This document shows, piece after piece, positions 1 to 64,000 of a stretch of DNA of 64,000 nucleotides (position 1 is its first letter; each line of letters opens with the position of its first letter). The DNA is from Sphingomonas sp. EC-HK361. Its GTDB lineage: Bacteria; Pseudomonadota; Alphaproteobacteria; Sphingomonadales; Sphingomonadaceae. A program made the position numbers and the translations under genes. The notes below the pieces were generated by a model. The model was not told the DNA's origin, made no database searches, and saw only the letters and a list, made by a program, of their open reading frames with translations. Location of the stretch: contig NZ_LR701493.1 of the NCBI RefSeq assembly GCF_902498785.1, forward strand, positions 605,459-669,458, in the 5' to 3' direction.

Positions 1-1496
1 GGCTGGCGCACCTGTTCGGAGCTTGCGGTGCGCACCGCGCGCGCGGTTTCGTGGAAGGTGAGGCAGGCGGGCTCGAACTCGACGCCGCACGCGCCCAGCA
101 AACGGCGGACTTCGGCTTCGGTATCGGCGACCAGCGTTTCGTGGATCACGCGGTGGATACGGGCCGGCTGCACCGTGTCGAGATGCGCCATCAGCCGCAC
201 ATAATCGCGGTAATAGCGGCCCATGTCATCAAGCGCGTAGCTGAACGCCTGACCGCGCGCGAAATGCTGTTTGAAGTTCGAGAAACAGCACGCCCGCGGA
301 TCGCGCCGCGCGTCGATGATCGTCGCGTTGGGCAGGATCAGCCGGATGAGGACGACATGCGCCCAGTTGTTCGGCAACTTGTCGATGAAGAACGGACGGT
401 CGGTGCGCCGCTGGACGGCGGTCCGCCGCAGATACTCCTCTCCCATCGCGCGCGCCTGGTCCGCGGTCAGATCGGCGAGGCCGTGCGGATAGCGATCGAT
501 CCGCCGCGCGAGGGCGGGGAGATCGGGCAACTCGCTCGTCCCCTCGATCCGGCTATGGCTGGCGAGGATCTGCTCGACCAGCGTCGATCCGGCGCGCGGC
601 ATGCCGAGGATAAAGATCGGGTCGCGTGACGGCGTTCCCCAGCCGGCGCGCGCGGCGAAGAAATCGGGTGTGGCGAGCGCGGTGCAGTCGTCGACGAAGC
701 GCTCGGTTTCGTCCGCGTCATAGGTCAGCTGGGTGCGGCGCAGCGCATTGCCGGCCGCATAATGGGCAAACGCGCGGTCCGCCTCGCGGCGATCCTCGCA
801 TGCCTTGCCGAGCGCGAAGTCGAGGTGGAAGCGGTCTTCGTCGGCAATCGCCGCGTCGGCGCGCGCGGCCTCCATCGCGGCGATATCGGCATCCTCGAAG
901 CGCACCGTCTTCAGGTTCGCGAGACTCCACCACGCCTCGCCGAGGTCGGGTTTGAGCGCAATCGCGTGGCGGTAGGCGGCGATGCCGTCCGCCTGGCGTC
1001 CGACCGTCTTCAGCATATGGCCATAGCTCATCCAGACTTTAGGCTGGTTCGGCGCGTCGTGCAGGACGCGCTCGTAGAGCGGGATTGCCTCCTCGAAACT
1101 GCCGAGCCGCCCCAACGCCGCCGCCTTCAGGTTCGCATGGCCGATATGATCGGGGTCCTCGGCGATCAGCGTGTCGAGCTCGGCGAGCGCATCGACCGGA
1201 CGGTTCAGCCGGTAGAGCACGATCGCGAGGTTCGCGCGCGCGGCCGAGAATGCGGGCGAAAGCTCCAGCGCGCGGCGCAGGAGGTGCTCGGAATCCTTCA
1301 GCCGCCCGATCCGGCCGGCCAGTTCAGCCAGCATGCGGATCGCACGCACATCGAACGGGTCGCGCTTCAGATACGCCTTCAACCCGCGCTCCGCCTCGGG
1401 AATGCGGTTGTCGTGGAGCGCGAGCGCGGCGTCGAGCAGGTCCGGCGGGTAGCGGCCCGCACTTGGCTGATCGGATGAGGGCGCGCGGCTAGCCAT
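1..1496 (-). CDS. TPR-containing sulfotransferase family protein (3' end outside window)
   Basis: About 498 codons are visible from an ATG at 1496; the gene runs off the left edge. Residues roughly 20-240 form helical repeats with the TPR pattern (for example AFSAARANLAIVLYRLNRP and GHANLKAAALGRLGSFEEA). At about residue 292 comes FILGMPRAGSTLVEQ, the 5'-phosphosulfate-binding loop of PAPS-dependent sulfotransferases, followed by FIDKLPNNW and a conserved DARRDPRACCFSNF stretch that would bind the 3'-phosphate. Family knowledge: such TPR-sulfotransferase fusions are common near TonB receptors in Sphingomonadales and Caulobacterales, with acceptors mostly unknown. It is divergent from the APC permease. 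No signal peptide is visible, so it is probably cytoplasmic. The substrate cannot be read from the sequence. Confidence 0.85.
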   Translation of the reverse strand, partial: MASRAPSSDQPSAGRYPPDLLDAALALHDNRIPEAERGLKAYLKRDPFDVRAIRMLAELAGRIGRLKDSEHLLRRALELSPAFSAARANLAIVLYRLNRPVDALAELDTLIAEDPDHIGHANLKAAALGRLGSFEEAIPLYERVLHDAPNQPKVWMSYGHMLKTVGRQADGIAAYRHAIALKPDLGEAWWSLANLKTVRFEDADIAAMEAARADAAIADEDRFHLDFALGKACEDRREADRAFAHYAAGNALRRTQLTYDADETERFVDDCTALATPDFFAARAGWGTPSRDPIFILGMPRAGSTLVEQILASHSRIEGTSELPDLPALARRIDRYPHGLADLTADQARAMGEEYLRRTAVQRRTDRPFFIDKLPNNWAHVVLIRLILPNATIIDARRDPRACCFSNFKQHFARGQAFSYALDDMGRYYRDYVRLMAHLDTVQPARIHRVIHETLVADTEAEVRRLLGACGVEFEPACLTFHETARAVRTASSEQVRQ

Positions 1497-1580
1497 GTGC
1501 CCCGGCATAGCCAAGGGCGATGCCCCTCGCCAAGCGGGGCGTTTCATGGTCTGATGTTGGGGAATGCGAGGCGGGGCGGG

Positions 1581-2873
1581 ATGAACGATCAGGAGACACG
1601 GCCATTCGGCTTCTGGACCGCGGTGGCGCTCGTCGTCGGCGGGGTCATCGGTGCCGGCATCTATGTCGTGCCGACATCGTTCGCGAACTATGGCTGGAGC
1701 GGCGCCGCGGCATGGATCGCGGGCGGCATCGGCGCGCTGATCATAGGCCGCGTGCTGGCCGCGCTCACCGCCGCGCGGCCCGACCAGCCGGGGCTGATCG
1801 CGGCGATCGGCGCCGAATTGGGGCCGGTGATCGGCGTGCTCGTCGGCTGGGAGGCCTGGGTCAGCTACTGGTGTGCCAACGCCTATATCTCGCTGACCGC
1901 GGCGCGTTATGCCGGGCAGATCGTCCCCGGCCTCGCGATGACCCCCGTCCGTCAGGCGGTGACGGCGTGCGCGCTGCTCGTTGCGCTGACCCTCCTCAAC
2001 CTCAGCGGACTGAAGACGTCGGGCCGGTTTCAGGTCGTGACGACAGCGCTCAAGCTGCTACCGCTCGCGGCCGTGGTCGCGATCGTCGCTGGGCTCGCGC
2101 TTGGCGGCGGTGAGGGCGCTGCGATCACCCCGCAGGCGCCGCTAAACCTCGGCACGCTGGTGGCAGCGACCGCGCTCAGCATGGTCGCGATCATCGGCTT
2201 CGAATCCGCGAGCATCGCCGCCGAGCGCATCCGCGAGCCCGAACGCAACGTCACGCGCGCGACGATGCTGGGCATTGCGCTGTCCTGTGCGATTTACCTC
2301 GTCGTCTGCACCGGTATCGTGCTGACGACACCCGCCGCCGATCTGGCCGGGTCGAACGCGCCGGTCGCGATGTTCATCGCGCGGCATTGGGGACCGTGGG
2401 CGGGCGCCGCGGTGGCGGCGTTTGCGGTGATCTCGACGGTCGGGTGCCTCAACGTCTGGGTGCTGATGCAGGGCGAGGTGCCGCTCGGCCTCGCGCGTGC
2501 GGGACTGCTCCCCGCCTGGTTTGCGCGCACCAACGCGAAGGATATCGCGACCGTGCCGCTGGTCCTCGCCTCCGCGCTCGCCAGCGTGTTGCTGTTGGTC
2601 GGGTGCTGGCGCGGCGGCGCGGCGCTCATGGATTTCATGCTGCGGCTGACCGCGGTGTCGGGGGTGTGGATCTATGCCTTTGCCGGCATCGCCGCGATGA
2701 AGGCGCGGGTGCGCCCGGTGCTGGGGCTCCTTGCAACGCTGTTCTCGGTCGCCGTGATGATCGGCAGCGGGGCGGAGGCGACGCTGCTCAGCATCGCGCT
2801 GATGCTCGCCGCCTTGCCGCTCTACGCCGCCACCCGCCGCGCGGCCCTACGCACGGCGCAGCAGCCGGCCTGA
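1581..2873 (+). CDS. APC superfamily amino acid permease
   Basis: A 430-residue, highly hydrophobic protein with about 12 predicted membrane helices. Residues 20-31 (GGVIGAGIYVVP) are the unwound first helix of APC-family transporters, where the substrate amine and carboxylate bind. The overall pattern is closest to the basic amino acid/polyamine antiporter (AdiC/PotE) branch, although the substrate is not certain. I chose ATG 1581 because a purine-rich GGCGGGGCGGG precedes it and because the longer frame from 1497 adds a non-hydrophobic leader unlike the family. Its 3' end overlaps the convergent FAD oxidoreductase by 27 bp. It would import or exchange an amino acid or amine at the inner membrane. 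Confidence 0.85.
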   Translation: MNDQETRPFGFWTAVALVVGGVIGAGIYVVPTSFANYGWSGAAAWIAGGIGALIIGRVLAALTAARPDQPGLIAAIGAELGPVIGVLVGWEAWVSYWCANAYISLTAARYAGQIVPGLAMTPVRQAVTACALLVALTLLNLSGLKTSGRFQVVTTALKLLPLAAVVAIVAGLALGGGEGAAITPQAPLNLGTLVAATALSMVAIIGFESASIAAERIREPERNVTRATMLGIALSCAIYLVVCTGIVLTTPAADLAGSNAPVAMFIARHWGPWAGAAVAAFAVISTVGCLNVWVLMQGEVPLGLARAGLLPAWFARTNAKDIATVPLVLASALASVLLLVGCWRGGAALMDFMLRLTAVSGVWIYAFAGIAAMKARVRPVLGLLATLFSVAVMIGSGAEATLLSIALMLAALPLYAATRRAALRTAQQPA

Positions 2874-4460
2874 CAGCGACCGGTCGCGCAGGATTTCATG
2901 CGCGGCATTGTGGCCCGGCGCGCCGGTCACGCCGCCGCCGGGATGCGTCCCCGCGCCGCACATGTAGAGCCCTTTGATGGGCGCGCGGTAATCGCCATGG
3001 CCGAGCACCGGGCGCGCCGCCCAGAGCTGATCAAGCGTCATGTGGCCGTGCATGATATCGCCGCCGATCAGCCCGAACTTGCGCTCCAGATCGAGCGGCG
3101 AATGGATCTGCCGGGCGATGATCGAGGCCGTGAAATTGGGGGCGTGCTTCGTGACCTCCTCGACGATCGCGTCCGCCGCGGCCTCGCGCTCGTCGTCCCA
3201 GTTGCGACCGTCCGGCAGCTCCGGCGCGAACTGCTGGCAGAAGAGGCTCGCGATATGCTGGCCCGGCGGCGCGAGGGTATCATCGACGCTCGTCGGCAGC
3301 TTCATCTCGACGATCGGCGCCTTCGACCAGCCATAGGCCTTTGCGTCGGTGAACGCCTTGTCCATGTAATCGAGCGTCGGCGCGATGATGATCCCGGCGG
3401 TGTGATGCTCGGCCTTTTCCTTGCCCGGCAGGACGGTGAAATCGGGCAGTTCGGAGAGCGCGACGTTCATCCGGAACGTGCCCGACCCGGCCTTGTAGCC
3501 GTCCATCCGCCGCGCGAACTCGGGCGTCATGTCGGCGCGGTCGACGAGTTGGCGGAAGAGCAGGGCGGGCCCTGCGTTCGACGCGACGATCGGCGCCGCG
3601 ATCTCCTCCCCGCTTTCCAGCCGCACGCCGGCGACACGCTTGCCATCGACGAGCACGCGCGCGACCGGCGCCTCCAGGCTGATCTCCACCCCCGCCTCGA
3701 CGCACGCCTCGGCCATATACTGCGTGATCGCGCCCATCCCGCCGACGCTGTGGCCCCACATCCCCATCTTGCCGTTCACCTCGCCGAAGACGTGATGAAG
3801 GAGGACGTAGGCGCTGCCCGGCGTGTCGGGGCTGGCATAGTTGCCGACGACCGCGTCGAAGCCGAAAGCGGCCTTCACATGCTCGTTCTCATACCAGCTA
3901 TCGAGGAAGCTGCGCGCGGACTTGACGAACAGGTCCATGACGTCACGCTGCGCCTCGATGTCCATGCCCGCGAGCCGCCGCCCCTGCGCGACGCCGGCGA
4001 TCAGCGACCGCAGGCCGCCGCCGACATTGGGCGGCGTCTTGAGCGCCAGATCGCGCAGCACCTGCGCGACGCGTTCCAGCGCTTCCTCATAGCGAGGGAA
4101 GGTCTCCGCATCCTTCGCCGAAAAGCGCGCGAACTCGGCCTGCGTGCGCGCCGTCCCGCCGCCGAGTTTCAGATAGCCGTCCGCGTGCGGGAAAAAGTTG
4201 CTGATCGTCCGCTCGATGATCCGCCAGCCGCGTTCGTGCAGCTTCATGTCCCTGATGACCTTGGGGCGGAGCAGGCTGACGGTGTAGCTGGCGGTCGAGT
4301 TGCGGAAGCCGGGGTGGAACGCCTCGGTCACCGCCGCGCCGCCGACGATGTGGCGGCGCTCGAGGACGCGGACCTTCATACCCGCGCGGGCGAGGTAGAA
4401 GGCGCAGACGAGGCCGTTATGCCCGCCGCCGATGATGAGCGCGTCGTAGGATTTGGTCAT
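2847..4460 (-). CDS. NAD(P)/FAD-dependent oxidoreductase, phytoene desaturase-like (PYROXD2 type)
   Basis: A 537-residue flavoprotein. Residues 11-16 (GGGHNG) with a glutamate after the second strand (RVLERR) form the dinucleotide-binding Rossmann motif. The C-terminus carries the second FAD-contact segment (LYMCGAGTHPGGGVTGAPG). Full-length similarity is to the phytoene-dehydrogenase/PYROXD2 group, in which many members are not carotenoid enzymes. No other carotenoid gene is nearby. It lies 66 bp downstream of the Rieske oxygenase on the same strand, so the two are probably one transcript controlled by the divergent TetR protein. The reaction is unknown; desaturation or oxidation of a substrate handled by the Rieske enzyme is an inference. 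Confidence 0.85.
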   Translation of the reverse strand: MTKSYDALIIGGGHNGLVCAFYLARAGMKVRVLERRHIVGGAAVTEAFHPGFRNSTASYTVSLLRPKVIRDMKLHERGWRIIERTISNFFPHADGYLKLGGGTARTQAEFARFSAKDAETFPRYEEALERVAQVLRDLALKTPPNVGGGLRSLIAGVAQGRRLAGMDIEAQRDVMDLFVKSARSFLDSWYENEHVKAAFGFDAVVGNYASPDTPGSAYVLLHHVFGEVNGKMGMWGHSVGGMGAITQYMAEACVEAGVEISLEAPVARVLVDGKRVAGVRLESGEEIAAPIVASNAGPALLFRQLVDRADMTPEFARRMDGYKAGSGTFRMNVALSELPDFTVLPGKEKAEHHTAGIIIAPTLDYMDKAFTDAKAYGWSKAPIVEMKLPTSVDDTLAPPGQHIASLFCQQFAPELPDGRNWDDEREAAADAIVEEVTKHAPNFTASIIARQIHSPLDLERKFGLIGGDIMHGHMTLDQLWAARPVLGHGDYRAPIKGLYMCGAGTHPGGGVTGAPGHNAAHEILRDRSLSGRLLRRA

Positions 4461-4479
4461 AGCGCAATATCCGTTGGTG

Positions 4480-4530
4480 CTGAGCGAAGTCGAAGCACGT
4501 TGGTGATCGCTGGCCTTCGACTTCGCTCAG
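4480..4530. repeat. Palindromic intergenic repeat (CTGAGCGAAGTCGAAG type)
   Basis: CTGAGCGAAGTCGAAG at 4480-4495 is followed, 19 bases later, by its exact reverse complement at 4515-4530. The right arm includes the last codon and stop of the Rieske oxygenase. Sequences of this kind are scattered in sphingomonad genomes, and a transcript through it would fold into a 16-bp hairpin. No T-tract follows, so it is more likely a REP-like element or RNA-stability hairpin than a terminator. Confidence 0.75.
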
Positions 4531-5717
4531 GCCGAACGGTGGGGATAGCGCGACCACCCCGCCGCCGGCGCATGGTGTAGCCGCGCCTCGGGAATCCTCT
4601 CCCTGATCTTCCGCGCGAAGCTGCGCAGGCACACCTCGCTCGCCCCGATCGGCCCGACTGCGTAGCTGCGCGACGCCATGCCCTGCTGCACCCGCTCGAT
4701 CAGCCAGGTATCCTCGGCATTCACGGTGCGGTTGATCCGCCAGTTGGCGTAGCGGACGAGCTTCATCACGCGTCGATCGTCTGGCAGGGCGAAGGTCATC
4801 TCGCGCAGCACGCTCGTCGTCGGCGTCAACGGCAGCCACTGCATGAAATCGATCTGGTCGGCATAGATGTCGAACGCCATGTTCGGCCACAGCTTGTAAT
4901 ACAGCCACAGCCGCTGGTTCGCCTCCGGCAGATGATCCACGCGCGGCAGATGCGTCTGATAGAATCGCTCCCACGGATCGGCGGAGGGGCGATCGACGAG
5001 CTGCCCCGACATCTTGTCGACGAACGGCTCCGCTTCGATCGCGTAGCTCTTGCCGAACAGCCGCGTCAGCCCTTCATGCGCGACGGGGATGTGCAGGTTG
5101 TCCGAATAATTGTCGCCGACATTCTTCCAGTTCACCGCCCGTTCGCGGAGGCGGACGTCGCTCAGGCGGCGCATATCCTCGAAGCGATAGGGCGCGATCT
5201 CGTGGTCGTAGGGCGCCATCATGTCCGCGACCGAAGGACCGCCATCCTCCAGCCGAACGAAGACGAACCCGCGCCACCGATCGATCTCGACCGGGGCGAG
5301 GCCGTTGTCCTCGAGCCGTAGCGCGGGATAGTCGCGCTTCATCGGCACGCCAGACAGCCGCCCGTCGAGCCCATAGGTCCAGGCGTGATAGGGGCAGACG
5401 AGCTTGCGCGCGCACCCCGCATTTCCCTCGACGAGCCGCATCGCGCGGTGGCGGCAGACATTGTGGAAGGCGCGCAGTGCGCCGTCGTCGCCGCGCAGCA
5501 CGACGAGGCTTTCACCGAGATATTCGATTGTCCGCCAGTCGCCCGGGTTCGGCAGGTCGCTTTCGTGACAAACGATCTGCCAGGACGGCCGGATGACCCG
5601 ATCGCACTCGACCGCGAAATACTCGGCGTCGGTGTAGAGCCAGCCCGGCAGGCTCCAGTCAGCATCCGGATCGGGTGCCGGCGCCGGTGGGGAAAGGTCG
5701 GCGAAACGCTGCGCCAT
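4527..5717 (-). CDS. Rieske-type aromatic ring-hydroxylating/monooxygenase alpha subunit
   Basis: A 396-residue protein. The N-terminal Rieske [2Fe-2S] domain shows C-x-H at about residues 87-89 (VCRHRAM) and C-x2-H at about 107-110 (VCPYHAW). The C-terminal SRPBCC domain holds the mononuclear iron site: DNLHIPVAH supplies the His-x4-His pair near residues 206-211, with an Asp expected further on. ATG 5717 is preceded by CCGGGAGGC, a good ribosome site; longer frames lack the family N-terminus. No beta subunit, ferredoxin or reductase gene is adjacent, so electron donors must be encoded elsewhere. The divergent BetI-like regulator hints at a quaternary-amine or carnitine-like substrate, but an aromatic one is equally possible. 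Confidence 0.88.
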   Translation of the reverse strand: MAQRFADLSPPAPAPDPDADWSLPGWLYTDAEYFAVECDRVIRPSWQIVCHESDLPNPGDWRTIEYLGESLVVLRGDDGALRAFHNVCRHRAMRLVEGNAGCARKLVCPYHAWTYGLDGRLSGVPMKRDYPALRLEDNGLAPVEIDRWRGFVFVRLEDGGPSVADMMAPYDHEIAPYRFEDMRRLSDVRLRERAVNWKNVGDNYSDNLHIPVAHEGLTRLFGKSYAIEAEPFVDKMSGQLVDRPSADPWERFYQTHLPRVDHLPEANQRLWLYYKLWPNMAFDIYADQIDFMQWLPLTPTTSVLREMTFALPDDRRVMKLVRYANWRINRTVNAEDTWLIERVQQGMASRSYAVGPIGASEVCLRSFARKIRERIPEARLHHAPAAGWSRYPHRSA

Positions 5718-5765
5718 TTGGGCCTCCCGGTTGCTTGTTGAACGACCGTATAATAACGTGCCGTC
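5718..5765. promoter_or_regulatory. Divergent promoter region between Rieske oxygenase and TetR genes
   Basis: This 48-bp gap must hold the promoters of both divergent genes. It is AT-rich against its surroundings and contains TATAAT at 5749-5754. On the minus strand TATTATAC overlaps the same bases. Near-symmetric GACCGT and ACGTGCCGTC flank the AT core, a plausible TetR operator, but symmetry is imperfect and no good -35 box is certain. Confidence 0.4.
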
Positions 5766-6359
5766 ATGCACAAGCCCGCCTATTCGCGCGATCATCCCGA
5801 CGATCGCCGCGCGAGCCTGATCGCGGCGACCCGGCGTGTGCTGACCCGCGGGGGGGCCGGCGCAGCGACGGTGCGGGCGATCGCGGCGGAGGCGGGGGTG
5901 TCGCCGGGTCTGGTCGGCCATCACTTCGACGGAATCGATGCGTTGATCGCGGCGACCTATGCGGTGGTCGGCGCCGAGGTCGAGGCGGCGCTGGCCGCGG
6001 CCGTCGCGGGTGCCGGCGACGATCCGCGGGCGCGCCTGTCGGCCTATGTCGGGGCGAGCTTCGCCGCGCCGATCGCGGACCCCGCGCTGCTCGCGACCTG
6101 GATCGCCTTCTGGAGCCTGGTCGCCGCCAAGTCGGAGATCGCGCGGCTGCATGAGCGCGTCTACGCCGCCTATCGCGCCGATCTTGAGGCTCTGCTCGCG
6201 GCATGCGGCGTGGCGGCGGCGCGTCGCCGGCTAGCCGCCATTGCGATCACCGCGCTGGTCGACGGGCTGTGGCTGGAGCTCTGCCTGTCCCCGGCGACCT
6301 TTACCGCCGCAGAGGCGCGCGCGATCGCCGAGGCGCAGCTGGCGGCGCTGCTCGTATAG
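5766..6359 (+). CDS. TetR family transcriptional regulator, BetI-like
   Basis: A 197-residue protein. Residues about 10-55 form the TetR DNA-binding domain (SLIAATRRVLTRGGAGA, then a helix-turn-helix with VRAIAAEAGVSPGLVGHHF). The remainder is alpha-helical and resembles the ligand-binding half of BetI-type regulators. It begins 48 bp from the divergent Rieske oxygenase start, the usual arrangement for a local repressor. The inducer is probably a substrate or product of the Rieske/FAD pair. BetI itself senses choline, but no choline or betaine dehydrogenase gene is in view, so that link is weak. Confidence 0.85.
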   Translation: MHKPAYSRDHPDDRRASLIAATRRVLTRGGAGAATVRAIAAEAGVSPGLVGHHFDGIDALIAATYAVVGAEVEAALAAAVAGAGDDPRARLSAYVGASFAAPIADPALLATWIAFWSLVAAKSEIARLHERVYAAYRADLEALLAACGVAAARRRLAAIAITALVDGLWLELCLSPATFTAAEARAIAEAQLAALLV

Positions 6360-6373
6360 CGCAGGCACATGCC

Positions 6374-6473
6374 ACCCCGGCGAAGGCCGGGGCCCAGTTG
6401 AAATGTGGGATGTCATAGCGCGCCACGCTCGTTTCCGATGGTCGCGCAACTGGGCCCCGGCCTTCGCCGGGGT
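6374..6473. repeat. Long inverted repeat, MITE/REP-like, with 27-bp perfect arms
   Basis: The arm at 6374-6400 is perfectly complementary to 6447-6473, with 46 bases between. The arms contain the core CCCCGGCGAAGGCCGGGG, itself nearly palindromic. It occupies the gap between the convergent TetR and M20 peptidase genes. Related but shorter palindromes lie at 51092-51112 and 54107-54150. No encoded transposase is present; it resembles a non-autonomous, REP-type element. Confidence 0.85.
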
Positions 6474-6495
6474 GACGACAACTCGGAAGACTGCC

Positions 6496-7893
6496 CTATC
6501 GCGACAAATCGGTGAGGAGCGACCGGTAATAGGCAATCGCCGGGCGGATGTTCGCAACCGGGGTCCGTTCGTTCAACCCGTGGCTGAAATCGTCCGATTC
6601 CTTCAGGAACATCGGGCTCGCGCCGTAGCTGGGTACGCCGTGATACCGGAACCACATGCTGTCGCTCGCGCCCGCGGCCATGCTGGGGAAGACGGGGACG
6701 CCGGGATAGGTCTTCGCCATCGCCTTCGTCACCGCCGCGACGAAATCGGCGCGGACGGGGGACGCGTCGTTGGGCACCGAGCCTTCGGTCACGTCCTTGA
6801 AGGCCACGGCCGGATCGGCGGCGACGCGCGACAGCTCCGCCATCACCGCGGCGGGCTTCACGCCGGGAAAGATACGGCAGTTGATGTTCGCGGTCGCACG
6901 CTGGGGCAGCGCGTTCAGCGCGTGGCCGCCCGATACCATCGTCGCGACGCAGGTCGTGCCGATCTGTCCGACATAGGCGGGGTCGGCGGCAAGGACCGCG
7001 ATCGCCTTCTCGTCCGCCGGGTTCTTCGCGAACGCGCGCATCGCATCGGCGATCGCGCCGGTCTTGTGCTTGGCGGCCTCGACGAAGAAGGTCCGCGTCA
7101 CGTCATTGACCTGCGGGGTAAAGCGGTAGTTGCCGATCCGCACCAGCGCCGCGGACAGCTGGTTGATTGCGTTGAGCTTGCGCGGGGCCGACGAATGCCC
7201 GCCCGGATTGGTGACGGTCAGCTCGAAATCGGCATAGGTCTTCTCCGCCCCCTGCCAGGTGAAGAACTGCGGCTTGCCATCCTCCGCCAGATGCCCGCCG
7301 CCGCCGTCGATATTGAGCACCATTTCGGCGTTCTTCAGCTTCTCCGCGATCAGCGCGCTCGTCTTCATCCGCGTCTCCTCGTCGCCCGAGAATTCGAGGA
7401 TGATGTCGCGGCGCGGGCGAAAGCCTTCGCGCTTCATCTGGAGGAGCGCCGCCATCGCGATCGCGGCATCGAACTTCATGTCGGTCGCGCCGCGCCCGAA
7501 GAGATAGCCGTTCTCGACCACCGGCGTGAACGGATCGCGCTGCCAGTCGGCGGGCTTCGCCTCGACCACGTCGATATGCCCCGAAATGACGAGCGGCTTC
7601 GCCTTCGGATCGGTGCCCGGCCAGCGCGCGATCATATACGCCGTGTCGTCAACCGGCGTGATGCTGATCTCGTCGGTCGCAAACCCGCCCGCGACCAGCA
7701 CCGATTTCAGATAGGCGGCGAGCTGCGGTGTCTGGTTGCCGGGTCCCGCCACGCTGCGAAAAGCAATGGCGCGCTTGGCGATGTCGAGCGCCTGGGTTTC
7801 GGCGGGAGTCGCGGGTGCATCCGCTGCATGTGTCATCGAGGGAGACATCCCTGCGAACGCGATCGTCATTGCCGCCACAACTGTCCGCATCAT
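6496..7893 (-). CDS. Secreted M20/M25/M40 family metallopeptidase
   Basis: A 465-residue protein starting at ATG 7893 (a second ATG follows directly), with GAAGGGTGGCG upstream. Residues 1-25 are a signal peptide ending near THAADAP. The di-zinc hydrolase ligands are visible: H in SGHIDVVEA, D in GRGATDMKF, the catalytic/ligand glutamates in SGDEETR, and a late H in DDFSHGLNER. An internal dimerisation domain separates them. Family members remove amino acids from peptides or deacylate amino acids, so it probably works in the periplasm on small peptides. It is transcribed alone, divergent from the TonB receptor at 8089. Confidence 0.9.
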   Translation of the reverse strand: MMRTVVAAMTIAFAGMSPSMTHAADAPATPAETQALDIAKRAIAFRSVAGPGNQTPQLAAYLKSVLVAGGFATDEISITPVDDTAYMIARWPGTDPKAKPLVISGHIDVVEAKPADWQRDPFTPVVENGYLFGRGATDMKFDAAIAMAALLQMKREGFRPRRDIILEFSGDEETRMKTSALIAEKLKNAEMVLNIDGGGGHLAEDGKPQFFTWQGAEKTYADFELTVTNPGGHSSAPRKLNAINQLSAALVRIGNYRFTPQVNDVTRTFFVEAAKHKTGAIADAMRAFAKNPADEKAIAVLAADPAYVGQIGTTCVATMVSGGHALNALPQRATANINCRIFPGVKPAAVMAELSRVAADPAVAFKDVTEGSVPNDASPVRADFVAAVTKAMAKTYPGVPVFPSMAAGASDSMWFRYHGVPSYGASPMFLKESDDFSHGLNERTPVANIRPAIAYYRSLLTDLSR

Positions 7894-7978
7894 CGCCACC
7901 CTTCTCGCGTCATTCCGATGGGAGGATAGGCAGCGGAAGCGGCGCGCGACAAGCGCTCGTATCGCTGCGCAAAATGCG

Positions 7979-8007
7979 TTGCACACCGGACCAATTCCCG
8001 CTACCGA
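7979..8007 (+). promoter_or_regulatory. Candidate sigma70-type promoter of the module A TonB receptor
   Basis: TTGCAC at 7979-7984 is separated by 17 bases from TACCGA at 8002-8007. The spacing is ideal and the -10 box is imperfect. The palindromic operator starts where the -10 ends, so a bound repressor would cover the transcription start. Predicted by eye only. Confidence 0.45.
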
Positions 8008-8024
8008 TTGGAAGCGCTTCCAAT
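8007..8024. promoter_or_regulatory. LacI-type operator, perfect palindrome ATTGGAAGCGCTTCCAAT
   Basis: An 18-bp perfect palindrome 65 bp upstream of the TonB receptor. Its 16-bp core TTGGAAGCGCTTCCAA recurs exactly at 17270-17285 before the GH3 gene. A central CG within an even palindrome of this length is typical of LacI-family operators, and the core resembles the CebR-type box TGGGAGCGCTCCCA. The LacI regulator at 14549 lies between the two sites and is the likely binder (inference). Confidence 0.85.
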
Positions 8025-8088
8025 TCGAAGCGCCAAGAATGGCGGATGCGTGCCGGATTGGGGCCGGCCACGTCCATGGGGAGGATGA

Positions 8089-11031
8089 ATGATGGTTCGC
8101 AGCGCGCGCGACGGTGCACCCGTGTCCCGGGTTTCGGCTGGCCTGTATCTTGCGGCATCGGCAATCGCGATGGCGGCGGCGGTGCCAGCGCTGGCGCAGG
8201 AAGCGACCGCGCCGGTGCCCGGCAGCACCGATCAGACGACACCCGATCAGCAGACGACGACCGCGCCCGCGCAGCAGCCCGGACAGGTTGCGCCCGACGA
8301 CCAGACGCAGGCGTCGGACATCGTCGTCACCGGCATTCGCCGCGGCATCAAGGATTCGATCGACCTCAAGAAGCGCGAAACGTCGATCGTCGAGGCGATC
8401 TCGGCGGAGGATATCGGCAAGCTGCCCGACGTCTCGATCGCGGAATCCATCGCGCGCCTGCCGGGCCTGGCGGCGCAGCGCGTCAACGGCCGTGCGCAGG
8501 TCATCTCGATCCGCGGCCTCGCGCCCGATTTCACCACGACGCTCCTCAATGGCCGCCAGCAGGCGAGTTCGGGCGACAACCGCGCGGTCGAGTTCGACCA
8601 GTATCCCTCGGAACTCCTATCCAGCGTCGTCATCTACAAGACGCCGGACGCGCAGATCGCGGGCTTCGGTCTGTCGGGCACCGCCGACCTGCGCACCGTC
8701 CGCCCGCTCGAATTCGGCAAGCGCGCCTTTGCGGTCAACGTGCGCGGTGAAAAGACCGAAGGCGCGCGCCTGAACCAGGATCTGCGCAACTGGGGCGGCC
8801 GCGCGAGCGTCAGCTATATCGACCAGTTCGCGAACGGCACGCTCGGCGTCGCGTTCGGCTATGCGCACCTCGATTCCCCGTCGCAGAACAAGCACTACAA
8901 GGCTTATGGCTATGAGGCGTTCGGCGACCAGACCGATGCCAATGGCAACCCGATCAACGTCGTCCAGCCCGACAGCGCCGATGGCGCGCTGCTGCTGAAC
9001 GGCCAGGAAGCCTTCCTCACTTCGCGCCTCAACAAGCGCGACGCCTTCATCGGCATCATCGAATGGCAGCCGAGCGAGAATGTCCACTCGACGATCGACG
9101 CCTATTATTCGAAGTTCGATCAGAAGGAGGTCACGCGCGGCGCGCAGTGGTTCTCCAACCCCTTCGCGGACGGCCTGACCTTCACCAACGTGACCGCGGA
9201 AGACCGCGACGGTTCCAAGTTCGCCGCAACCGGCACTGCCAACAATGCGATCCCGATCATCCGCAACGACTACAACACCCGCCAGGACGATCTCGTCTCG
9301 ATCGGCTGGAACAACGAGTTCAAGCTCGACGACCGCACGAAGTTCTTCACCGACCTGTCCTACTCGCGCAATCATCGTAAGGAGCAGATCGCGGAAACCT
9401 ATGCCGGCTACGGCCTTGGAGTCGGTGGCGTGAACCCGACGACGCAGACGGTCGGACGCACTAACGACACGATCGGCTTCACCGTGCCCGCCGATGGCTT
9501 CCCGACCTACGATCCCGGCCTCGACTATGCCGACGCGTCCAAGGTCTCGCTCGGCGACCGCGCGCCTTGGGGCGGGTGGGGCCATGACGGCGCGATCCGC
9601 TTCCCCGATGTGAAGGAATCGGTCTACGCGCTCGATCTCCGTCTGAATCACGAACTCGACGGCTTTTTCGACAGCGTCGATGTCGGCGTGAACTACACGC
9701 ACCGCTCGAAGAGCAAGTTCGTCAATGATAACGACCTGTTCCTGAAGAACGGCCGTCAGCAGACCCTCGTCGATGCCGGCGATCTCGTCACGCCGACCGA
9801 TCTCGGCTTCGTCGGCTTCGGCAATGTACTGAGCGTCGATCTGCGCACCGCGCTCGACAAATATTATGATGTCTCGCCGATCCGTGACTCCAACTTCTAC
9901 GACAAGAACTGGGGCATCACCGAGGATGTCATCACCTGGCACGGCAAGCTCAACATCGACTGGGGCCGGTTGAAGGGCAATGTCGGTGTCCAGATCATCG
10001 ACCAGACCCAGCGCTCCAGCGGCGTCATCATAAACGGGAACAGCCCGATCAACCGCGTCGATGGCGCAAGCTACACCGATATCCTGCCCAGCGTGAACCT
10101 GATCTACGATTTCGGCGGTGGCTTTAGGCTGCGTCTCGCCGCGTCGAAGACGACCGCGCGCCCGCGCATGGACGATCTGCGCGCCAACGTGTCGCCCGGC
10201 TTCAACCTGCTGGCGTGCGCCGGGCAGCCGTGCGGGCCGGGCACCGTCGTCAATCCGTGGTCGGCCAGCGGCGGCAACCCGAAGCTGAAGCCGTGGCGAG
10301 CCGATGCGCTCGACGCGTCCTTCGAATGGTATGTCAATCCGACGACCTATTTCGCGATCGCCGGCTTCTACAAGAAGCTCAACACCTACATCTACCAGCA
10401 GTCCGGTCTGTTTGACTTTACCGGCATCCCCCAGCCTGCCGATGTGTCGTTTCCGGCCGGCACCACGATCAGCCCGATCGGCCAGATCACGCTCCCCGCC
10501 AACGGCAAGGGCGGCAATCTGAAGGGGCTGGAATTCTCCGGCTCGTTCAACTTCGGCACGATCACGAACTTCCTCGACGGCCTGGGCGTCCTCGGCAGTC
10601 TGTCGCTGACCGAATCGAACCTCAACCCGACGTCGAACCCCGATCCGACGCAGGCGGTCCGGATTCCGGGGCTGTCGGGAACGATCTACAACGTCACCGC
10701 CTTCTACGAAAAAGGCGGCTTCCAGGCCCGTGTCAGCCAGCGTTACCGCTCAGCGTTCAAGGGGGAGGTTGTCCAGCTCTTCGCGACGCGCGGCTTCACC
10801 GAAATCCTCGCCGACAAGCAGGTCGATGCGCAGATCGGCTATACCATTCAGGGCGGCGCGCTGGAGGGGCTGGGCATCCTGTTCCAGGTCAACAACCTGA
10901 CCGACTCGCCCTACCGCACCCGGCTAGGCCTCGACGGTGGCGGCACGACGACGGCGGACGGCGCCTCGCTGCTTGAAACCTATGAGAAATACGGCCGGCA
11001 ATATCTGCTCGGCTTCAACTACCGCTTCTGA
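8089..11031 (+). CDS. TonB-dependent receptor (TonB-Xanth-Caul type), module A
   Basis: A 980-residue outer-membrane protein starting ATG-ATG after GGGGAGG. A signal peptide ends near ALAQE at residue 37. Then come a Pro/Gln/Thr-rich linker and the TonB box DIVVTG, followed by the plug (SIVEAISAEDIGKLPDVSIAE, ISIRGLAPDFTTTLLNGRQ). The rest is a 22-strand-type barrel ending in the aromatic residue of LGFNYRF. This is the receptor subfamily found in glycan-use loci of Caulobacter, Xanthomonas and sphingomonads. It would import oligosaccharides, probably beta-glucan fragments given the GH3-GH30-GH16 set downstream. An operator lies in its promoter, an intrinsic terminator follows, and a halogenase gene comes next. 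Confidence 0.95.
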   Translation: MMVRSARDGAPVSRVSAGLYLAASAIAMAAAVPALAQEATAPVPGSTDQTTPDQQTTTAPAQQPGQVAPDDQTQASDIVVTGIRRGIKDSIDLKKRETSIVEAISAEDIGKLPDVSIAESIARLPGLAAQRVNGRAQVISIRGLAPDFTTTLLNGRQQASSGDNRAVEFDQYPSELLSSVVIYKTPDAQIAGFGLSGTADLRTVRPLEFGKRAFAVNVRGEKTEGARLNQDLRNWGGRASVSYIDQFANGTLGVAFGYAHLDSPSQNKHYKAYGYEAFGDQTDANGNPINVVQPDSADGALLLNGQEAFLTSRLNKRDAFIGIIEWQPSENVHSTIDAYYSKFDQKEVTRGAQWFSNPFADGLTFTNVTAEDRDGSKFAATGTANNAIPIIRNDYNTRQDDLVSIGWNNEFKLDDRTKFFTDLSYSRNHRKEQIAETYAGYGLGVGGVNPTTQTVGRTNDTIGFTVPADGFPTYDPGLDYADASKVSLGDRAPWGGWGHDGAIRFPDVKESVYALDLRLNHELDGFFDSVDVGVNYTHRSKSKFVNDNDLFLKNGRQQTLVDAGDLVTPTDLGFVGFGNVLSVDLRTALDKYYDVSPIRDSNFYDKNWGITEDVITWHGKLNIDWGRLKGNVGVQIIDQTQRSSGVIINGNSPINRVDGASYTDILPSVNLIYDFGGGFRLRLAASKTTARPRMDDLRANVSPGFNLLACAGQPCGPGTVVNPWSASGGNPKLKPWRADALDASFEWYVNPTTYFAIAGFYKKLNTYIYQQSGLFDFTGIPQPADVSFPAGTTISPIGQITLPANGKGGNLKGLEFSGSFNFGTITNFLDGLGVLGSLSLTESNLNPTSNPDPTQAVRIPGLSGTIYNVTAFYEKGGFQARVSQRYRSAFKGEVVQLFATRGFTEILADKQVDAQIGYTIQGGALEGLGILFQVNNLTDSPYRTRLGLDGGGTTTADGASLLETYEKYGRQYLLGFNYRF

Positions 11032-11042
11032 TCCTCCCCCTG

Positions 11043-11080
11043 GAGGGCGGCGGGTCCCCTCGCGCCGCCCTCGTCTTTTT
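11043..11080 (+). terminator. Intrinsic terminator after the module A TonB receptor
   Basis: GAGGGCGGCG (11043-11052) pairs with CGCCGCCCTC (11063-11072) around a 10-base loop, followed by GTC and five T residues. It lies 12 bp after the receptor stop codon, so much of the receptor transcript should end before the halogenase gene. Confidence 0.8.
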
Positions 11081-11110
11081 GGGGTAGGCCCTAACCTGCA
11101 CTCCGTTCGT

Positions 11111-11215
11111 TTCGAGTAGGGATCGAGCGAAGTCGAGAGCCCGTATCGAGAGAGGCTCGCCAGTGTCGCTGACCTCTCGACACGTCATCTCGGCAGGCTC
11201 GATGGTTGCTCGAGG
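11111..11215. repeat. Intergenic repeat sequence (GATCGAGCGAAGTCGAGAG type)
   Basis: The gap between receptor and halogenase contains GATCGAGCGAAGTCGAGAG near 11121-11139 followed by imperfect complementary pieces (TATCGAGAG, CCTCTCGACACG, GGCTCGATGG). Such strings are recurrent in sphingomonad intergenic DNA and are related to the repeat at 4480-4530. Boundaries are approximate. Confidence 0.5.
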
Positions 11216-11274
11216 CAAACGGAGAAAGGACGCGGCGGATTTTCGATGATGGCGATCGAGGCTAGGCTGGCCCA

Positions 11275-12834
11275 ATGAACCAACTCAAACGCATCCTCAT
11301 CGCTGGCGGCGGCTCGGCCGGGTGGATGACGGCCGCGATGATGAGCCGGCTGTTCCAGGGGCTGTACGAGATCATCCTCGTCGAATCCGACGCAATCGGC
11401 ACCGTCGGCGTCGGCGAGGCGACGATCCCCGCGATCAAGAAATTCAACGAGCTGCTCGGCCTCAACGAGAATGAATTTCTCCAACGCACCCAGGGCACCT
11501 TCAAGCTCGGCATCCGCTTCATCGACTGGCTGCGCCCGGGCAGCAGTTACACCCACGGCTTCGGTGTCATCGGCCAGGACTTGGAATGGCTGCGCTGCCA
11601 CCAATATTGGCTGAAGATGCACGGACTCGGCCGCGCGAGCGCCCTCGACCATTTCTCGATCAACACCGCCGCCGTCCACCACAACAAGTTCATGCGTGCG
11701 CGCCCCGATCAGCCGCAATCGCCGATCGGCCAGATCGCCAACGCCTTCCATTTCGACGCCGGCCTCTACGCCGCCTATCTCGCCGACTACGCCCAGGCGC
11801 GAGGCGTGCAGCGGCGTGAGGGAAAGATCGCCACGGTCACGCTCGCGCCCGAGGACGGCCCAGAAAGCGGATTCGTCCGCTCGATCACGATGGCGGACGG
11901 CGAGACGATCGAGGCCGACCTCTTCATCGATTGCTCGGGCTTTCGCGGACTCATCATCGCCGAGGCGCTGGGCGCGGGCTATGACGATTGGAGCCACTGG
12001 CTCCCCTGCGACCGCGCGGTCGCGGTGCCGTCCGAGCGCTCCGACGATTTCACCCCCTACACCCGCTCCACCGCGCGCCCCGCCGGCTGGCAGTGGCGCA
12101 TCCCGCTCCAGCACCGCACCGGCAACGGCCATGTCTATGCCAGCCGCTGGATGAACGACGCGGAGGCCGAGGCGATCCTGCTCGACACGCTCGACGCCCC
12201 CGCCGCCGGAGACCCCCGCCGCCTGCGCTTCGTGCCGGGCAAGCGTACGCAAGCCTGGGTGAAGAACTGCGTCGCGATCGGCCTGGCGGGCGGCTTCCTG
12301 GAACCTCTGGAATCGACCGGCCTCCACCTCATCCAGTCCGCGATCCTGCGCCTCGTCCGGCTGCTTCCCGATGCCGGGTTCGATGCCGCCAACATCGCCG
12401 AGTTCAACCGCCAGACCGATTTCGAGTACGAACGCATCCGCGACTTCATCATCCTCCACTACAAGGCGACCGAGCGCGGCGACACGCCGTTCTGGCGCCA
12501 CGTCCGCGACATGGCCGTGCCTGCGACCCTCCAGCGCAAGATCGATCTCTTCGCCGCAAACGGGCGCATCTTCCGCGAAGATGACGAGCTGTTCGCCGAG
12601 GAAAGCTGGATCCAGGTCTTCATTGGCCAAGGGATCATCCCGCGCGGCTACGACCCGCTCGTCGACGCCAAGTCCCCCGACGAGATCGCGGCGTTCCTCG
12701 GCAACATCGAACAGGTCATCGCGCGCTGCGTCGAGGTGATGCCCACCCATGCGGAGTATGTCGCGAAGACCTGCCCCGCGCGCCCACTTACCGCTTCGGC
12801 GCGCCCGGTGCCGGGCTTTGCAGCCGCGCGATAA
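11275..12834 (+). CDS. Flavin-dependent tryptophan halogenase family protein (halogenase 1)
   Basis: A 519-residue PF04820 protein. FAD site: GGGSAGW (11-17). Key residues align with PrnA/RebH almost number for number: Lys77 (TFKLGIRF, the K79 equivalent that carries hypohalous acid), the W272-x-W274-x-I276-P277 motif, and E346-S347-T348-G349, which in PrnA supplies Glu346 and the halide-binding Thr348/Gly349. The chemistry therefore looks intact, needing FADH2 from a separate reductase. Family knowledge: relatives beside TonB receptors, such as BrvH from Brevundimonas, brominate indole in vitro, but the natural substrate is unknown. No signal peptide, so cytoplasmic. It overlaps the convergent cupin gene by 47 bp. 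Confidence 0.92.
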   Translation: MNQLKRILIAGGGSAGWMTAAMMSRLFQGLYEIILVESDAIGTVGVGEATIPAIKKFNELLGLNENEFLQRTQGTFKLGIRFIDWLRPGSSYTHGFGVIGQDLEWLRCHQYWLKMHGLGRASALDHFSINTAAVHHNKFMRARPDQPQSPIGQIANAFHFDAGLYAAYLADYAQARGVQRREGKIATVTLAPEDGPESGFVRSITMADGETIEADLFIDCSGFRGLIIAEALGAGYDDWSHWLPCDRAVAVPSERSDDFTPYTRSTARPAGWQWRIPLQHRTGNGHVYASRWMNDAEAEAILLDTLDAPAAGDPRRLRFVPGKRTQAWVKNCVAIGLAGGFLEPLESTGLHLIQSAILRLVRLLPDAGFDAANIAEFNRQTDFEYERIRDFIILHYKATERGDTPFWRHVRDMAVPATLQRKIDLFAANGRIFREDDELFAEESWIQVFIGQGIIPRGYDPLVDAKSPDEIAAFLGNIEQVIARCVEVMPTHAEYVAKTCPARPLTASARPVPGFAAAR

Positions 12835-13822
12835 GCTCCCGGCGCATCTGCGCTACGTCGCGCGGGTCCGTCGCCGCCAGGATGCCGCGCGCATGCGGCG
12901 GGATATGCGCGGCGGGATCGCCATCGCCCGCGAACACATAATGCGCGAACATCGCCCGCCAGTGCCGCTGCTGGTCGGCGGGCAGGGTGCGCAGCGTCAT
13001 CAGACCATGCAGCAGCGCGTCCCAAGGCGAACCCCCATCAGTCCGCGCCGCATTCCACCAGTAATTGACGAGCAGGTTGGCTGGCTCCAGCGCCTCGACA
13101 TGGTGATACCAGCCATAGGGAATGTAGAGCGCATCCCCCGGCCCGAGCTCCGCCTCCTGCGCGCTCGCCAGCGCGTCGGCAAAGCGCGGGTAGCGGGCGA
13201 GATCGGGCGCGGTCAGATGGACCATGCTCACCGGCGTGCCCGCGGGGGTCAAATGGAACGGCCCCATATACAGGTTGGGCAATTGCTCCGGCGCGAAAAG
13301 GGTGAAGCGCCGCCGACCGGCCGCGACGACCGCGACATTCTCCATCGGATCGTTGTGAATCGCGACGCGGGCGCGCGTGCCGATCCAGAGCCGCGGGGCA
13401 GCGTCGGCTGGAACGAGCGGCATCGCGTTCGCGGCGGCAAAGCTTGGCAGGACCGCGTCCGCGCTAATCGCCTGCACTGCCAGCGTATCGGGAACGGGCT
13501 CTGCCTCGGCGGCGAGCGCGCGCAGGAAGCCGGCCAGCGTATCGGGTCCGCGCACGAAATTCGTGCCGCGCAACCCCGCGTCATAATGCAGCCGCCCTTC
13601 CGCTTCGGGCGCGGCCCGCACGACGGGAACGGGCGTGTCGTTCGCCAGACTCGCGAGATAGTCCATCCATTGGGCGCCGGCGCGCACGACAGCCCAGTCG
13701 GCCGCCACGCCGCGCAGTACGACGGGTTCGGCGGCGGGGCGCACCTCGCCGTCGAAGATCGCAGGCGTTACGCCGTGGCGTTCGGGAATGGCGCGCATGA
13801 CCTGGTGGTGCTCGGCGCTCAT
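12788..13822 (-). CDS. JmjC-like cupin (cupin_8) oxygenase, module A
   Basis: A 344-residue protein of the cupin_8/JmjC group. The iron site is visible: H-x-D in RVAIHNDPMENVA at about residues 155-157, and the distal His in YIPYGWYHHVEAL near residue 239. A preceding LWIGTR strand and following LVNYWW segment are family hallmarks. Such enzymes use 2-oxoglutarate and oxygen to hydroxylate proteins or small molecules; this subfamily is repeatedly found beside tryptophan halogenases in glycan loci, with no established substrate. It is a paralogue of the cupin at 30982 (shared IWMGTR/LWIGTR, NLYLGP/NLYMGP, NLLVNYWW-type motifs). It is divergent from DUF6445, with only 29 bp between starts. Confidence 0.88.
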   Translation of the reverse strand: MSAEHHQVMRAIPERHGVTPAIFDGEVRPAAEPVVLRGVAADWAVVRAGAQWMDYLASLANDTPVPVVRAAPEAEGRLHYDAGLRGTNFVRGPDTLAGFLRALAAEAEPVPDTLAVQAISADAVLPSFAAANAMPLVPADAAPRLWIGTRARVAIHNDPMENVAVVAAGRRRFTLFAPEQLPNLYMGPFHLTPAGTPVSMVHLTAPDLARYPRFADALASAQEAELGPGDALYIPYGWYHHVEALEPANLLVNYWWNAARTDGGSPWDALLHGLMTLRTLPADQQRHWRAMFAHYVFAGDGDPAAHIPPHARGILAATDPRDVAQMRRELIARLQSPAPGAPKR

Positions 13823-13851
13823 CCCAGCACTGTCAACCGCGCGGAGCGCCG

Positions 13852-14526
13852 GTGACGCCGAGCGTCAGCGTGGAGCGCGTCGGCGGCGAAGGCGAGCCGA
13901 TCGTCGTCATCGATAACTTCGCGCCTGATCCGGATGCGCTGGTCGACGCCGCGGCTGCGATCACCCTCGCGGCCGCCGGCGAGTTCTACCCCGGCCCGCG
14001 CGCGCCCGCGCCGCCCGAATATTTCGCGCAAGTTGGCGGGCTGGTCGCGGCGGCGGTCCGCAAGGTCTTCGGCTATCACGATCACCTCGCGGTCGACCGG
14101 GCGCTCTTCTCGCTCGCCACCACGGACCCTGCCGACCTGTCGCTTGCCCAGCGCATCCCGCATGTCGATTCCGTCGAGCCGGGGCGGATCGCGATCGTCC
14201 ACTATCTCTCGCGCACCGACTTTGGCGGCACGCGCTTCTTTCGCCACCGCGCGACCGGGTTCGAGACGATCGATGCAGTGCGGCACCGCGCCTATCTCGA
14301 TGCGCTCGCCGCCGAGTTCGCGACGCAGGGCGAGCCGCCGCCCGGCTATATCAGCACGGATTCGCCGCTTTTCGAAACGATCGCGACCGTGCCGCCGACG
14401 TGGAACCGCGCGATTCTCTACCGGTCGGGCCTGCTCCACTGCGCCGCGATCCCGAACGACATCGAGTTGCCCGCCGACGCGCGCACCGGGCGGCTGACGA
14501 TTGCAAGCTTCCTCACCGCGCGCTGA
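13852..14526 (+). CDS. DUF6445 family protein, possible 2OG-Fe(II) oxygenase fold
   Basis: A 224-residue protein from a GTG start. The sequence matches the DUF6445 pattern: an N-terminal VIDNFAPDPDALVD, a central RIPHVDSVEPGRIAIVHYLS, FGGTRFFRHRATG, and a late ILYRSGLLHCAAI. The H-x-D (HVDS) and distal H (LLHCAAI) are arranged as in 2-oxoglutarate/iron oxygenases such as prolyl hydroxylases, which suggests a related fold. That role is inferred, not demonstrated. It sits between a JmjC cupin (divergent) and a LacI gene 22 bp downstream; it is probably co-expressed with the regulator. No signal peptide. Confidence 0.78.
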   Translation: MTPSVSVERVGGEGEPIVVIDNFAPDPDALVDAAAAITLAAAGEFYPGPRAPAPPEYFAQVGGLVAAAVRKVFGYHDHLAVDRALFSLATTDPADLSLAQRIPHVDSVEPGRIAIVHYLSRTDFGGTRFFRHRATGFETIDAVRHRAYLDALAAEFATQGEPPPGYISTDSPLFETIATVPPTWNRAILYRSGLLHCAAIPNDIELPADARTGRLTIASFLTAR

Positions 14527-14548
14527 TCGTCCAATAGGCTTAGCGATC

Positions 14549-15640
14549 ATGCCCCACGGAGACGAAAAACTGACGCATCGCAAGCCGACGATCGACGATG
14601 TCGCGGCGCTTTCCGGCGTCGGCCGCACGACCGTGTCGCGGGTGCTGAACGACGGCCCCAATGTCAGCGCGAAGATGCGCGCGCGGGTGCTGACCGCGGT
14701 CGAGACGCTTGGCTATCAGGTCAACGTCCAGGCGCGCTTCCTTGCCGGCGGCACCGCGCGCACGATCGCGCTGATCTGTGCCGCGGACGTCGAGAACGAG
14801 CCGAACTCCTACTACCAGTCGGCGCTTGAGGTCGGCGCGCTCAGGGCCTGCGCGCCGCTCGGCTTCCACCTCGTCATCCACAGCGTCGTCCAGACCCGCC
14901 CCGATCTCGCCGACGAGATCGCGCAACTGATCGAGGACAGCCGCTCCGCCGGTGCGATCCTGACCCCGCCTTTCTCCGACAACCTCGCGCTCGTTCGCCG
15001 GCTGGAGAAAACGGGCCGCGCGGTCGTCTGCATCTCGCCCGGGCCGCAGACCCATGGCGCTGCGCCGGGGGTGGGGATGGACGATGAAGCCGCCGGCTTC
15101 GCGCTGGCGACCGCGCTCCTCGCGCTCGGCCACCGCCGCTTCGGCTTCATCAAGGGGCTGGAGCACCATCTGTCGGCGGAGCAGCGCTATCGCGGCACTG
15201 TCCAGGCGCTCGCCGCCTATGGTCTGGCCGAAGGCGCGATCACGTCGGTGCGCGGCAACTTCACGTTCAAGGGCGGGAAGGAGAGCATGCCTGCGATCCT
15301 CGCCGCCGATCCGCGCCCGACCGCGGTGATCTGCGCCAATGACGACACCGCGGTCGGCGCGCTCTTCGCCGCGCACGAGCTCGGCGTGACGGTGCCGGCC
15401 GATCTCTCGATCGCGAGCTTCGACGATACGCCCGTGTCCGCCCTGGTCTGGCCGCCGCTCACCACCATCCACCAGCCGATCCAGCGCATGAGCCAGCGCG
15501 CCGTCGAAATCCTGGTCGATCGCCTGACGACGGGCGGCAAGGGCCGGGGAGAAGGGGGACAGGGGGGGCACGCCGCTCCGATGGAATACCTCCCCTTCGC
15601 GCTGATGACGCGGCAGTCGACGGCGGCGCCGGCGGGGTGA
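14549..15640 (+). CDS. LacI family transcriptional regulator, module A
   Basis: A 363-residue repressor. Residues about 12-60 give the LacI helix-turn-helix and hinge: TIDDVAALSGVGRTTVSRVL followed by VETLGYQVNVQARFLAG. The rest is a periplasmic-binding-protein-like sugar sensor (ICANDDTAVGALFAAHELG, SIASFDDTPVSALVWPPLTT). ATG 14549 was chosen because it sits just ahead of the HTH; the longer frame from 14501 adds sequence that overlaps the DUF6445 gene. It lies between the two identical TTGGAAGCGCTTCCAA operators and is the natural candidate to bind them. The inducer would be a glucose-type sugar or oligosaccharide (inference). Confidence 0.92.
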   Translation: MPHGDEKLTHRKPTIDDVAALSGVGRTTVSRVLNDGPNVSAKMRARVLTAVETLGYQVNVQARFLAGGTARTIALICAADVENEPNSYYQSALEVGALRACAPLGFHLVIHSVVQTRPDLADEIAQLIEDSRSAGAILTPPFSDNLALVRRLEKTGRAVVCISPGPQTHGAAPGVGMDDEAAGFALATALLALGHRRFGFIKGLEHHLSAEQRYRGTVQALAAYGLAEGAITSVRGNFTFKGGKESMPAILAADPRPTAVICANDDTAVGALFAAHELGVTVPADLSIASFDDTPVSALVWPPLTTIHQPIQRMSQRAVEILVDRLTTGGKGRGEGGQGGHAAPMEYLPFALMTRQSTAAPAG

Positions 15641-15688
15641 GCGGCTGTTCCGCAGCTGAGCCGCCTCACCTGTAACCCGACCCACGTG

Positions 15689-16573
15689 CTACCCGGAATA
15701 ATCCGGACGTTCGATGTCACGCACGATCCCGGCCTGCCCGGGTGCCCACCCCAGCGTCTGCCTGGTCCACTTACTCGATGCGGGGCCATCAATGCAGACC
15801 CAGGCCGCCAGGGGGCCGAAGTGCGTTTCCGCTTCGTCCTGCGTGAGCGATTTCGCTGGCAAGCCGAGCTGGCGGCCGATAGCATCGGCGATGTCGCGAT
15901 ACGGCATCCCTTCCTCCGCGACGGCATGATAGGCTTCGCCCCGCGCGCCACGTTCGAGTGCCAGGCGGTAGACGGTGGCGGAATCCAGGCGGTGGACGGC
16001 GGGCCAGCGATTCTGTCCGTCGCCGACATAGGCCGACACGCCCTTTTTGCGCGCGACCGCGGCAAGCATCGGCACGAAACCATGTTTTTCGCCGATGCCG
16101 TGCACGGAGCGCGGATTGCGCACGACATTCGCGTGCACCCCGCGCTCGGCCAAAGCGAATGCCGTCTGCTCCGACATGCGCGGGAAGCCGGGCCTCACGG
16201 CCGGCCTGTCGGTCTCGATCGCCGTGCGGCCGTTGTGAAGGAAGCCGCCGGTTACGATGATCGGCCGATCGGACCCGGCGAACACGTCGCCAAAGGCCTC
16301 GATCGCAGCTCTTTCCTCTTCGGCCAATTGCTCGATCTTCGACAGATCGAGGCCGAACGCGGTATGGACGATGCCATCGGCGTCCCGCGCACCCTGCCGC
16401 AATGTCTCCAGATCGCCGAGCGAGCCGATCAACGGCGTACCCCCGGCGACGCTGAGTGCGCTGCCCTTCTCCGCAGACCGCACCAATCCGACCACCGCAT
16501 GGCCGGCCGCCAGCAGATCTTGGGCGATCATCGAGCCGATCCAGCCACTGGCACCTGTCAGGAATACGCGCAT
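15689..16573 (-). CDS. NAD(P)-dependent epimerase/short-chain reductase family protein
   Basis: A 294-residue extended-SDR protein. The N-terminal TGASGWIGS (residues 6-14) is the NAD(P)-binding glycine motif. SDR active-site residues are not in the classical YxxxK form; the usual position reads SEQTAFALAE, so the enzyme may be a binding or atypical reductase member of the SDR_a5-like group. ATG 16573 follows AAGGAG; the longer frame simply reads through the TetR operator palindrome. It is divergent from a TetR regulator and probably under its control. It interrupts module A and has no obvious role in glucan use. Confidence 0.85.
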   Translation of the reverse strand: MRVFLTGASGWIGSMIAQDLLAAGHAVVGLVRSAEKGSALSVAGGTPLIGSLGDLETLRQGARDADGIVHTAFGLDLSKIEQLAEEERAAIEAFGDVFAGSDRPIIVTGGFLHNGRTAIETDRPAVRPGFPRMSEQTAFALAERGVHANVVRNPRSVHGIGEKHGFVPMLAAVARKKGVSAYVGDGQNRWPAVHRLDSATVYRLALERGARGEAYHAVAEEGMPYRDIADAIGRQLGLPAKSLTQDEAETHFGPLAAWVCIDGPASSKWTRQTLGWAPGQAGIVRDIERPDYSG

Positions 16574-16615
16574 CGCAATCTCCTTGCCGCACGGGACGAA
16601 ACCGTTATGACCCGT

Positions 16616-16652
16616 GTCAGTGACTGACATAATGGTCATGTCAGTCACTGAC
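16616..16652. promoter_or_regulatory. Double palindromic TetR operator
   Basis: GTCAGTGACTGACAT at 16616-16630 and its exact reverse complement at 16638-16652 are separated by 7 bases. Each arm also holds a 13-bp palindrome (GTCAGTGACTGAC, GTCAGTCACTGAC). The element lies between the SDR and TetR genes, so bound TetR would block both promoters. Two adjacent half-sites with this spacing would suit a pair of TetR dimers. Confidence 0.85.
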
Positions 16653-16664
16653 AAGGGCGGTGAT

Positions 16665-17228
16665 ATGGCAAACCGGGACGGCGACGTGAGAGATCGCCTG
16701 CAACAGGCAGCATTGGGGTTGTTTCAGGAACACGGCTATGACCGCACGACGGCGGCCGAGATCGCCGCCCGGGCGGGAGTCACGGAACGGACGTTCTTCC
16801 GCCATTTCCCGGACAAGCGAGAGGTGCTGTTCGACGGCGAAGCCATCCTGCGCGAAGCGCTGCTCGCCGCAATCGGTGATATTCCCGACGATGTCGGACC
16901 GCTCGACACGCTCTTTCGCGCGTTCGGATCGATTCAGCCCCTTCTTGAAAACAACCGGTCGTTCGCCAAACCGCGGCAGGCGCTCATCGCAGGCACACCA
17001 GCGCTTCAGGAGCGCGAACTGGCGAAACTGGCGGTGTTGGCGGATGCGTTAGCGGAGGCGCTGGTGGCGCGGGATGTTCCCGAAGTTCGCGCTATCCTCG
17101 CAGCCAGGACGGGCATGGCTGCCTTCGCGCAAGCCGTCATGTCCTGGCTCGATGACGAGGAGGGTGGCCTCGGCGCGCGCCTCGATCTCACCGAACGTGA
17201 ACTCAATGCCATCGTTACGCATTGCTGA
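16665..17228 (+). CDS. TetR family transcriptional regulator
   Basis: A 187-residue protein. The TetR DNA-binding domain covers residues about 8-55 (LQQAALGLFQEHGYDRTTAAEIAARAGVTERTFFRHF, shown here in family register). The C-terminal half is helical and unremarkable. I prefer ATG 16665, after AAGGGCGGTG, over the start at 16614, because the longer form would translate the operator palindrome. It is divergent from the SDR gene, with the double palindrome between them, consistent with a local autoregulated repressor. Ligand unknown. Confidence 0.88.
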   Translation: MANRDGDVRDRLQQAALGLFQEHGYDRTTAAEIAARAGVTERTFFRHFPDKREVLFDGEAILREALLAAIGDIPDDVGPLDTLFRAFGSIQPLLENNRSFAKPRQALIAGTPALQERELAKLAVLADALAEALVARDVPEVRAILAARTGMAAFAQAVMSWLDDEEGGLGARLDLTERELNAIVTHC

Positions 17229-17269
17229 CCCGGTTGACAATCGCTCCCTCAACCCGGAAAGCATTCTCA

Positions 17270-17285
17270 TTGGAAGCGCTTCCAA
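17270..17285. promoter_or_regulatory. LacI-type operator, perfect palindrome TTGGAAGCGCTTCCAA
   Basis: Identical to the core of the operator at 8007-8024 and placed 26 bp before the GH3 start. A consensus -35 box TTGACA lies upstream at 17234-17239; a -10 box is not obvious. The repeat of a 16-bp perfect palindrome at two promoters of the same locus argues for one shared LacI regulator. Confidence 0.85.
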
Positions 17286-17311
17286 GTCGCGCGATAATCG
17301 GGAGGGGTAAG

Positions 17312-19576
17312 ATGCTCGGCAAGGCTCGTGACGCGTCGATCGCGGCGTCGGTGATGGCGCTGGGTTGGTCGATGCCTGCCGCGGCGCAGGATGCGCTCGC
17401 GCCCGCCACAACCAACACCCCCACCGCCGCCGAAACCCGCGCCAACGCCCTTGCCGACAAGATGACGCGTGCGGAGAAGCTGCGTTACGTCCACGGCTAT
17501 TTCCCGCCGCTGTCGAAAGATCGCCCCGCCGACATGATCCCGTCGGCAGGCTATGTCCCCGGCGTCCCCCGGCTCGGCATCCCGACGCTAAGGGAAAGCG
17601 ATGCCAGCCTCGGCGTCGCCAACCAGATCGAACAGCGCAAGGGCGACGTCGCGACCGCGCTGCCCGCCAGCCTCGCGCTCGCCGCCAGCTTCGATCCCGA
17701 TCTCGCGTATCGCGGCGGGGCGATGATCGGGGCGGAGGCGCGGGCGAAGACCTTCAACGTGCTCCTCGCCGGCGGCGTCAACCTGACGCGCGATCCGTGG
17801 GGCGGGCGGACCTTCGAATATCTGGGGGAAGACCCGCTGCTCGCCGGCATCATGGCCGGGGAGTCGATCCGCGGCGTGCAGTCCAACCACATCGTCTCGA
17901 CGGTGAAGCATTTCGCGCTCAACCCGCAGGAAACGCTGCGCACCACCACCGACGCGACAATCGGCGAGGCGGATCTGCGCGAGAGCGACCTGCTCGCCTT
18001 CCAGATCGCGATCGAGCGCGGCCAGCCCGGCTCGGTCATGTGCTCCTACAACAAGGTCGATGGCGACTGGGCGTGCGAGAACGACTTCCTGCTCAACAAG
18101 GTCCTGAAGCGCGACTGGGGCTATAAGGGCTGGGTAATGTCCGACTGGGGCGCGGTTCACTCGACGGTAAAGGCCGCGAATGCCGGGCTGGATCAGCAAT
18201 CGGGACGCGAGCTCGACAAGGCGATGTTCTACGGCGCGTCGCTGGCGAAGGCGCTGGCCGATGGCAGCGTATCGGCCGCACGCCTCACCGACATGAACCG
18301 CCGCATCCTGTGGGGCGTCGTCTCGACCGGGCTGATCGACAACCCCGTCCCCACCACTGCGCCGCTGCCGATCGATTACGCCGCGCACGCCAAGGTCGCG
18401 CAGGAAGTCGCCGAGAAGGGCAGCGTGCTCCTGAAGAATGACGGCAATCTCCTGCCGCTCGCGAAGACCGCGAAGCGCATCGTCCTCATCGGCGCACATG
18501 CCGATGTCGGCGTGCTGTCGGGCGGCGGATCGAGCCAGGTCCGCTCGGTCGGCGGCGCGCCGGTCGAGATTCCGCTGACCGAGGGCGCGGCCTCCTCCTT
18601 CGCGCGGGTGACCTGGCATGCCTCCTCGCCACTCGCCGCGATCAGGGCGATGGCCCCGGGCGCAGAGGTCACCTACATCGACGGCCGCGATCCTGCCGCC
18701 GCCGCGCGCGCGGCCAAGGCCGCCGACCTCGCGATCGTCTTCGCCTGGCAGTGGCGCACCGAGGCGCAGGATATCGAGACGCTGTCGCTCCCCGACAATC
18801 AGGACGCGCTCATCGACGCGGTCGCCGCCGCCAACAAGCGCGCGGTGGTGGTGCTGGAAACCGGCGGCCCGGTCCTGATGCCGTGGCTCGCGAAGGTCCC
18901 CGCGGTCCTCCAGGCCTGGTATCCCGGCCAGCGCGGCGGGCCAGCGATCGCGAACATCCTCTTCGGCGCGGTCAACCCCTCGGGCAAGCTGCCGATGACC
19001 TTCCCCGCCAGCGCCGCCCAGGCCCCGCGCGCGACCATCCCGGGCCTCGCCGACATGAAAGCGGTCGATGCGCGCCGGAAAGCGGGCAGTACCTACGGCA
19101 TGGTCGATCGCGACGCCGAGGTCACCGTGCCCTACACCGAAGGCGCGGCGGTCGGTTACCGCGGCTATCTCAAATCGGGCACGAAGCCGCTCTTCCCCTT
19201 CGGCTACGGCCTCTCCTACACCAACTTCCGCTATGCCGGATTGAAGGTGGAGGGCGGCGATACGCTACGCGTCCGCTTCACCGTCACCAACACCGGCAAG
19301 GTCGCCGGCGCCGACTCGCCGCAGGTCTATGCGCTCGCGGGCAAGCGCGGCGGCGCGACGACCCGCCTTATCGGCTTCCAGCGCGTCGATCTCGCCCCCG
19401 GCGAGACGAAGGAGGTCAACGTCACCGTCGATTCCCGCGTCATCGCCGATTACGACCCGGCCCAACCCGGCTGGCACGTCGCCGCGGGCAACTACCCCAT
19501 CACCGTCGGTCACTACGCCGGCGACGCCGCGCTGAAGGGCAGCGCCACGCTCACCGACATCCGGATGAAGCCATGA
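17312..19576 (+). CDS. Glycoside hydrolase family 3 beta-glucosidase, exported (GH3 A)
   Basis: A 754-residue protein starting at ATG 17312 after GGGAGGGG. A signal peptide ends near PAAAQD (residue 27). The GH3 barrel contains the nucleophile Asp278 in MSDWGA; KHFALN and the DLLAFQIAIERG stretch are also typical. The second alpha/beta sandwich domain (GGGSSQVRSVGG) and a C-terminal fibronectin III-like domain (FPFGYGLSYTNF) follow, as in BglX-type periplasmic enzymes. It would release glucose from beta-linked oligosaccharides. Its stop overlaps the GH30 start (ATGA). It is a paralogue of the GH3 at 23146-25404, with the nucleophile at the same residue number. Confidence 0.95.
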   Translation: MLGKARDASIAASVMALGWSMPAAAQDALAPATTNTPTAAETRANALADKMTRAEKLRYVHGYFPPLSKDRPADMIPSAGYVPGVPRLGIPTLRESDASLGVANQIEQRKGDVATALPASLALAASFDPDLAYRGGAMIGAEARAKTFNVLLAGGVNLTRDPWGGRTFEYLGEDPLLAGIMAGESIRGVQSNHIVSTVKHFALNPQETLRTTTDATIGEADLRESDLLAFQIAIERGQPGSVMCSYNKVDGDWACENDFLLNKVLKRDWGYKGWVMSDWGAVHSTVKAANAGLDQQSGRELDKAMFYGASLAKALADGSVSAARLTDMNRRILWGVVSTGLIDNPVPTTAPLPIDYAAHAKVAQEVAEKGSVLLKNDGNLLPLAKTAKRIVLIGAHADVGVLSGGGSSQVRSVGGAPVEIPLTEGAASSFARVTWHASSPLAAIRAMAPGAEVTYIDGRDPAAAARAAKAADLAIVFAWQWRTEAQDIETLSLPDNQDALIDAVAAANKRAVVVLETGGPVLMPWLAKVPAVLQAWYPGQRGGPAIANILFGAVNPSGKLPMTFPASAAQAPRATIPGLADMKAVDARRKAGSTYGMVDRDAEVTVPYTEGAAVGYRGYLKSGTKPLFPFGYGLSYTNFRYAGLKVEGGDTLRVRFTVTNTGKVAGADSPQVYALAGKRGGATTRLIGFQRVDLAPGETKEVNVTVDSRVIADYDPAQPGWHVAAGNYPITVGHYAGDAALKGSATLTDIRMKP

Positions 19577-20964
19577 GGATCCTCGCCGCCGCCGCGCTCC
19601 TCGCGATCGGCGCTGCGCCCGCGCCGCGCACGGCAGAGGCGTGGCTTACCACGGGCGACGGCAAGCAGCGCCTCGCCCGCGTCGCGCTCACCCCGCCCGC
19701 CCCGAACGCACTGCGGATCGTCATCGACCCCAAGCAGCGCTTCCAGACGATGGTCGGCTTCGGCGCCGCGATCACCGACGCCTCCGGCATCCTCATCGCC
19801 AACATGAAGCCCGCCCAGCGCACCGCGCTGATGCGCGATCTGTTCGGCACCGCCCCCGGCCAGCTCGCGCTCGGCTTCACCCGCCTGACGATGGGCGCCT
19901 CGGACTTCTCGCCCACCCATTACAGCTTCGACGACATGCCCCCCGGCCAGCGCGACCCGGACCTGCGCCGCTTCTCGATTCAACCCAACCGCGCCAATGT
20001 CCTCCCCGTCGTCAAGCAAGCGCTCGCCATCAACCCCCGCCTCGTCGTCATGGCCAGCCCGTGGAGCCCGCCCGGCTGGATGAAGACCGGCGATGCGCTG
20101 ATCGGCGGCACGCTGCGCCCCGACGCCTACGCCCCCTACGCCCGCTACTTCGTCCGCTACCTGCAGGCCTATGCGGCCGAGGGCGTGCCGATCCGCTACC
20201 TCACCATCCAGAACGAGCCCGATTTCTCGCCAGATAGCTATCCCGGCATGAAATGGCCCGCCGCCGACCGCGCGCGCTTCGTCGGCCGGCACCTCGGCCC
20301 CGCACTCGCCGAGGCGAAGATCGACACCGCGATCCTCGAATGGGACCATAATTGGGACCAGCCCCAGCAGCCCCTCACCGCACTCGCCGATCCCGCCGCC
20401 GCGCGTTTCCTGAAAGGCGTCGCCTGGCACTGCTACGGCGGCGATGTGTCCGCGCAAGCCAGGGTCCACGCCGCGCACCCCGACAAGGAAACGTTCTTCA
20501 CCGAATGCTCCGGCGGCGGCTGGCGCCCCGGCTGGCAAGCGGGCTTCTCGGACGCGGTCCGCAACCTTATGATCGGATCGACCCGCAACTGGGCGAAGGG
20601 CGTCCTCCTCTGGAACCTCGCGCTCGACCCCGCAGGCGGACCCCACAAGGGCGGTTGCGGCAATTGCCGCGGGGTCGTCACGATCGATCCGAAGACCGGT
20701 GTGGTGACCCGCAATCTGGAATATTATGCGCTCGGCCATCTCAGCCGTTTCGTGGTGCCCGGCGCGGTGCGGATCGCGGCGACGACGGTGTCCGGCGTGG
20801 TCGAGACAGTCGCCTTCCGCAACCCGGACGGATCGACCGTGCTGCTCGCCTACAATCCCGGCAAGACGCCGCGTGCGCTTGCGGTTACGCTTGGCCGAAG
20901 CGCCGCCGGGCTGCGGCTGCCGGCGGGCGCCGCCGTGACGATCAGGATGGCGCCCGCGACCTGA
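19573..20964 (+). CDS. Glycoside hydrolase family 30 (endo-beta-1,6-glucanase/glucosylceramidase-like)
   Basis: A 463-residue exported protein whose ATG overlaps the GH3 stop by 4 bp. The signal peptide is short and ends near TAEA (residue 23). The catalytic barrel shows the acid/base Glu215 in TIQNEPDF and the nucleophile Glu311 in FFTECSGG. VGFGAAITDAS and MASPWSPPGWMKT are typical of the GH30 glucanase/glucosidase subfamilies. A C-terminal beta-sandwich (VVETVAFRNPDGSTVLLAYN) completes the fold. Known members cleave beta-1,6-glucan, or remove glucose from beta-glucosides; with GH16 and GH3 next door, a beta-1,3/1,6-glucan such as laminarin or a fungal cell-wall glucan is the likely target. 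Confidence 0.92.
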   Translation: MRILAAAALLAIGAAPAPRTAEAWLTTGDGKQRLARVALTPPAPNALRIVIDPKQRFQTMVGFGAAITDASGILIANMKPAQRTALMRDLFGTAPGQLALGFTRLTMGASDFSPTHYSFDDMPPGQRDPDLRRFSIQPNRANVLPVVKQALAINPRLVVMASPWSPPGWMKTGDALIGGTLRPDAYAPYARYFVRYLQAYAAEGVPIRYLTIQNEPDFSPDSYPGMKWPAADRARFVGRHLGPALAEAKIDTAILEWDHNWDQPQQPLTALADPAAARFLKGVAWHCYGGDVSAQARVHAAHPDKETFFTECSGGGWRPGWQAGFSDAVRNLMIGSTRNWAKGVLLWNLALDPAGGPHKGGCGNCRGVVTIDPKTGVVTRNLEYYALGHLSRFVVPGAVRIAATTVSGVVETVAFRNPDGSTVLLAYNPGKTPRALAVTLGRSAAGLRLPAGAAVTIRMAPAT

Positions 20965-20991
20965 GGCGGGAGAACGAACAGGAGGACGAGG

Positions 20992-21831
20992 ATGCTGCTG
21001 ATCCTGCTCGCGGCTCAGGCTGCGAACCCGCCCGCGACGCCGCCACCGACCCTGGGGGCGTCGGCGCACCATGTCGATCTGCCGATCGCGGCGCCGCGCG
21101 GTCGCCCAACCTTCGCGGACGAGTTTTCCGCGCCCACCATCGACCGCACGAAATGGCGCTTCGACACCTCACGCAATGCAACGGGGTGGGCGAACAACGA
21201 AAAGCAATATTACAGCGCCGCCAACGCGCGCACGAAGGACGGCGCGCTGGTGATCGAGGCGCGCGCGGAAGCGCTGTCCAAGGCGCGCGCGCCGGATTGG
21301 GGCGGGCAGGCCTACACGTCCGCGAAGCTCGTGAGCCGGCAGGCGCTGGGCTACGGCTTCTACGAAATCCGCGCGAAGGTGCCGTGCGGTCGCGGCACCT
21401 GGCCCGCAATCTGGATGCTGCCGTCCAGCGGCGACTGGCCGGCGATGGGCGAGATCGACATCATGGAGATGGTCGGCTGGGACCCCAACGTCGTCCACGC
21501 GACGCTGCATACCGAGGCGTTCAACCACGCCAAGGGCACCCAGCGCGGGGCGCAGGTGACGGTGCCGAGCGCGTGCACGCAGTTTCACCGCTACCAGCTC
21601 GACTGGCGACCCGACGCGATCCTGATCGGCATCGACGACCGCGCCTATATGCGCGTCGCCAACGACCAGCCCGGCGGCGCGGCGGCGTGGCCCTTCACCC
21701 GGCCGTTCCAGATGATTTTGAACGTGGCGGTCGGCGGCGACTGGGGCGGCGCGCGCGGCATCGACGACGCCGCGCTGCCGCAGCGTATGGCGGTCGACTA
21801 TGTGCGGTTCTGGGAGCGGCGGGACCGGTAG
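20992..21831 (+). CDS. Glycoside hydrolase family 16 endo-beta-1,3-glucanase (laminarinase-like)
   Basis: A 279-residue protein. ATG 20992 follows ACAGGAGGACGAGG. A short hydrophobic leader (MLLILLAAQAAN) acts as signal peptide. The catalytic motif is E154-x-D156-xx-E159 in GEIDIMEMVG, with Glu154 as nucleophile and Glu159 as acid/base. GTWPAIWMLP before it and the NVAVGGDWGG segment after it are typical of GH16 subfamily 3 laminarinases. It is last in the GH3-GH30-GH16 run, 27 bp after GH30, and probably transcribed with them. It would cut internal beta-1,3 links to make oligosaccharides for uptake and GH3 trimming. Confidence 0.93.
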   Translation: MLLILLAAQAANPPATPPPTLGASAHHVDLPIAAPRGRPTFADEFSAPTIDRTKWRFDTSRNATGWANNEKQYYSAANARTKDGALVIEARAEALSKARAPDWGGQAYTSAKLVSRQALGYGFYEIRAKVPCGRGTWPAIWMLPSSGDWPAMGEIDIMEMVGWDPNVVHATLHTEAFNHAKGTQRGAQVTVPSACTQFHRYQLDWRPDAILIGIDDRAYMRVANDQPGGAAAWPFTRPFQMILNVAVGGDWGGARGIDDAALPQRMAVDYVRFWERRDR

Positions 21832-21858
21832 CGCGGCCCGGCCGGATTCAGAGGCGCG

Positions 21859-23094
21859 CTACCGCCAGGCGCGCACGCCGAGCATCCCGAGCCCCCCGCA
21901 TAGCGTCAGCCCGGCCAGCGCGACCATCACCGTGCCGAAGTCGCTCGGCGTCGCCAGCGTCCAGGCGAGCGCCGGGCCGACGAGCGACGGCAATGTGTTG
22001 GCGAGGTTGAACAGCCCGAGATCGCGCCCGCGCCATTCCGGGTCGGGCAGGAGCTGCATCGCGAAGGCCGAATGGAGCGCGGCGAACACCGCCGATCCCG
22101 CGGCATAGACGGTGAAGGCGATCGCCCCGCCGCGCCAGTCGGTCGCGACCGCCATGCCGATCAGCCCGGTCGCGGCGATCCCTGCGGCCAGCAGCAGGAA
22201 CGGCTTGCGCCGCCCCGTGCGATCGGACAGCCGCCCCATCAGCAACGCGAGGGGCAGCGGGACGATGAAGGCGATGGTCAGCAGCTGCCCGACCTGCGCC
22301 GGCAGCGCGCGCCGGTCCGCAGCCGGCAGGATGCTTTCGAAATAATAGAGCAGATAGCCCTGCGCGACGACGCCAGCGATCTGGACGAGCAGGCGGGCGC
22401 ACCCTGCGATGACGAGGTCGCGGCGCGGCGGCATGGGTGCGACGGCGAGCGGATCGGCGGCGACCGATCCGGCCACGATCGTGCGCCGCCGCGACAGGAT
22501 CAGCGGCGTCACGCACACGCTCGCGATCAGCGCGACGATGGCGAAGCGCGACGCGTCGGGCAGGAAGGTCGCGGTGACGAGCGTGGCGGAGACGGCGGAG
22601 GCGGCGGGGCTTGCGAGCGCCAGAAGCCCTCCGGCGAGCCCCTTTTGCGCATCGGGAATTTCCTCCGCCATGATCGGCATCATAGGGGCAAGGAGCGCGT
22701 TGACCGCGAACTGGAACAGGACGACCGCGGCGACGATCTCGACCGGGGTGCGCGCGAGCTCGACGCCGGCGTAGCTGATTGCGGTCAGCACGACGCCGGC
22801 CGCCATCCAGCCGCGCCGCCCGCCGCCGCTGCGCACCGACCGGTCGCTCAGCCAGCCGAACAGGATATTGGACAGGCTCGCCGCCACCGCGCCCGCCGTC
22901 ACGCATGCGCTGATGACACCGATGCGTGCGTCGCCGCTCAGCGCCTCGATGCGCAACGGCAGCAGCAGGGTCAGGAGCGGCATATAGGCGATGACCCCGC
23001 CGACATTGGCGAGTGCGAAGATCATCAGGAACGCGCCCGAGCGCAGCGACGGTCGTGCGGTCGGCGGGATGGAGGCGAGGGGGGCAAGGGTCAT
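21859..23094 (-). CDS. MFS transporter, sugar-uptake type
   Basis: A 411-residue membrane protein with about 12 helices. The MFS loop motif appears twice: GWLSDRSVRSGGGRRGW after helix 2 and GRLSDRTGRRKPF after helix 8. ATG 23094 is preferred; an in-frame TTG at 23133 would add 13 residues. It follows GH3 B by 51 bp on the same strand and is likely co-transcribed. In such loci the MFS protein usually imports the mono- or disaccharide freed in the periplasm; the exact sugar cannot be read. It is convergent with GH16. Confidence 0.88.
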   Translation of the reverse strand: MTLAPLASIPPTARPSLRSGAFLMIFALANVGGVIAYMPLLTLLLPLRIEALSGDARIGVISACVTAGAVAASLSNILFGWLSDRSVRSGGGRRGWMAAGVVLTAISYAGVELARTPVEIVAAVVLFQFAVNALLAPMMPIMAEEIPDAQKGLAGGLLALASPAASAVSATLVTATFLPDASRFAIVALIASVCVTPLILSRRRTIVAGSVAADPLAVAPMPPRRDLVIAGCARLLVQIAGVVAQGYLLYYFESILPAADRRALPAQVGQLLTIAFIVPLPLALLMGRLSDRTGRRKPFLLLAAGIAATGLIGMAVATDWRGGAIAFTVYAAGSAVFAALHSAFAMQLLPDPEWRGRDLGLFNLANTLPSLVGPALAWTLATPSDFGTVMVALAGLTLCGGLGMLGVRAWR

Positions 23095-23145
23095 CGGCGC
23101 GCAGACCCTGCCCGCGATCCTCCCGCCCGGCAACCGCCCCTGCGA

Positions 23146-25404
23146 TCAGGGCTTCATCGTCGTCCCGTCGAGCGTGACGTCCGACACCATCGTCCGGTCG
23201 GTCGCGTCGCGCGCGACTGCCACGCGGTAGCGACCGGGCGTGATGCGCCAGCCGGGCAGCTTCGCGTCATAATCGGCGACGATGCGCGGTTCGGCGGTCA
23301 GCGTCACACGCCGCGCTTCGCCGGGGTTCAGCGTCACGCGGGTGAAGGCGGCGAGCCGCATCGGCGCATCGCTCCCTTCGCGCGTGACGTAGATCTGCGG
23401 CACGTCGGTGCCGGCGCGCTTGCCGGTGTTCACCACCTCGACGCTGACGGTCAGGGACGCGCCTCCGGTGACGACCGGGTTGCGATAAGCAAAGTCGGTG
23501 TAGCTGAGGCCGTGGCCGAAGGCGAAGAGCGGCGTCTGGTGCTGGCGCTCGTACCAGCGATAGCCGACATCGGCGCCCTCGACATAGTCGATCGGGAAGC
23601 TCTTGAGTTCGAAGCTCGACGCATTGGCCGGGTTCGCCGCCGCCTGCACCTCCAGGCTGTTCAGCGTGTCGAGGCCGACCGGCGCGGCGCGCGGCGCCTG
23701 GCGGCGGTCGGCGGGGAAGGTGATCGGCAGGCGTCCCGAGGGATTGATCCGGCCGGTGAGCACGCCCGCGATCGCCTCGCCGCCGCGCTGCCCTGGGTAC
23801 CAGGCCTGGACGACCGCCGGCACCTGCGACAGCCACGGCATGAGCACCGGCCCGCCGGTCTCGAGGACGACCGCGCTGTTGGGCTGCGCCGCCGCGACTG
23901 CCGCGATCAGCGCATCCTGATGATAGGGTAGCGAAAGATCAGCGACGTCCTGCGCCTCGGTCGTCCACTGGGTGGCGAAGACGATCGCCATGTCCGCGCC
24001 GCGCGCCGCGGCGGCTGCCTTTGCCGGGTCGAGCCCGTCGACGAAGGTGATCCGCGCCTTCGGCAGCGCCGCGCGCAGAGCCTTGAGCGGCGAGGAGGCG
24101 TGGTAGGTGATCCGCGCGAAGGACGAGGCCGCGCCGGTCGCGAGCGGAATCTCGACCGGCGCGCCGCCGACCGAGCGGACCTGGCTCGATCCACCGCCCG
24201 ACAGCACGCCGACATCGGCGCGCCCGCCGATCACGACGATGCGTTTCGCCGAGGCCGCGAGCGGCAGGACGTTGCGGTCGTTCTTCAGCAGGACGATGCC
24301 GGCCTCGGCCGCGCGCTCGGCGACCTCGGCATGGCGCGCATAGGGAATCGCCGCGGGCGTGGCTGGCGTCGGCGTGTCATAGGCGCCGGTCGCGATGAGC
24401 CCCGTAAGATAGCGCGCGACCATGTCGTCGAGCCGCGCTTTCGACACCTGCCCGGCTTCGACCGCGGCCTTCAGCGGCGCGGCGAAATACATCGCCTTGT
24501 CGAGCTCCTGCCCCGATTGCTGGTCGAGCCCGGCATTCGCGGCCTTGGCGGTGGAATGCACCGCGCCCCAGTCGCTCATGACCCAGCCGGGATAGCCCCA
24601 GTCGCGTTTCAGCACGTCGTTCAGCAGATGGTCGTTCTCACACGCCCAGTCGCCGTTCACCTTGTTGTAGGCGCACATGACGGACGCGGGGTGTCCGCGC
24701 TCGATCGCGATCTGGAAGGCGAGCAGGTCGCTCATCCGAAGCGCCGCCTCGCCGATCCGCGCATCCGCGACCATCCGCCCGGTTTCCTGCGAATTGAGCG
24801 CGAAATGCTTGATCGTGGAGACGATGCGGTTCGACTGGACGCCGGCGATATGCGCGCCCGCGAGGGTGCCGGCGAGAAGCGGATCCTCGCCCAGATATTC
24901 GAAGTTGCGCCCATTCCACGGATCGCGCGTCAGGTTCACGCCGCCGGCGAGCAGCACGTTGAAGCGTTTCGCACGCGCTTCCGCGCCGATCATCGCGCCG
25001 CCCGCGCGCGCGATCTCGGGATCGAAGGTCGCCGCGGTCGCGAGGCTGGAAGGCAGCGCGGTCGCGACGTCGCCCTTGCGCTGCTCGATCTGGTTGGCGA
25101 CGCCGAGCGAGGCATCGCTTTCGCGCACCAGCGGCACGCCGAGCCGGGGGATGCCGTCGATATGGCCCGCGGACGGGATGAGCGTGTTCGCGGTCTTGCC
25201 CTTCGCCATCGGCGGGAACAGGCCGTGGAGAAGCGCGATCTTCTCGTCGAGAGTCATCCGTGCGACGATCGCGTCGGCGCGGGCACGGGCGCCATCTTGG
25301 GCGGCGCTGCTGGTGGGCGACGCGGTCTGCGCCACGCCAACGCCCGACGCCCAGCCGACGATCAGGCTCGCGGTCGCCAATGCTGCCATGACCCGCTTCT
25401 TCAT
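23146..25404 (-). CDS. Glycoside hydrolase family 3 beta-glucosidase, exported (GH3 B)
   Basis: A 752-residue protein. Residues 1-25 form a signal peptide ending GVGVAQ. Domain order matches GH3 A: barrel with nucleophile Asp278 (MSDWGA), alpha/beta sandwich with GGGSSQVRSVGG, and fibronectin III-like C-terminus (FAFGHGLSYTDF). Long stretches are identical to GH3 A, for instance RESDASLGVANQIEQRKGDV, so the two arose by duplication. It is divergent from the module B TonB receptor, with a 196-bp gap containing two inverted GAACGTTCAC boxes, and heads a two-gene unit with the MFS gene. It should hydrolyse beta-glucosides in the periplasm; how its preference differs from GH3 A is unknown. Confidence 0.95.
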   Translation of the reverse strand: MKKRVMAALATASLIVGWASGVGVAQTASPTSSAAQDGARARADAIVARMTLDEKIALLHGLFPPMAKGKTANTLIPSAGHIDGIPRLGVPLVRESDASLGVANQIEQRKGDVATALPSSLATAATFDPEIARAGGAMIGAEARAKRFNVLLAGGVNLTRDPWNGRNFEYLGEDPLLAGTLAGAHIAGVQSNRIVSTIKHFALNSQETGRMVADARIGEAALRMSDLLAFQIAIERGHPASVMCAYNKVNGDWACENDHLLNDVLKRDWGYPGWVMSDWGAVHSTAKAANAGLDQQSGQELDKAMYFAAPLKAAVEAGQVSKARLDDMVARYLTGLIATGAYDTPTPATPAAIPYARHAEVAERAAEAGIVLLKNDRNVLPLAASAKRIVVIGGRADVGVLSGGGSSQVRSVGGAPVEIPLATGAASSFARITYHASSPLKALRAALPKARITFVDGLDPAKAAAAARGADMAIVFATQWTTEAQDVADLSLPYHQDALIAAVAAAQPNSAVVLETGGPVLMPWLSQVPAVVQAWYPGQRGGEAIAGVLTGRINPSGRLPITFPADRRQAPRAAPVGLDTLNSLEVQAAANPANASSFELKSFPIDYVEGADVGYRWYERQHQTPLFAFGHGLSYTDFAYRNPVVTGGASLTVSVEVVNTGKRAGTDVPQIYVTREGSDAPMRLAAFTRVTLNPGEARRVTLTAEPRIVADYDAKLPGWRITPGRYRVAVARDATDRTMVSDVTLDGTTMKP

Positions 25405-25474
25405 CCCATCCTCCCCTTGGTGTGCCGACGGTTTGCGCCGCGCGTTTCTCGGGGAAGGTCAAAGCATACTCAGG

Positions 25475-25484
25475 GAACGTTCAC
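25475..25484 (+). promoter_or_regulatory. Operator box GAACGTTCAC, copy 1
   Basis: The palindrome GAACGTTC extended by AC. It lies 70 bp upstream of GH3 B. An inverted second copy is 66 bp away (centre to centre) at 25539-25548. AACGTT-centred palindromes are common LacI-family operators (GalR and PurR types). Confidence 0.65.
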
Positions 25485-25538
25485 AACCGCGGAATTCCAG
25501 CGATTATCTCCCTTGACAGAATCGCCGAAATCGAAGAA

Positions 25539-25548
25539 GTGAACGTTC
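25539..25548 (-). promoter_or_regulatory. Operator box GAACGTTCAC, copy 2 (inverted), downstream of a TTGACA box
   Basis: Reads GTGAACGTTC on the plus strand, an exact reverse complement of copy 1. It starts 20 bases after a consensus -35 hexamer TTGACA at 25513-25518 and 62 bp before the TonB receptor start. A repressor here would block the receptor promoter, and looping with copy 1 could silence GH3 B too. The LacI protein at 33509 is the likely binder (inference). Confidence 0.65.
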
Positions 25549-25600
25549 TCAATGAGCGCGGGGCAGCTGCGCCTGACAGGGATTCGAAGGGGAGGATTTT

Positions 25601-28600
25601 ATGCGCAGCGTCCACGCTCGCCTGCTTTCGCAACTGGCCATCGGCGTTTCCACCTTCGCGCTTGTCGCGGCGCCCGGCATTGCCGCCGCGCAGGATGCCG
25701 CCGCCACAGTCGGCAATCCCGGCCCCTCGCAGACCGATCCGCAGACCCCTACGGATCAGGCAGGCGACGACATCGTCGTTACCGGCATCCGTGCCTCGCT
25801 GCGCGAATCGATCAATCTGAAGCGCAACGCGCAGGGCGTCGTCGATGCGATCTCGGCCGAAGATATCGGCAAGTTTCCGGACACGAACCTCGCCGAGTCG
25901 CTCCAGCGCATCACCGGCGTGTCGATCGATCGTTCCAACGGCGAGGGGCAGTTCGTCACCGTCCGCGGCTTCGGCCCCGAATATAACCTCGTCGTGTTGA
26001 ACGGCCGCCAGATGCCGACATCGGTCATCGGCGACGGCAACAGCGCGCCGGTCTCGCGCTCGTTCGATTTCGCAAACCTGGCATCTGAAGGCGTCGCCGC
26101 GCTCGAGGTCTACAAGTCCGGCCGCGCGACCGTGCCCTCGGGCGGCATCGGTTCGACCATCAACATCCGCACGCCGCGCCCGTTCGACAAGATGGGGCTG
26201 CGCGGCTCGCTGTCGGCGCGCGGCGTCGTGGATACGTCGCAGAACGGCAAGAACGATATCACGCCGGAAGTCTCAGGGATCTTTTCCGACACCTTCGCCG
26301 ACGACCGGATCGGTGTGCTCATCACGGGCGCGTATCAGAAGCGTCATTTCAGCGTGAACCAGGCGAATGTCGGCTGGCGCGACGGCTATCTGGGGTCGGA
26401 AAACAACTGGGGTTCGCTCGCGCAGCCCGGCGATCCGCGCTATGCCAACATCACCAACCGGCCCGACGCGACCGACGTCTATCAGGTGCCGCAGAATGCT
26501 GGCTATGACGTGGTCAATGGCCGGCGGGAGCGGATCAACGGCCAGGCGGTGCTGCAATTCCGCCCCACCGACAGCCTGACCGCGACGGTCGACTACACCT
26601 ATTCGCGCAACACCGTCGACATTCGCGATAACAGCGTCGGCATCTGGTACAACCATAACGACACGTCGAGCGCATGGACCGACGGGCCGGTCGCGGGGCC
26701 GATCTTCTACACCGAGCGCTTCACCGCTGCCGAGGCCAAGGACCTCGCCTATTCGGCCGCGCAGACGTCTGCGCGCAGCGAGAACAAGTCGATCGGCGGC
26801 AATCTGGAATGGAAGGCGCCGGGCGGCGTGACGATGACGCTCGACGCGCATCACTCGACCGCGGAGTCGAAGCCGAACAACAAATACGGCAACAGCAACT
26901 CGGTCGGCACCGCGATCTTCGGGGTCCAGAACCAGACGATCAATTTCGATCACGACCTGCCGGTCATCTCGTTCAACATGTATCCGGGGATCGATCCGCT
27001 CAACAAGGCGCTGATCGTCCCAACCGGCAACGCGTTCCGCAATTCCTATTTCCGCGACGAGATCAACCAGGTCCGCGTGAGCGGCCATTACGACCACGAT
27101 CAGGGTTTTCTCGACAGCCTCGACTGGGGATTCGAGTTCACCGACAACAAGGTGCGCTCGGCCTACGGCGTCCTGCAGAACGATACCTGGGGCGGCACCG
27201 GCGGCGACAGCGCGGCGCAGCGTGCGGCGGCGGCGGCACTCGTGCCGGACGATATCTTCCAGCTCGTCAGCATCCCGGACAAGTTCTCCGGCATCAGCGG
27301 CGCGAACGATCCGTCGATCGTCCAGTCCTTCTATTCGTTCAATCTGCCGCGCATGGTGTCGATCCTCGACGCGGCCTACGGCATCTGCGGCGGCGATAAC
27401 GACTGCCGCACACCCTATACGACCGACAGGCGTATCCACGAAAAGACGATCTCGCCCTATTTCCAGTTCAACGGCAAGTTCGACATGTTCTCGCGGCCCG
27501 GGCATCTGATCGCCGGGGTTCGGTGGGAAGACACGGTCATCAATTCGTCGGCCCTGGTGCCGACCCCGGTCGGCACGCGCCAGAATTCGCAGAATGAATT
27601 CAACGTCCTGTACTCGGGCAGCGGCTTCACGACCTTCAAGGGGCATTACCAGAACTGGCTGCCCTCGGTCGATTTCGACATCGAGCCGCTCGACGGCGTC
27701 AAGCTGCGCGCATCGTACAGCCATACGATCACCCGCGCCGATTACGGCAGCCTGCAGGGCGGGCGTACGCTCGACACACTGTTCCGCGTCGGCGGAGGCA
27801 CGGGCCAGCAGGGCAATCCGGGCCTCATCCCCTACAAATCGAAGAATATCGATCTGTCGGCGGAATGGTATTACGGCAACGAAAGCTACATTTCGGTCGG
27901 CTATTTCCACAAGAACGTGTCGAACTATATCGGCGTGACACAGGTGAACACGCCGGCGTTCGGGCTGACGACGCCGGTGGGTGGCCCGCGCTATCAGGCT
28001 GCGCTTGCGGCACTGGGCGCGAATGCCACCTTCGCCCAGATCCGCGATTATATCGGGGTGAATTTCCCGAACACGGTGACGCGTGACGCACAGGGCAATC
28101 CGGTCACGATCCTCGGCCAGCCGAACGATCCGCTGGTCAACTTCGTGATCTCGACGCCGTTCAACAGCGATCAGACTGCGGCGGTCGACGGCTTCGAATT
28201 CGCCATCCAGCACAATTTCTGGAACACCGGCTTCGGCACGATCCTCAATTACACGATCGTCAACGGCAACCGGAAATACGACAACACCCTGCCGGCCAGT
28301 ATCTCGCAGTTCGCGATCACCGGCCTGTCGGACAGCGCCAACGCGGTGCTGTTCTTCGACAAATACGGCATTCAGGCGCGCGCGGCGTATAACTGGCGCG
28401 CGGAGTATCTCTCGGGGTCGGGGATCAACCCCTATTATATCGAGAGCTACGGCCAGCTCGATGCGAGCGCGAGCTACGCGATCACCCCCAATGTCGCGGT
28501 GTTCGCGGAAGGCATCAACCTGACCGGCACCGACCGCCGCGGCCATTTGCGCTCCGACCGCAACGTCTTCTTCTCCACGAAGCAGGATGCGCGGTATTCG

Positions 28601-28624
28601 GCGGGCGTGCGTTTCACTTTCTGA
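25601..28624 (+). CDS. TonB-dependent receptor (TonB-Xanth-Caul type), module B
   Basis: A 1007-residue outer-membrane receptor; ATG 25601 follows AGGGGAGGATTTT. The signal peptide ends near GIAAAQD (residue 31). The TonB box DDIVVTGIRASLRES precedes the plug (SAEDIGKFPDTNLAESLQRI, VTVRGFGPEYNLVVLNGRQM). A long barrel ends in GVRFTF. This receptor group serves carbohydrate uptake in sphingomonads. It is only moderately similar to the module A receptor, so the two probably take different oligosaccharides of the same glucan family. It shares an operator region with divergent GH3 B, and a strong terminator separates it from the halogenase run. Confidence 0.95.
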   Translation: MRSVHARLLSQLAIGVSTFALVAAPGIAAAQDAAATVGNPGPSQTDPQTPTDQAGDDIVVTGIRASLRESINLKRNAQGVVDAISAEDIGKFPDTNLAESLQRITGVSIDRSNGEGQFVTVRGFGPEYNLVVLNGRQMPTSVIGDGNSAPVSRSFDFANLASEGVAALEVYKSGRATVPSGGIGSTINIRTPRPFDKMGLRGSLSARGVVDTSQNGKNDITPEVSGIFSDTFADDRIGVLITGAYQKRHFSVNQANVGWRDGYLGSENNWGSLAQPGDPRYANITNRPDATDVYQVPQNAGYDVVNGRRERINGQAVLQFRPTDSLTATVDYTYSRNTVDIRDNSVGIWYNHNDTSSAWTDGPVAGPIFYTERFTAAEAKDLAYSAAQTSARSENKSIGGNLEWKAPGGVTMTLDAHHSTAESKPNNKYGNSNSVGTAIFGVQNQTINFDHDLPVISFNMYPGIDPLNKALIVPTGNAFRNSYFRDEINQVRVSGHYDHDQGFLDSLDWGFEFTDNKVRSAYGVLQNDTWGGTGGDSAAQRAAAAALVPDDIFQLVSIPDKFSGISGANDPSIVQSFYSFNLPRMVSILDAAYGICGGDNDCRTPYTTDRRIHEKTISPYFQFNGKFDMFSRPGHLIAGVRWEDTVINSSALVPTPVGTRQNSQNEFNVLYSGSGFTTFKGHYQNWLPSVDFDIEPLDGVKLRASYSHTITRADYGSLQGGRTLDTLFRVGGGTGQQGNPGLIPYKSKNIDLSAEWYYGNESYISVGYFHKNVSNYIGVTQVNTPAFGLTTPVGGPRYQAALAALGANATFAQIRDYIGVNFPNTVTRDAQGNPVTILGQPNDPLVNFVISTPFNSDQTAAVDGFEFAIQHNFWNTGFGTILNYTIVNGNRKYDNTLPASISQFAITGLSDSANAVLFFDKYGIQARAAYNWRAEYLSGSGINPYYIESYGQLDASASYAITPNVAVFAEGINLTGTDRRGHLRSDRNVFFSTKQDARYSAGVRFTF

Positions 28625-28635
28625 GTCCCCTATGA

Positions 28636-28668
28636 GCCAGCTTCCCATCGGGAGGCTGGCTTTTTTTT
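28636..28668 (+). terminator. Strong intrinsic terminator after the module B TonB receptor
   Basis: GCCAGCTTCCC (28636-28646) pairs with GGGAGGCTGGC (28650-28660), 11 bp with one G-T wobble and a 3-base loop, followed by eight T residues. It lies 12 bp past the stop codon and should reduce expression of the downstream halogenase operon relative to the receptor. Confidence 0.93.
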
Positions 28669-28710
28669 GGCCGGGGCGACAGGATCGAGGGCAGGGTCAA
28701 GGGTCGAACC

Positions 28711-30276
28711 GTGGTTGACGCAGCAATCGAGAGGGTCGTGATCGTCGGCGGTGGCACCGCCGGCTGGCTCGCCGCCTGTCGCATCGCTGCCGCGGCCGAT
28801 CCTGCGGCCGAGCGCCCCGTCTCGGTCACGCTGGTCGAATCGCCCGATATCGCGACGATCGGGGTGGGCGAGGGGACGTGGCCGACGATGCGCCGCACCA
28901 TGGCGCGGATCGGGATCGACGAAGCCGAACTGCTGATCGCCTGCGATGCGTCGTTCAAGCAGGGCTCGCGCTTCGACGGATGGGTGACGGGCGAGGCGGG
29001 TGACAGCTACCACCATCCCTTCACCCCGCCGATCGCCGGCGACCCGCGCGAAGCGGCGCGGCTGCGCCCCGGCGACGCCTTTGCCGATCGCCTGTGTGCC
29101 CAGCCGCAAATCTGCGCGCTCGATCTCGCGCCGCGCCAGCGATCGATGCCTGGCTATGCCGGCGCGCTGAACTACGCCTATCACCTCGATGCCGCGAAGC
29201 TCGCGGCGCTGCTGAAGCGGCACGCGACCGGGCGGCTCGGGGTGCGGCACGTCCGCGACCACGTGCTCGATGTGGAGGCGGCCGAGGGCGGGGATATCGC
29301 GTCGGTGCGGACGCGCGACAATGGGGCGATCGCCGGCGATCTGTTCATCGATTGCACCGGCCACGCCGCGCTGCTGATCGGCGAGCATTGCGGCATCGAC
29401 GTTGTCGATCGCAGCGACGAGCTGTTCAACGACCGTGCGCTGGCCGTGCAGGTGCCGGTCGCCCCCGGCAGCGCAATCGCCGCGCAGACCAACGCGACCG
29501 CGCATGCGGGCGGATGGATCTGGGATATCGGGCTGCCGACGCGGCGCGGGGTCGGTTGCGTCTACGCCTCCACCTTCATGGATGACGCCGCGGCGGAGGC
29601 GACGCTGAAAGCGTATCTGCGCCGCACCACGCCCGATTGCGATGCCGATGCGCTGAACATCCGCCTGCTCACCTTCCGATCGGCGCACCGTGAGCGGTTT
29701 TGGGCCGGCAACTGCCTTGCGATCGGGCAATCGGCGGGGTTCCTCGAACCGCTCGAGGCCTCGGCGATCGTGATGATCGAGCTGGCGCTCGATGCGCTCA
29801 TTGACGACTTTCCCGCCAACCGCGCGGTCATGGCGGTGCAGGCGGAGCGCTTCAACGCGCAGTTTCGCTATCGCTGGGACCGGATCGTCGAGTTCCTGAA
29901 GCTCCATTATGTACTGAGCCGGCGCACCGAACCTTATTGGCGGGCGCACCGCGATGCTGGCTCGATCCCGTCGCGGCTCGCCCAATCGCTCGAACTGTGG
30001 CGCCACCGCGCGCCGGCCGCGATCGACTTTCCGGCGAAGGACGAGGTTTTCCCTGGCGCCAGCTACCAGTTCGTTCTCTACGGCATGGGCTTCCTGCTGC
30101 CTTCGGGCGTGGCGGTTGCGGAGCGCGAGGGGGGCGATATGGCCGCTGCGATACGCCAGGTCGAACAGCGCGGGCGCGCGCTTGCCGCGAGCCTTCCGAC
30201 GAACCGCGCCTATCTCGATGCGCTGCGTGCCGAGCACGCGGGCACCGACCCGATCCTCGAAAGATATGCCGAATGA
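28711..30276 (+). CDS. Divergent flavin-dependent tryptophan halogenase-like protein (halogenase 2)
   Basis: A 521-residue PF04820 protein from a GTG start. FAD site GGGTAGW is present near residues 12-18 and the hypohalous-acid lysine is kept as Lys83 (SFKQGSRF). Two other landmarks differ from PrnA/RebH. The W-x-W-x-I-P motif reads W269-I-W271-D-I-G-L-P. The halide-binding ESTG reads E349-A350-S351-A352, so both Thr and Gly are changed. The sequence is also distant from halogenases 1 and 3. It may have weak or altered halogenation, use another halide, or act as a plain flavin oxygenase. It overlaps SapC by 4 bp and heads a tightly packed operon. Confidence 0.88.
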   Translation: MVDAAIERVVIVGGGTAGWLAACRIAAAADPAAERPVSVTLVESPDIATIGVGEGTWPTMRRTMARIGIDEAELLIACDASFKQGSRFDGWVTGEAGDSYHHPFTPPIAGDPREAARLRPGDAFADRLCAQPQICALDLAPRQRSMPGYAGALNYAYHLDAAKLAALLKRHATGRLGVRHVRDHVLDVEAAEGGDIASVRTRDNGAIAGDLFIDCTGHAALLIGEHCGIDVVDRSDELFNDRALAVQVPVAPGSAIAAQTNATAHAGGWIWDIGLPTRRGVGCVYASTFMDDAAAEATLKAYLRRTTPDCDADALNIRLLTFRSAHRERFWAGNCLAIGQSAGFLEPLEASAIVMIELALDALIDDFPANRAVMAVQAERFNAQFRYRWDRIVEFLKLHYVLSRRTEPYWRAHRDAGSIPSRLAQSLELWRHRAPAAIDFPAKDEVFPGASYQFVLYGMGFLLPSGVAVAEREGGDMAAAIRQVEQRGRALAASLPTNRAYLDALRAEHAGTDPILERYAE

Positions 30277-30989
30277 CGACCCACGCCATCCTGACCGCAG
30301 AAGCGCACCGCGACCTCCGGGTGCGGCAGGAGCGCGGCGCGCATCTCGGCGACGCGCTGATGTGCGCGGTCGCGATGCCCGCGGAGTTTCGCCAGCTTCA
30401 GGCCGAATATGCAATCCTGTTCCGCCTCAATCCCGAACGCGACCAGTTCAGCGCGGTCGCGATGTTCGGGTTCGAGAATGGCGAGAACCTGTATCTGGAC
30501 GGCGACCGCTGGGACGCGCGCTACCGCCCGCTCGCGATCGACATCCAGCCGTTCCTCATCGGCGGCAAGCCCGAGGAGGACGGCGACAAGCAGGTCCATG
30601 TCGACATGGCGTCGCCGCGGATCGGCGGCGAGGAGGGCGTGCGGGTGTTCGACCGGCAGGGGCTGCCGACCCCGTATCTGGAACGCGTTGCGGAAAATCT
30701 CGGCGCGCTCGACGCGGGCTTTCGCGATGCCCCCGGATTCTTCACCGCGCTCGAACGCCATGCGCTGCTCGAACCGTTCACGCTCGAGGTGACGCTGGAC
30801 GACGGCAGCACCAACAGGCTCGTCGGCTTCCACACCATCAATGAGGATCGGCTGGAGCAGCTCGACGCGCAGGCGCTCGGCGAGCTGCATGCCGCCGGCC
30901 ATCTGATGCCGATCTTCATGGCGGTTGCTTCGCTTTCCAACCTTTCCGCGCTGATCGCGCGCAAGAATCGCCGGATGTTCGGTGGCTGA
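30273..30989 (+). CDS. SapC family protein
   Basis: A 238-residue protein matching SapC (PF07277): an N-terminal HRDLRVRQER, AVAMPAEFRQLQAEYAILFR, and YRPLAIDIQPFLIG, with a late LHAAGHLMPIFMAVASLSNLSALIARKN. SapC was named from the S-layer region of Campylobacter, but its biochemical role is unresolved. In sphingomonads, caulobacters and xanthomonads it recurs between tryptophan halogenases, cupin_8 genes and TonB receptors. It overlaps both neighbours (4 bp with halogenase 2, 8 bp with the cupin), pointing to coupled translation. No signal peptide, so it is probably cytoplasmic or membrane-peripheral. Confidence 0.88.
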   Translation: MTTHAILTAEAHRDLRVRQERGAHLGDALMCAVAMPAEFRQLQAEYAILFRLNPERDQFSAVAMFGFENGENLYLDGDRWDARYRPLAIDIQPFLIGGKPEEDGDKQVHVDMASPRIGGEEGVRVFDRQGLPTPYLERVAENLGALDAGFRDAPGFFTALERHALLEPFTLEVTLDDGSTNRLVGFHTINEDRLEQLDAQALGELHAAGHLMPIFMAVASLSNLSALIARKNRRMFGG

Positions 30990-32013
30990 AGCCGATCCCG
31001 GCCTGCTCGCCGGCCTGAAACCGGTGGAGGAGATCGCGGTGGCGGATGCCGCCGATCTCGATGCGCGGCTGCTGGCGTCGGACACGCCGTTCATCGTGCG
31101 CGGGCTGGTGGCGGACTGGCCGCTGGTGAAGGCGGGGCGGCAATCGGCGGGCGCAGCGCGCGACTATCTGCTCGGCCATCACCGCGACCGGCAGTTCGTC
31201 GTCTCGGTCGGGCAGACCGGCAGCGACGGGCGGCTGTTCTACGACGACGCGATGGCGATGAACTTCCGCACGCTGAACGCGCGGCTGCCCGAAATCTTTG
31301 CGCGGATCGCCGACATGGCCGGGCACGCGGACGCCCCACCCGTCTATCTCGCGTCGATCGACATGCACGAATTCTTCGACGGGCTGCACGAGGCGAACCA
31401 TGTCGATCTGGGCGACCGCACCCCGCTCGCCAGCATCTGGATGGGCACCCGCACGCGGATCGCGGCGCATAACGACATGCCCGACAATCTCGCCTGCGTC
31501 GCGGTCGGCGCGCGGCGCTTCACGCTGTTTCCCCCCGACCAGTTCCGCAACCTGTATCTCGGCCCGCTCGACAACACGCCGGCCGGCCGCGCGGTGAGCA
31601 TGGTCGATTTCCATGCGCCCGACGCCGCGCGCTTCCCGCGTTTTGCGGACGCGCTAGCGCATGCGCAGGTCGCGGAGCTCAAGGCAGGCGACGCGCTCTA
31701 CATCCCCGCCTTGTGGTGGCACCATGTCGAGGGGCTCGCCGCGTTCAACGTGCTGGTGAATTACTGGTGGCGCGATTCCCCGCGCTGGATGGGACAGCCG
31801 CAGGACGTGCTCAACCATGCGCTCATGGCGATCCGCGACCTCCCGCCGGCGCAGAAGGACTATTGGCGCGACATGTTCGATTACTACGTCTTTGCGAACG
31901 ACGACGCGGTCACCGCGCATATCCCCGCCGGCGGACGCGGCATCCTCGATCCGATGACGCCGACGCTCGCCGGGCGAATCCGCGCCTTCCTGCTGCGGGC
32001 GCTGAGCCGATGA
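30982..32013 (+). CDS. JmjC-like cupin (cupin_8) oxygenase, module B
   Basis: A 343-residue protein from a GTG start that overlaps SapC by 8 bp. Iron ligands: His163 and Asp165 in RIAAHNDMPDNLA, and a distal His at 247/248 in LWWHHVEGL. The family features (SIWMGTRTRI, FTLFPPDQFRNLYLGPLD, VLVNYWW) are all present, so the 2-oxoglutarate/Fe(II) site looks functional. It is paralogous to the module A cupin. JmjC-type cupins often hydroxylate protein side chains; a protein target such as the receptor or SapC is conceivable but unproven. Its stop overlaps the start of halogenase 3 by 4 bp. Confidence 0.9.
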   Translation: MAEADPGLLAGLKPVEEIAVADAADLDARLLASDTPFIVRGLVADWPLVKAGRQSAGAARDYLLGHHRDRQFVVSVGQTGSDGRLFYDDAMAMNFRTLNARLPEIFARIADMAGHADAPPVYLASIDMHEFFDGLHEANHVDLGDRTPLASIWMGTRTRIAAHNDMPDNLACVAVGARRFTLFPPDQFRNLYLGPLDNTPAGRAVSMVDFHAPDAARFPRFADALAHAQVAELKAGDALYIPALWWHHVEGLAAFNVLVNYWWRDSPRWMGQPQDVLNHALMAIRDLPPAQKDYWRDMFDYYVFANDDAVTAHIPAGGRGILDPMTPTLAGRIRAFLLRALSR

Positions 32014-33500
32014 CGCCGCGCCGGATCGTCATCGCGGGCGGCGGCACCGCGGGCTGGATGGCGGCGGCGGCCATCATGCGCACGATGGGGCGCACGGCGG
32101 AGGTCACGCTCATCGAATCGGACGCGATCGGCACGGTCGGCGTCGGGGAATCGACGATCCCGCCGCTCATCACCTTCAACCGGCTGCTCGGCATCAACGA
32201 GGCAGAGTTCATGGCCGCCACCCAGGCGACCTTCAAGCTCGGCATCGCGTTCGACGGGTGGAAGGCGCCGGGGCACGGCTATTTCCATTCCTTCGGCCTG
32301 ACCGGCAAGGATCACTGGGCGGCCGGTTTCCAGCATTTCTGGCTCAATGCGCAGACCCGCGGGCAGACCCAGTCCTATGACGACTATTGCCTGGAACTGA
32401 TCGCCGCGCGCGAGGGGAAGTTCGCGCATCTGCCGAACGATCGGATGAACTACGCCTACCAGCTCGATTCGACGCTCTACGGCCGCTTCCTGCGCCGCAT
32501 GGCGGAAGGCGACGGCGTGACGCGGGTCGAGGGCAAGATCGCGCAGGTCGATCTGGACGGGACAAGCGGTCATATCGCGGCGCTGTTGCTCGAATCGGGC
32601 GTGCGGATCGAAGGCGACCTGTTCGTCGACTGTACCGGCTTTCGCGCGCTGCTGATCGAACAGGCGCTCCACACCGGCTTCGACGACTGGACCAACTGGT
32701 TGCCGTGCGACGCGGCGATCGCGGTGCAGACCGAAAGCGTGGCGGCGGCCGTGCCCTACACGCGCGCGATGGCGCATGATGCGGGCTGGCAGTGGCGCAT
32801 CCCGCTGCAGCACCGGGTCGGCAACGGCATCGTCTATTGCCGGCGCTATCTGGACGACGATGCCGCGCTCGACCGGCTGCTGAATAATGTCGAGGGGCGC
32901 GTGCTGACGACCCCGAACAAGCTCCGATTTGTGACCGGCGCGCGGCGCAAGCAGTGGCACCGCAACTGCATCGCGATGGGGCTGTCGGGCGGGTTCATGG
33001 AGCCGCTGGAATCGACGAGCATCCATCTGATCCAGCGCGCGATCCTGCGGCTCATACGAATGATGCCGCATGGCGAGATCAGCGCGCGCGACATCGATGA
33101 GTTCAACGAGCAGCAGCATCTCGACATGCTGCAGATCCGCGATTTCCTGATCCTCCACTACAAGGCGACCGACCGGCGCGACAGCGGCTTCTGGCGGCAA
33201 TGCGCGGCGATGGACGTGCCCGACAGCCTGGCCCACCGGATCGCGCTGTTCCGCGAAACGGGGCGCGTTTTCCGCAAGAACGAGGAGCTTTTCGCGGAAA
33301 ACAGCTGGGTGCAGGTGATGATGGGGCAGGGAATCATGCCGCGGACCTGGCACCCGATCGCGGAAAAGTTGAGCGATGACGATCTTGCCAAGTTCATGGC
33401 GGGCTTGCGCGACGGCGTGACCGCGACGGTGCGCAGCCTTCCCGACCATGCGAGCTATGTCGCCAGTTTCTGCGGCACGCCGCGCAGCGACGCGGCCTGA
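32010..33500 (+). CDS. Flavin-dependent tryptophan halogenase family protein (halogenase 3)
   Basis: A 496-residue PF04820 protein whose ATG overlaps the cupin stop. The longer open frame from 31713 reads inside the cupin and is rejected. FAD site GGGTAGW is near residues 10-16, the catalytic Lys is Lys76 (TFKLGIAF), and the motif W260-Q-W262-R-I-P is intact. The halide site reads E334-S-T-S337, so the glycine after Thr in PrnA is Ser here. It is close to halogenase 1 (shared SDAIGTVGVGE and GWQWRIPLQHR) and far from halogenase 2. Such enzymes halogenate indoles with FADH2; the physiological substrate in glycan loci is unknown. Confidence 0.92.
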   Translation: MTPRRIVIAGGGTAGWMAAAAIMRTMGRTAEVTLIESDAIGTVGVGESTIPPLITFNRLLGINEAEFMAATQATFKLGIAFDGWKAPGHGYFHSFGLTGKDHWAAGFQHFWLNAQTRGQTQSYDDYCLELIAAREGKFAHLPNDRMNYAYQLDSTLYGRFLRRMAEGDGVTRVEGKIAQVDLDGTSGHIAALLLESGVRIEGDLFVDCTGFRALLIEQALHTGFDDWTNWLPCDAAIAVQTESVAAAVPYTRAMAHDAGWQWRIPLQHRVGNGIVYCRRYLDDDAALDRLLNNVEGRVLTTPNKLRFVTGARRKQWHRNCIAMGLSGGFMEPLESTSIHLIQRAILRLIRMMPHGEISARDIDEFNEQQHLDMLQIRDFLILHYKATDRRDSGFWRQCAAMDVPDSLAHRIALFRETGRVFRKNEELFAENSWVQVMMGQGIMPRTWHPIAEKLSDDDLAKFMAGLRDGVTATVRSLPDHASYVASFCGTPRSDAA

Positions 33501-33508
33501 ACCGCCTC

Positions 33509-34597
33509 ATGGGTCGCCGTCGCCAGTCCGTTACCATTCGCCATGTCGCGGCCGATGCCGGGGTGTCGCTGCAGACGGTCAGCCGAGTCATCAACAAGGA
33601 GCCGAACGTCCGGCCCGAGATGATGGCGCGCGTCCAGGCGTCGATCGAGAAGCTGGGCTATGTGCCCTCGATTGCCGCGCAGCGCATGGGCGGCTCGCGC
33701 TCCTATCTGATCGTCGCGCTCAACGACCGCGAGCGCACCATCGCCGACTGGCGCAGCCGGCAGGGTACCGACTGGGTCGATCAGATGCTGCTCGGCGGGA
33801 TGCTGACCTGCGCCGAGCACGGCTACCGCCTGATCGTCGAGCTGGTCGATACGCATAGCGACCATATCGAGCGCGAGCTGATGGGCGCGGTCGCGGCGCT
33901 CCAGCCGGACGGCGTGATCCTGACGCCGCCGCATTCGGAGAATGTGCTCATCACCCGGCTGCTCGATCACCACGGGATCAGCTTTGCGCGGATCGGATCG
34001 CTCAAGGACGGCAGCGGCTTTGCGCTGACGATGGACGACGAGCGCGCCGCGCGGCTCGCGACCGAGCATCTGGCGGAACTCGGTCACCGGCGCATCGGGT
34101 TCATCGCCGGATCGACCGAATATGAACTGAGCGGCTGGCGTGTGGCGGGGTGGCGGGCGGCGATGGCGGCCTTGGGGCTGGGCGTCGACGGGCTGCTCGC
34201 GCAGGGCGATTTCAGCTACGAATCGGGCAGGCGCGCGGCGGCGACGCTGCTGTCGAGCGAAGACCCGCCGACCGCGATCATCGGCAGCAACGACCAGATG
34301 ACGCTCGCGACGCTCGAGGTCGCGCGCGAACGCGGGCTGGACATTCCGGCCGACCTTTCGCTGGTCAGCTTCGACGACACCCCGATCGTCCGCTTCACGC
34401 ACCCGCCGCTGACCGCGATCGTCCAGCCGATCGCGGAGGTGGCGGCACGTGCGGTCGAACTCATCATCGCGCAGAAAGCGGGGCGACCGACGCCGGGCGA
34501 GCCGATCGTGGTGCCGGCAAGCCTCGTCGCGCGCGGATCGAGCGCACCGGCGCGCACGCTGGCAGACCAGCCTTCCAAATCGCTGTTGCGTCCCTAG
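33509..34597 (+). CDS. LacI family transcriptional regulator, module B
   Basis: A 362-residue repressor. The helix-turn-helix TIRHVAADAGVSLQTVSRVI and hinge region are followed by the sugar-sensing domain (IIGSNDQMTLATLEVARERG, LVSFDDTPIVRFTHPPLTA). The recognition helix (SLQTVS) differs from that of the module A regulator (GRTTVS), in line with two different operators. It starts 8 bp after halogenase 3 and ends directly before the methionine sulfoxide reductase, so it is part of the operon. It probably binds the GAACGTTCAC boxes at 25475 and 25539 (inference). Confidence 0.92.
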   Translation: MGRRRQSVTIRHVAADAGVSLQTVSRVINKEPNVRPEMMARVQASIEKLGYVPSIAAQRMGGSRSYLIVALNDRERTIADWRSRQGTDWVDQMLLGGMLTCAEHGYRLIVELVDTHSDHIERELMGAVAALQPDGVILTPPHSENVLITRLLDHHGISFARIGSLKDGSGFALTMDDERAARLATEHLAELGHRRIGFIAGSTEYELSGWRVAGWRAAMAALGLGVDGLLAQGDFSYESGRRAAATLLSSEDPPTAIIGSNDQMTLATLEVARERGLDIPADLSLVSFDDTPIVRFTHPPLTAIVQPIAEVAARAVELIIAQKAGRPTPGEPIVVPASLVARGSSAPARTLADQPSKSLLRP

Positions 34598-35089
34598 ATG
34601 GGCGCGATGTTTCAGTTCGATATCGCCGCCGGCTCGAAGGCCGATCTTTACCACGACCTCACGGCTGCGCTCGACGCGCTGACGGCGGACGAGCCCGATG
34701 CCATCGCCAACATGGCGAACGCGGCCGCGCTGATCTGGCAATATCTGCCCGACCTCAACTGGGCGGGATTCTACCGGGCGGTGGACGGAGAACTTGTCCT
34801 CGGCCCGTTCCAGGGCAAGCCGGCGTGCATCCGCATCGCGCTGGGCAGCGGAGTCTGCGGCACCGCGGCCGCGACGCGCGAGACGCAGCTCGTCGCCGAC
34901 GTCCACGCCTTTCCCGGCCACATCGCCTGCGACGCGGCGAGCGCTTCGGAAATCGTCGTGCCGATCGTTCATGAGGGGCGACTGGTCGGGGTGCTCGACC
35001 TCGACAGCCCGAGCGCCGGCCGTTTCGATGCGGACGATCGCAAGGGCTGCGAAGCGCTCGTCGCAATCCTCGCCCCCCGGGTCGCCTGA
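34598..35089 (+). CDS. msrC: Free methionine-(R)-sulfoxide reductase (fRMsr, GAF domain)
   Basis: A 163-residue single GAF-domain protein. Three cysteines, Cys77, Cys87 and Cys111, have exactly the 10- and 24-residue spacing of the redox cysteines of E. coli fRMsr (84, 94, 118). NWAGFY, GPFQGKPAC and DLDSP are also family signatures. It reduces free methionine-R-sulfoxide with thioredoxin. The ATG abuts the LacI stop codon with no gap, so it is in the module B transcript; an in-frame ATG at 34607 is an alternative start. Its place behind halogenases, which make hypohalous acid, is suggestive but may be chance. Confidence 0.92.
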   Translation: MGAMFQFDIAAGSKADLYHDLTAALDALTADEPDAIANMANAAALIWQYLPDLNWAGFYRAVDGELVLGPFQGKPACIRIALGSGVCGTAAATRETQLVADVHAFPGHIACDAASASEIVVPIVHEGRLVGVLDLDSPSAGRFDADDRKGCEALVAILAPRVA

Positions 35090-35189
35090 TCCATATCGGG
35101 ACTCGCTCGCGCGTGGAGCGTGGGCGCTGCCGGTGGTAAGCAACCCGGTAATCCGGCGTGCGTTGGCCGCGCGGAACAGGGAGACCGGT

Positions 35190-35954
35190 ATGCGGATGCT
35201 GATCGCGGCAGCGGCGCTGACTTCAATCGCGGGGCTTGCCGGCACGGCGCAGGCGCAGGGGATGGCCGGGCGCGGCCACTCCGGCGGACCCGGCATGCAT
35301 GCGTCGCCCACTGGCGGCCGGATGCATGGCCGCTGGTGGGGCGGATCGCGCGCGCCGGGCGGCTGGGCGGCCTACCGCGCGCCGGTGCGCGGGTGGGTTC
35401 TCCCCCGCTATTGGGTCGCGCCGCAATTTTACGTCGTCGACTGGCGCGGCTACGGCCTGCCGCAGCCGCCGGTCGGCTATCGCTGGTCGCGCTATTACGA
35501 CGATGCGGTGCTGATCGACGACCGCGGATCGGTTTACGATACGATGGACGGCATCGATTGGGACCGCGCCGCGATGCCGGGCCCCGACTATGCCTATGAC
35601 GAACCCGGCTTTGGGCCCCCGCCGGACGGTCCCGGCGCGGGCTTTGCGCCACCGCCGTCGCGCGGTCCCGGCGGCTATCCGCCGCCGCCATCGATGGGCC
35701 CCGGCCCGGTCGTGACCGCGACCGGCGGCGGGCGCGTGCATAGCGAAACCCACGTAACCGGTGGCGGCTATTACGCAGCGGGCTATTACTACCCGCCAGC
35801 GACCGTCACCACGATCACCATCGACAACCCCGATTGTGGTGAGACGACGCATACCGAATATGTGACCGAGCGCGTCGTGCGCCCGCGCGCGCCGCGTCGC
35901 CCTGCGCCCACCAAGCTGTTGCGGCGGACGCCGACCAAGGCCTTGCGCCGGTAA
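35190..35954 (+). CDS. RcnB-like periplasmic protein with Pro/Gly/Tyr-rich tail
   Basis: A 254-residue protein with a signal peptide ending at GTAQAQG (about residue 23). Residues about 65-110 (VRGWVLPRYWVAPQFYVVDW, then YGLPQPPVGYRW and DAVLID) match the RcnB family domain, named from the E. coli nickel/cobalt homeostasis protein. The C-terminal half is proline- and glycine-rich with a basic end (RRPAPTKLLRRTPTKALRR). No RcnA efflux pump is nearby, so a nickel role is unproven; many alphaproteobacterial RcnB-like proteins are simply envelope proteins. It has its own terminator. Confidence 0.82.
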   Translation: MRMLIAAAALTSIAGLAGTAQAQGMAGRGHSGGPGMHASPTGGRMHGRWWGGSRAPGGWAAYRAPVRGWVLPRYWVAPQFYVVDWRGYGLPQPPVGYRWSRYYDDAVLIDDRGSVYDTMDGIDWDRAAMPGPDYAYDEPGFGPPPDGPGAGFAPPPSRGPGGYPPPPSMGPGPVVTATGGGRVHSETHVTGGGYYAAGYYYPPATVTTITIDNPDCGETTHTEYVTERVVRPRAPRRPAPTKLLRRTPTKALRR

Positions 35955-35982
35955 GATTAACTCCCTCACCGGTGCCTGCGGG

Positions 35983-36027
35983 GGGGCGCTGCGTCTTCGC
36001 TCAGGCGGGAGACGCAGCGCCCCTTTT
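35983..36027 (+). terminator. Intrinsic terminator after the RcnB-like gene
   Basis: A perfect 14-bp stem, GGGGCGCTGCGTCT (35983-35996) with AGACGCAGCGCCCC (36010-36023), 13-base loop, then four T residues. It sits between the RcnB-like gene and the convergent small membrane protein; the T-run favours plus-strand termination. Confidence 0.85.
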
Positions 36028-36038
36028 GCGTTGAAGGA

Positions 36039-36200
36039 TCAGCGCTTGCCGCGCGACAGCATCCAGCGCGCCGCCATGAACAGCAGGAAGCCGGCGAACG
36101 CCGTGCCGACAACGGCGATCGTGACGACGCCGGCGACACGCAGGATCGCGTAGAACAGCGCCTCGACAAAGCGGCCGATCGCGACCGACAAGTGGATCAT
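36039..36200 (-). CDS. Small single-pass membrane protein (53 aa)
   Basis: An ORF of 53 codons from ATG 36200 to TGA 36039-36041. The protein starts MIHLSVAIGRFVEALFYAIL, continues with a long hydrophobic run (VVTIAVVGTAFAGFLLFMAA) and ends in a basic RWMLSRGKR tail. This is a positive-inside anchor typical of small inner-membrane proteins. It starts 18 bp after the DUF2147 gene on the same strand, so is likely its operon partner. The composition is hard to explain as chance and the convergent terminator respects its 3' end. No family recognised. Confidence 0.65.
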   Translation of the reverse strand: MIHLSVAIGRFVEALFYAILRVAGVVTIAVVGTAFAGFLLFMAARWMLSRGKR

Positions 36201-36218
36201 CGGGCGCTCAAATGTCGA

Positions 36219-36638
36219 TCAGCGCACGCGCTTCCACGTTTGCGTCTTGCACGCGATGTTGCCGAGCAGGCAGCCCTTGCCGACCAGCGTGTTGCGATCG
36301 ACGAGCTCGATCGTGCCGTCGAACGTCTTGTCGATGTCGGGAACATAGACCTGGCCGTACCACAGCCCGTCATCGTCGCGGCGGAAATCGTGGAAGAGCT
36401 CTGTGCCGACAAGCCGGGCGGTGCCGCCGCGGGCCGCGTCGTCCTGCGCCTTCGGGCTGGCCCACACGACACGCCCGCACATGCCCGATCCTTGGCCCGC
36501 CCCGCACCGTGCCGCCTTGATCCGGACGCTGTTCGATCCGTTGCGCCAGATGCCTTCCCATGACGGCGCGCGCTGCGCGGACGCGGGGATCGGGCCGGCG
36601 AGCAGGGCAAGGGCGGCAATCGTGCGGATCATCGGCAT
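36219..36638 (-). CDS. DUF2147 family exported protein
   Basis: A 139-residue protein with a signal peptide (MIRTIAALALLAGPIPASAQ; the ATG at 36632 is an alternative start). The mature part matches DUF2147: WEGIWRNGSNSVRIKAARCG, GRVVWASPKAQDD, LFHDFRRDDDGLWYGQVYVP, and the closing CLLGNIACKTQTWKRV. Four cysteines could form two disulfides. Members are small periplasmic beta-barrel-like proteins with no agreed function. It is divergent from ubiA. Confidence 0.85.
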   Translation of the reverse strand: MPMIRTIAALALLAGPIPASAQRAPSWEGIWRNGSNSVRIKAARCGAGQGSGMCGRVVWASPKAQDDAARGGTARLVGTELFHDFRRDDDGLWYGQVYVPDIDKTFDGTIELVDRNTLVGKGCLLGNIACKTQTWKRVR

Positions 36639-36726
36639 ATCCTTGGGGCTGGTTTGCGGCGAAGATAGGGCGCTGCGCGGCGGATGGAAGCTGGCGTCGC
36701 TGTGCCGCGCGCGTTAGGCCGGCATC

Positions 36727-37641
36727 GTGACTGCGACCCCCGATATCGTCCCGGACAGCGAACATCGCGGCCTCGTCGCCGCGCTGCCGCCGCGGGTGCG
36801 CGCCTTCGCGCTGCTGGCGCGGTTCGATCGGCCGATCGGGTGGTGGCTGCTGTTCTGGCCGGGCGCCTGGGGCGTGGCGCTGGCGGGTGGCGCGGTGGAG
36901 CGCTGGCCTTTGATCCTGTGGCTGCTCGTCGGCAGCATCGCGATGCGCGGGGCGGGGTGCGTCTATAACGACATCGTCGACCGCGACCTCGATCGAAGGG
37001 TGGAGCGGACCCGCAGCCGGCCGCTGGCGAGCGGGACAGTGTCGCTGAAGGCGGCGTGGGTCTGGCTCGCGCTGCTGTGCCTCGTCGGGCTGGTCGTGCT
37101 GCTCCAGTTGCATGTCTATGCTGCGGTGGTCGCGGTGCTGAGTCTCGGCGCGGTCGCCGCCTATCCGTTCATGAAGCGGATCACCTGGTGGCCGCAGGCG
37201 TGGCTGGGGATCGTCTTTTCCTGGGCCGCGCTCGTCGGGTTCAGTGAGGCGTGGGGCGTGCTCGCGGCGCCGGGGGTGCTGCTCTATGCCGGCTCGATTG
37301 CGTGGGTCATCGGCTATGACACCATCTATGCGCTGCAGGACCGGGAAGACGATGCGCTGATCGGGGTGCGGTCCTCCGCGCTCAGGATGGGGGCGCATGT
37401 AAAGGGCGGAGTGGCGCTGTTCTATGCGCTCGCGCTCGCGCTCTGGGCGAGTGCGGTGTGGGCGGTGCGGCCCGATCCGCTGGCGTTGGTCGCGCTGGTG
37501 CCGGTGGCGCTGCACCTCGCGTGGCAGGCCGCGACGCTGCGCCCCGACGACGGCGCCGGGGCGCTCGCGCGGTTCCGGTCGAACCGGTTCGCGGGGTTGC
37601 TGATGTTCCTCGCCTGCGCGGTCGTGGCGACGCCGCTCTAG
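36727..37641 (+). CDS. ubiA: 4-hydroxybenzoate polyprenyltransferase (ubiquinone biosynthesis)
   Basis: A 304-residue membrane enzyme from a GTG start. The first aspartate-rich motif N81DIVDRDLD and the second (YDTIYALQDREDD) bind the magnesium-prenyl diphosphate; RPIGWWLLFWPGAW and RSRPLASG are UbiA hallmarks. About eight to nine helices are predicted. It joins a polyprenyl chain to 4-hydroxybenzoate at the inner membrane, an early step of ubiquinone synthesis. It leads the ubiA-pmbA-cysQ run common in alphaproteobacteria. Confidence 0.95.
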   Translation: MTATPDIVPDSEHRGLVAALPPRVRAFALLARFDRPIGWWLLFWPGAWGVALAGGAVERWPLILWLLVGSIAMRGAGCVYNDIVDRDLDRRVERTRSRPLASGTVSLKAAWVWLALLCLVGLVVLLQLHVYAAVVAVLSLGAVAAYPFMKRITWWPQAWLGIVFSWAALVGFSEAWGVLAAPGVLLYAGSIAWVIGYDTIYALQDREDDALIGVRSSALRMGAHVKGGVALFYALALALWASAVWAVRPDPLALVALVPVALHLAWQAATLRPDDGAGALARFRSNRFAGLLMFLACAVVATPL

Positions 37642-37674
37642 CAACGTGGGCGCGGCGCGCCTAAGTCGGCGGCG

Positions 37675-39021
37675 ATGCTGACTCCCGATCAAGCCGCCGC
37701 CCACGCCCAGGATATCGTCGCGCGCGCCCGCGCTGCCGGTGCCGATGCCGCCGATGCCGTCTTCGCCGCCGATGCCGCGACCGAGATTTCGGTGCGGCTC
37801 GGCAAGCTGGAGGATGTCGGGCGATCGGAGAATGAGGAGCTTGGCCTGCGCGTGTTCGTCGGCAAGCGCACCGCGAGCGTGTCCACCTCCGACCTGTCGC
37901 GCGAAGCGATGGACGCGCTGGTCGAGCGGGCGGTGGCGATGGCGAAGGAAGCGCCCGAGGACAAATGGGCGGGACTCGCGCCCGAGGAACGGCTGCTCCG
38001 GGGTGCGCCGCCGATGCTCGATCTCGACGATGGCGGAGAGATCGCGCCGACCGAATTGCGCGCGATGGCCGAAACCGCCGAAGATGCTGCGCGCGCCGTG
38101 CCGGGCGTCACCAACAGCGAGGGTGGCGGGGCGAGCGCCTCGCGCAGCGTCGGCGCGTTCGCGACGAGCCACGGCTTTGCGGGCGCCTATTCGGGCACGA
38201 GCTACGGCGTGTCGGCCAGCGTCGTCGCGGGCACCGGCGGCGGGATGCAGCGCGACTACGACTATTCCTCCACCCGCCACCGCGCGCATCTGAGCGCGCC
38301 CGAGGAGATCGGACGCAGCGCCGGCGAACGCGCGGTCGCGCGGCTGAACCCCGGCAGGATGACGAGCGGCGCGGTGCCCGTGGTGTTCGAGCCGCGCGTC
38401 GGGGCGAGCCTGATCGGTCACCTCATCGGCGCGATTTCGGGCCAGGCGATCACCCGCAAGACGAGCTTCCTGCTCGACGCGCTGGGGAGCCAGGTGTTCG
38501 CGGACGGGGTAAGCGTGCAGGACGATCCACACCGCCCGCACGGGCTGCGCTCGCGGCCGTTCGATGGCGAGGGGCTGCCGGTGTCGCCGACGACGATCGT
38601 CGAAAACGGCGTGCTGGAGACGTGGCTGCTCGATTCCGCCTCGGCGCGGCAATTGGGCTTGGAGCCGACCGGTCACGCTGCGCGCGGCGTCGGCGGCGGG
38701 GTCGGCGTGACGACGAGTAACCTGTTCATGGCCGCGGGGCATGTGCCGGTCGCAACGCTGATCGCCGACATCGCCCGCGGCGTGTTCGTGACCGAGCTGA
38801 TCGGGCAGGGCGTCAACGGCGTGACCGGCGATTACAGCCGCGGTGCTGCGGGGTTCCTGATCGAGAATGGCGAGATCGCCGGCCCGGTTGCCGAATTCAC
38901 GATCGCGGGCAATCTGAAGGACATGTATCGCCAGCTGACGCCTGCGAACGATCTCGTCTTCCGCTATGGCACCAACGTGCCGACGCTCAGGATCGACGGG
39001 ATGACGGTCGCGGGTGGCTGA
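37675..39021 (+). CDS. pmbA: TldD/PmbA family metalloprotease subunit
   Basis: A 448-residue protein with the TldE/PmbA pattern: an N-terminal SVRLGKLEDVGRSENEELGLRVF, central AGTGGGMQRDYDYSSTRH, and C-terminal LFMAAG, GVNGVTGDYSRGAAGFLIENGEIAGPV. PmbA lacks the zinc-binding HExxxH of its partner TldD; none is present here. Together they degrade modified peptides such as microcin precursors. TldD is not in this window. It overlaps cysQ by 8 bp. Confidence 0.93.
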   Translation: MLTPDQAAAHAQDIVARARAAGADAADAVFAADAATEISVRLGKLEDVGRSENEELGLRVFVGKRTASVSTSDLSREAMDALVERAVAMAKEAPEDKWAGLAPEERLLRGAPPMLDLDDGGEIAPTELRAMAETAEDAARAVPGVTNSEGGGASASRSVGAFATSHGFAGAYSGTSYGVSASVVAGTGGGMQRDYDYSSTRHRAHLSAPEEIGRSAGERAVARLNPGRMTSGAVPVVFEPRVGASLIGHLIGAISGQAITRKTSFLLDALGSQVFADGVSVQDDPHRPHGLRSRPFDGEGLPVSPTTIVENGVLETWLLDSASARQLGLEPTGHAARGVGGGVGVTTSNLFMAAGHVPVATLIADIARGVFVTELIGQGVNGVTGDYSRGAAGFLIENGEIAGPVAEFTIAGNLKDMYRQLTPANDLVFRYGTNVPTLRIDGMTVAGG

Positions 39022-39796
39022 GGCCGGTCTTGCGCGCGCGGTCGCATCGGTCGCGGCGGAGGCGGCGCAGATGGCGCTCGCGCGGTGGCGCACGGATTTC
39101 CGGCGCTGGGAGAAGGAGCCGGGCAGCCCGGTGTGCGAGGTCGATCTCGACGTCGACCGGATGCTGCGCGCGCGGCTCGCCGGGTTGTTGCCCGAGGCCG
39201 GGTGGCTGTCCGAGGAGACGGCGGACGACGCCGACCGGCTGGCGCGCCAACATGTGTGGGTGGTCGATCCGATCGACGGAACGCGCGACTATATCCGCGG
39301 GCGCGAAGGCTGGGCGATCTCGATCGCGCTGATCGAGGGCGGGCGCCCGGTGATCGGTGTGCTGGATGCGCCCGCGCGGCGCGAGGCCTGGGCGGCGGTG
39401 GCGGGCAAGGGCGCGTGGCGCAACGGCGTCGCGCTGGCGGCGGGGACGCGAACCGCGCTGGCCGGCGCGCGGGTGCCGACCGACAGCCTGCCCAAGGTCG
39501 ACAGCGATCTGATAGCGGTCGCCAAGCCGAACTCGATCGCGCTGCGCATTGCAATGGTCGCCGCCGACGAGGCCGACCTGCTCGCGACGCTGCGCTGGGG
39601 CCACGAATGGGACATTGCGGCGGCGGTCCTGATCGCGAGCGAAGCAGGCGCCGCGACGAGCGACGCGCTGGGCCAGCCGCTGGCGTTCAACAAGCCCGAC
39701 CCGCAGGCGTTCGGAGTGCTGGTGACGGCGCCGGGGATACACGCGGCGGCGGTGGAGCGGTTGAGCGAGCGGGCGGCGGCGATCGTTGGGCGATGA
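39014..39796 (+). CDS. cysQ: Inositol monophosphatase family 3'(2'),5'-bisphosphate nucleotidase
   Basis: A 260-residue protein from a GTG start overlapping pmbA. Metal-binding motifs of the superfamily: EET near residue 74, W-V-V-D-P-I-D-G-T (about 87-95, the DPIDGT signature) and the C-terminal EWDIAAAVLIASEAG. This family includes CysQ, which removes the 3'-phosphate from PAP during sulfate assimilation, and inositol monophosphatases; gene order after ubiA-pmbA favours CysQ. PAP is also the product of sulfotransferases such as the one at 1-1496, but that functional link is distant. Confidence 0.82.
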   Translation: MAEAGLARAVASVAAEAAQMALARWRTDFRRWEKEPGSPVCEVDLDVDRMLRARLAGLLPEAGWLSEETADDADRLARQHVWVVDPIDGTRDYIRGREGWAISIALIEGGRPVIGVLDAPARREAWAAVAGKGAWRNGVALAAGTRTALAGARVPTDSLPKVDSDLIAVAKPNSIALRIAMVAADEADLLATLRWGHEWDIAAAVLIASEAGAATSDALGQPLAFNKPDPQAFGVLVTAPGIHAAAVERLSERAAAIVGR

Positions 39797-39865
39797 CGGT
39801 TTCCGCCCCAGATCACGCCGTTAACGTCCCGAATTATGAATCCCGAAACCTGCCGTCGTTTCGGC

Positions 39866-40339
39866 CTAGATAGTGAATTCGGTGACGGTGAGATGCGCCT
39901 GTGGTCGAGCGAGGGCGTGAAGCACGATCCAGCATAGGGCCGTCGTCAGACCATAGAAGCTGCCAATCGCAGTATTCTTCCCGTCGCCGCTGGAGATGAA
40001 ACCGAGCATCAGGCCGCCACCAACAACGCCGATTGCGATAAGCGCGGCATAGCGCCAAATCATCGGTCGGCCTTGTTCTGCGAGGGCTCCATATGCGGTC
40101 GCAAGGAGAAAAAGCGAACCGGGCAAAACGAACATCAGAGGAATGAAGCTTGCCCGTTCGATGTTTCCGAAGAGGATCAGCGACGCGATGGCACAAGCTG
40201 CAACAGCAGCAAGAATGCTCACGAGCATGATGCGCAGGAAGGCCATGGCTGAGGCTACATCAAGTCGTTGCTTTCGCGAAAGAGCCGAGTGTGATTCAGC
40301 CATTGGGAGGACCCGATCTACCGCGTCCGCTAAAGCCAT
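39866..40339 (-). CDS. Hypothetical four-helix membrane protein
   Basis: About 157 residues from ATG 40339; an in-frame TTG at 40378 and a later ATG at 40303 are alternatives. Four membrane segments are clear: IMLVSILAAVAACAIASLIL, IPLMFVLPGSLFLLATAYGA, WRYAALIAIGVVGGGLMLGF and FYGLTTALCWIVLHALA. No family recognised. Base composition here is visibly less GC-rich than neighbouring housekeeping genes, which fits the accessory stretch that starts at this point. It lies downstream of the RelE toxin on the same strand but 107 bp away. Confidence 0.6.
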   Translation of the reverse strand: MALADAVDRVLPMAESHSALSRKQRLDVASAMAFLRIMLVSILAAVAACAIASLILFGNIERASFIPLMFVLPGSLFLLATAYGALAEQGRPMIWRYAALIAIGVVGGGLMLGFISSGDGKNTAIGSFYGLTTALCWIVLHALARPQAHLTVTEFTI

Positions 40340-40446
40340 CGCGCTGCCGAAAACAGCCGGGGGGCTACTCACCTGCAATCTTGCCGTTCGCTACCAAGAT
40401 CGGCGCTGTTTGCTTGGAACCCATGCCTTCCCTGATCCGGTCTTTT

Positions 40447-40734
40447 TCAAGAACCAGGTGGCGAGGGCCATTGGCGGGCGGTGTGGATCAGAACGAGAAT
40501 CCATATCGTGTCCTCGACAACCTCGTAAACGAGGCGATAGCTGCGATGCGGGGTCAGTTCGCGCGTGCCGGGGACTTCCCCTTCATGTCCAAGCATCGGG
40601 AAGTCGGCCAGCCCGACGACCGCATCGCTGAACAGGCGGTCGATCCGTAGCGCGGCATCGGGATCGCGTGCCGCCAGATATTCCCAGATCGCCGCGCGGT
40701 CCTGCTCGGCCTCCGGCGTCCAGACGATCTTCAC
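40447..40734 (-). CDS. RelE/ParE family toxin
   Basis: A 95-residue protein with the RelE/ParE fold pattern: MKIVWTPEAEQDRAAIWEYL, IDRLFSDAVVGLADFPMLG, G-x-REL and YRLVYEVVEDTIWILVLIHTARQWP. ParE members block gyrase and RelE members cut mRNA on the ribosome; sequence alone does not settle which, though the His-Thr-Ala-Arg-Gln-Trp end is common in ParE-like toxins. Its start overlaps the antitoxin stop by 4 bp, the standard order for such pairs. Confidence 0.88.
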   Translation of the reverse strand: MKIVWTPEAEQDRAAIWEYLAARDPDAALRIDRLFSDAVVGLADFPMLGHEGEVPGTRELTPHRSYRLVYEVVEDTIWILVLIHTARQWPSPPGS

Positions 40735-41009
40735 GCCTGATCGGCGACCCGTTTGCGGCGGGCTGCGAAGTCGGTTTCCACCGCTTCGTTAGAGCGGCCA
40801 CGCGCCTCCTGAACCGAAGCGCGTGCCGCACCGACCTTGCGGTGGAGAAAGGCGCTATGGTCGCGCAGGTCCTGCTGGCGCTGGACGAACTCCCGCATCA
40901 TTTCACGGACCACTTGAGACGCTGGACGGTGGCTCGCCTCGGCCGCGGCCATGAACTCGGCGCGCAGATCGGGTTCGAGCTTCATCGTGAATATGGCGGC
41001 TTTCGACAT
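40731..41009 (-). CDS. Ribbon-helix-helix antitoxin, partner of the RelE/ParE toxin
   Basis: A 92-residue protein from ATG 41009 (GAGGATGCT upstream). The N-terminus AAIFTMKLEPDLRAEFMAAA, with the following SQVVREMMREF, is a ribbon-helix-helix DNA-binding domain like CopG/ParD. The C-terminal part is helical and charged (RKVGAARASVQEARGRSNEA) and should wrap the toxin. The longer frame to 41066 would read into the promoter and is rejected. It presumably binds the GGTATATACC palindrome upstream and represses the pair. Confidence 0.85.
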   Translation of the reverse strand: MSKAAIFTMKLEPDLRAEFMAAAEASHRPASQVVREMMREFVQRQQDLRDHSAFLHRKVGAARASVQEARGRSNEAVETDFAARRKRVADQA

Positions 41010-41035
41010 AGCATCCTCGCAAGCGGTACTGACGA

Positions 41036-41066
41036 GGTATATACCAACATCGCCAATACGGGGCAA
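41036..41066 (-). promoter_or_regulatory. Toxin-antitoxin promoter with overlapping palindromic operator
   Basis: On the minus strand TTGCCC (41061-41066) and TATATA (41038-41043) are separated by exactly 17 bases. The -10 box lies inside the perfect palindrome GGTATATACC (41036-41045), so antitoxin bound there would block RNA polymerase. The transcription start would fall just before the antitoxin ATG at 41009. Confidence 0.75.
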
Positions 41067-41079
41067 TCGCCGCTTCCGG

Positions 41080-41799
41080 CTACGCGCCCTCGTCCCCCTT
41101 GTACTTCATCTCCAGATACCGTCCGCGCGTTGACAGGCTGTCGAGGTCGCCCTGCGCGAGCCTTGCAGTCATATCGGCGATTTCCTGTTCGATCACCTTC
41201 AGCCCGGACACCAGTTCCGCATCCGGGGTGCGGCCGTTGCGTTCGGTGGTGCGTAGGCTTGCGGGGACCTTGCCGTAGTCGCGGATGAAGTCGGGGAGCT
41301 GCTCGCCCACCAGGCGGCGGATTTCCAGCGCGTCTTCGGTGCCGTCGTCGAGCGTCGCAAGCTGGGGCGTGAGCGCATCGAGGCGCACGCCGATCTGGTC
41401 GACGAGCGTACGCGCCGGCGCGGGGAGCGCGGGGCGTTGCGCGGACAGCCAGCGTTCGGTTTTTGTTGGGAGCGCCTTCAGGTCGCTCGTCCTGAGCACC
41501 TGCGGGTCGGGCGCACGGGCGGCGGGGGCGAAGGCGATCGCCAGCGTGATCGCAGCCATCAGCAACAGCACGAGCAGCGCGCCGAAGATGCCGATCGGAA
41601 GCACCATCCCAACGATGACGGCGGCGATCAGCAGGACGGCGTTCGCGCCGCCGATCAGCGCGAGCCGCTTGGCCAACGTCGCGCCGCGCTGCGACCGGCG
41701 CAGCGGCGGCAAGGGCGCGCCGCCGCCGCGATAGTCCTCGGCGACGCGCTGCATGGTCGCGCGGGCGCGCTCGATCGTGATGTCGGTTTCGGTGGACAT
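41080..41799 (-). CDS. XpaC-like membrane protein paired with TelA
   Basis: A 239-residue protein. Residues about 45-90 form two adjacent membrane helices (LALIGGANAVLLIAAVIVGM, IFGALLVLLLMAAITLAIAF). A long helical C-terminal domain ends RGRYLEMKYKGD. The architecture and place immediately behind a TelA gene (9-bp gap) match XpaC-family proteins, which often accompany TelA in proteobacteria and firmicutes. The molecular role is not established. I assign it by architecture and context more than by motif. Confidence 0.6.
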   Translation of the reverse strand: MSTETDITIERARATMQRVAEDYRGGGAPLPPLRRSQRGATLAKRLALIGGANAVLLIAAVIVGMVLPIGIFGALLVLLLMAAITLAIAFAPAARAPDPQVLRTSDLKALPTKTERWLSAQRPALPAPARTLVDQIGVRLDALTPQLATLDDGTEDALEIRRLVGEQLPDFIRDYGKVPASLRTTERNGRTPDAELVSGLKVIEQEIADMTARLAQGDLDSLSTRGRYLEMKYKGDEGA

Positions 41800-41808
41800 G
41801 GGGCGGAC

Positions 41809-43029
41809 TTACAACGCCTCCAGCTTGAACTGATCGGGGGTGGAGGTGACCCGGTTCTGCGCCGCACCCTCCGCGCGCGCGATGTATCCTCGCGACTTCT
41901 CGACTTCGGTGGTCAGCGCGCCGACCGTCGTCTTCATGCTGTCGAGCGCCTTCAGCTTGAACACGTCGATCGCGTCCATCGTGTCATAGACGTTCTGGAA
42001 CGCGCGCTGGAGCACTTCGATCGGGATCGTCGAGCTTGCCGCCTGCTCGTGGATGCGCGCGGTGTTTTCCTTCAACAGCTTGCCAGTCGAATCGATGATG
42101 TTCGCGGTCGTGGTGTTCAGCTGGGTGATCTGTTCCAGCACCAGCTTCTGGTTGGTCAGCGCCTGCGCGACGGTGACCGCGGTGCGCAGCGCCGAGACGG
42201 TGGTGGTCGACGCGCGGTCGACGCCCTTCACCAGCTCGACATTGTTCTTCTTGACGAGATCGAGCGCGAGATAGCCCTGCACTGTAACCGCCATCTGGGT
42301 CAGCAAGTCCTGCGTGCGCTGGCGGGTGTAGAACAAGGCGGTTTCGCGGATCGCCTTGGCCTTGGCGGGGTCGGTCGCGTCGAGCTCGTTGGCCTTGTCC
42401 TCCAGCTTGCCGTCCATCGTCTTCGATAGGTGGATCATCTGCTCGAGCCGTCCCATCGCGCTCCACAGATTCGCGCGCTCGGTATCGATCGCGGCATTGT
42501 CCATGAGGAGCTCGTCCTTGCCCGACGAGAGGCTTTTCAGGATCGAGGAGATGTGGGTCTGCGACGAGCGGTAGCTGTCGAAATAGTCGCGCATCTTCGA
42601 CCCGAACGGGATGATGCCGAAAATCTTCTTCGGCCCCGACAGCGCGCCTTTCTTCCCTGGATCGAGGTCCTCGATGAGGCGGCGCAGCTGGGCGAGGTCG
42701 GCGCCGACCCCGGTGTCCTTGTCCATCGCGCGGATCGGGCGGTCGAGGAAGCGGTTCGACTGGCCGGCGGCGTCGCGGATTTCCTTCTGCCCCATCGCGG
42801 TGATCGCATCGACGCGCTTGCCGAATTCGGGGCTGTTGACGTCCTGCGCGACAAGCTGATCGACGAAACCGTCGACGCGCTCCTCCAGCTGCGACCGCGT
42901 GCGGGCATCGACGGGAACGAGCCCTGCGGCCTTTTCCGGCGTGACGCTTGGCACCGGATCGGGCGGGGTCAGGACGAGATCCTTTTCCGCAATCCCGGTC
43001 ATTGCCGCAGTCTCGGGCGTGGTCGCCAT
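41809..43029 (-). CDS. TelA family toxic anion resistance protein
   Basis: A 406-residue, mostly helical protein from ATG 43029 (GGAGAGAC upstream). The TelA/KlaA pattern is clear: FGKRVDAITAMGQKEI, SNRFLDRPIRAM, LDPGKKG, FGIIPFGSKMRDYFDSYRSS, QTHISSILKSLSSGKDEL, and LTTEVEKSRGYI at the end. Relatives were linked to tellurite resistance on plasmids, yet chromosomal copies mostly respond to envelope stress or have unknown roles. The XpaC-like gene follows on the same strand. The much longer frame to 43482 reads through the divergent TonB receptor and is a shadow. Confidence 0.92.
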   Translation of the reverse strand: MATTPETAAMTGIAEKDLVLTPPDPVPSVTPEKAAGLVPVDARTRSQLEERVDGFVDQLVAQDVNSPEFGKRVDAITAMGQKEIRDAAGQSNRFLDRPIRAMDKDTGVGADLAQLRRLIEDLDPGKKGALSGPKKIFGIIPFGSKMRDYFDSYRSSQTHISSILKSLSSGKDELLMDNAAIDTERANLWSAMGRLEQMIHLSKTMDGKLEDKANELDATDPAKAKAIRETALFYTRQRTQDLLTQMAVTVQGYLALDLVKKNNVELVKGVDRASTTTVSALRTAVTVAQALTNQKLVLEQITQLNTTTANIIDSTGKLLKENTARIHEQAASSTIPIEVLQRAFQNVYDTMDAIDVFKLKALDSMKTTVGALTTEVEKSRGYIARAEGAAQNRVTSTPDQFKLEAL

Positions 43030-43221
43030 GTTGTCTCTCCATTCGGGCCGGACCAGACCCTGACGCCGAAGCGACAGGGGTTCAAGCGTGTTATGAAGAT
43101 AATACGGCGCCGCGCGGGCGCAAGTAAATCCCCTGACGCCAAACTGTCCCGCAACCGACACGGGTCCGTCACGGGACTTTTCTAGCGCGAGGCCAAGACT
43201 GGCGAAAAGGGGACCTTCATC

Positions 43222-45612
43222 ATGCACCGCGCTCTCGGCGGCGGCTTTGCCGCGCTGCTGCTCACCGTCTCGCCCGCAGCGATCGCGCAAGCGGTGCAGG
43301 ATACGCCCTCGGCGGAGCCTGCCGGCGACGACATCATCGTCACCGCCCAGAAGCGCGACGAAAAGATCAGCGACGTGCCGGTCACCGTCAGCGCCGTGTC
43401 GGGCGAGCGGATGGCCGATATCGGGGTCAACTCGCTGAGCGAGGTAGCGATGTATGTGCCGGGGCTGCGCATCCAGGAGCAAAGCGCCAACAACCCCGGC
43501 TTCGTCATCCGCGGCATAACCTCCGATTCGGGATCGGCGCAGCAGGGCGCGCGGGTGACGCTCTATTACAACGGTATCGACATCTCGCGGTCGCGCGGCG
43601 CGTATCAGGACCTTTACGATATCCAGCGCGTCGAGGTGGTGAAGGGGCCGCAGGCGACGCTGTTCGGGACCGCTGCCGCGATCGGCGCGGTTTCGATCAT
43701 TTCTAACCCGGCGGAGGCGGGCACGTCGGCGGGGCTGACCGCCACTTACGGCAACTACAACCGCACGCAGGTGCAGGGCTTTCTGAACGCCGGCAACGAC
43801 GTGATCGCCGGACGGCTGGCCTTCGCCTACAAATACCGCGACGGCTATGTCCGCAACATCGCGGGCGACCCGAATGTGCCCAACCAGAACCAGGGCAAGG
43901 TCGATCAGGATGATCTCTATGGGCAGGACCAGCGCGGCATCCGCGGATCGCTTCGCTTCACGCCTTCAGATCGGGTGAGCGCTGACCTCGTCCTCACCTA
44001 TGACGGCCAGCGCAATACGGGCACCCCGTTCAAGAGCCGCGCCTTCGCGCCGACCGGCGGGCAGACCGGCAACTATGGCTATGCCGAACTCTCGGGGTCG
44101 CCGTTCAGCCAGCAGGTGCTCGGCGACCGCAAGCTTGGCCTGAAGCGCAATGTCTATGACGCGAACGTGACGCTGACCTGGGACGTGGCGCCGGGCGTCA
44201 CCTTCACCACCGTCAACGGCTATCGCCGGTTCGACAGCAACGAGGTGTTCGACGCCGATGGCGGCCCTGCCTGGTATCTGGAATTCGCCGAGGACGCGCG
44301 CGGCGACCAGTGGAGCCACGAAGGCCGTTTCCAGTTCACCGGCGACACCTACCGCGCATCGTTCGGATGGAACGGCTTTTTCGAAAACGGATCGCAGCGC
44401 GTGCCGTTCTCGACCGAGGAGGGGACGTATCTCGCCTGTTCGGTGACGCCGTCCTTCGCCGCGATCCGCGCGGCGCTGAACGGGGCGGGCATCCCGACCG
44501 GCCCGGCCTGCGTCGCGGCGAACGGCACGATTCCCGCCACGCGCGCGACCGCGGTGCTGACCCGCGGCGCGGCGACGCAGATTCCCTACGCCTCGGTCTT
44601 CACCAACTTCGGCAACAACGATGCCTATTCGGTCTTCGCCGACGGCACCTGGATTCCGACCCCGAAGCTGGAACTGACAGCCGGCGCGCGCGTCCTGATC
44701 GAGGATCGGCAGTCGGGCTACAGCAGCGTGCAGCCGAATTCGACGATTCTCGCCGCGCTCGGCGTGCGGTCGAGCCTGCTCGGCACGGTCAGCACCGGCG
44801 GCGCGAAGTTCGTGGCGGAGAAGAGCTACTCGGCGATCCTGCCGCGCTTCAACGCGCTTTACCGGCTGAGCGGAACGCTCAACGCCTATGCGACGGTCAG
44901 CAAGGGGCGGCGGTCGCCGGTGGTCCAGCTCGACGGACAAAGCGTCGCCGGCGTCGTCGTGCCGCGGCTCCAGCTGGTGCCCGAGGAGAACACCTGGAAC
45001 TACGAGATCGGGCTGAAGGCCGGCGGCGGCAGGCTCACGGGCACGCTTTCGGCCTTCTACCAGACCTATAACGGCTTCCAGGTATCGGTGATCGATTCGG
45101 CGGGCGTCGCGCGGACGCAAAGCGCCGGATCGGCGAAGAACCCCGGTGTCGAGGTCGAGGCGACGTGGCGGCCGACATCGTTGCTCTCGCTGTTCGGCAG
45201 CTTCGCCTATATCGACGGCAAGATCGACAAGGGCGGCAACGTCGCGCCTGCCTATGCCGGCGCCCGCTTCCGGCTCCAGCCGAAATATACGGCATCGGGC
45301 GGCGCGTCATTGCGGCTGCCGCTCGGCGGGGGCGCGGTCTTCTACGCGACGCCGTCCGTGACCTATCAGAGCAAGGTGTTCTTCGAATTGCCCAATTCGG
45401 AGGCGATCAGCCAGGGCAGCTATGCGCTGGTCAACCTGCGTGCCGGGGTGGAACTGGCCGACGGACGCTACCGGATCGGCGGCTTCGCCCGCAACCTGCT
45501 CGACCGCCGCTATCTGATCGACGCGGGCAATACCGGCGGCGGGTTCGGCGTGCCAACCTACATCGCCGGTGAGCCGCGCTTCTACGGCGTGGAGGTCTCG
45601 GGGCGGTTCTGA
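43222..45612 (+). CDS. TonB-dependent receptor, FecA/siderophore-like class
   Basis: A 796-residue receptor starting at ATG 43222 after AAAAGGGGACC. The signal peptide ends AIAQAV (about residue 24). The TonB box DDIIVTAQKRDEKISDVPVT begins the plug, which contains IRGITSDSGSAQ and VEVVKGPQATLFGTAAAIGA. The barrel ends with VEVSGRF. Its length and the VTAQKR type plug place it with the shorter iron-siderophore/other-substrate receptors of sphingomonads, not with the glycan receptors at 8 and 25 kb. No uptake partner is adjacent, so the ligand is unknown. Confidence 0.93.
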   Translation: MHRALGGGFAALLLTVSPAAIAQAVQDTPSAEPAGDDIIVTAQKRDEKISDVPVTVSAVSGERMADIGVNSLSEVAMYVPGLRIQEQSANNPGFVIRGITSDSGSAQQGARVTLYYNGIDISRSRGAYQDLYDIQRVEVVKGPQATLFGTAAAIGAVSIISNPAEAGTSAGLTATYGNYNRTQVQGFLNAGNDVIAGRLAFAYKYRDGYVRNIAGDPNVPNQNQGKVDQDDLYGQDQRGIRGSLRFTPSDRVSADLVLTYDGQRNTGTPFKSRAFAPTGGQTGNYGYAELSGSPFSQQVLGDRKLGLKRNVYDANVTLTWDVAPGVTFTTVNGYRRFDSNEVFDADGGPAWYLEFAEDARGDQWSHEGRFQFTGDTYRASFGWNGFFENGSQRVPFSTEEGTYLACSVTPSFAAIRAALNGAGIPTGPACVAANGTIPATRATAVLTRGAATQIPYASVFTNFGNNDAYSVFADGTWIPTPKLELTAGARVLIEDRQSGYSSVQPNSTILAALGVRSSLLGTVSTGGAKFVAEKSYSAILPRFNALYRLSGTLNAYATVSKGRRSPVVQLDGQSVAGVVVPRLQLVPEENTWNYEIGLKAGGGRLTGTLSAFYQTYNGFQVSVIDSAGVARTQSAGSAKNPGVEVEATWRPTSLLSLFGSFAYIDGKIDKGGNVAPAYAGARFRLQPKYTASGGASLRLPLGGGAVFYATPSVTYQSKVFFELPNSEAISQGSYALVNLRAGVELADGRYRIGGFARNLLDRRYLIDAGNTGGGFGVPTYIAGEPRFYGVEVSGRF

Positions 45613-45637
45613 CCTACATTGCACCGGCGCCGACGCT

Positions 45638-45660
45638 GCTATATAGCATTGCTATATAGC
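45638..45660 (+). promoter_or_regulatory. Tandem palindromic VapB operator (two GCTATATAGC boxes)
   Basis: Identical perfect palindromes GCTATATAGC at 45638-45647 and 45651-45660, 13 bp apart, end 18 bp before vapB. The TATATA cores could also serve as -10 sequence. Such paired palindromes are the usual binding sites of VapB or VapBC complexes. Confidence 0.85.
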
Positions 45661-45678
45661 AGTGGTGGACGATCTTCG

Positions 45679-45924
45679 ATGAATGACATGGCCAGGATTT
45701 TCTGGAGCGGACGTAGCCAGGCAGTACGCTTGCCCAAGGAATATCGCTTCGAAGGGCAGCAAGTCCGGATCAGTCGCGACGGTGACAAGGTGATTCTGGA
45801 ACCGGCTGTAGAGGACGGCTGGTCCTGGCTCGCGCGCCTGCAGCCGATGGACGATGACGCCGTTGTTGCTGTGCTTGAACGCCCAGGCCCCGAAATCATG
45901 CCGGAAGGTCCCTCCTTCGACTGA
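45679..45924 (+). CDS. vapB: VapB-type antitoxin (AbrB/SpoVT fold)
   Basis: An 81-residue protein. The N-terminus ARIFWSGRSQAVRLPKEYRF, with the following GQQVRISRDGDKVILEP, is the swapped-hairpin AbrB-like DNA-binding domain of VapB antitoxins. A short C-terminal part (LERPGPEIMPEGPSFD) would contact the toxin. ATG 45679 follows the two palindromes; the longer frame from 45619 would read the operator. The stop codon shares one base with the vapC start, so the genes are translationally coupled. Confidence 0.9.
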   Translation: MNDMARIFWSGRSQAVRLPKEYRFEGQQVRISRDGDKVILEPAVEDGWSWLARLQPMDDDAVVAVLERPGPEIMPEGPSFD

Positions 45925-46316
45925 TGCTGTATTCGTTTGACAGCAATATCGTGATCGCGCTCATGGCCCAGCACCCCGCGGTGGTTAAGAGGACGATGCA
46001 ACAAGCGCCGGGCGACGTCGTGATGTCGAGCATCGTCCTCCACGAACTGACATTCGGTGCGTTCAACAGTCATCGGGCGGCAACGAACCTCGATCGCCTG
46101 GCCGCTCTGAACTTTCCGGCGATCTCCTTCGATATCGACGACGCGCGCATGGCCGGTGAGATACGAGCGCGGCTGAAGCGTGCAGGCACGCCGATCGGGC
46201 CATATGATCTGCTGATCGCGGGGCAAGCGCTCGCCCGCGACCTCACGCTGGTGACCGCCAATACGCGAGAATTCACGCGGGTCGACGGCCTGCGCATCGA
46301 AAACTGGATTGGCTGA
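45924..46316 (+). CDS. vapC: VapC-type PIN-domain toxin ribonuclease
   Basis: A 130-residue PIN-domain protein. Acidic active-site residues are Asp6 (YSFDSNIVIALM), Glu41 (IVLHELTFGA) and Asp95 (GPYDLLIAGQA), followed by VTANTREFTRV. These coordinate magnesium for RNA cleavage; known VapC proteins cut initiator tRNA or rRNA. It sits between vapB and typA, with its own stop 69 bp before typA. Length and motif order are standard. Confidence 0.93.
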   Translation: MLYSFDSNIVIALMAQHPAVVKRTMQQAPGDVVMSSIVLHELTFGAFNSHRAATNLDRLAALNFPAISFDIDDARMAGEIRARLKRAGTPIGPYDLLIAGQALARDLTLVTANTREFTRVDGLRIENWIG

Positions 46317-46384
46317 CCCTTTCCGCGGCGCAACAAATGCGCTAGGGGCGCGGGAACTTTTCACCCCCACCCGAAAGCAGTTCC

Positions 46385-48223
46385 ATGAGCCTCCGCAACG
46401 TGGCGATCATCGCGCACGTCGATCACGGCAAGACGACCCTGGTCGACCAGCTCTTCCGCCAGTCGGGCACCTTCCGCGACAATCAGCGCGTCGAAGAGCG
46501 CGCGATGGATTCGAACGATCTGGAAAAGGAGCGCGGGATCACGATCCTCGCCAAGCCGACCTCGATCGAATGGGACGATCACAAGGGGCACAAGACCCGC
46601 ATCAACATCGTCGACACCCCCGGCCACGCCGATTTCGGCGGCGAGGTGGAGCGCATCCTGTCGATGGTCGACGGCGTCATCCTGCTGGTCGATTCGGCCG
46701 AAGGCGCGATGCCGCAGACCAAGTTCGTGACCGGCAAGGCGCTCGCGCTAGGGCTGCGTCCGATCGTCGTCGTCAACAAGGTCGATCGCAGCGATGCGCG
46801 CATCCAGGAAGTGCTGGACGAGGTGTTCGACCTGTTCGTGTCGCTGGAGGCGACCGACGAGCAGCTCGATTTCCCCGTGCTCTACGCAAGCGGCCGCAAC
46901 GGCTACGCCTCGACCGACGCGGACGCGCGCGAGGGCACGCTGACGCCCATGTTCGAGACGATCGTCAACCATATCCCGGCGCCCAGCGTCGATGTCGATG
47001 CGCCGTTCACGTTCCTGGTGACGCTGCTCGACCGCGACAATTTCCTCGGCCGCATCCTCACCGGCCGCGTGAACTCCGGAACGGTGAAGCTCAACCAGCC
47101 GATCCACGCGCTCGACAATGACGGGAAGGTGGTCGAGACGGGCCGCGCCTCCAAGATCATGGCGTTCCGCGGGCTGGACCGCGTGCCGGTCGACGAGGCG
47201 AAGGCGGGCGACATCATCTCGATGGCGGGGCTGACCGTCGCGACCGTGTCGAACACGATCGCGGACACCTCGGTCAGCGAGCCGCTCCATGCGCAGCCGA
47301 TCGATCCGCCGACGCTGTCGATGCGCTTTGCGGTGAACGACAGCCCGATGGCGGGGCGCGAGGGCAGCAAGGTGACGTCGCGCATGATCCGCGACCGGCT
47401 GTTTCGCGAAGCCGAATCGAACGTCGCGATCAAGGTGACCGAGGCCGCGGACCGCGACAGCTACGAGGTCGCCGGCCGCGGCGAGCTCCAGCTCGGCGTG
47501 CTGATCGAGACGATGCGCCGCGAGGGCTTCGAGCTCGGCATCAGCCGCCCGCGCGTGCTCTTCGGTGAAGACGAGACCGGCGCCAGGACCGAGCCGTATG
47601 AGACCGTCATTATCGACGTGGACGAGGAATATTCGGGCACGGTCGTCGAGAAGATGAACATCCGCAAGGCCGAGATGACCGATATGCGTCCCTCGGGCGG
47701 CGGCAAGACGCGCATCACCTTCTCCGCCCCTAGCCGCGGGATGATCGGCTATCACGGCGAGTTCCTGTCGGATACGCGCGGCACCGGGATCATGAACCGA
47801 CTGTTCGAGAAATACGGCCCCCACAAGGGCAACATCGAAGGCCGCAAGAACGGCGTGTTGATCTCGAACGGCGCCGGCGAGGCGAACAGCTACGCGCTCG
47901 GCCCGCTCGAGGATCGCGGGATTCTTTTCGTCGGCCACGGCGAGGCGCTGTATGAAGGCATGGTGATCGGCGAGAACGCCAAGACGGACGACCTTGAGGT
48001 CAACCCGATGAAGGCCAAGCAGCTGACGAACTTCCGCGCGAGCGGCGGCAAGGACGATGCGATCCGGCTGACCCCGCCCAGGAAGATGACTCTGGAACAG
48101 GCCATCGCCTATATCGACGACGATGAGATGGTCGAAGTCACGCCGAAGTCGATCCGGCTGCGCAAGCGTCACCTCGATCCGCACGAGCGCAAGAAGGCCT
48201 CGCGCGCCAAGATCGCGGCCTGA
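46385..48223 (+). CDS. typA: Translational GTPase TypA/BipA
   Basis: A 612-residue translation-factor GTPase. G1 AHVDHGKTT (residues 10-18), G3 DTPGHADF and G4 NKVDR are intact, as is the switch region with ERGITI. The EF-G-like domains follow, and the C-terminal part unique to TypA (AYALG-type NSYALGPLEDRGILFVGHGE, and the end EVTPKSIRLRKRHLDP) is full length. TypA binds 70S ribosomes and helps 50S assembly under cold and stress. This is a core gene bordering the accessory stretch. Confidence 0.97.
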   Translation: MSLRNVAIIAHVDHGKTTLVDQLFRQSGTFRDNQRVEERAMDSNDLEKERGITILAKPTSIEWDDHKGHKTRINIVDTPGHADFGGEVERILSMVDGVILLVDSAEGAMPQTKFVTGKALALGLRPIVVVNKVDRSDARIQEVLDEVFDLFVSLEATDEQLDFPVLYASGRNGYASTDADAREGTLTPMFETIVNHIPAPSVDVDAPFTFLVTLLDRDNFLGRILTGRVNSGTVKLNQPIHALDNDGKVVETGRASKIMAFRGLDRVPVDEAKAGDIISMAGLTVATVSNTIADTSVSEPLHAQPIDPPTLSMRFAVNDSPMAGREGSKVTSRMIRDRLFREAESNVAIKVTEAADRDSYEVAGRGELQLGVLIETMRREGFELGISRPRVLFGEDETGARTEPYETVIIDVDEEYSGTVVEKMNIRKAEMTDMRPSGGGKTRITFSAPSRGMIGYHGEFLSDTRGTGIMNRLFEKYGPHKGNIEGRKNGVLISNGAGEANSYALGPLEDRGILFVGHGEALYEGMVIGENAKTDDLEVNPMKAKQLTNFRASGGKDDAIRLTPPRKMTLEQAIAYIDDDEMVEVTPKSIRLRKRHLDPHERKKASRAKIAA

Positions 48224-48226
48224 TCC

Positions 48227-49186
48227 TTGCCGGCGGCGGTGACCCGGCCTGGGCCGCCGCCGACGCAGCCCGCCACCGCGATCCCGGACCGCGCCGCGTC
48301 GGCGTGGCGCATCCGGCTCGCTTATTACTGGCGGCATGGGTGTATGCCCGATCTTGCACGGCCGACGCGCTTCACGGAACTCGTCCAGCGCCGCAAGCTG
48401 ATCGATCGCGACCCGCGAATGCCGCTGCTGGCGGACAAGGTCGCGGTGAAGGCGTGGGTCGCGGATCGGTTGGGTAGCGACTGGGTCACGCCGACCTGGT
48501 GGGAAGGGCGCGCGCTGCCTCCGACACCGCGCTGGACTGCGCCGTTCGTCGTCAAATCGCGTCACGGCTGCAACCAGAACGCCTTCGTCCTTGATGCCTC
48601 TGCCGACTGGCAGGCGATCCGCGCGCGCTCGGCGCGGTGGATGGCGATGCGCTATGGAACGTGGCTCGACGAATGGGCCTATGCCGACATCCCGCGCGGG
48701 TTGTTGATCGAACCGTTCGTCGGCACACCGCCGGCGTTGCCGATCGACTACAAAATCTACGTTTTCGGCGGGCGCGCGGAGTATATCCAGGTCCATCTCG
48801 GTCGCGGGCGGGTGCACCGGTGGATGCTGTTCGATCGCGACTGGCGTCGCGTCTCATCCTCCACCGGCGACGCCGATCCGCCGCGGCCGCAATCGCTGAC
48901 CGCGATGATCGCCGCAGCGCAAACGCTGGCGAAGATCTTCGATTTCGTTCGCGTCGATCTGTACGAGATCGGCGGTCGGCCGCGCTTCGGGGAAATGACC
49001 TTCTATCCTGGCTCGGGCCTCGATCCGTTCGATCCGCCGTCTCTCGATCTCGCGATCGGCGCGAAGTGGCTGGCGGCGATCTGCGATCCATCGTTGCGCG
49101 ATACGAAAAGCAGCACGCGGATCAACGCCCCGAGCACGATCATCAGCCCGGCGAAGAACAGCGATAGTCCCAGCATCAGGCCATAG
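48227..49186 (+). CDS. TupA-like ATP-grasp protein
   Basis: About 319 residues from TTG 48227 (an in-frame GTG at 48239 is also possible). Matches to the TupA-like ATP-grasp group: LADKVAVKAWVADRLG, PFVVKSRHGCNQNAFVLD, GLLIEPFVG, DYKIYVFGGRAEYIQVH and the metal-binding end FDFVRVDLYEIGGRPRFGEMTFYPGSG. Family members are associated with surface polysaccharide biosynthesis. The usual domain ends near residue 287 (LAIGAKWLAA); the last 32 residues read through the antisense of the convergent membrane-protein gene, so the true stop may have been lost. Confidence 0.85.
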   Translation: MPAAVTRPGPPPTQPATAIPDRAASAWRIRLAYYWRHGCMPDLARPTRFTELVQRRKLIDRDPRMPLLADKVAVKAWVADRLGSDWVTPTWWEGRALPPTPRWTAPFVVKSRHGCNQNAFVLDASADWQAIRARSARWMAMRYGTWLDEWAYADIPRGLLIEPFVGTPPALPIDYKIYVFGGRAEYIQVHLGRGRVHRWMLFDRDWRRVSSSTGDADPPRPQSLTAMIAAAQTLAKIFDFVRVDLYEIGGRPRFGEMTFYPGSGLDPFDPPSLDLAIGAKWLAAICDPSLRDTKSSTRINAPSTIISPAKNSDSPSIRP

Positions 49187-49353
49187 AGCAGCGGTTGCGC
49201 ACCGCCGATAGCCCGGGCTGTCAGGACGAGGACGGTCACGAACGCAGCCACCGCAAGCCCGGCAATAATCCAATGCCCGTCGCACGCCGCCCAGATGAAG
49301 GCGCCGACGACGAAGAGCACGCCAAGCGCGAGGGTCAGGATAGGGATCACCAC
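49003..49353 (-). CDS. Small hypothetical membrane protein overlapping TupA-like gene
   Basis: A 116-residue protein with three hydrophobic segments (VIPILTLALGVLFVVGAFIW, WIIAGLAVAAFVTVLVLTA, LYGLMLGLSLFFAGLMIVLG). After residue 88 the sequence turns polar (SRNDGSQIAASHFAP...) and is encoded opposite the end of the TupA-like ATP-grasp domain, an overlap of 184 bp in all. The hydrophobic part is convincing as a real gene; the tail may be a read-through extension. It sits 10 bp after the EVE gene on the same strand. No family recognised. Confidence 0.65.
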   Translation of the reverse strand: MVIPILTLALGVLFVVGAFIWAACDGHWIIAGLAVAAFVTVLVLTARAIGGAQPLLYGLMLGLSLFFAGLMIVLGALIRVLLFVSRNDGSQIAASHFAPIARSRDGGSNGSRPEPG

Positions 49354-49363
49354 CGCGCGCGGT

Positions 49364-49765
49364 TCATCCCTTTGCCATTGCCAGAATGGCGTTCCACTCC
49401 GCTTCGCTGACCGGTGAGACCGACAGGCGGGACTGGCGGAGCATCACCATATCGGCAAGACGCGCGTCGGCCTTCATTGCTTTCAGGGTCACCGGCGTCG
49501 GCAACGCCTCGACCGCACGGATCGCGATCGAGACCCAGTTACCCTCGTCGCCATCCTTCTTCGGCCCGCGCGTGACCTCGGCGATGCCGACCGCAGCCTT
49601 TTCCTCGCCCGAGTGATAAATAAGCGCGCGGTCGCCGACTTTCGCGGCACGCAGGTGCGCCGCCGCGGCATTGTTGCGCACGCCGTCCCATTCGGTCCCC
49701 TGGTCGCGCACGAGATCGTCCCAGCTGTAGCTGTGCGGTTCCGATTTCAGCAGCCAATGCGCCAA
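49364..49765 (-). CDS. EVE domain-containing protein
   Basis: A 133-residue single-domain protein. MAHWLLKSEPHSYSWDDLV, W-D-G-V-R-N-x-x-A, the YHSGEEKAAVGIAEV strand and LRQSRLSVSPVSEAEW are diagnostic of the EVE (PUA-like) fold. EVE domains bind modified bases in DNA or RNA; standalone bacterial versions are common and their targets mostly unknown. It probably shares a transcript with the small membrane protein. Confidence 0.93.
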   Translation of the reverse strand: MAHWLLKSEPHSYSWDDLVRDQGTEWDGVRNNAAAAHLRAAKVGDRALIYHSGEEKAAVGIAEVTRGPKKDGDEGNWVSIAIRAVEALPTPVTLKAMKADARLADMVMLRQSRLSVSPVSEAEWNAILAMAKG

Positions 49766-49899
49766 ATCCCGTCTCCTAAACCCACAATTAACGCCGCATT
49801 CCGCGCCGGTTCAGCGCGACTCGGGCAAAGACTGCAACACGCTCGCACCCTTATGCGTTTGATCCAAGCGGACCGGGCGTATCTGTTGAGGAGGTTCGA

Positions 49900-50259
49900 A
49901 TGAACAGTCTGTTGAAAAAGGCGGGTCTGGGCATCGCCCTTGCCGCCACTGCCATCACCGCATCGGCGCCGGCCGAGGCGCAGCGCTGGGGCGGCTATCG
50001 CCACTATCACCGCGGCGGCGATACCGCTGGCGCGGCCATCCTGGGCGGCATCGTCGGTCTCGGTGTCGGCGCCGCGATCGCGAGCAGCAACAACAACCGC
50101 TATTATGATCGGGGCTATTACGACCGCGGCTATTATGCGCCGCCGCCGCGCGCCTATTATTACGACGATTATCGCTACAACTACCGGCCGCGGTGCTGGA
50201 ACCAGTGGCGCTGGGACCCCTATTATGGCCGTGACGTCCGGGTTCGCGTCTGCAACTGA
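49900..50259 (+). CDS. Exported Tyr/Gly-rich glycine-zipper protein
   Basis: A 119-residue protein, ATG 49900 after GAGGAGG. A signal peptide ends at APAEAQ (about residue 28). Residues about 44-60 (AAILGGIVGLGVGAAIAS) form a glycine zipper-like membrane segment, followed by a repeat-like run rich in Tyr, Arg and Asp (YYDRGYYDRGYY). Two cysteines flank the end. Similar small envelope proteins are frequent in sphingomonads; function unknown. A terminator follows 23 bp later. Confidence 0.85.
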   Translation: MNSLLKKAGLGIALAATAITASAPAEAQRWGGYRHYHRGGDTAGAAILGGIVGLGVGAAIASSNNNRYYDRGYYDRGYYAPPPRAYYYDDYRYNYRPRCWNQWRWDPYYGRDVRVRVCN

Positions 50260-50282
50260 TGCCGAACCTCCGGGAGTAATCG

Positions 50283-50317
50283 GCGGCGCGCGGGAGCGAT
50301 CTCGCGCGCCGCTTTTT
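50283..50317 (+). terminator. Intrinsic terminator after the glycine-zipper gene
   Basis: GCGGCGCGCG (50283-50292) pairs with CGCGCGCCGC (50303-50312), a 10-bp GC stem with a 10-base loop, followed by five T residues. Confidence 0.88.
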
Positions 50318-50355
50318 CTTTGGCATGGCCCCGCACCCGCGCTAGACGCTCGCGC

Positions 50356-50640
50356 ATGACCGACACCCCGCCCGACCGCCTTTCGATCAACCCGCGCAGC
50401 CCCTATTTCGAGCAGGCGCTGCTGGAACGCGGCGTCGGCATCCGCTTCAAGGGCGTGGAGCGTAAGGATGTCGAAGAATATTCGATCTCCGAAGGCTGGA
50501 TTCGCGTCGCGCTCGGCAAGAAGGTCGATCGCAAGGGCAATCCGCTCACGTTGAAGCTGACCGGCCCGGTCGAGGCCTGGTTCGAGCGTTCGGCGGAGGG
50601 CGACAGCGCGAACGCCGGCGAGGCCGCCGCCGACAGCTGA
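50356..50640 (+). CDS. DUF3297 family protein
   Basis: A 94-residue protein from ATG 50356. PDRLSINPRSPYFEQALLER, GVGIRFKGVERKDVEEYSIS and the following GWIRVALGKKVDRKGNPLTL are the conserved core of DUF3297, a small cytoplasmic family widespread in alpha- and gammaproteobacteria. The last 20 residues are a variable acidic, Ala-rich tail. Function unknown. No cofactor motif is visible. Confidence 0.9.
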   Translation: MTDTPPDRLSINPRSPYFEQALLERGVGIRFKGVERKDVEEYSISEGWIRVALGKKVDRKGNPLTLKLTGPVEAWFERSAEGDSANAGEAAADS

Positions 50641-50710
50641 GCGCCGAACGCTAACGGCGCCTTAACCATCGCAGTCGCAGGATGCGGCGTGGTGCAAGGC
50701 GGAGTTGGCG

Positions 50711-51067
50711 ATGTTTTCGGCAGAATTGAGGGTCGAATCGGACCCGCGGGTCGCGCGCCGGATCGCGCTCAGTGTTCCCGGACGCATCGAGAGCGGCGAT
50801 TCCCCGCGCTGTGTGTGCCGTGTGACCAACCTGTCGAAATCGGGTGCGCGGCTGATGCTGTTCTCCGATATCGACCTTGGCGCGACGGTGGAGCTGACGC
50901 TGCCCGGCAGCATCACCAGACGGGCGCGCGTCGCCTGGGTCGGCGATTTCGAGGCGGGCTGTGCGTTCGAGGAAGCGCTGGACGAGACGTTCGTCGAGGA
51001 ACTGGCGCGGGTCTATCATTTCGATGACGAGGACGACCGTCCGCCGCTGCCGCGCGTCAAGCACTAA
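50711..51067 (+). CDS. PilZ domain-containing protein
   Basis: A 118-residue protein from ATG 50711, with GGAG six bases upstream (a TTG at 50705 is the alternative). The domain shows RVARRIALSVPGRI, then VTNLSKSGARLML, the N/D-x-S-x-x-G cyclic-di-GMP motif with the preceding Arg pair, and a closing ARVAWVGDFEAGCAFEE. Such stand-alone PilZ proteins often sense cyclic-di-GMP, although the first-position Asp is Asn here. Tail DEDDRPPLPRVKH is polar. Confidence 0.87.
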   Translation: MFSAELRVESDPRVARRIALSVPGRIESGDSPRCVCRVTNLSKSGARLMLFSDIDLGATVELTLPGSITRRARVAWVGDFEAGCAFEEALDETFVEELARVYHFDDEDDRPPLPRVKH

Positions 51068-51091
51068 GGGTGGCGGGGGGCCATCTACGCC

Positions 51092-51112
51092 ACCCCGGAC
51101 TTGATCCGGGGT
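51092..51112. repeat. REP-like palindrome
   Basis: ACCCCGGA-CTTGA-TCCGGGGT: a perfect 8-bp stem with 5-base loop, directly followed by CCAGCTTCG. This is a very common intergenic element in alphaproteobacteria. It lies between the PilZ and esterase genes; no T-tract follows. Confidence 0.8.
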
Positions 51113-51235
51113 CCAGCTTCGTCTGACGGTGACGCGCAGGCCATCCTCTCTCCATTCTGTCGGCGGTCATGTGCCCCCCGAGGCGCGTTGCCCTCGCGAT
51201 TGCCAGCCGGTTCGCGGCTGCCTACCCTTTCCGCC

Positions 51236-52162
51236 ATGACGCGACTTGTCCGCCGCCTTCATGCGCTTGCCGCCGGGTTTGTCGTTGCAACCGCGATCCT
51301 CCTCGCGCCCGGCGCGCTGGCCGAGACGCGCTGCGGTCTGGGTGCGGCAGGCGCGACGGCCCGCATCATGATCGGTGACACCGGCCGGACGATGCTTCTG
51401 CACTTGCCGATCGGCTTCGACCCGGCAAAGCGCGCACCGCTCGTCATCCTGCTCCACGGCAGCACCAGCAACGGCGCGCAGATGCTGCACGATTCCGGGC
51501 TGGAGGCGACGGCGGATCGACACGGTTTCATCGTCGCCGCACCCGATGGCGGGATCGCCGTGGGTTCCGGTTTCGTCTGGAACATCCCCGGCGTTCCGAC
51601 GGTCGAGGGGACAGTGCCTGGGCCGGAGGCAGCGGACGATGTTGCATGGCTGGGCAAGTCGATCGACTGGCTGGCGGCGCACGGCTGCATCGATCGGACC
51701 CGCGTCTACGCGACCGGGCTTTCCGGCGGAGGTCGGATGACCTCGTGGCTCGGCTGCGTCGCCGCGGCGCGCTTTGCGGCGATTGCGCCCGTGGTCGGTT
51801 TGCGTGCCGGCAATCCGGACGCGCTCGATCGCACGCGGCCCGATCCCGCCACCTGTCGCCCGGCGCGCGCGGTGCCGGTCATCGCCTTTGCCGGCGACGC
51901 TGACAGGACCAATCCGATCACCGGCGGCGGCGCGGGGTATTGGCAATATTCCATGCACGTCGCCGAACAGCGCTGGGCGCAATTGAACGGCTGCGCTGCC
52001 GCGCCCGTCACGCGCTGGGTCGCAGACGGCGTGTATGAGGAGCGCTACGAAGCCTGCCGTGACGGGGCGGCAGTCGTCGGGCGGATCACCGTCGGCGGCA
52101 CGCACCGCTGGGTCGTCGACAACGAAGCGCTTTGGGCGTTCCTGTCACGCTTCCACCGCTGA
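51236..52162 (+). CDS. Exported alpha/beta hydrolase, PHB-depolymerase/feruloyl-esterase (LpqC) type
   Basis: A 308-residue protein from ATG 51236. A signal peptide ends at GALAET (about residue 30). The nucleophile elbow is GLSGGGRM with Ser163; the acid is in AGDADRTNP and the histidine in GGTHRW near the C-terminus. PLVILLHGSTSNGAQML provides the oxyanion-hole region. Members of this esterase family hydrolyse short polyhydroxybutyrate or feruloyl esters of plant polysaccharides. It is isolated from the glucan modules by 15 kb, so its substrate is open. It is convergent with the ABC-F gene, 7 bp apart. Confidence 0.88.
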   Translation: MTRLVRRLHALAAGFVVATAILLAPGALAETRCGLGAAGATARIMIGDTGRTMLLHLPIGFDPAKRAPLVILLHGSTSNGAQMLHDSGLEATADRHGFIVAAPDGGIAVGSGFVWNIPGVPTVEGTVPGPEAADDVAWLGKSIDWLAAHGCIDRTRVYATGLSGGGRMTSWLGCVAAARFAAIAPVVGLRAGNPDALDRTRPDPATCRPARAVPVIAFAGDADRTNPITGGGAGYWQYSMHVAEQRWAQLNGCAAAPVTRWVADGVYEERYEACRDGAAVVGRITVGGTHRWVVDNEALWAFLSRFHR

Positions 52163-52169
52163 CACAGGG

Positions 52170-54044
52170 TCAGGCGGCGACGTTTTCCAGCGCTTCGTTC
52201 GCCTCCAGCCACTTCGCTTCCGCCGACTCGATCCGGTCCGACAGGCTGGCGCGGCGGATGCCGAGATCGCCCATCGACAGCTTCGCCAGCGACGGATCGG
52301 CCCCGGCGGGATCGAACATCGCATGCTCGACGCGGGTGCGTTCGGCGGTGAGCTTCGCGACCTCGGCCTCGGCATCCTTTGCGACCTTGCGCCAGGTCTT
52401 TTCCGCCTCGCGCGCAGCAGCGGCTGCGGCCTTGTCCTTCTTCGCCGCCTTGCCCCCGGTCCTGCCTTCCGCCTTGTCGGCCCCGTCGCCTTTCAGGACG
52501 AGCGCGATATAATCGTCGATCGATCCGTCATATTCGCGCGCGGTGCCGCCATCGACCAGCACCAGCCGGTCGGCGGTCGTCTCGATCATGTGGCGGTCGT
52601 GGCTGACGATCAGTACCGCGCCGGTATAGGCGTTGAGCGCCTGCACCAGCGCCTCGCGTGCATCGACATCCAGGTGGTTGGTCGGCTCGTCGAGGATCAG
52701 CAGATGCGGCGCGTCACGGGTAATGAGCGCGAGCGCGAGCCGCGCGCGCTCGCCGCCGGAGAGTTTGCCGACCTTGGTCGTCGCCTTGTCCCCGGAGAAG
52801 CCGAACCGTCCGAGCTGCGCGCGCACCGCAGACGGAGTCGCGCCCTTCATCACGCGGGTCATATGCTCCAGCGGCGTGTCGTCGGTGTCCAGTTCCTCGA
52901 CCTGATACTGGGTGAAATAGCCGACGGTCATCTTGCCGGTCGCCGCCTTCTCGCCCTCCATCGGTGTCAGCTGCGCCGCGAGCAGCCGCGCGAGCGTCGT
53001 CTTGCCGTTGCCGTTGCGGCCGAGCAGCGCGACACGGTCGTCGGGATCGATCCGCAGGTTCAGCTTTCGCAGGATCGGCTTGCCGTCATAGCCGACCGCA
53101 GCGTGATCGAGCGTGATGAGCGGCGGGCGGAGTTCGGTCGGGTTGGGGAAGCCGAACGCGAGCGACGGGTCCTCATACGCCTCGGCGATCGGCTGCATCT
53201 TGGCGAGCGCCTTGGCGCGGCTCTGCGCCTGCTTGGCGGTGGAGGCGCGCGCCGAATTGCGCGCGATATAGTCCTGCAGTTTGGCGCGCTGGACGTCCTG
53301 GTTGGCCTTGGCCGCCGCCAGCTGCGCCAGCCGCTCGGCGCGCTGCCGCTCGAACGCGTCGTAGCCGCCCGGGTAAAGCGTGATCTTGCCGCCCGCGAGG
53401 TGCAGGATGTGATCGACGACATTGTTCAGGAAATCACGCTCGTGGCTGACGACGACGATCGTCGCCTTGTAGCTCTGCAGGAAATCCTCCAGCCACATCA
53501 CCGCCTCGAGATCGAGGTGGTTCGATGGCTCGTCGAGCAGCAGCAGGTCGGGCTGCGAGAACAGCAAGGCGGCGAGCGCGACGCGCATCTTCCATCCGCC
53601 AGAGAAGCTGTCGAGCGGACGCGCCTGCATCGCGTCGTCGAAGCCGAGACCCAAGAGGATGCGCGCGGCCCGCGCCGGCGCGGTGTAGGCGTCGATCGCG
53701 ATGAGGCGTTCGTAGATGTCGCCGAGCTTTTCCGGATCGGTCTCGGTCTCGCTGGCGTGCATCAGCGTCGCGCGCTCGATATCGGCCTCCAGCACCGTGT
53801 CGAACGGCGTCTTCTCGCCCGACGGCGCCTCCTGCGCGATATAGCCGACACGAGCGCCGCGCGGCATGTCGGCCGAGCCTTCGTCCGGATCGAGCAGCCC
53901 GGCGATGACCTTCACCATCGTCGATTTGCCCGCGCCGTTTCGTCCGATCAGCCCGACACGGCTGCCCGGCGGCAGCGACGCCGTGGCGCGGTCGAGGATC
54001 GTGCGGCCGCCGAGCCGGACGGTGATGCCGTTGAGATTGAGCAT
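52170..54044 (-). CDS. ABC-F family ATP-binding protein (Uup/YheS-like)
   Basis: A 624-residue protein with two ABC domains and no membrane segments. Domain 1: Walker A GRNGAGKST, signature SGGWKMRVAL, Walker B LLLLDEPSNHLD. Domain 2: GRNGNGKTTL, SGGERARLAL, LLILDEPTNHLD. Between them lies the helical linker of ABC-F proteins (RAERLAQLAAAKANQDVQRA), and the C-terminus is a lysine-rich then coiled-coil extension (EKTWRKVAKDAEAEVAKLTA). ABC-F factors act on the ribosome E site. ATG 54044 begins the first domain strand; an in-frame ATG at 54083 would add 13 residues. Confidence 0.95.
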   Translation of the reverse strand: MLNLNGITVRLGGRTILDRATASLPPGSRVGLIGRNGAGKSTMVKVIAGLLDPDEGSADMPRGARVGYIAQEAPSGEKTPFDTVLEADIERATLMHASETETDPEKLGDIYERLIAIDAYTAPARAARILLGLGFDDAMQARPLDSFSGGWKMRVALAALLFSQPDLLLLDEPSNHLDLEAVMWLEDFLQSYKATIVVVSHERDFLNNVVDHILHLAGGKITLYPGGYDAFERQRAERLAQLAAAKANQDVQRAKLQDYIARNSARASTAKQAQSRAKALAKMQPIAEAYEDPSLAFGFPNPTELRPPLITLDHAAVGYDGKPILRKLNLRIDPDDRVALLGRNGNGKTTLARLLAAQLTPMEGEKAATGKMTVGYFTQYQVEELDTDDTPLEHMTRVMKGATPSAVRAQLGRFGFSGDKATTKVGKLSGGERARLALALITRDAPHLLILDEPTNHLDVDAREALVQALNAYTGAVLIVSHDRHMIETTADRLVLVDGGTAREYDGSIDDYIALVLKGDGADKAEGRTGGKAAKKDKAAAAAAREAEKTWRKVAKDAEAEVAKLTAERTRVEHAMFDPAGADPSLAKLSMGDLGIRRASLSDRIESAEAKWLEANEALENVAA

Positions 54045-54106
54045 GATGGCGGGCGCGTTAGCAGATGCAGCACGGATTGTCATTGGAGATGCCGCGCCAT
54101 GATCTA

Positions 54107-54150
54107 CCCCCGCGAAGGCGGGGTCCAGTCTGGACTCCCGCCTCCGCGGA
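54107..54150. repeat. Imperfect inverted repeat, REP-like
   Basis: CCGCGAAGGCGGGGTCCAG and the complementary CTGGACTCCCGCCTCCGCGG face each other around 54128. It is related in sequence to the 6374-6473 element. It lies in the 281-bp gap between the divergent ABC-F and TonB receptor genes; the rest of that gap shows no clear feature beyond the receptor ribosome site. Confidence 0.75.
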
Positions 54151-54325
54151 AGCACATCCCTGGCGGGGCGACGTTGTCACGATCTCGTCGCAATTCGGGC
54201 CTAGCGGCGCGAGCGGGGAGGGCTGACACGCAGCCATGGCGACGAATCGCCGAACCGTGACGACCGGGCGTCGCGGGAAAAGGCAGGCGTGCGGGCCGAC
54301 CGAATACTCGTCAAAGGGGACCATC

Positions 54326-56662
54326 TTGACCAACTTCGTTTCGCGTCGCGCCTTGCTCGCGACCGCCGCCTTCGGTGCGCTCGTCACCGCCAACGCCGCC
54401 CACGCCCAGGACGCCGCCCCCGCACAGGCTGCCCAAGGGTCGACCGAGGCCGCACCCGACGGCACGCTCGACGAGATCGTGGTGACCGCGGAGCGCCGCA
54501 GCGAGAACATCCAGAAGGTGCCGCTCTCCGTCACCGCCGTGAAGGGCGACGACCTGCGCGCGTTCCAGGGCGGCGGCGAGGACATTCTCTCGCTCGCGGG
54601 CCGCGTTCCCGGCTTGTATGCCGAAACGACGACCGGCCGCATCTTCCCGCGCTTCTACATTCGCGGGCTCGGCAACATCGATTTCTACCTCGGCGCTTCG
54701 CAGCCGGTGTCGATCATCCAGGACGATGTCGTGCTCGAGCATGTCGTGCTGAAGTCGAATCCCGTGTTCGACGTGGCGCAGATCGAGGTGCTGCGCGGCC
54801 CGCAGGGTTCGCTGTTCGGCCGCAACACGACCGCAGGCATCATCAAGTTCGACACGATCCGCCCGTCGAACGAAACGCAAGGTCGCCTCAACATCTCGGG
54901 CGGCAGCTACGATACGCTGTCGATCGACGCTGGCGTCGGCGGGCCGATCATTCCTGACGTGCTGTCCTACCGCGTGTCGGGCCTCGTCCAGCGCCGCAGC
55001 GACTGGATCGACAACACCTATCGCGGGCCTTCTGCGGACGGCACGATCAGCCCGGTCAAGGACGTGATGGGCGGCTTCCTGGAGCGTGATGCGCGTGCGC
55101 AACTGCTCTTCACGCCCGGCTCGGCGGTGTCGCTCCTGCTCTCGGGCCATGTCCGCGATTATGAAGGCACCTCGACGATCTTCCACCGTGGGGCGCTGAA
55201 GAAGGGCTCGAACGATATCTCGGCCGAACCCCGCGACCGCATCGCGCTCGACGAGGCGCAGAACAATCCGCAGGCGTACAAGATGCAAGGGGGCTCGGCG
55301 AACCTCAGCATCGATCTCGGGGCGGCGACGCTGACCTCGATCACCGCCTACGAGCACGCATCGGGCTACAGCCGCGGCGACACGGATGGCGGCGCTGCGG
55401 CCAACTTCCCGGTGAACGGCGTCGCCAACGGCTATGGCGAGAGCCAGGGCAATCTGCGCGATCTCGATCAGTGGACGCAGGAGCTGCGCGTCGCGTCGAA
55501 CGGCTCGGGCCCGTTCAAATACCAGTTCGGCGGCATGATCTTCGACAGCCGCGACCTGACCGATTTCTACCAGCGCGCCTATTTCCTGACGACCGCCGCG
55601 CGCAACCCGAACAACTGGGTGCGCCTGCGTAACAGCAACACGTCCTATGCGGTCTTCGGCCAGGCGAGCTACGCGCTGACGCCCAAGCTGACGATCACCG
55701 CCGGCGGCCGCATCACCGAGGACAACAAGCGCACGCGGCTGCTCAAGACCGCCGACACCGCGGCGGGCGTCGTGACCTACAGGGGTCGCAAGGACGTGAG
55801 CCTTTCGGACACCCAGCCGAGCTGGGACCTGTCGGCGCTCTATACGGTCAACCCCGATCTGAACCTCTATGCGCGCGTCGCGCGCGGCTTCCGTGGTCCG
55901 ACGATCCAGGGGCGCTCGGCGGTGTTCAACTCCGACTTCACCACCGCGAATTCGGAAACCAATGTGTCCTGGGAAGCCGGCTTCAAGAGCAACCTGTTCG
56001 GCAACACGCTGCGCTTCAACGCGTCGGCTTTCTATTACACCGTCAGCGATATCCAGCTGAACGGTAACGATTCGAACGGCAACGGCGTTCTGTTCAACGC
56101 CGACAAGGCACGGGCTTACGGTGCCGAAGCCGAACTCGACTGGCGCCCGATCCGCAACCTGTCGATCGGGCTGGGTGTCAGCGCGCTGCACAGCGAGATC
56201 AAGGACAAGCGCGTCTATGCGCAGGTCTGTGCGCTCAACGGCGCCGTCGTCTGCACCGTCGAGGACCCGACGATCGTCCGTCCGGTTTTCGGCGCGCCCG
56301 CGACCTTCGCGCAGATCGACGGCAACCCGCTGCCCAACGCGCCGGAATACAATGTCGATCTCACCGCGCAGTATGACCAGCCGCTGTCGAACGGCGGCAC
56401 CGCCTTCGTCGCGACCGACTGGAACCTGCAGGGCTATACGAACCTCGTCCTCTACAAGACGAAGGAGTTCTACGCGAACGGCAACTTCGAGGGCGGGCTG
56501 AAGATCGGCTACCGGACGCCGGGCGACCGGTTCGAGATCGCGGCGTTCGCGCGCAACATCACGAACGAGAAGAACCTGAAGGGCGTGATCGAGAACTACA
56601 TGGCCGCGGTGTTCAACGAACCGCGGGTCATCGGCCTGTCGATCAGCGCGAAGACGCGGTAA
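54326..56662 (+). CDS. TonB-dependent receptor (FecA/pesticin-receptor-like class)
   Basis: A 778-residue receptor, most likely from TTG 54326, because AAAGGGGACC lies just ahead and the signal peptide MTNFVSRRALLATAAFGALV...AHAQ begins there; the frame from ATG 54236 would put 30 polar residues first. TonB box LDEIVVTAERRSENIQKVPL, plug VEVLRGPQGSLFGRNTTAGI, and a barrel ending VIGLSISAKTR. This IVVTAERR class covers many sphingomonad receptors for siderophores, vitamins or aromatics. The ligand is unknown and no uptake genes are adjacent. The last residue is Arg, not the usual aromatic. Confidence 0.92.
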   Translation: MTNFVSRRALLATAAFGALVTANAAHAQDAAPAQAAQGSTEAAPDGTLDEIVVTAERRSENIQKVPLSVTAVKGDDLRAFQGGGEDILSLAGRVPGLYAETTTGRIFPRFYIRGLGNIDFYLGASQPVSIIQDDVVLEHVVLKSNPVFDVAQIEVLRGPQGSLFGRNTTAGIIKFDTIRPSNETQGRLNISGGSYDTLSIDAGVGGPIIPDVLSYRVSGLVQRRSDWIDNTYRGPSADGTISPVKDVMGGFLERDARAQLLFTPGSAVSLLLSGHVRDYEGTSTIFHRGALKKGSNDISAEPRDRIALDEAQNNPQAYKMQGGSANLSIDLGAATLTSITAYEHASGYSRGDTDGGAAANFPVNGVANGYGESQGNLRDLDQWTQELRVASNGSGPFKYQFGGMIFDSRDLTDFYQRAYFLTTAARNPNNWVRLRNSNTSYAVFGQASYALTPKLTITAGGRITEDNKRTRLLKTADTAAGVVTYRGRKDVSLSDTQPSWDLSALYTVNPDLNLYARVARGFRGPTIQGRSAVFNSDFTTANSETNVSWEAGFKSNLFGNTLRFNASAFYYTVSDIQLNGNDSNGNGVLFNADKARAYGAEAELDWRPIRNLSIGLGVSALHSEIKDKRVYAQVCALNGAVVCTVEDPTIVRPVFGAPATFAQIDGNPLPNAPEYNVDLTAQYDQPLSNGGTAFVATDWNLQGYTNLVLYKTKEFYANGNFEGGLKIGYRTPGDRFEIAAFARNITNEKNLKGVIENYMAAVFNEPRVIGLSISAKTR

Positions 56663-56669
56663 TCGGCGT

Positions 56670-56703
56670 CGCTGGACGGCGTGTCAGTTCGCGCCGTCCA
56701 GCG
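56670..56703. terminator. Hairpin at the junction of convergent genes
   Basis: CGCTGGACGGCG (56670-56681) pairs perfectly with CGCCGTCCAGCG (56692-56703). The loop holds the stop codon of the minus-strand gene. There is no T-tract on either side, so a terminator role in both directions is only possible. Confidence 0.35.
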
Positions 56704-57385
56704 CTCCGAACGGCAGCAGCCGCGCGGCGAGCTTGCCGGTCGCGTCGGTATCGCCCGCGTGCACCGGCACCAGCACCGCTACCGCCGCGCGCTTCATGAT
56801 CTGGTCGAGCGGGGTCGATGCGTTCAGCCGCGCGGTCGTCTCGGCAAGCGCGCGGCCCTTCGCATCGGCCGGATCGAGCTCCAGCCGCAGCAGCGCAGCC
56901 AGCCCCGTCACCGACGCCCGCCCCGCCGACAGGGCGACCGCGCGGTCGATTGCGGTCAGAGCCTCGCCCTTTTGCGCGCCAAGCACGGCGCGCGCCATCA
57001 GCCGCCCGAGCTTGAAGATCGCGCCGGTATGCCACGCGCCGAGCGCAAGCTGGCGTTCGGGATCGCGCGGGTCCTGCGCCACCAACTGCTCGAACTGGCG
57101 CCGCGCGGCGATCGCGCCCGTCCGGCTGCCGGTCAGCTTCGCGCGGTAGCCGAACGCCATCGCAGCGACGAGCGCGGCCTCCTTGTCTCCGGGCACGCGG
57201 CGAAGCGTGCCGGCCGCAAGCGTCTGTGCCGAATCGATTCGCGCAAGTGCCGCAGGCACGCTGTGCTCGCTGAAGGCGGCATGGATCAGCATGTCGCGCG
57301 GCGTTTCCGCGAGGGCAGGGGCGCTTGCGCAGACGAGTGCGGCAAGGGCGGCGATCCGCACATGGCGAAGGGGTACGCAAACCAT
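56684..57385 (-). CDS. Hypothetical exported TPR-like protein
   Basis: A 233-residue protein from ATG 57385. A signal peptide ends at APALAET (about residue 25). The mature protein is alanine-rich and helical, with TPR-like pairs (ALVAAMAFGYRAKLTGSRTG, RQFEQLVAQDPRDPERQLAL, ALTAIDRAVALSAGRASVTG) but weak consensus. It may be a periplasmic scaffold. No catalytic motif or family is recognised. It is convergent with the TonB receptor and divergent from chrA, and the longer frame to 57526 reads through the chrA upstream region. Confidence 0.72.
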   Translation of the reverse strand: MVCVPLRHVRIAALAALVCASAPALAETPRDMLIHAAFSEHSVPAALARIDSAQTLAAGTLRRVPGDKEAALVAAMAFGYRAKLTGSRTGAIAARRQFEQLVAQDPRDPERQLALGAWHTGAIFKLGRLMARAVLGAQKGEALTAIDRAVALSAGRASVTGLAALLRLELDPADAKGRALAETTARLNASTPLDQIMKRAAVAVLVPVHAGDTDATGKLAARLLPFGALDGAN

Positions 57386-57524
57386 TGAAATCCAGTCTGC
57401 GCCGCGATTTCGGCCGGCGTCAACTCGGATAAGGTCGCGCGGCTCTTTAGGGTATGCCAACCAAATATCGTTGCGATCCCGATGCGCGCGCTGCCACGCT
57501 GCTGCCGCCACACGGAGCATCGTC

Positions 57525-58844
57525 ATGGCCGATACCCCTGAGTCCGCCCAACCGTCGTTCGGAGCGCTGGTGCGCGTCTCGGCCGAAGTCGGTGCGCTGA
57601 GCTTTGGCGGCCCGGCCGGGCAGATCGCGCTGATGCACGGCGAGTTCGTCGAGAAGCGCGGCTGGATCGAGGAGGCCGAGTTCCTCCACGCGCTGAACCT
57701 CTGCCATCTGCTGCCGGGACCTGAGGCGCAGCAGCTCGCGACCTATCTCGGCTGGCGGCTCCACGGCTGGCGCGGCGGCCTGGTCAGCGGATTGCTGTTC
57801 GTGCTGCCCGGTGCGTTCGTCATCCTCGCGCTGTCGATCCTCTACGTCCATGCCGCCGGGCTAGGCTGGTTCGCGGCACTGTTCCTCGGCATCAAGGCCG
57901 CGGTGCTGGCGGTGGTCGTCCAGGCGCTGGTGCGGATCGCCGGGCGGACGCTCGATACCGCGTTCAAGCGCGTGCTGGCTGGGGTCGCCTTCGTCGCGCT
58001 GTTCCTGTTCGCGGTGCCTTTCCCGGTGGTCGTGCTCGGCGCGGGCGCGCTTGGCATGGTGATCGCCGGCCGCCGGCCCGAATGGCTCCGAGCGCATGCT
58101 GCCGATGGCGATCCGGCGGGGCCGGTCCCGCGCATTGGCGCAACCGTGCGGACGGTCGCGATCGGCATCGCGATCTGGGCGGCGCCGCTAGCGCTGGTCC
58201 TCGTGACGCTCGGCAATCAGCATGTCCTCTGGCGCATCGGCCTGTTCTTCTCGCAGCTCGCGGTGGTCACGTTCGGCGGCGCCTACGCAGTCCTCGCCTA
58301 TATGGCGCAGCAGGCGGTGCAGTCGATGCACTGGCTGAGCGCGGGGGAAATGGCGGACGGACTTGGGCTGGCCGAGACGACGCCGGGGCCGCTGATCATG
58401 GTCACGCAGTTCGTCGGTTTCCTCGCCGGCACGCGCGCCGCGGCGCCGTTCTCGCCGCTCGTCGGAGGGATCGCGGCGGCGGCGCTCACCACCTGGGTGA
58501 CCTTCGTGCCTTGCTTTTTGTGGATCTTCGCGCTCGCCCCGTGGATGGAACGACTGCGCCGCGCGAAGCGGCTCGCCGGCGGGCTTGCCGCGGTGACGGC
58601 GGCGGTCGTCGGGGTCATCGCGAACCTGGCGCTGTGGTTCGCGGTCCATGTGATCTTTACCCGAAGCGTTCGGGTGAACGCCGGGCCGATCGCGATCGAC
58701 ATGCCGCTGGCGGCGAGCTTCGACTGGCGCGCGGCGCTGATCGCGGTTGTGGCCGCAGTCCTGTTGTTCCGATTCAGGCTGGCGGTGTGGAAGGTCTTGC
58801 CGATCGCCGCGCTGGCTGGGGTCGCGCTGGGTCAGGCCGCGTAG
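57525..58844 (+). CDS. chrA: Chromate transporter family protein, two-domain (ChrA)
   Basis: A 439-residue membrane protein from ATG 57525 (GGAG upstream). Both halves carry a CHR domain: SFGGPAGQIALMHGEFVEKR with LLPGPEAQQLATYLG near the N-terminus, and TFGGAYAVLAYMAQQAV with ETTPGPLIMVTQFVGFLAG in the middle. About ten to eleven helices are predicted. Two-domain ChrA proteins export chromate with proton exchange; many homologues have not been tested and could carry sulfate-like anions. It overlaps the convergent PEP mutase-like gene by 13 bp. Confidence 0.92.
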   Translation: MADTPESAQPSFGALVRVSAEVGALSFGGPAGQIALMHGEFVEKRGWIEEAEFLHALNLCHLLPGPEAQQLATYLGWRLHGWRGGLVSGLLFVLPGAFVILALSILYVHAAGLGWFAALFLGIKAAVLAVVVQALVRIAGRTLDTAFKRVLAGVAFVALFLFAVPFPVVVLGAGALGMVIAGRRPEWLRAHAADGDPAGPVPRIGATVRTVAIGIAIWAAPLALVLVTLGNQHVLWRIGLFFSQLAVVTFGGAYAVLAYMAQQAVQSMHWLSAGEMADGLGLAETTPGPLIMVTQFVGFLAGTRAAAPFSPLVGGIAAAALTTWVTFVPCFLWIFALAPWMERLRRAKRLAGGLAAVTAAVVGVIANLALWFAVHVIFTRSVRVNAGPIAIDMPLAASFDWRAALIAVVAAVLLFRFRLAVWKVLPIAALAGVALGQAA

Positions 58845-59581
58845 GCGGTCCGCGCGGCGTCTTCGAGCGCCGCCATCGCGATCCGGTAGGGCCCGGGTCC
58901 GTGGCTGATCCGCGCGACGCCGGCGCGCGCGAATGCGTCTGCAGACGGCGCGCCGGGAAAGGCCATCGCATTTACCGGCAACGGCACCTCGCGGCAGACC
59001 TGGCCCAGCAGATCGAGATCGACGAGGCCGGGTACGAAGAACCCGCTCGCGCCGACCCCGGCATAGGCGCGCCCGCGGGCGACAGCCTCCGCGACCTTGG
59101 CGGCGTCGTGGGCGTCGGGTGCAGCCTGCAGGAAGATGTCGGTGCGCGCGTTGATGAAGAAATCGGTCCCTACCGCGTTGCGCATGGCGGCGATACGCGT
59201 GCCTTGCGCTTCGATGCCGTGAAGCCCTTCGCCGCCGACGACCTGATCCTCGAAATTGCACCCGATCGCGCCGGTGCCCTTCAGTCGCGCCACATTGGCC
59301 GCGAGATCGCCCGGCGACACCGCATAACCGCCCTCGAAATCGATCGAGACGGGCAGATCGACGCTCGCGACGATCCGCCGCGCGGTTTCCAGCAGGACAG
59401 CGATCGGCAGCGCCTCGCCGTCGTCATGGCCATTGGCCGCGGCGACCGACCAGCTTCCGGTTGCAATGGCTGTGGCGCCCGCCTTCGCCACCACCTTCGC
59501 CGATCCGGCATCCCATGCGTTGAACAGGATGACCGGCGTGCCGCGCACATGCAGCGCGGCGAAGGTGGCGAAGCGGCTCAA
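58832..59581 (-). CDS. Isocitrate lyase/PEP mutase superfamily enzyme
   Basis: A 249-residue TIM-barrel protein starting at a TTG (59581) that overlaps the response-regulator stop as TTGA. The superfamily pattern is clear: VRGTPVILFNAWDAGSAKVV, VDLPVSIDFEGGY (metal-binding Asp), GCNFEDQV, FFINARTDIF, and a late AFARAGVARISHGPGPY. Members make or break C-C or C-P bonds in 2-oxo acids (methylisocitrate, oxaloacetate, phosphonates); the catalytic loop Cys of isocitrate lyases is not present. Substrate unknown. Coupling to the sensor operon suggests it answers to that system. Confidence 0.87.
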   Translation of the reverse strand: MSRFATFAALHVRGTPVILFNAWDAGSAKVVAKAGATAIATGSWSVAAANGHDDGEALPIAVLLETARRIVASVDLPVSIDFEGGYAVSPGDLAANVARLKGTGAIGCNFEDQVVGGEGLHGIEAQGTRIAAMRNAVGTDFFINARTDIFLQAAPDAHDAAKVAEAVARGRAYAGVGASGFFVPGLVDLDLLGQVCREVPLPVNAMAFPGAPSADAFARAGVARISHGPGPYRIAMAALEDAARTAYAA

Positions 59582-60378
59582 TGGACGAAGCGCGCCACGA
59601 CGTCGCGGTAGCTGCGGCTCACCTTCACGCTCGCGCCCGAATCGAGCACCAGGAAGCATTCGCCATTGGTGTGCGGCTTGACCTGCTTGACGAGATCGAG
59701 GTTGACGATGGTCGAGCGGTGGACGCGCTGGAACCGGCGCGGGTCGAGCCGCTTTTCCAGGTCCTTCATCGTCTCGCGCAGGATCAGCGTGTTGTCGCCG
59801 GTGTAGATGCACATGTAGTCGCCCGCCGCGTCGATCCGCTCGATCGTGTCGACATCGACGCGGAAGATCTGCCCGCGATCCTTGATGTTGATGAGCTTCT
59901 CGAACCGGCTCGCCGCCATCTGGTCGCCACCGTCCGCCAGTTCCTCGGCGGCCTCCGGCGCGACTTCGGCCAGCACTTCCTTCAGCTTCTCGACTTCCTC
60001 GACGCCGCGCTTTTCGTTGAGCCGCTGGCGGATGCGATCGAGCGTGTCGGCAAGCCGGGATTCCTCAACCGGCTTCATCAGATAATCCACCGCCTGCGCC
60101 TCGAACGCGCGCAGCGCGTGGTCCGAATAGGCGGTGACGAAGACGAAGAGCGGCGGCTCGACCTCCATGAGGCCCTGCACGACCGAGAATCCGTCGAACC
60201 CCGGCATCTGGATGTCGAGAAACACCAGATCGGGCTTGTGAGTCTTGATCGCTGAAATCGCCTCGCGGCCGTTCTGGCACTTGGCGATGATCTCGACGTC
60301 ATCATGCGCCTGGAGGCGGAGCTCGAGCCCCTGGATCGCGAGCGGCTCGTCGTCGACGAGGATAGTACGAATGGTCAT
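59578..60378 (-). CDS. LytTR family response regulator
   Basis: A 266-residue regulator. The receiver domain (residues 1-120) has acidic pocket D9-D10, phosphoacceptor Asp55 (VFLDIQMPGFDG), Thr in FVTAYSDH and Lys in LMKPVEE. The C-terminal LytTR DNA-binding domain (residues about 165-266) shows IFRVDVDTIERIDAAGDYMC, RRFQRVHRSTIVNL and SRSYRDVVARF. A charged linker of about 40 residues joins them. It overlaps both the kinase (ATGA) and the PEP mutase-like gene. LytTR proteins bind DNA as beta-strand domains and control envelope or carbon genes. Confidence 0.95.
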   Translation of the reverse strand: MTIRTILVDDEPLAIQGLELRLQAHDDVEIIAKCQNGREAISAIKTHKPDLVFLDIQMPGFDGFSVVQGLMEVEPPLFVFVTAYSDHALRAFEAQAVDYLMKPVEESRLADTLDRIRQRLNEKRGVEEVEKLKEVLAEVAPEAAEELADGGDQMAASRFEKLINIKDRGQIFRVDVDTIERIDAAGDYMCIYTGDNTLILRETMKDLEKRLDPRRFQRVHRSTIVNLDLVKQVKPHTNGECFLVLDSGASVKVSRSYRDVVARFVH

Positions 60379-61550
60379 TGCGCCTCTCTATTCGGTTCCT
60401 CGAGCTGGAACGGGAATTCGATCTCGACCCCGAACCCGCCCAGCGGCATGGCGCGCACCCGGAAACTATGGTCCGGCCCGTAAGCCTGCGCCAGTCGTTC
60501 CCTGATATTGGCAATGCCAACCCCGGTTGAAAGGGATGGCCTGCTTTTCGTCGCCTGTAATCCCGGCCCGGTATCGGATACGCCGATCTGCACGCGTTCC
60601 CCGGCGAGCCGTGCGGAAACGCAGATTTCGGCGCCTTCCTCCATCGGCGTCACCGCATATTTAATCGCATTCTCGACCAGCGGCTGGAGCAGAAGCGAGG
60701 GCAGTCGCGCCTTTTCGACGCGCGGATCGATATCGAATTTCGGGCGCAGCCGGTCCTCGAAGCGCATCTTCTCGATCTCGAGATAGAGTTTCAGGGTCTC
60801 GATCTCCTGCGCGACCGTCACATGCGCGGTCGGCTCGTTCGCCAGCGTATAGCGCAGGAACGAGGACAGCCGGCTGAGCATCGCGTTCGCACGCTCGGTC
60901 TGCTTCAGCAGCACCAGCGTCGAGATCGAATTGAGCGTGTTGAACAGGAAATGCGGATTGAGCTGATAGCGCAGCATCGCGAGCTGCGCGGACGACGCCT
61001 GCGTCTCCAGCCGCTGCATCTGGTCGATCTGATCCTCGACGATCAGGTAGAAATTGATCCCGAAATAGAGCGCGGACCAGCCCGCCAGGACGGTGAAGTT
61101 CAAAAAGACCGCCGCGAAGAGCTTCGACATCTCGATCCCCGGTGCGGGGCTGTTGATGAAGCTGAACGCGAAGGTATCGAGCAGCGCGTAGAAAAAGGTC
61201 GCGGCGCCCAGCGTGAAGACGGTGAGCGGCAGCCCGGTCAGCCGCGGCAGCTGGCGGTAATAGCCGTAGAGCGCGGAGAGCAGCAGCGTCAGGCAGTAGC
61301 CGACGATCGTTTCGATCAGAACCGGCGCGATCGCCTGGAGCGAAAAGCCGCCCGACACGATCGAGACCGAGCGCAGGATGAGATAGCCCGACCAGCCGAC
61401 CGCCTGCAGGATCCAGAAGGCGCGCGCCTTGTCCTCGAAGAAGGGGCGCACGAAGACCGTCGGCGTCGGGCGCGCGGCGGCTGCTGCAGCCGGGGGCGGG
61501 GCCGAAATCGGAGTCGCGCCCTGCGGCGCCTGGGCTGGAACAGTGGCCAT
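60375..61550 (-). CDS. LytS/YehU-type sensor histidine kinase
   Basis: A 391-residue membrane kinase from ATG 61550. Four hydrophobic segments lie between residues about 40 and 165 (LQAVGWSGYLILRSVSIVSG, AIAPVLIETIVGYCLTLLLS, LTVFTLGAATFFYALLDTFA, LFAAVFLNFTVLAGWSALYF). A short coiled-coil leads to the His_kinase box LRYQLNPHFLFNTLNSIS with His200, and the ATPase part contains LLQPLVENAIKYA and GVGIANIRERL. The N-terminus is Ala/Pro-rich. It phosphorylates the LytTR regulator encoded with a 4-bp overlap. Signal unknown. Confidence 0.95.
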   Translation of the reverse strand: MATVPAQAPQGATPISAPPPAAAAAARPTPTVFVRPFFEDKARAFWILQAVGWSGYLILRSVSIVSGGFSLQAIAPVLIETIVGYCLTLLLSALYGYYRQLPRLTGLPLTVFTLGAATFFYALLDTFAFSFINSPAPGIEMSKLFAAVFLNFTVLAGWSALYFGINFYLIVEDQIDQMQRLETQASSAQLAMLRYQLNPHFLFNTLNSISTLVLLKQTERANAMLSRLSSFLRYTLANEPTAHVTVAQEIETLKLYLEIEKMRFEDRLRPKFDIDPRVEKARLPSLLLQPLVENAIKYAVTPMEEGAEICVSARLAGERVQIGVSDTGPGLQATKSRPSLSTGVGIANIRERLAQAYGPDHSFRVRAMPLGGFGVEIEFPFQLEEPNREAQ

Positions 61551-61628
61551 TGCGGGCCTGCCCCTACACCAAGGTGACGCGTGGCTGCAAAAACGATAGC
61601 TTGGCACGCAAACACGAGAGGATCAGCC

Positions 61629-62243
61629 ATGACCGATCAGGCGCCGACGCACGACCATGCCCAGTTCACCGCGATGACCGAGGGAACGCAGGGGGATTGG
61701 GCGATCATCGCGGGGCATTTTCGGGACTTTTCGAAGGGGCTGCCGGAGCGGGTTCTGGCGCATCTGAAGCTACTCGACGGCGATTATGGCGGTTTCCCGG
61801 TCGATCGTTTGGAGCACTCGCTGCAGACCGCGACTCGCGCGCACCGCGACGGGCGGGGTGAGGATTACGTCGTGATGGCGCTGCTCCACGACATCGGCGA
61901 CACGCTGGGTAGCTTCAACCACCCCGAGATCGCCGCCGCCATGCTGCGCCCGTTCGTCAGCGAGGAGCTGCACTGGATCGCCAACACCCACGGTGTCTTC
62001 CAGGGCTATTACTACTTCCACCACCTCGGCATGGACCGCGACCTGCGCGAGAATTACCGCGGTCATCCGCATTTCGAGGCGTGTGCGGAATTCTGCGAGA
62101 AATACGACCAGTCGGCGTTCGATCCCGGATACGAGAGCGCGAAGCTCGATTTCTTCGTCCCCATGGTCCAGCGCGTCTTCGCGAGGCCGATCAATTCGAT
62201 CTACGCAAAAGCGGTTGGCGAAGGGGCGAAGGAGGCGGCCTGA
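61629..62243 (+). CDS. HD-domain protein
   Basis: A 204-residue protein from ATG 61629 after GAGGATCAGCC. The HD core is HSLQTATRAHRDGRGEDYVV followed by MALLHDIGD, and further His residues appear at WIANTHGVFQGYYYFHHLG. The multiple His/Asp ligands and the Tyr/Phe-rich segment recall HD oxygenases of the PhnZ/myo-inositol oxygenase group as much as nucleotide phosphohydrolases. No phosphonate genes are nearby. The start at 61581 would include 16 extra residues ahead of the ribosome site and is less likely. Confidence 0.82.
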   Translation: MTDQAPTHDHAQFTAMTEGTQGDWAIIAGHFRDFSKGLPERVLAHLKLLDGDYGGFPVDRLEHSLQTATRAHRDGRGEDYVVMALLHDIGDTLGSFNHPEIAAAMLRPFVSEELHWIANTHGVFQGYYYFHHLGMDRDLRENYRGHPHFEACAEFCEKYDQSAFDPGYESAKLDFFVPMVQRVFARPINSIYAKAVGEGAKEAA

Positions 62244-62281
62244 CGGGCGCCCATTCTGACGCCGCCGTCCCCGAAAACAAG

Positions 62282-62320
62282 AAGGCCGCCGCTCCGTATT
62301 CGGAACGGCGGCCTTTTTTT
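62282..62320. terminator. Bidirectional intrinsic terminator between HD gene and Oar-like receptor
   Basis: GGCCGCCGCTCCG (62284-62296) pairs with CGGAACGGCGGCC (62301-62313) with one mismatch and a TATT loop. Seven T residues follow, and AAGAA precedes on the other side, so it can stop transcripts from both converging genes. Confidence 0.88.
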
Positions 62321-62340
62321 GTGGCCCGTGGGCTACGCGC

Positions 62341-64000
62341 TTAGAAGGTGAAGCGCGCGCCGATGCGGATCAGGTAGAGCGACTGCGCAGCAAAGATGTT
62401 CTTCTCGCGCGGCTCGACGTAGCTCGAGTAACGATACTGGACGCAGGGCTGGGTCGGCGACGTGTTGATCTGCGCCGCCGTTGGCGTCGTTCCAGTCGCG
62501 ACCGCCGAGCTAAGGCACTGCACGCGCACTGCGTCGGCCGTGCCCGGGAAGCTTGCCTGGCGGACGCCACCCCAATCCTTGTTCAGCAGATTGGGCAGGT
62601 TCTCGATGTCGCCGAAGATCGAAACGCGCGATCCGCCTATGAAGGTCGGCAGTTCCTGCTCGAGGTGGAGGTCGATGCGGGTGAAGGCGCGCGCGCGCGC
62701 GATGTTCTTCGCCGCGATCGTCCCGCGATAGTCCTTCAGCTTGCTGTTGTTAATCAGCGTTTCGAGCGACGTCTGGGTCGCCGTGCTGTCGTAGCTGACG
62801 ATCGGGTCGGTTGTCCCGGTCGGCACGTAGAGCAGGTAACGGTTGTTGTTCAGGAGCGTGCCGAACACGACCGACCGGTTGGTCGTGTTGTCCTGCATCG
62901 TGAAGCTGTACGGACGGCCCGCGCGGGTTTCGCCGAACAGCTGGAACGTGGTCTTGTAGTCGCCGAAGAACGCATGGTCGTAGCCGAGGCTATACTTGAA
63001 CTGCCATGCCGCCTGATCGCTCGACGTGCCATAGGCGGGGAAGTTCGGGTCCGACATCGCCTGGTTGGCGTAGTTGGAGTTGATGGTCGACGAAGTCGCC
63101 GCGGCGACGTCCTTGACGTTCTGGTAGGTGTAGCTGCCGCCCAGCGAAAGACCCCAGTCGAAGGTCTTGTCGAAGCGGACGACCGCGATGTGTGCGCGAC
63201 CCTTCGAGGTGTTCGTCAGCAGGATGTCGTAGTTGTTGTCGGTGGTGATCCGGGTGCCGCCGATCGTCTGGCCGATGGTGACCGCATTGTAGCGCGGGCG
63301 ACCGTCAGGCAGGGTGCCGACGCGTTGCGAACGGATGTCCGTAAAGGCCAGACCCTGGAGCGTGTCGGTGTAGACATAATCCGCGCCGAAATCGATCCCG
63401 AAGAACCGGTAATCAGCCGAGAACGTCGCCTTCAGCACCGACGGAAGGCGGAAGTCCTGGTCAAGCGCACCGGTGCTGCTGAGCGGCAGGGTGGACGCAT
63501 TGTTGACCGCATACTGCTGGACAGAAGCCGGGATCGTCTTGCCGTTCACATTGTTCAGTGCGTCGGTGCAGATGTTCGCCGCTACGCCGCCGGTGCACGT
63601 GTCGGTTGTGCCGTTGCGCGAAATCGTGACGCGGTTCGACAGGATCGTGTTCGAGAAGCTGTTCGACAGATAGATGTCGGGCGAACCGCCGCCGAAGACG
63701 CCGACGCCGCCGCGCAGCTTCAGGTTGCGGGCCGGCTTGTAATCGAAGCTGATGCGCGGCTGGAAGTTGTCGAGGCCCTTGTATGTCTGCGTGTTCGGGA
63801 AGCCGTAGCGGCTGAGGAAATACGGGTTGAGCGTCGGCGTGCTGCGCATCCCGTACAGATCGTAACGGATGCCGTACGTGAAGGTCAGATTGTCGAGGAT
63901 CCGCCAGTCGTCCTGGAAGCCGAAGGTATACTGACTGTATTTGAACTCTGCAGCGGCACCGTCATACTGGCCGTTGAGCGGGCTGGCGTAAATGAGCTGG
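62341..64000 (-). CDS. Oar-like TonB-dependent receptor (5' end outside window)
   Basis: About 553 C-terminal residues are visible; the gene starts beyond the right edge. The sequence is all outer-membrane barrel: FTYGIRYDLYG, then LSRYGFPNTQTYKGLDNFQP, repeated aromatic strands, and a C-terminus LYLIRIGARFTF with the terminal Phe of outer-membrane proteins. The Asp/Asn-rich loops and the closing region NLLNKDWGGVRQASFPGTAD are typical of the large Oar-type receptors of sphingomonads, which also have an N-terminal carboxypeptidase-like domain and plug (not visible here). Some relatives serve adhesion or protein secretion; the ligand here is unknown. Confidence 0.9.
   Translation of the reverse strand, partial: QLIYASPLNGQYDGAAAEFKYSQYTFGFQDDWRILDNLTFTYGIRYDLYGMRSTPTLNPYFLSRYGFPNTQTYKGLDNFQPRISFDYKPARNLKLRGGVGVFGGGSPDIYLSNSFSNTILSNRVTISRNGTTDTCTGGVAANICTDALNNVNGKTIPASVQQYAVNNASTLPLSSTGALDQDFRLPSVLKATFSADYRFFGIDFGADYVYTDTLQGLAFTDIRSQRVGTLPDGRPRYNAVTIGQTIGGTRITTDNNYDILLTNTSKGRAHIAVVRFDKTFDWGLSLGGSYTYQNVKDVAAATSSTINSNYANQAMSDPNFPAYGTSSDQAAWQFKYSLGYDHAFFGDYKTTFQLFGETRAGRPYSFTMQDNTTNRSVVFGTLLNNNRYLLYVPTGTTDPIVSYDSTATQTSLETLINNSKLKDYRGTIAAKNIARARAFTRIDLHLEQELPTFIGGSRVSIFGDIENLPNLLNKDWGGVRQASFPGTADAVRVQCLSSAVATGTTPTAAQINTSPTQPCVQYRYSSYVEPREKNIFAAQSLYLIRIGARFTF

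Follow-up and report, generated by a model that had tools for sequence, protein, structure and literature searches.

Halogenase and hydroxylase genes accompany TonB-Xanth-Caul receptors in Sphingomonas and related bacteria: a possible receptor modification system

A kit of genes encoding halogenases and hydroxylase-like proteins stands beside genes for TonB-Xanth-Caul receptors far more often than expected by chance, and the catalytic residues of its enzymes are mostly kept. We describe two such modules in a window of Sphingomonas sp. EC-HK361 DNA (the window being the whole analysed stretch of 64,000 nucleotides). Module 1 (8008-21831) contains a receptor, a halogenase, a Cupin_8 gene on the minus strand, DUF6445, LacI, GH3, GH30 and GH16. 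Module 2 (23146-35089) contains GH3, a receptor, a halogenase, SapC, Cupin_8, another halogenase and LacI. The preliminary description held that both halves share a receptor, one or two halogenases, a Cupin_8 oxygenase, a LacI regulator and a GH3 enzyme, kept together despite differences in gene order and strand. All these parts are indeed present where it had placed them or close by, order and strand do differ, and the association is real and recurrent. The features are as follows.

8008..8023, no strand: predicted LacI-type operator TTGGAAGCGCTTCCAA, exact palindrome, 5' of receptor 1
8089..11031, plus: TonB-dependent receptor 1 (TonB-Xanth-Caul; TIGR01782 534 bits, cut-off 310)
11275..12834, plus: halogenase A, flavin-dependent family (PF04820 636 bits)
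12788..13822, minus: Cupin_8 (JmjC-like) oxygenase 1 (PF13621 197 bits; JmjC_2 weak)
13852..14526, plus: DUF6445 protein, predicted Fe(II)/2-oxoglutarate oxygenase (PF20043 253 bits)
14501..15640, plus: LacI-family regulator 1 (PF00356, PF13377)
15689..16654, minus: epimerase/SDR-type gene (PF01370 38.7 bits)
16614..17228, plus: TetR-family regulator (PF00440)
17270..17285, no strand: predicted LacI-type operator, copy 2, before GH3 of module 1 (exact match)
17222..19576, plus: GH3 of module 1 (PF00933/PF01915); its real start is probably downstream of 17285
19573..20964, plus: GH30 enzyme (PF02055/PF17189 in ORF 18751-20964; closest PDB entry 5ngk)
20992..21831, plus: GH16 laminarinase-like enzyme (PF00722; closest PDB entry 6xof, then 3iln, a laminarinase)
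21859..23133, minus: MFS transporter (PF07690)
23146..25404, minus: GH3 of module 2 (PF00933/PF01915)
25472..25551, no strand: possible second operator, two imperfect GTGAACGTTCAC-type palindromes between GH3 and receptor 2 (25472-25485 and 25538-25551, two mismatches each)
25601..28624, plus: TonB-dependent receptor 2 (TonB-Xanth-Caul; TIGR01782 598 bits, cut-off 310)
28711..30276, plus: halogenase B, divergent subfamily (PF04820 376 bits)
30273..30989, plus: SapC-family protein (PF07277 213.5 bits)
30982..32013, plus: Cupin_8 (JmjC-like) oxygenase 2 (PF13621 231 bits)
about 32010..33500, plus: halogenase C (PF04820 626 bits in ORF 31713-33500)
33509..34597, plus: LacI-family regulator 2 (PF00356, PF13377)
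34598..35089, plus: GAF-domain protein, end of module 2 (PF13185)

Profiles built for this analysis, run over the whole window, found three halogenase genes and two each of Cupin_8, LacI and GH3; SapC occurs once, in module 2, and DUF6445 once, in module 1. A plus-strand ORF at 12749-13855, lying over Cupin_8 oxygenase 1, has no Pfam match and was rejected as spurious. On the receptor tree, receptors 1 and 2 fall into separate supported clades; hence the modules are not recent duplicates.

The counts that carry the main finding come from 12 genomes, selected for having a relative of halogenase A. There, a halogenase is at most 5 kb away from 34 of 44 Cupin_8 genes (1.5 expected given gene density), 15 of 17 DUF6445 genes (0.65 expected) and 14 of 28 SapC genes (0.9 expected). 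At least 85 of 134 halogenases are within 5 kb of a receptor, against 6.1 expected (among the matches listed, 150 of 380 receptors). Cupin_8, SapC, DUF6445, PF04820 and receptor genes cluster about 14- to 40-fold over chance, where chance means gene density with no formal phylogenetic correction for kinship. The receptor is the commonest neighbour, present in 70 of 86 halogenase clusters (their genes picked by codon usage); 17 of the 86 have no TonB-Xanth-Caul receptor in the retrieved flank.

The kit parts are much rarer in 59 other genomes, an even draw over the phylum, than in the 12 selected ones. PF04820 matches occur in 29 of the 59 and exceed the cut-off of 21 bits in 23; only those above 200 bits were counted as halogenases, because the rest score 18-56 bits, and such strong halogenases are found in 4 of the 59. 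Cupin_8 matches occur in 10 and exceed the cut-off in 6, those above 90 bits being counted. One cupin (92 bits, locus L271 of genome G038) has no other kit part nearby. Five of ten halogenase clusters were retrieved from this set, four of them selected because SapC adjoined the halogenase; all five include a receptor, and three have the order receptor-SapC-cupin-halogenase. The association had been said to extend to related bacteria, and it does: it recurs in the 12 genomes and, where strong halogenases occur, in the wider set.

Could the genes be grouped by history alone, with no functional link? Neighbourhoods can persist by descent, and the counts are uncorrected for kinship. Nevertheless, the size of the enrichment speaks against this, as do the identical gene run in two betaproteobacterial loci (L072 and L080) and, in a few loci where cupin and DUF6445 genes are displaced, the operator that they still have in common. 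We find such an explanation hardly credible.

The PF04820 scores listed above for halogenases A, B and C stand against the same cut-off of 21 bits. All three proteins have the FAD motif GxGxxG together with the lysine and glutamate that we take to be catalytic from their roles in PrnA and RebH. In halogenase A these are Lys77 and Glu346, and WxWxIP is present, as it is in halogenase C; halogenase B has WxWxIG instead, like its closest solved relatives (closest PDB entries 9ltb, 2pyx and 9lu2). The active site is intact in 117 of 135 halogenase ORFs. Halogenase A is closest to PDB entries 6frl (BrvH of Brevundimonas, 507 bits), 9luq (485 bits) and 6y1w (Xcc4156 of Xanthomonas campestris, 482 bits), whose lysine, glutamate and WxWxIP it has in common. 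According to the accessible parts of the papers on BrvH and Xcc4156, these enzymes have open active sites and refuse free tryptophan, and peptides were suggested as substrates (PMC5945002, PMC7336383). The same parts are about the chemistry of the enzymes and do not settle what they act on in the cell, whereas the finding here is the genomic setting; a search of the text of both papers, as distinct from their figures, found neither TonB nor receptor.

Halogenases B and C also match the NCBIfam QhpG profile weakly (35 and 24 bits, cut-off 240). QhpG, as far as the available sections of its report go, is the peptidyl tryptophan dihydroxylase of quinohemoprotein amine dehydrogenase, a flavoenzyme of halogenase-like structure acting on a tryptophan inside a protein that is later periplasmic (PMC7876137). 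The parallel is limited: B and C are far under the family cut-off, QhpG modifies a small subunit with cross-links instead of a receptor, and its chemistry involves no halide.

The HxD...H iron ligands are kept in all 63 aligned Cupin_8 rows (at least 55 distinct), both window cupins included. The closest solved relative of Cupin_8 oxygenase 2 is FIH, and judging by this likeness to the FIH/JmjC group the Cupin_8 enzymes may work like FIH, which hydroxylates side chains of proteins. However, where FIH has its 2-oxoglutarate-binding lysine, all 63 rows have arginine; we therefore file these proteins as Cupin_8 enzymes, not as FIH orthologues.

DUF6445 is probably another hydroxylase, of the Fe(II)/2-oxoglutarate type, since it has the corresponding motif. 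The His and Asp of HxD are present in 21 of 21 sequences, the distal His in 20 and an Arg 18 residues on in all 21; in a larger set (33 distinct) the figures are 35/35, 34/35 and 35/35 rows. The 2OG-FeII_Oxy_3 profile matches 3 of the 21 members (best E 0.031). With hhalign, DUF6445 reaches E 0.0046, 0.0098 and 0.036 against three oxygenase subsets, a positive control of oxygenase against oxygenase subset reaching only 0.0018. Controls gave 0.44-0.74 (reversed), 0.24 (unrelated LacI) and 0.049 (GH3), and since Cupin_8 and SapC stand at 0.023 and 0.028 the margin for this similarity is thin. A profile search of the PDB with DUF6445 found no match.

SapC was considered as an oxygenase and rejected: a four-sequence alignment has no HxD...H among its invariant columns, and hhalign found nothing. 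No credible relatives outside SapC itself were found in Pfam or the PDB. SapC also occurs outside the kit, with 4 of 35 matches in the 59 genomes lying within 5 kb of a strong halogenase. Loci were retrieved for 18 of the 35; in 14 loci not picked for a halogenase (L252-L264 and L270), no receptor, cupin or halogenase was seen over about 8 kb with our own profiles.

Each module is best explained as sugar-regulated operons for beta-glucan uptake that carry an oxidative kit. As in TonB-dependent carbohydrate utilisation loci of the CUT/PUL type, a receptor, LacI, GH enzymes and an MFS transporter are found together; to our knowledge, halogenase, Cupin_8, DUF6445 and SapC do not belong to the usual description of such loci. 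The palindrome TTGGAAGCGCTTCCAA, with at most one mismatch, has 80 matches in loci L001-L080 and lies near 49 of 70 TBDR1 5' ends, while 40 control palindromes average 0.03 matches in the same loci. In relatives, palindromes of this type are also near 8 of 12 GH3a 5' ends, and a few relatives have a LacI-type palindrome at cupin and DUF6445 promoters. The predicted operator ties the receptor and GH3 promoters to each other and, in those few relatives, to the cupin and DUF6445 promoters. In the window, the pair of GTGAACGTTCAC-type palindromes lying between receptor 2 and the neighbouring GH3 is no more than chance would give, 28 of 100 shuffles reaching that count; at the corresponding site the orthologous loci L081 and L161 have better palindromes, and L119 gives no support.

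The proposed link to glucan fits the window itself, which has GH3 enzymes, a GH16 whose closest relatives are laminarinases and a GH30 closest to 5ngk. It fails as a description of the kit, since halogenases also accompany GH43, GH97 and GH13 loci. Across the 86 clusters the kit goes with GH3, GH30, GH43, GH97 and GH13 loci, so that what stays the same is the partnership with the receptor and not a particular sugar.

This range bears on the suggestion that the kit transforms or detoxifies aromatic groups arriving with plant or algal glycans, for example phenolic or indolic aglycones freed by GH3. Halogenases of the BrvH/Xcc4156 group do accept indoles, according to the accessible text (PMC5945002, PMC7336383). 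Loci with GH3 and GH43 also suggest plant or algal material. Yet halogenases are also found at loci with GH13 and GH97, presumably alpha-glucan loci, which bring no aromatic aglycone, and those Cupin_8 relatives whose function is known have macromolecules as substrates. We regard an aromatic target as rather improbable.

A crude count of hydropathy and visual inspection showed no signal peptide in halogenases A-C or cupins 1-2, and these proteins look cytoplasmic. The hydropathy peaks of DUF6445 and SapC (2.0) are near those of the receptors (2.1-2.2), making their cellular place less certain. We suggest that the cytoplasmic kit modifies the receptor before export. The receptor is the most likely choice of target, at a little under an even chance. 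Ahead of Sec export, while the new receptor is still in the cytoplasm, halogenases, Cupin_8 enzymes and DUF6445 would modify its side chains, aromatic ones among them, by analogy with QhpG and the peptidyl tryptophan of its periplasm-bound protein. Halogenation or hydroxylation would alter glycan-binding or surface-exposed loops of the receptor, and SapC could be a helper or carrier. A fuller version can only be offered tentatively: in Gram-negative bacteria, a sugar-induced system for post-translational modification might act on TonB-dependent receptors that have yet to be exported, through cytoplasmic halogenases, JmjC-type hydroxylases and DUF6445, with catalytically dead halogenase paralogues serving to adapt substrates. 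Such decoration would adjust how the receptors bind glycans or conceal them from phages or bacteriocins.

A cytoplasmic kit could instead target LacI or some other cytoplasmic protein encoded at the locus, or a tRNA, with oxygen or halide status gating receptor expression. The apparent location of halogenases and cupins suits this, and LacI of the main cluster occurs in 34 of the 86 halogenase clusters. But such a LacI is absent from the retrieved flank in 52, whereas a receptor is found in 70, and we think these targets very unlikely.

Alternatively, the kit might produce, under induction by glucan use, a peptide signal or small metabolite that bears halogen or hydroxyl groups, and this product would be imported by the receptor or would act on competitors. 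PF04820 enzymes of known function belong mostly to secondary metabolism. Against this, no biosynthetic core gene is among the named recurrent neighbour families of the 86 clusters (nine named by label and ten by one Pfam representative each, those in six or fewer clusters being mostly unnamed). BrvH halogenates free indole in vitro, but its activity on indole is low, as stated in the accessible part of its report (PMC5945002). We consider a metabolite product unlikely, if less so than the aromatic or LacI and tRNA targets.

The proposal of a modified receptor was followed into the receptors themselves, 69 linked to a halogenase and 54 unlinked (picked from 88 candidates). No tryptophan column both general in and specific to linked receptors was found in this alignment; the commonest is at 64% in linked versus 74% in unlinked ones. 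Across three sister contrasts, tryptophan columns show about the same frequency of change as the rest. Columns that differ include a plug Tyr (84% versus 26%) and a Gly (71% versus 4%). The label changes just 6 times on the receptor tree, and a Gly column, the sole column tested there, followed the label in about 2 of the 6 pairs that are independent. Linked receptors have more tryptophan (mean 14.7 versus 11.2 per receptor, and higher on average in the three sister contrasts), to which we give no weight because carbohydrate-binding receptors may be Trp-rich anyway. Halogenase distances follow receptor distances (r 0.66, 69 pairs; mean 0.03 with halogenases reshuffled within genomes), as would also be expected if whole loci duplicate or transfer together.

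The oxidative arm had been called undescribed. Regulon databases may list kit genes beside receptors, and we claim novelty for the searchable openly licensed papers and no further. Within these the claim survives: halogenases in sugar receptor loci were not found as a subject in titles and the starts of abstracts, and passages from two of the four papers that contain both 'tryptophan halogenase' and 'TonB' (PMC11337851 being one of the two) do not describe the grouping of kit and receptor. In the available text of that marine metatranscriptome study, a tryptophan halogenase was guessed, without the present gene context, to join virus-host receptor interactions (PMC11337851).

The adjoining receptor, in most cases, and the common regulator site leave a small set of candidate substrates for this group of halogenases, members of which have already been crystallised and assayed. 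Gene context would likewise suggest a function for DUF6445 and for part of SapC. A receptor modification system, if true, would reveal what the BrvH/Xcc4156 group acts on in nature. Nutrient uptake would also gain, in the case of a modified receptor, a chemical layer that is not looked for today.

Pfam and NCBIfam scans gave the following gene map of the two modules.

8089-11031, TonB-Xanth-Caul receptor, module 1
11275-12834, halogenase A, module 1
12788-13822, minus strand, Cupin_8, module 1
13852-14526, DUF6445, module 1
14501-15640, LacI regulator, module 1
3' part of module 1, ending at 21831, SDR-type gene, TetR regulator, GH3, GH30 and GH16
between the modules, minus strand, MFS transporter
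23146-25404, minus strand, GH3, module 2
25601-28624, receptor, module 2
following that receptor in order, with overlapping ends, halogenase B (28711-30276), SapC, Cupin_8 and halogenase C
following halogenase C, LacI regulator, then a GAF protein, with module 2 ending at 35089

Just upstream of module 1, the minus strand (2847-7986) carries an FAD oxidoreductase, a Rieske ring-hydroxylating oxygenase and an M20 peptidase; we see no link to the halogenase kit here.

From 264 relatives of halogenase A, 80 loci were retained, the nearest two (78% identical) in Sphingomonas genomes, by which the window appears to come from a relative of Sphingomonas. Twelve genomes were reached through these relatives and every PF04820, Cupin_8, DUF6445 and SapC match in them was counted. 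This gave 134 halogenases (split matches merged, two below 23 bits left out), of which the choice of genomes guarantees one locus per genome, a minor share, together with 44 Cupin_8, 17 DUF6445 and 28 SapC genes. With a limit of 5 kb and expectations taken from gene density without formal phylogenetic correction, a halogenase is close to 34 of the Cupin_8 genes (1.5 expected), 15 of the DUF6445 genes (0.65) and 14 of the SapC genes (0.9). SapC is equally close to Cupin_8 in 12 of 28 cases (0.3 expected) and to DUF6445 in none of 28. With the same limit, 85 of the 134 halogenases are close to one of the 150 receptors listed out of 380 (6.1 expected), so that at least 85 have a receptor nearby. 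The preliminary description named co-occurrence at chance level, after phylogenetic correction, as a refuting outcome; these counts, uncorrected for kinship, do not show it.

A second sample consisted of 60 genomes drawn evenly over the phylum, 59 of them new. SapC is present in 22 of the 60. Four new genomes have PF04820 above 200 bits (G019, G027, G036, G043), all with SapC; Cupin_8 above 90 bits occurs in three, including two of those four. Five of the ten halogenase clusters in the four genomes were fetched, four having been picked for an adjoining SapC. All five have a receptor in the same run and four have SapC; the order receptor-SapC-cupin-halogenase is seen in three, one of which also has DUF6445. 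The module 2 run halogenase B-SapC-cupin-halogenase C was found again in L072 and L080, which are loci of Rubrivivax and Leptothrix. By position, 31 of the 35 SapC genes in the new genomes are away from any strong halogenase, and this counts against the kit being a strict unit. SapC also occurs alone in 14 fetched loci across the phylum (L252-L264, L270), with no receptor, cupin or halogenase found nearby.

A survey with no families chosen beforehand grouped the genes of 86 halogenase clusters. Besides the halogenase, the commonest are the receptor (70 clusters), LacI (34), Cupin_8 (33), GH3 (30), DUF6445 (14) and SapC (13), together with GH43 (13), GH97 (11), GH30 (11), MFS (11 and 10) and GH13 (9); GH43, GH97, MFS and GH13 were named through one Pfam representative each. 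Geometry places a receptor within 3 kb of the halogenase in 69 clusters. The fetched flank lacks a TonB-Xanth-Caul receptor in 17, among them L148, which has a TonB receptor of another kind. Since GH43, GH97, GH13 and GH30 are among the neighbours, the kit accompanies several kinds of carbohydrate receptor. The two modules had been described as an arm of glucan uptake. For the window this is likely to be right, judging by nearest relatives: GH16 is closest to laminarinases, and GH30 to PDB 5ngk, labelled glucosylceramidase, which we take to be a beta-1,6-glucanase. For the kit in general it is too narrow, given its GH43, GH97 and GH13 neighbours. In Sphingomonas rhizophila (L056), the orthologues of receptor 1 and GH30 are both split into two ORFs, which suggests decay of that locus.

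A predicted LacI-type operator, the exact palindrome TTGGAAGCGCTTCCAA, lies 5' of receptor 1 (8008-8023) and 5' of GH3 (17270-17285); 0.18 matches with up to three mismatches are expected in the window. With at most one mismatch it has 80 matches in the loci of halogenase A relatives (L001-L080), against a mean of 0.03 for 40 palindromes of equal composition. There it stands near the 5' ends of 49 of 70 receptors, 8 of 12 GH3a, 6 of 67 GH30, 4 of 30 cupin1, 3 of 56 LacI1 and 2 of 18 DUF6445 genes, and of none of 79 halogenase A genes. Transcription of the halogenase would be readthrough from the receptor promoter. A displaced cupin or DUF6445 gene can have its own palindrome (5' of DUF6445 in L015 and L019, 5' of the cupin in L019); in L033 and L051 it sits between cupin and LacI and could serve either. 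From family and position, we infer that LacI1, the regulator of the module 1 type, is the probable binder.

The iron ligands of Cupin_8 are kept in all 63 aligned rows, at least 55 of them distinct. In DUF6445 (PF20043, alignment A1), H104-x-D106 and R214 are kept in 21 of 21 rows and H196 in 20, the Arg being 18 residues past the distal His. Fe(II)/2-oxoglutarate oxygenases carry this combination of HxD, distal His and Arg. DUF6445 has GGTxF, as do some oxygenases in the same genomes. Comparison with oxygenase profiles is weak, in the same direction and with a thin margin over controls; a search against the PDB gave no match. We predict from these motifs that DUF6445, which looks like an Fe(II)/2-oxoglutarate oxygenase, is an unrecognised family of that kind.

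Catalytic Lys and Glu are retained in 117 of 135 halogenase ORFs from the 12 genomes. The other 18 comprise 3 fragments and 15 long ORFs without both residues (loci L092, L097, L100, L108, L116, L123, L126, L128, L136, L140, L144, L150, L154, L163), 14 of which directly adjoin an intact, same-strand copy. For two arrays, a comparison of three genomes gives a dN/dS of 0.25-0.38 in dead copies versus 0.16-0.32 in intact neighbours; the dead copies there are therefore under purifying selection. Such paralogues may be partner subunits, as adaptors or in heterodimers. Broken halogenase copies are also seen in Brevundimonas albigilva (G010, L052), at L156:12453-13679 and L158:7919-9642. Together with PDB 9ltb and 2pyx, halogenase B forms part of a divergent group. 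It has WxWxIG for WxWxIP and EPLEASA for EPLEST, changes that may alter halide or oxygen chemistry.

What could such enzymes act on? By crude hydropathy and inspection by eye, signal peptides are absent from the halogenases and cupins and present in the receptors, GH30, GH16 and one GH3, so most of the kit should reach its target in the cytoplasm. The location of DUF6445 and SapC is less clear (hydropathy peaks of 2.0, versus 2.1-2.2 in receptors). The most frequent partner is the receptor, and halogenase and receptor divergence are correlated (r 0.66, 69 pairs; within-genome reshuffling gives a mean of 0.03 and at most 0.14), as would equally be expected from joint inheritance of whole loci. 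BrvH of Brevundimonas and Xcc4156 of Xanthomonas campestris, which resemble halogenase A closely, are enzymes with open active sites that do not accept free tryptophan; their reports name no native substrate and suggest peptides (PMC5945002, PMC7336383). A precedent for a halogenase-like enzyme working on protein tryptophan is the flavoenzyme QhpG, which acts on a tryptophan residue of a protein that later moves to the periplasm (PMC7876137). Taken together, these points lead to a proposed modification of the receptor by the cytoplasmic kit, ahead of export, as the best explanation. Against it counts that no target site was seen in the receptor sequences.

The kit parts are members of known families. 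In regulon databases such genes (halogenase, SapC) may be listed beside TonB receptors, with no function given. Our searches of the openly licensed literature found no paper on this combination of halogenase kit and sugar receptor. A carbohydrate receptor locus is a known kind of locus; if modification of the receptor were demonstrated, it could be something categorically new.
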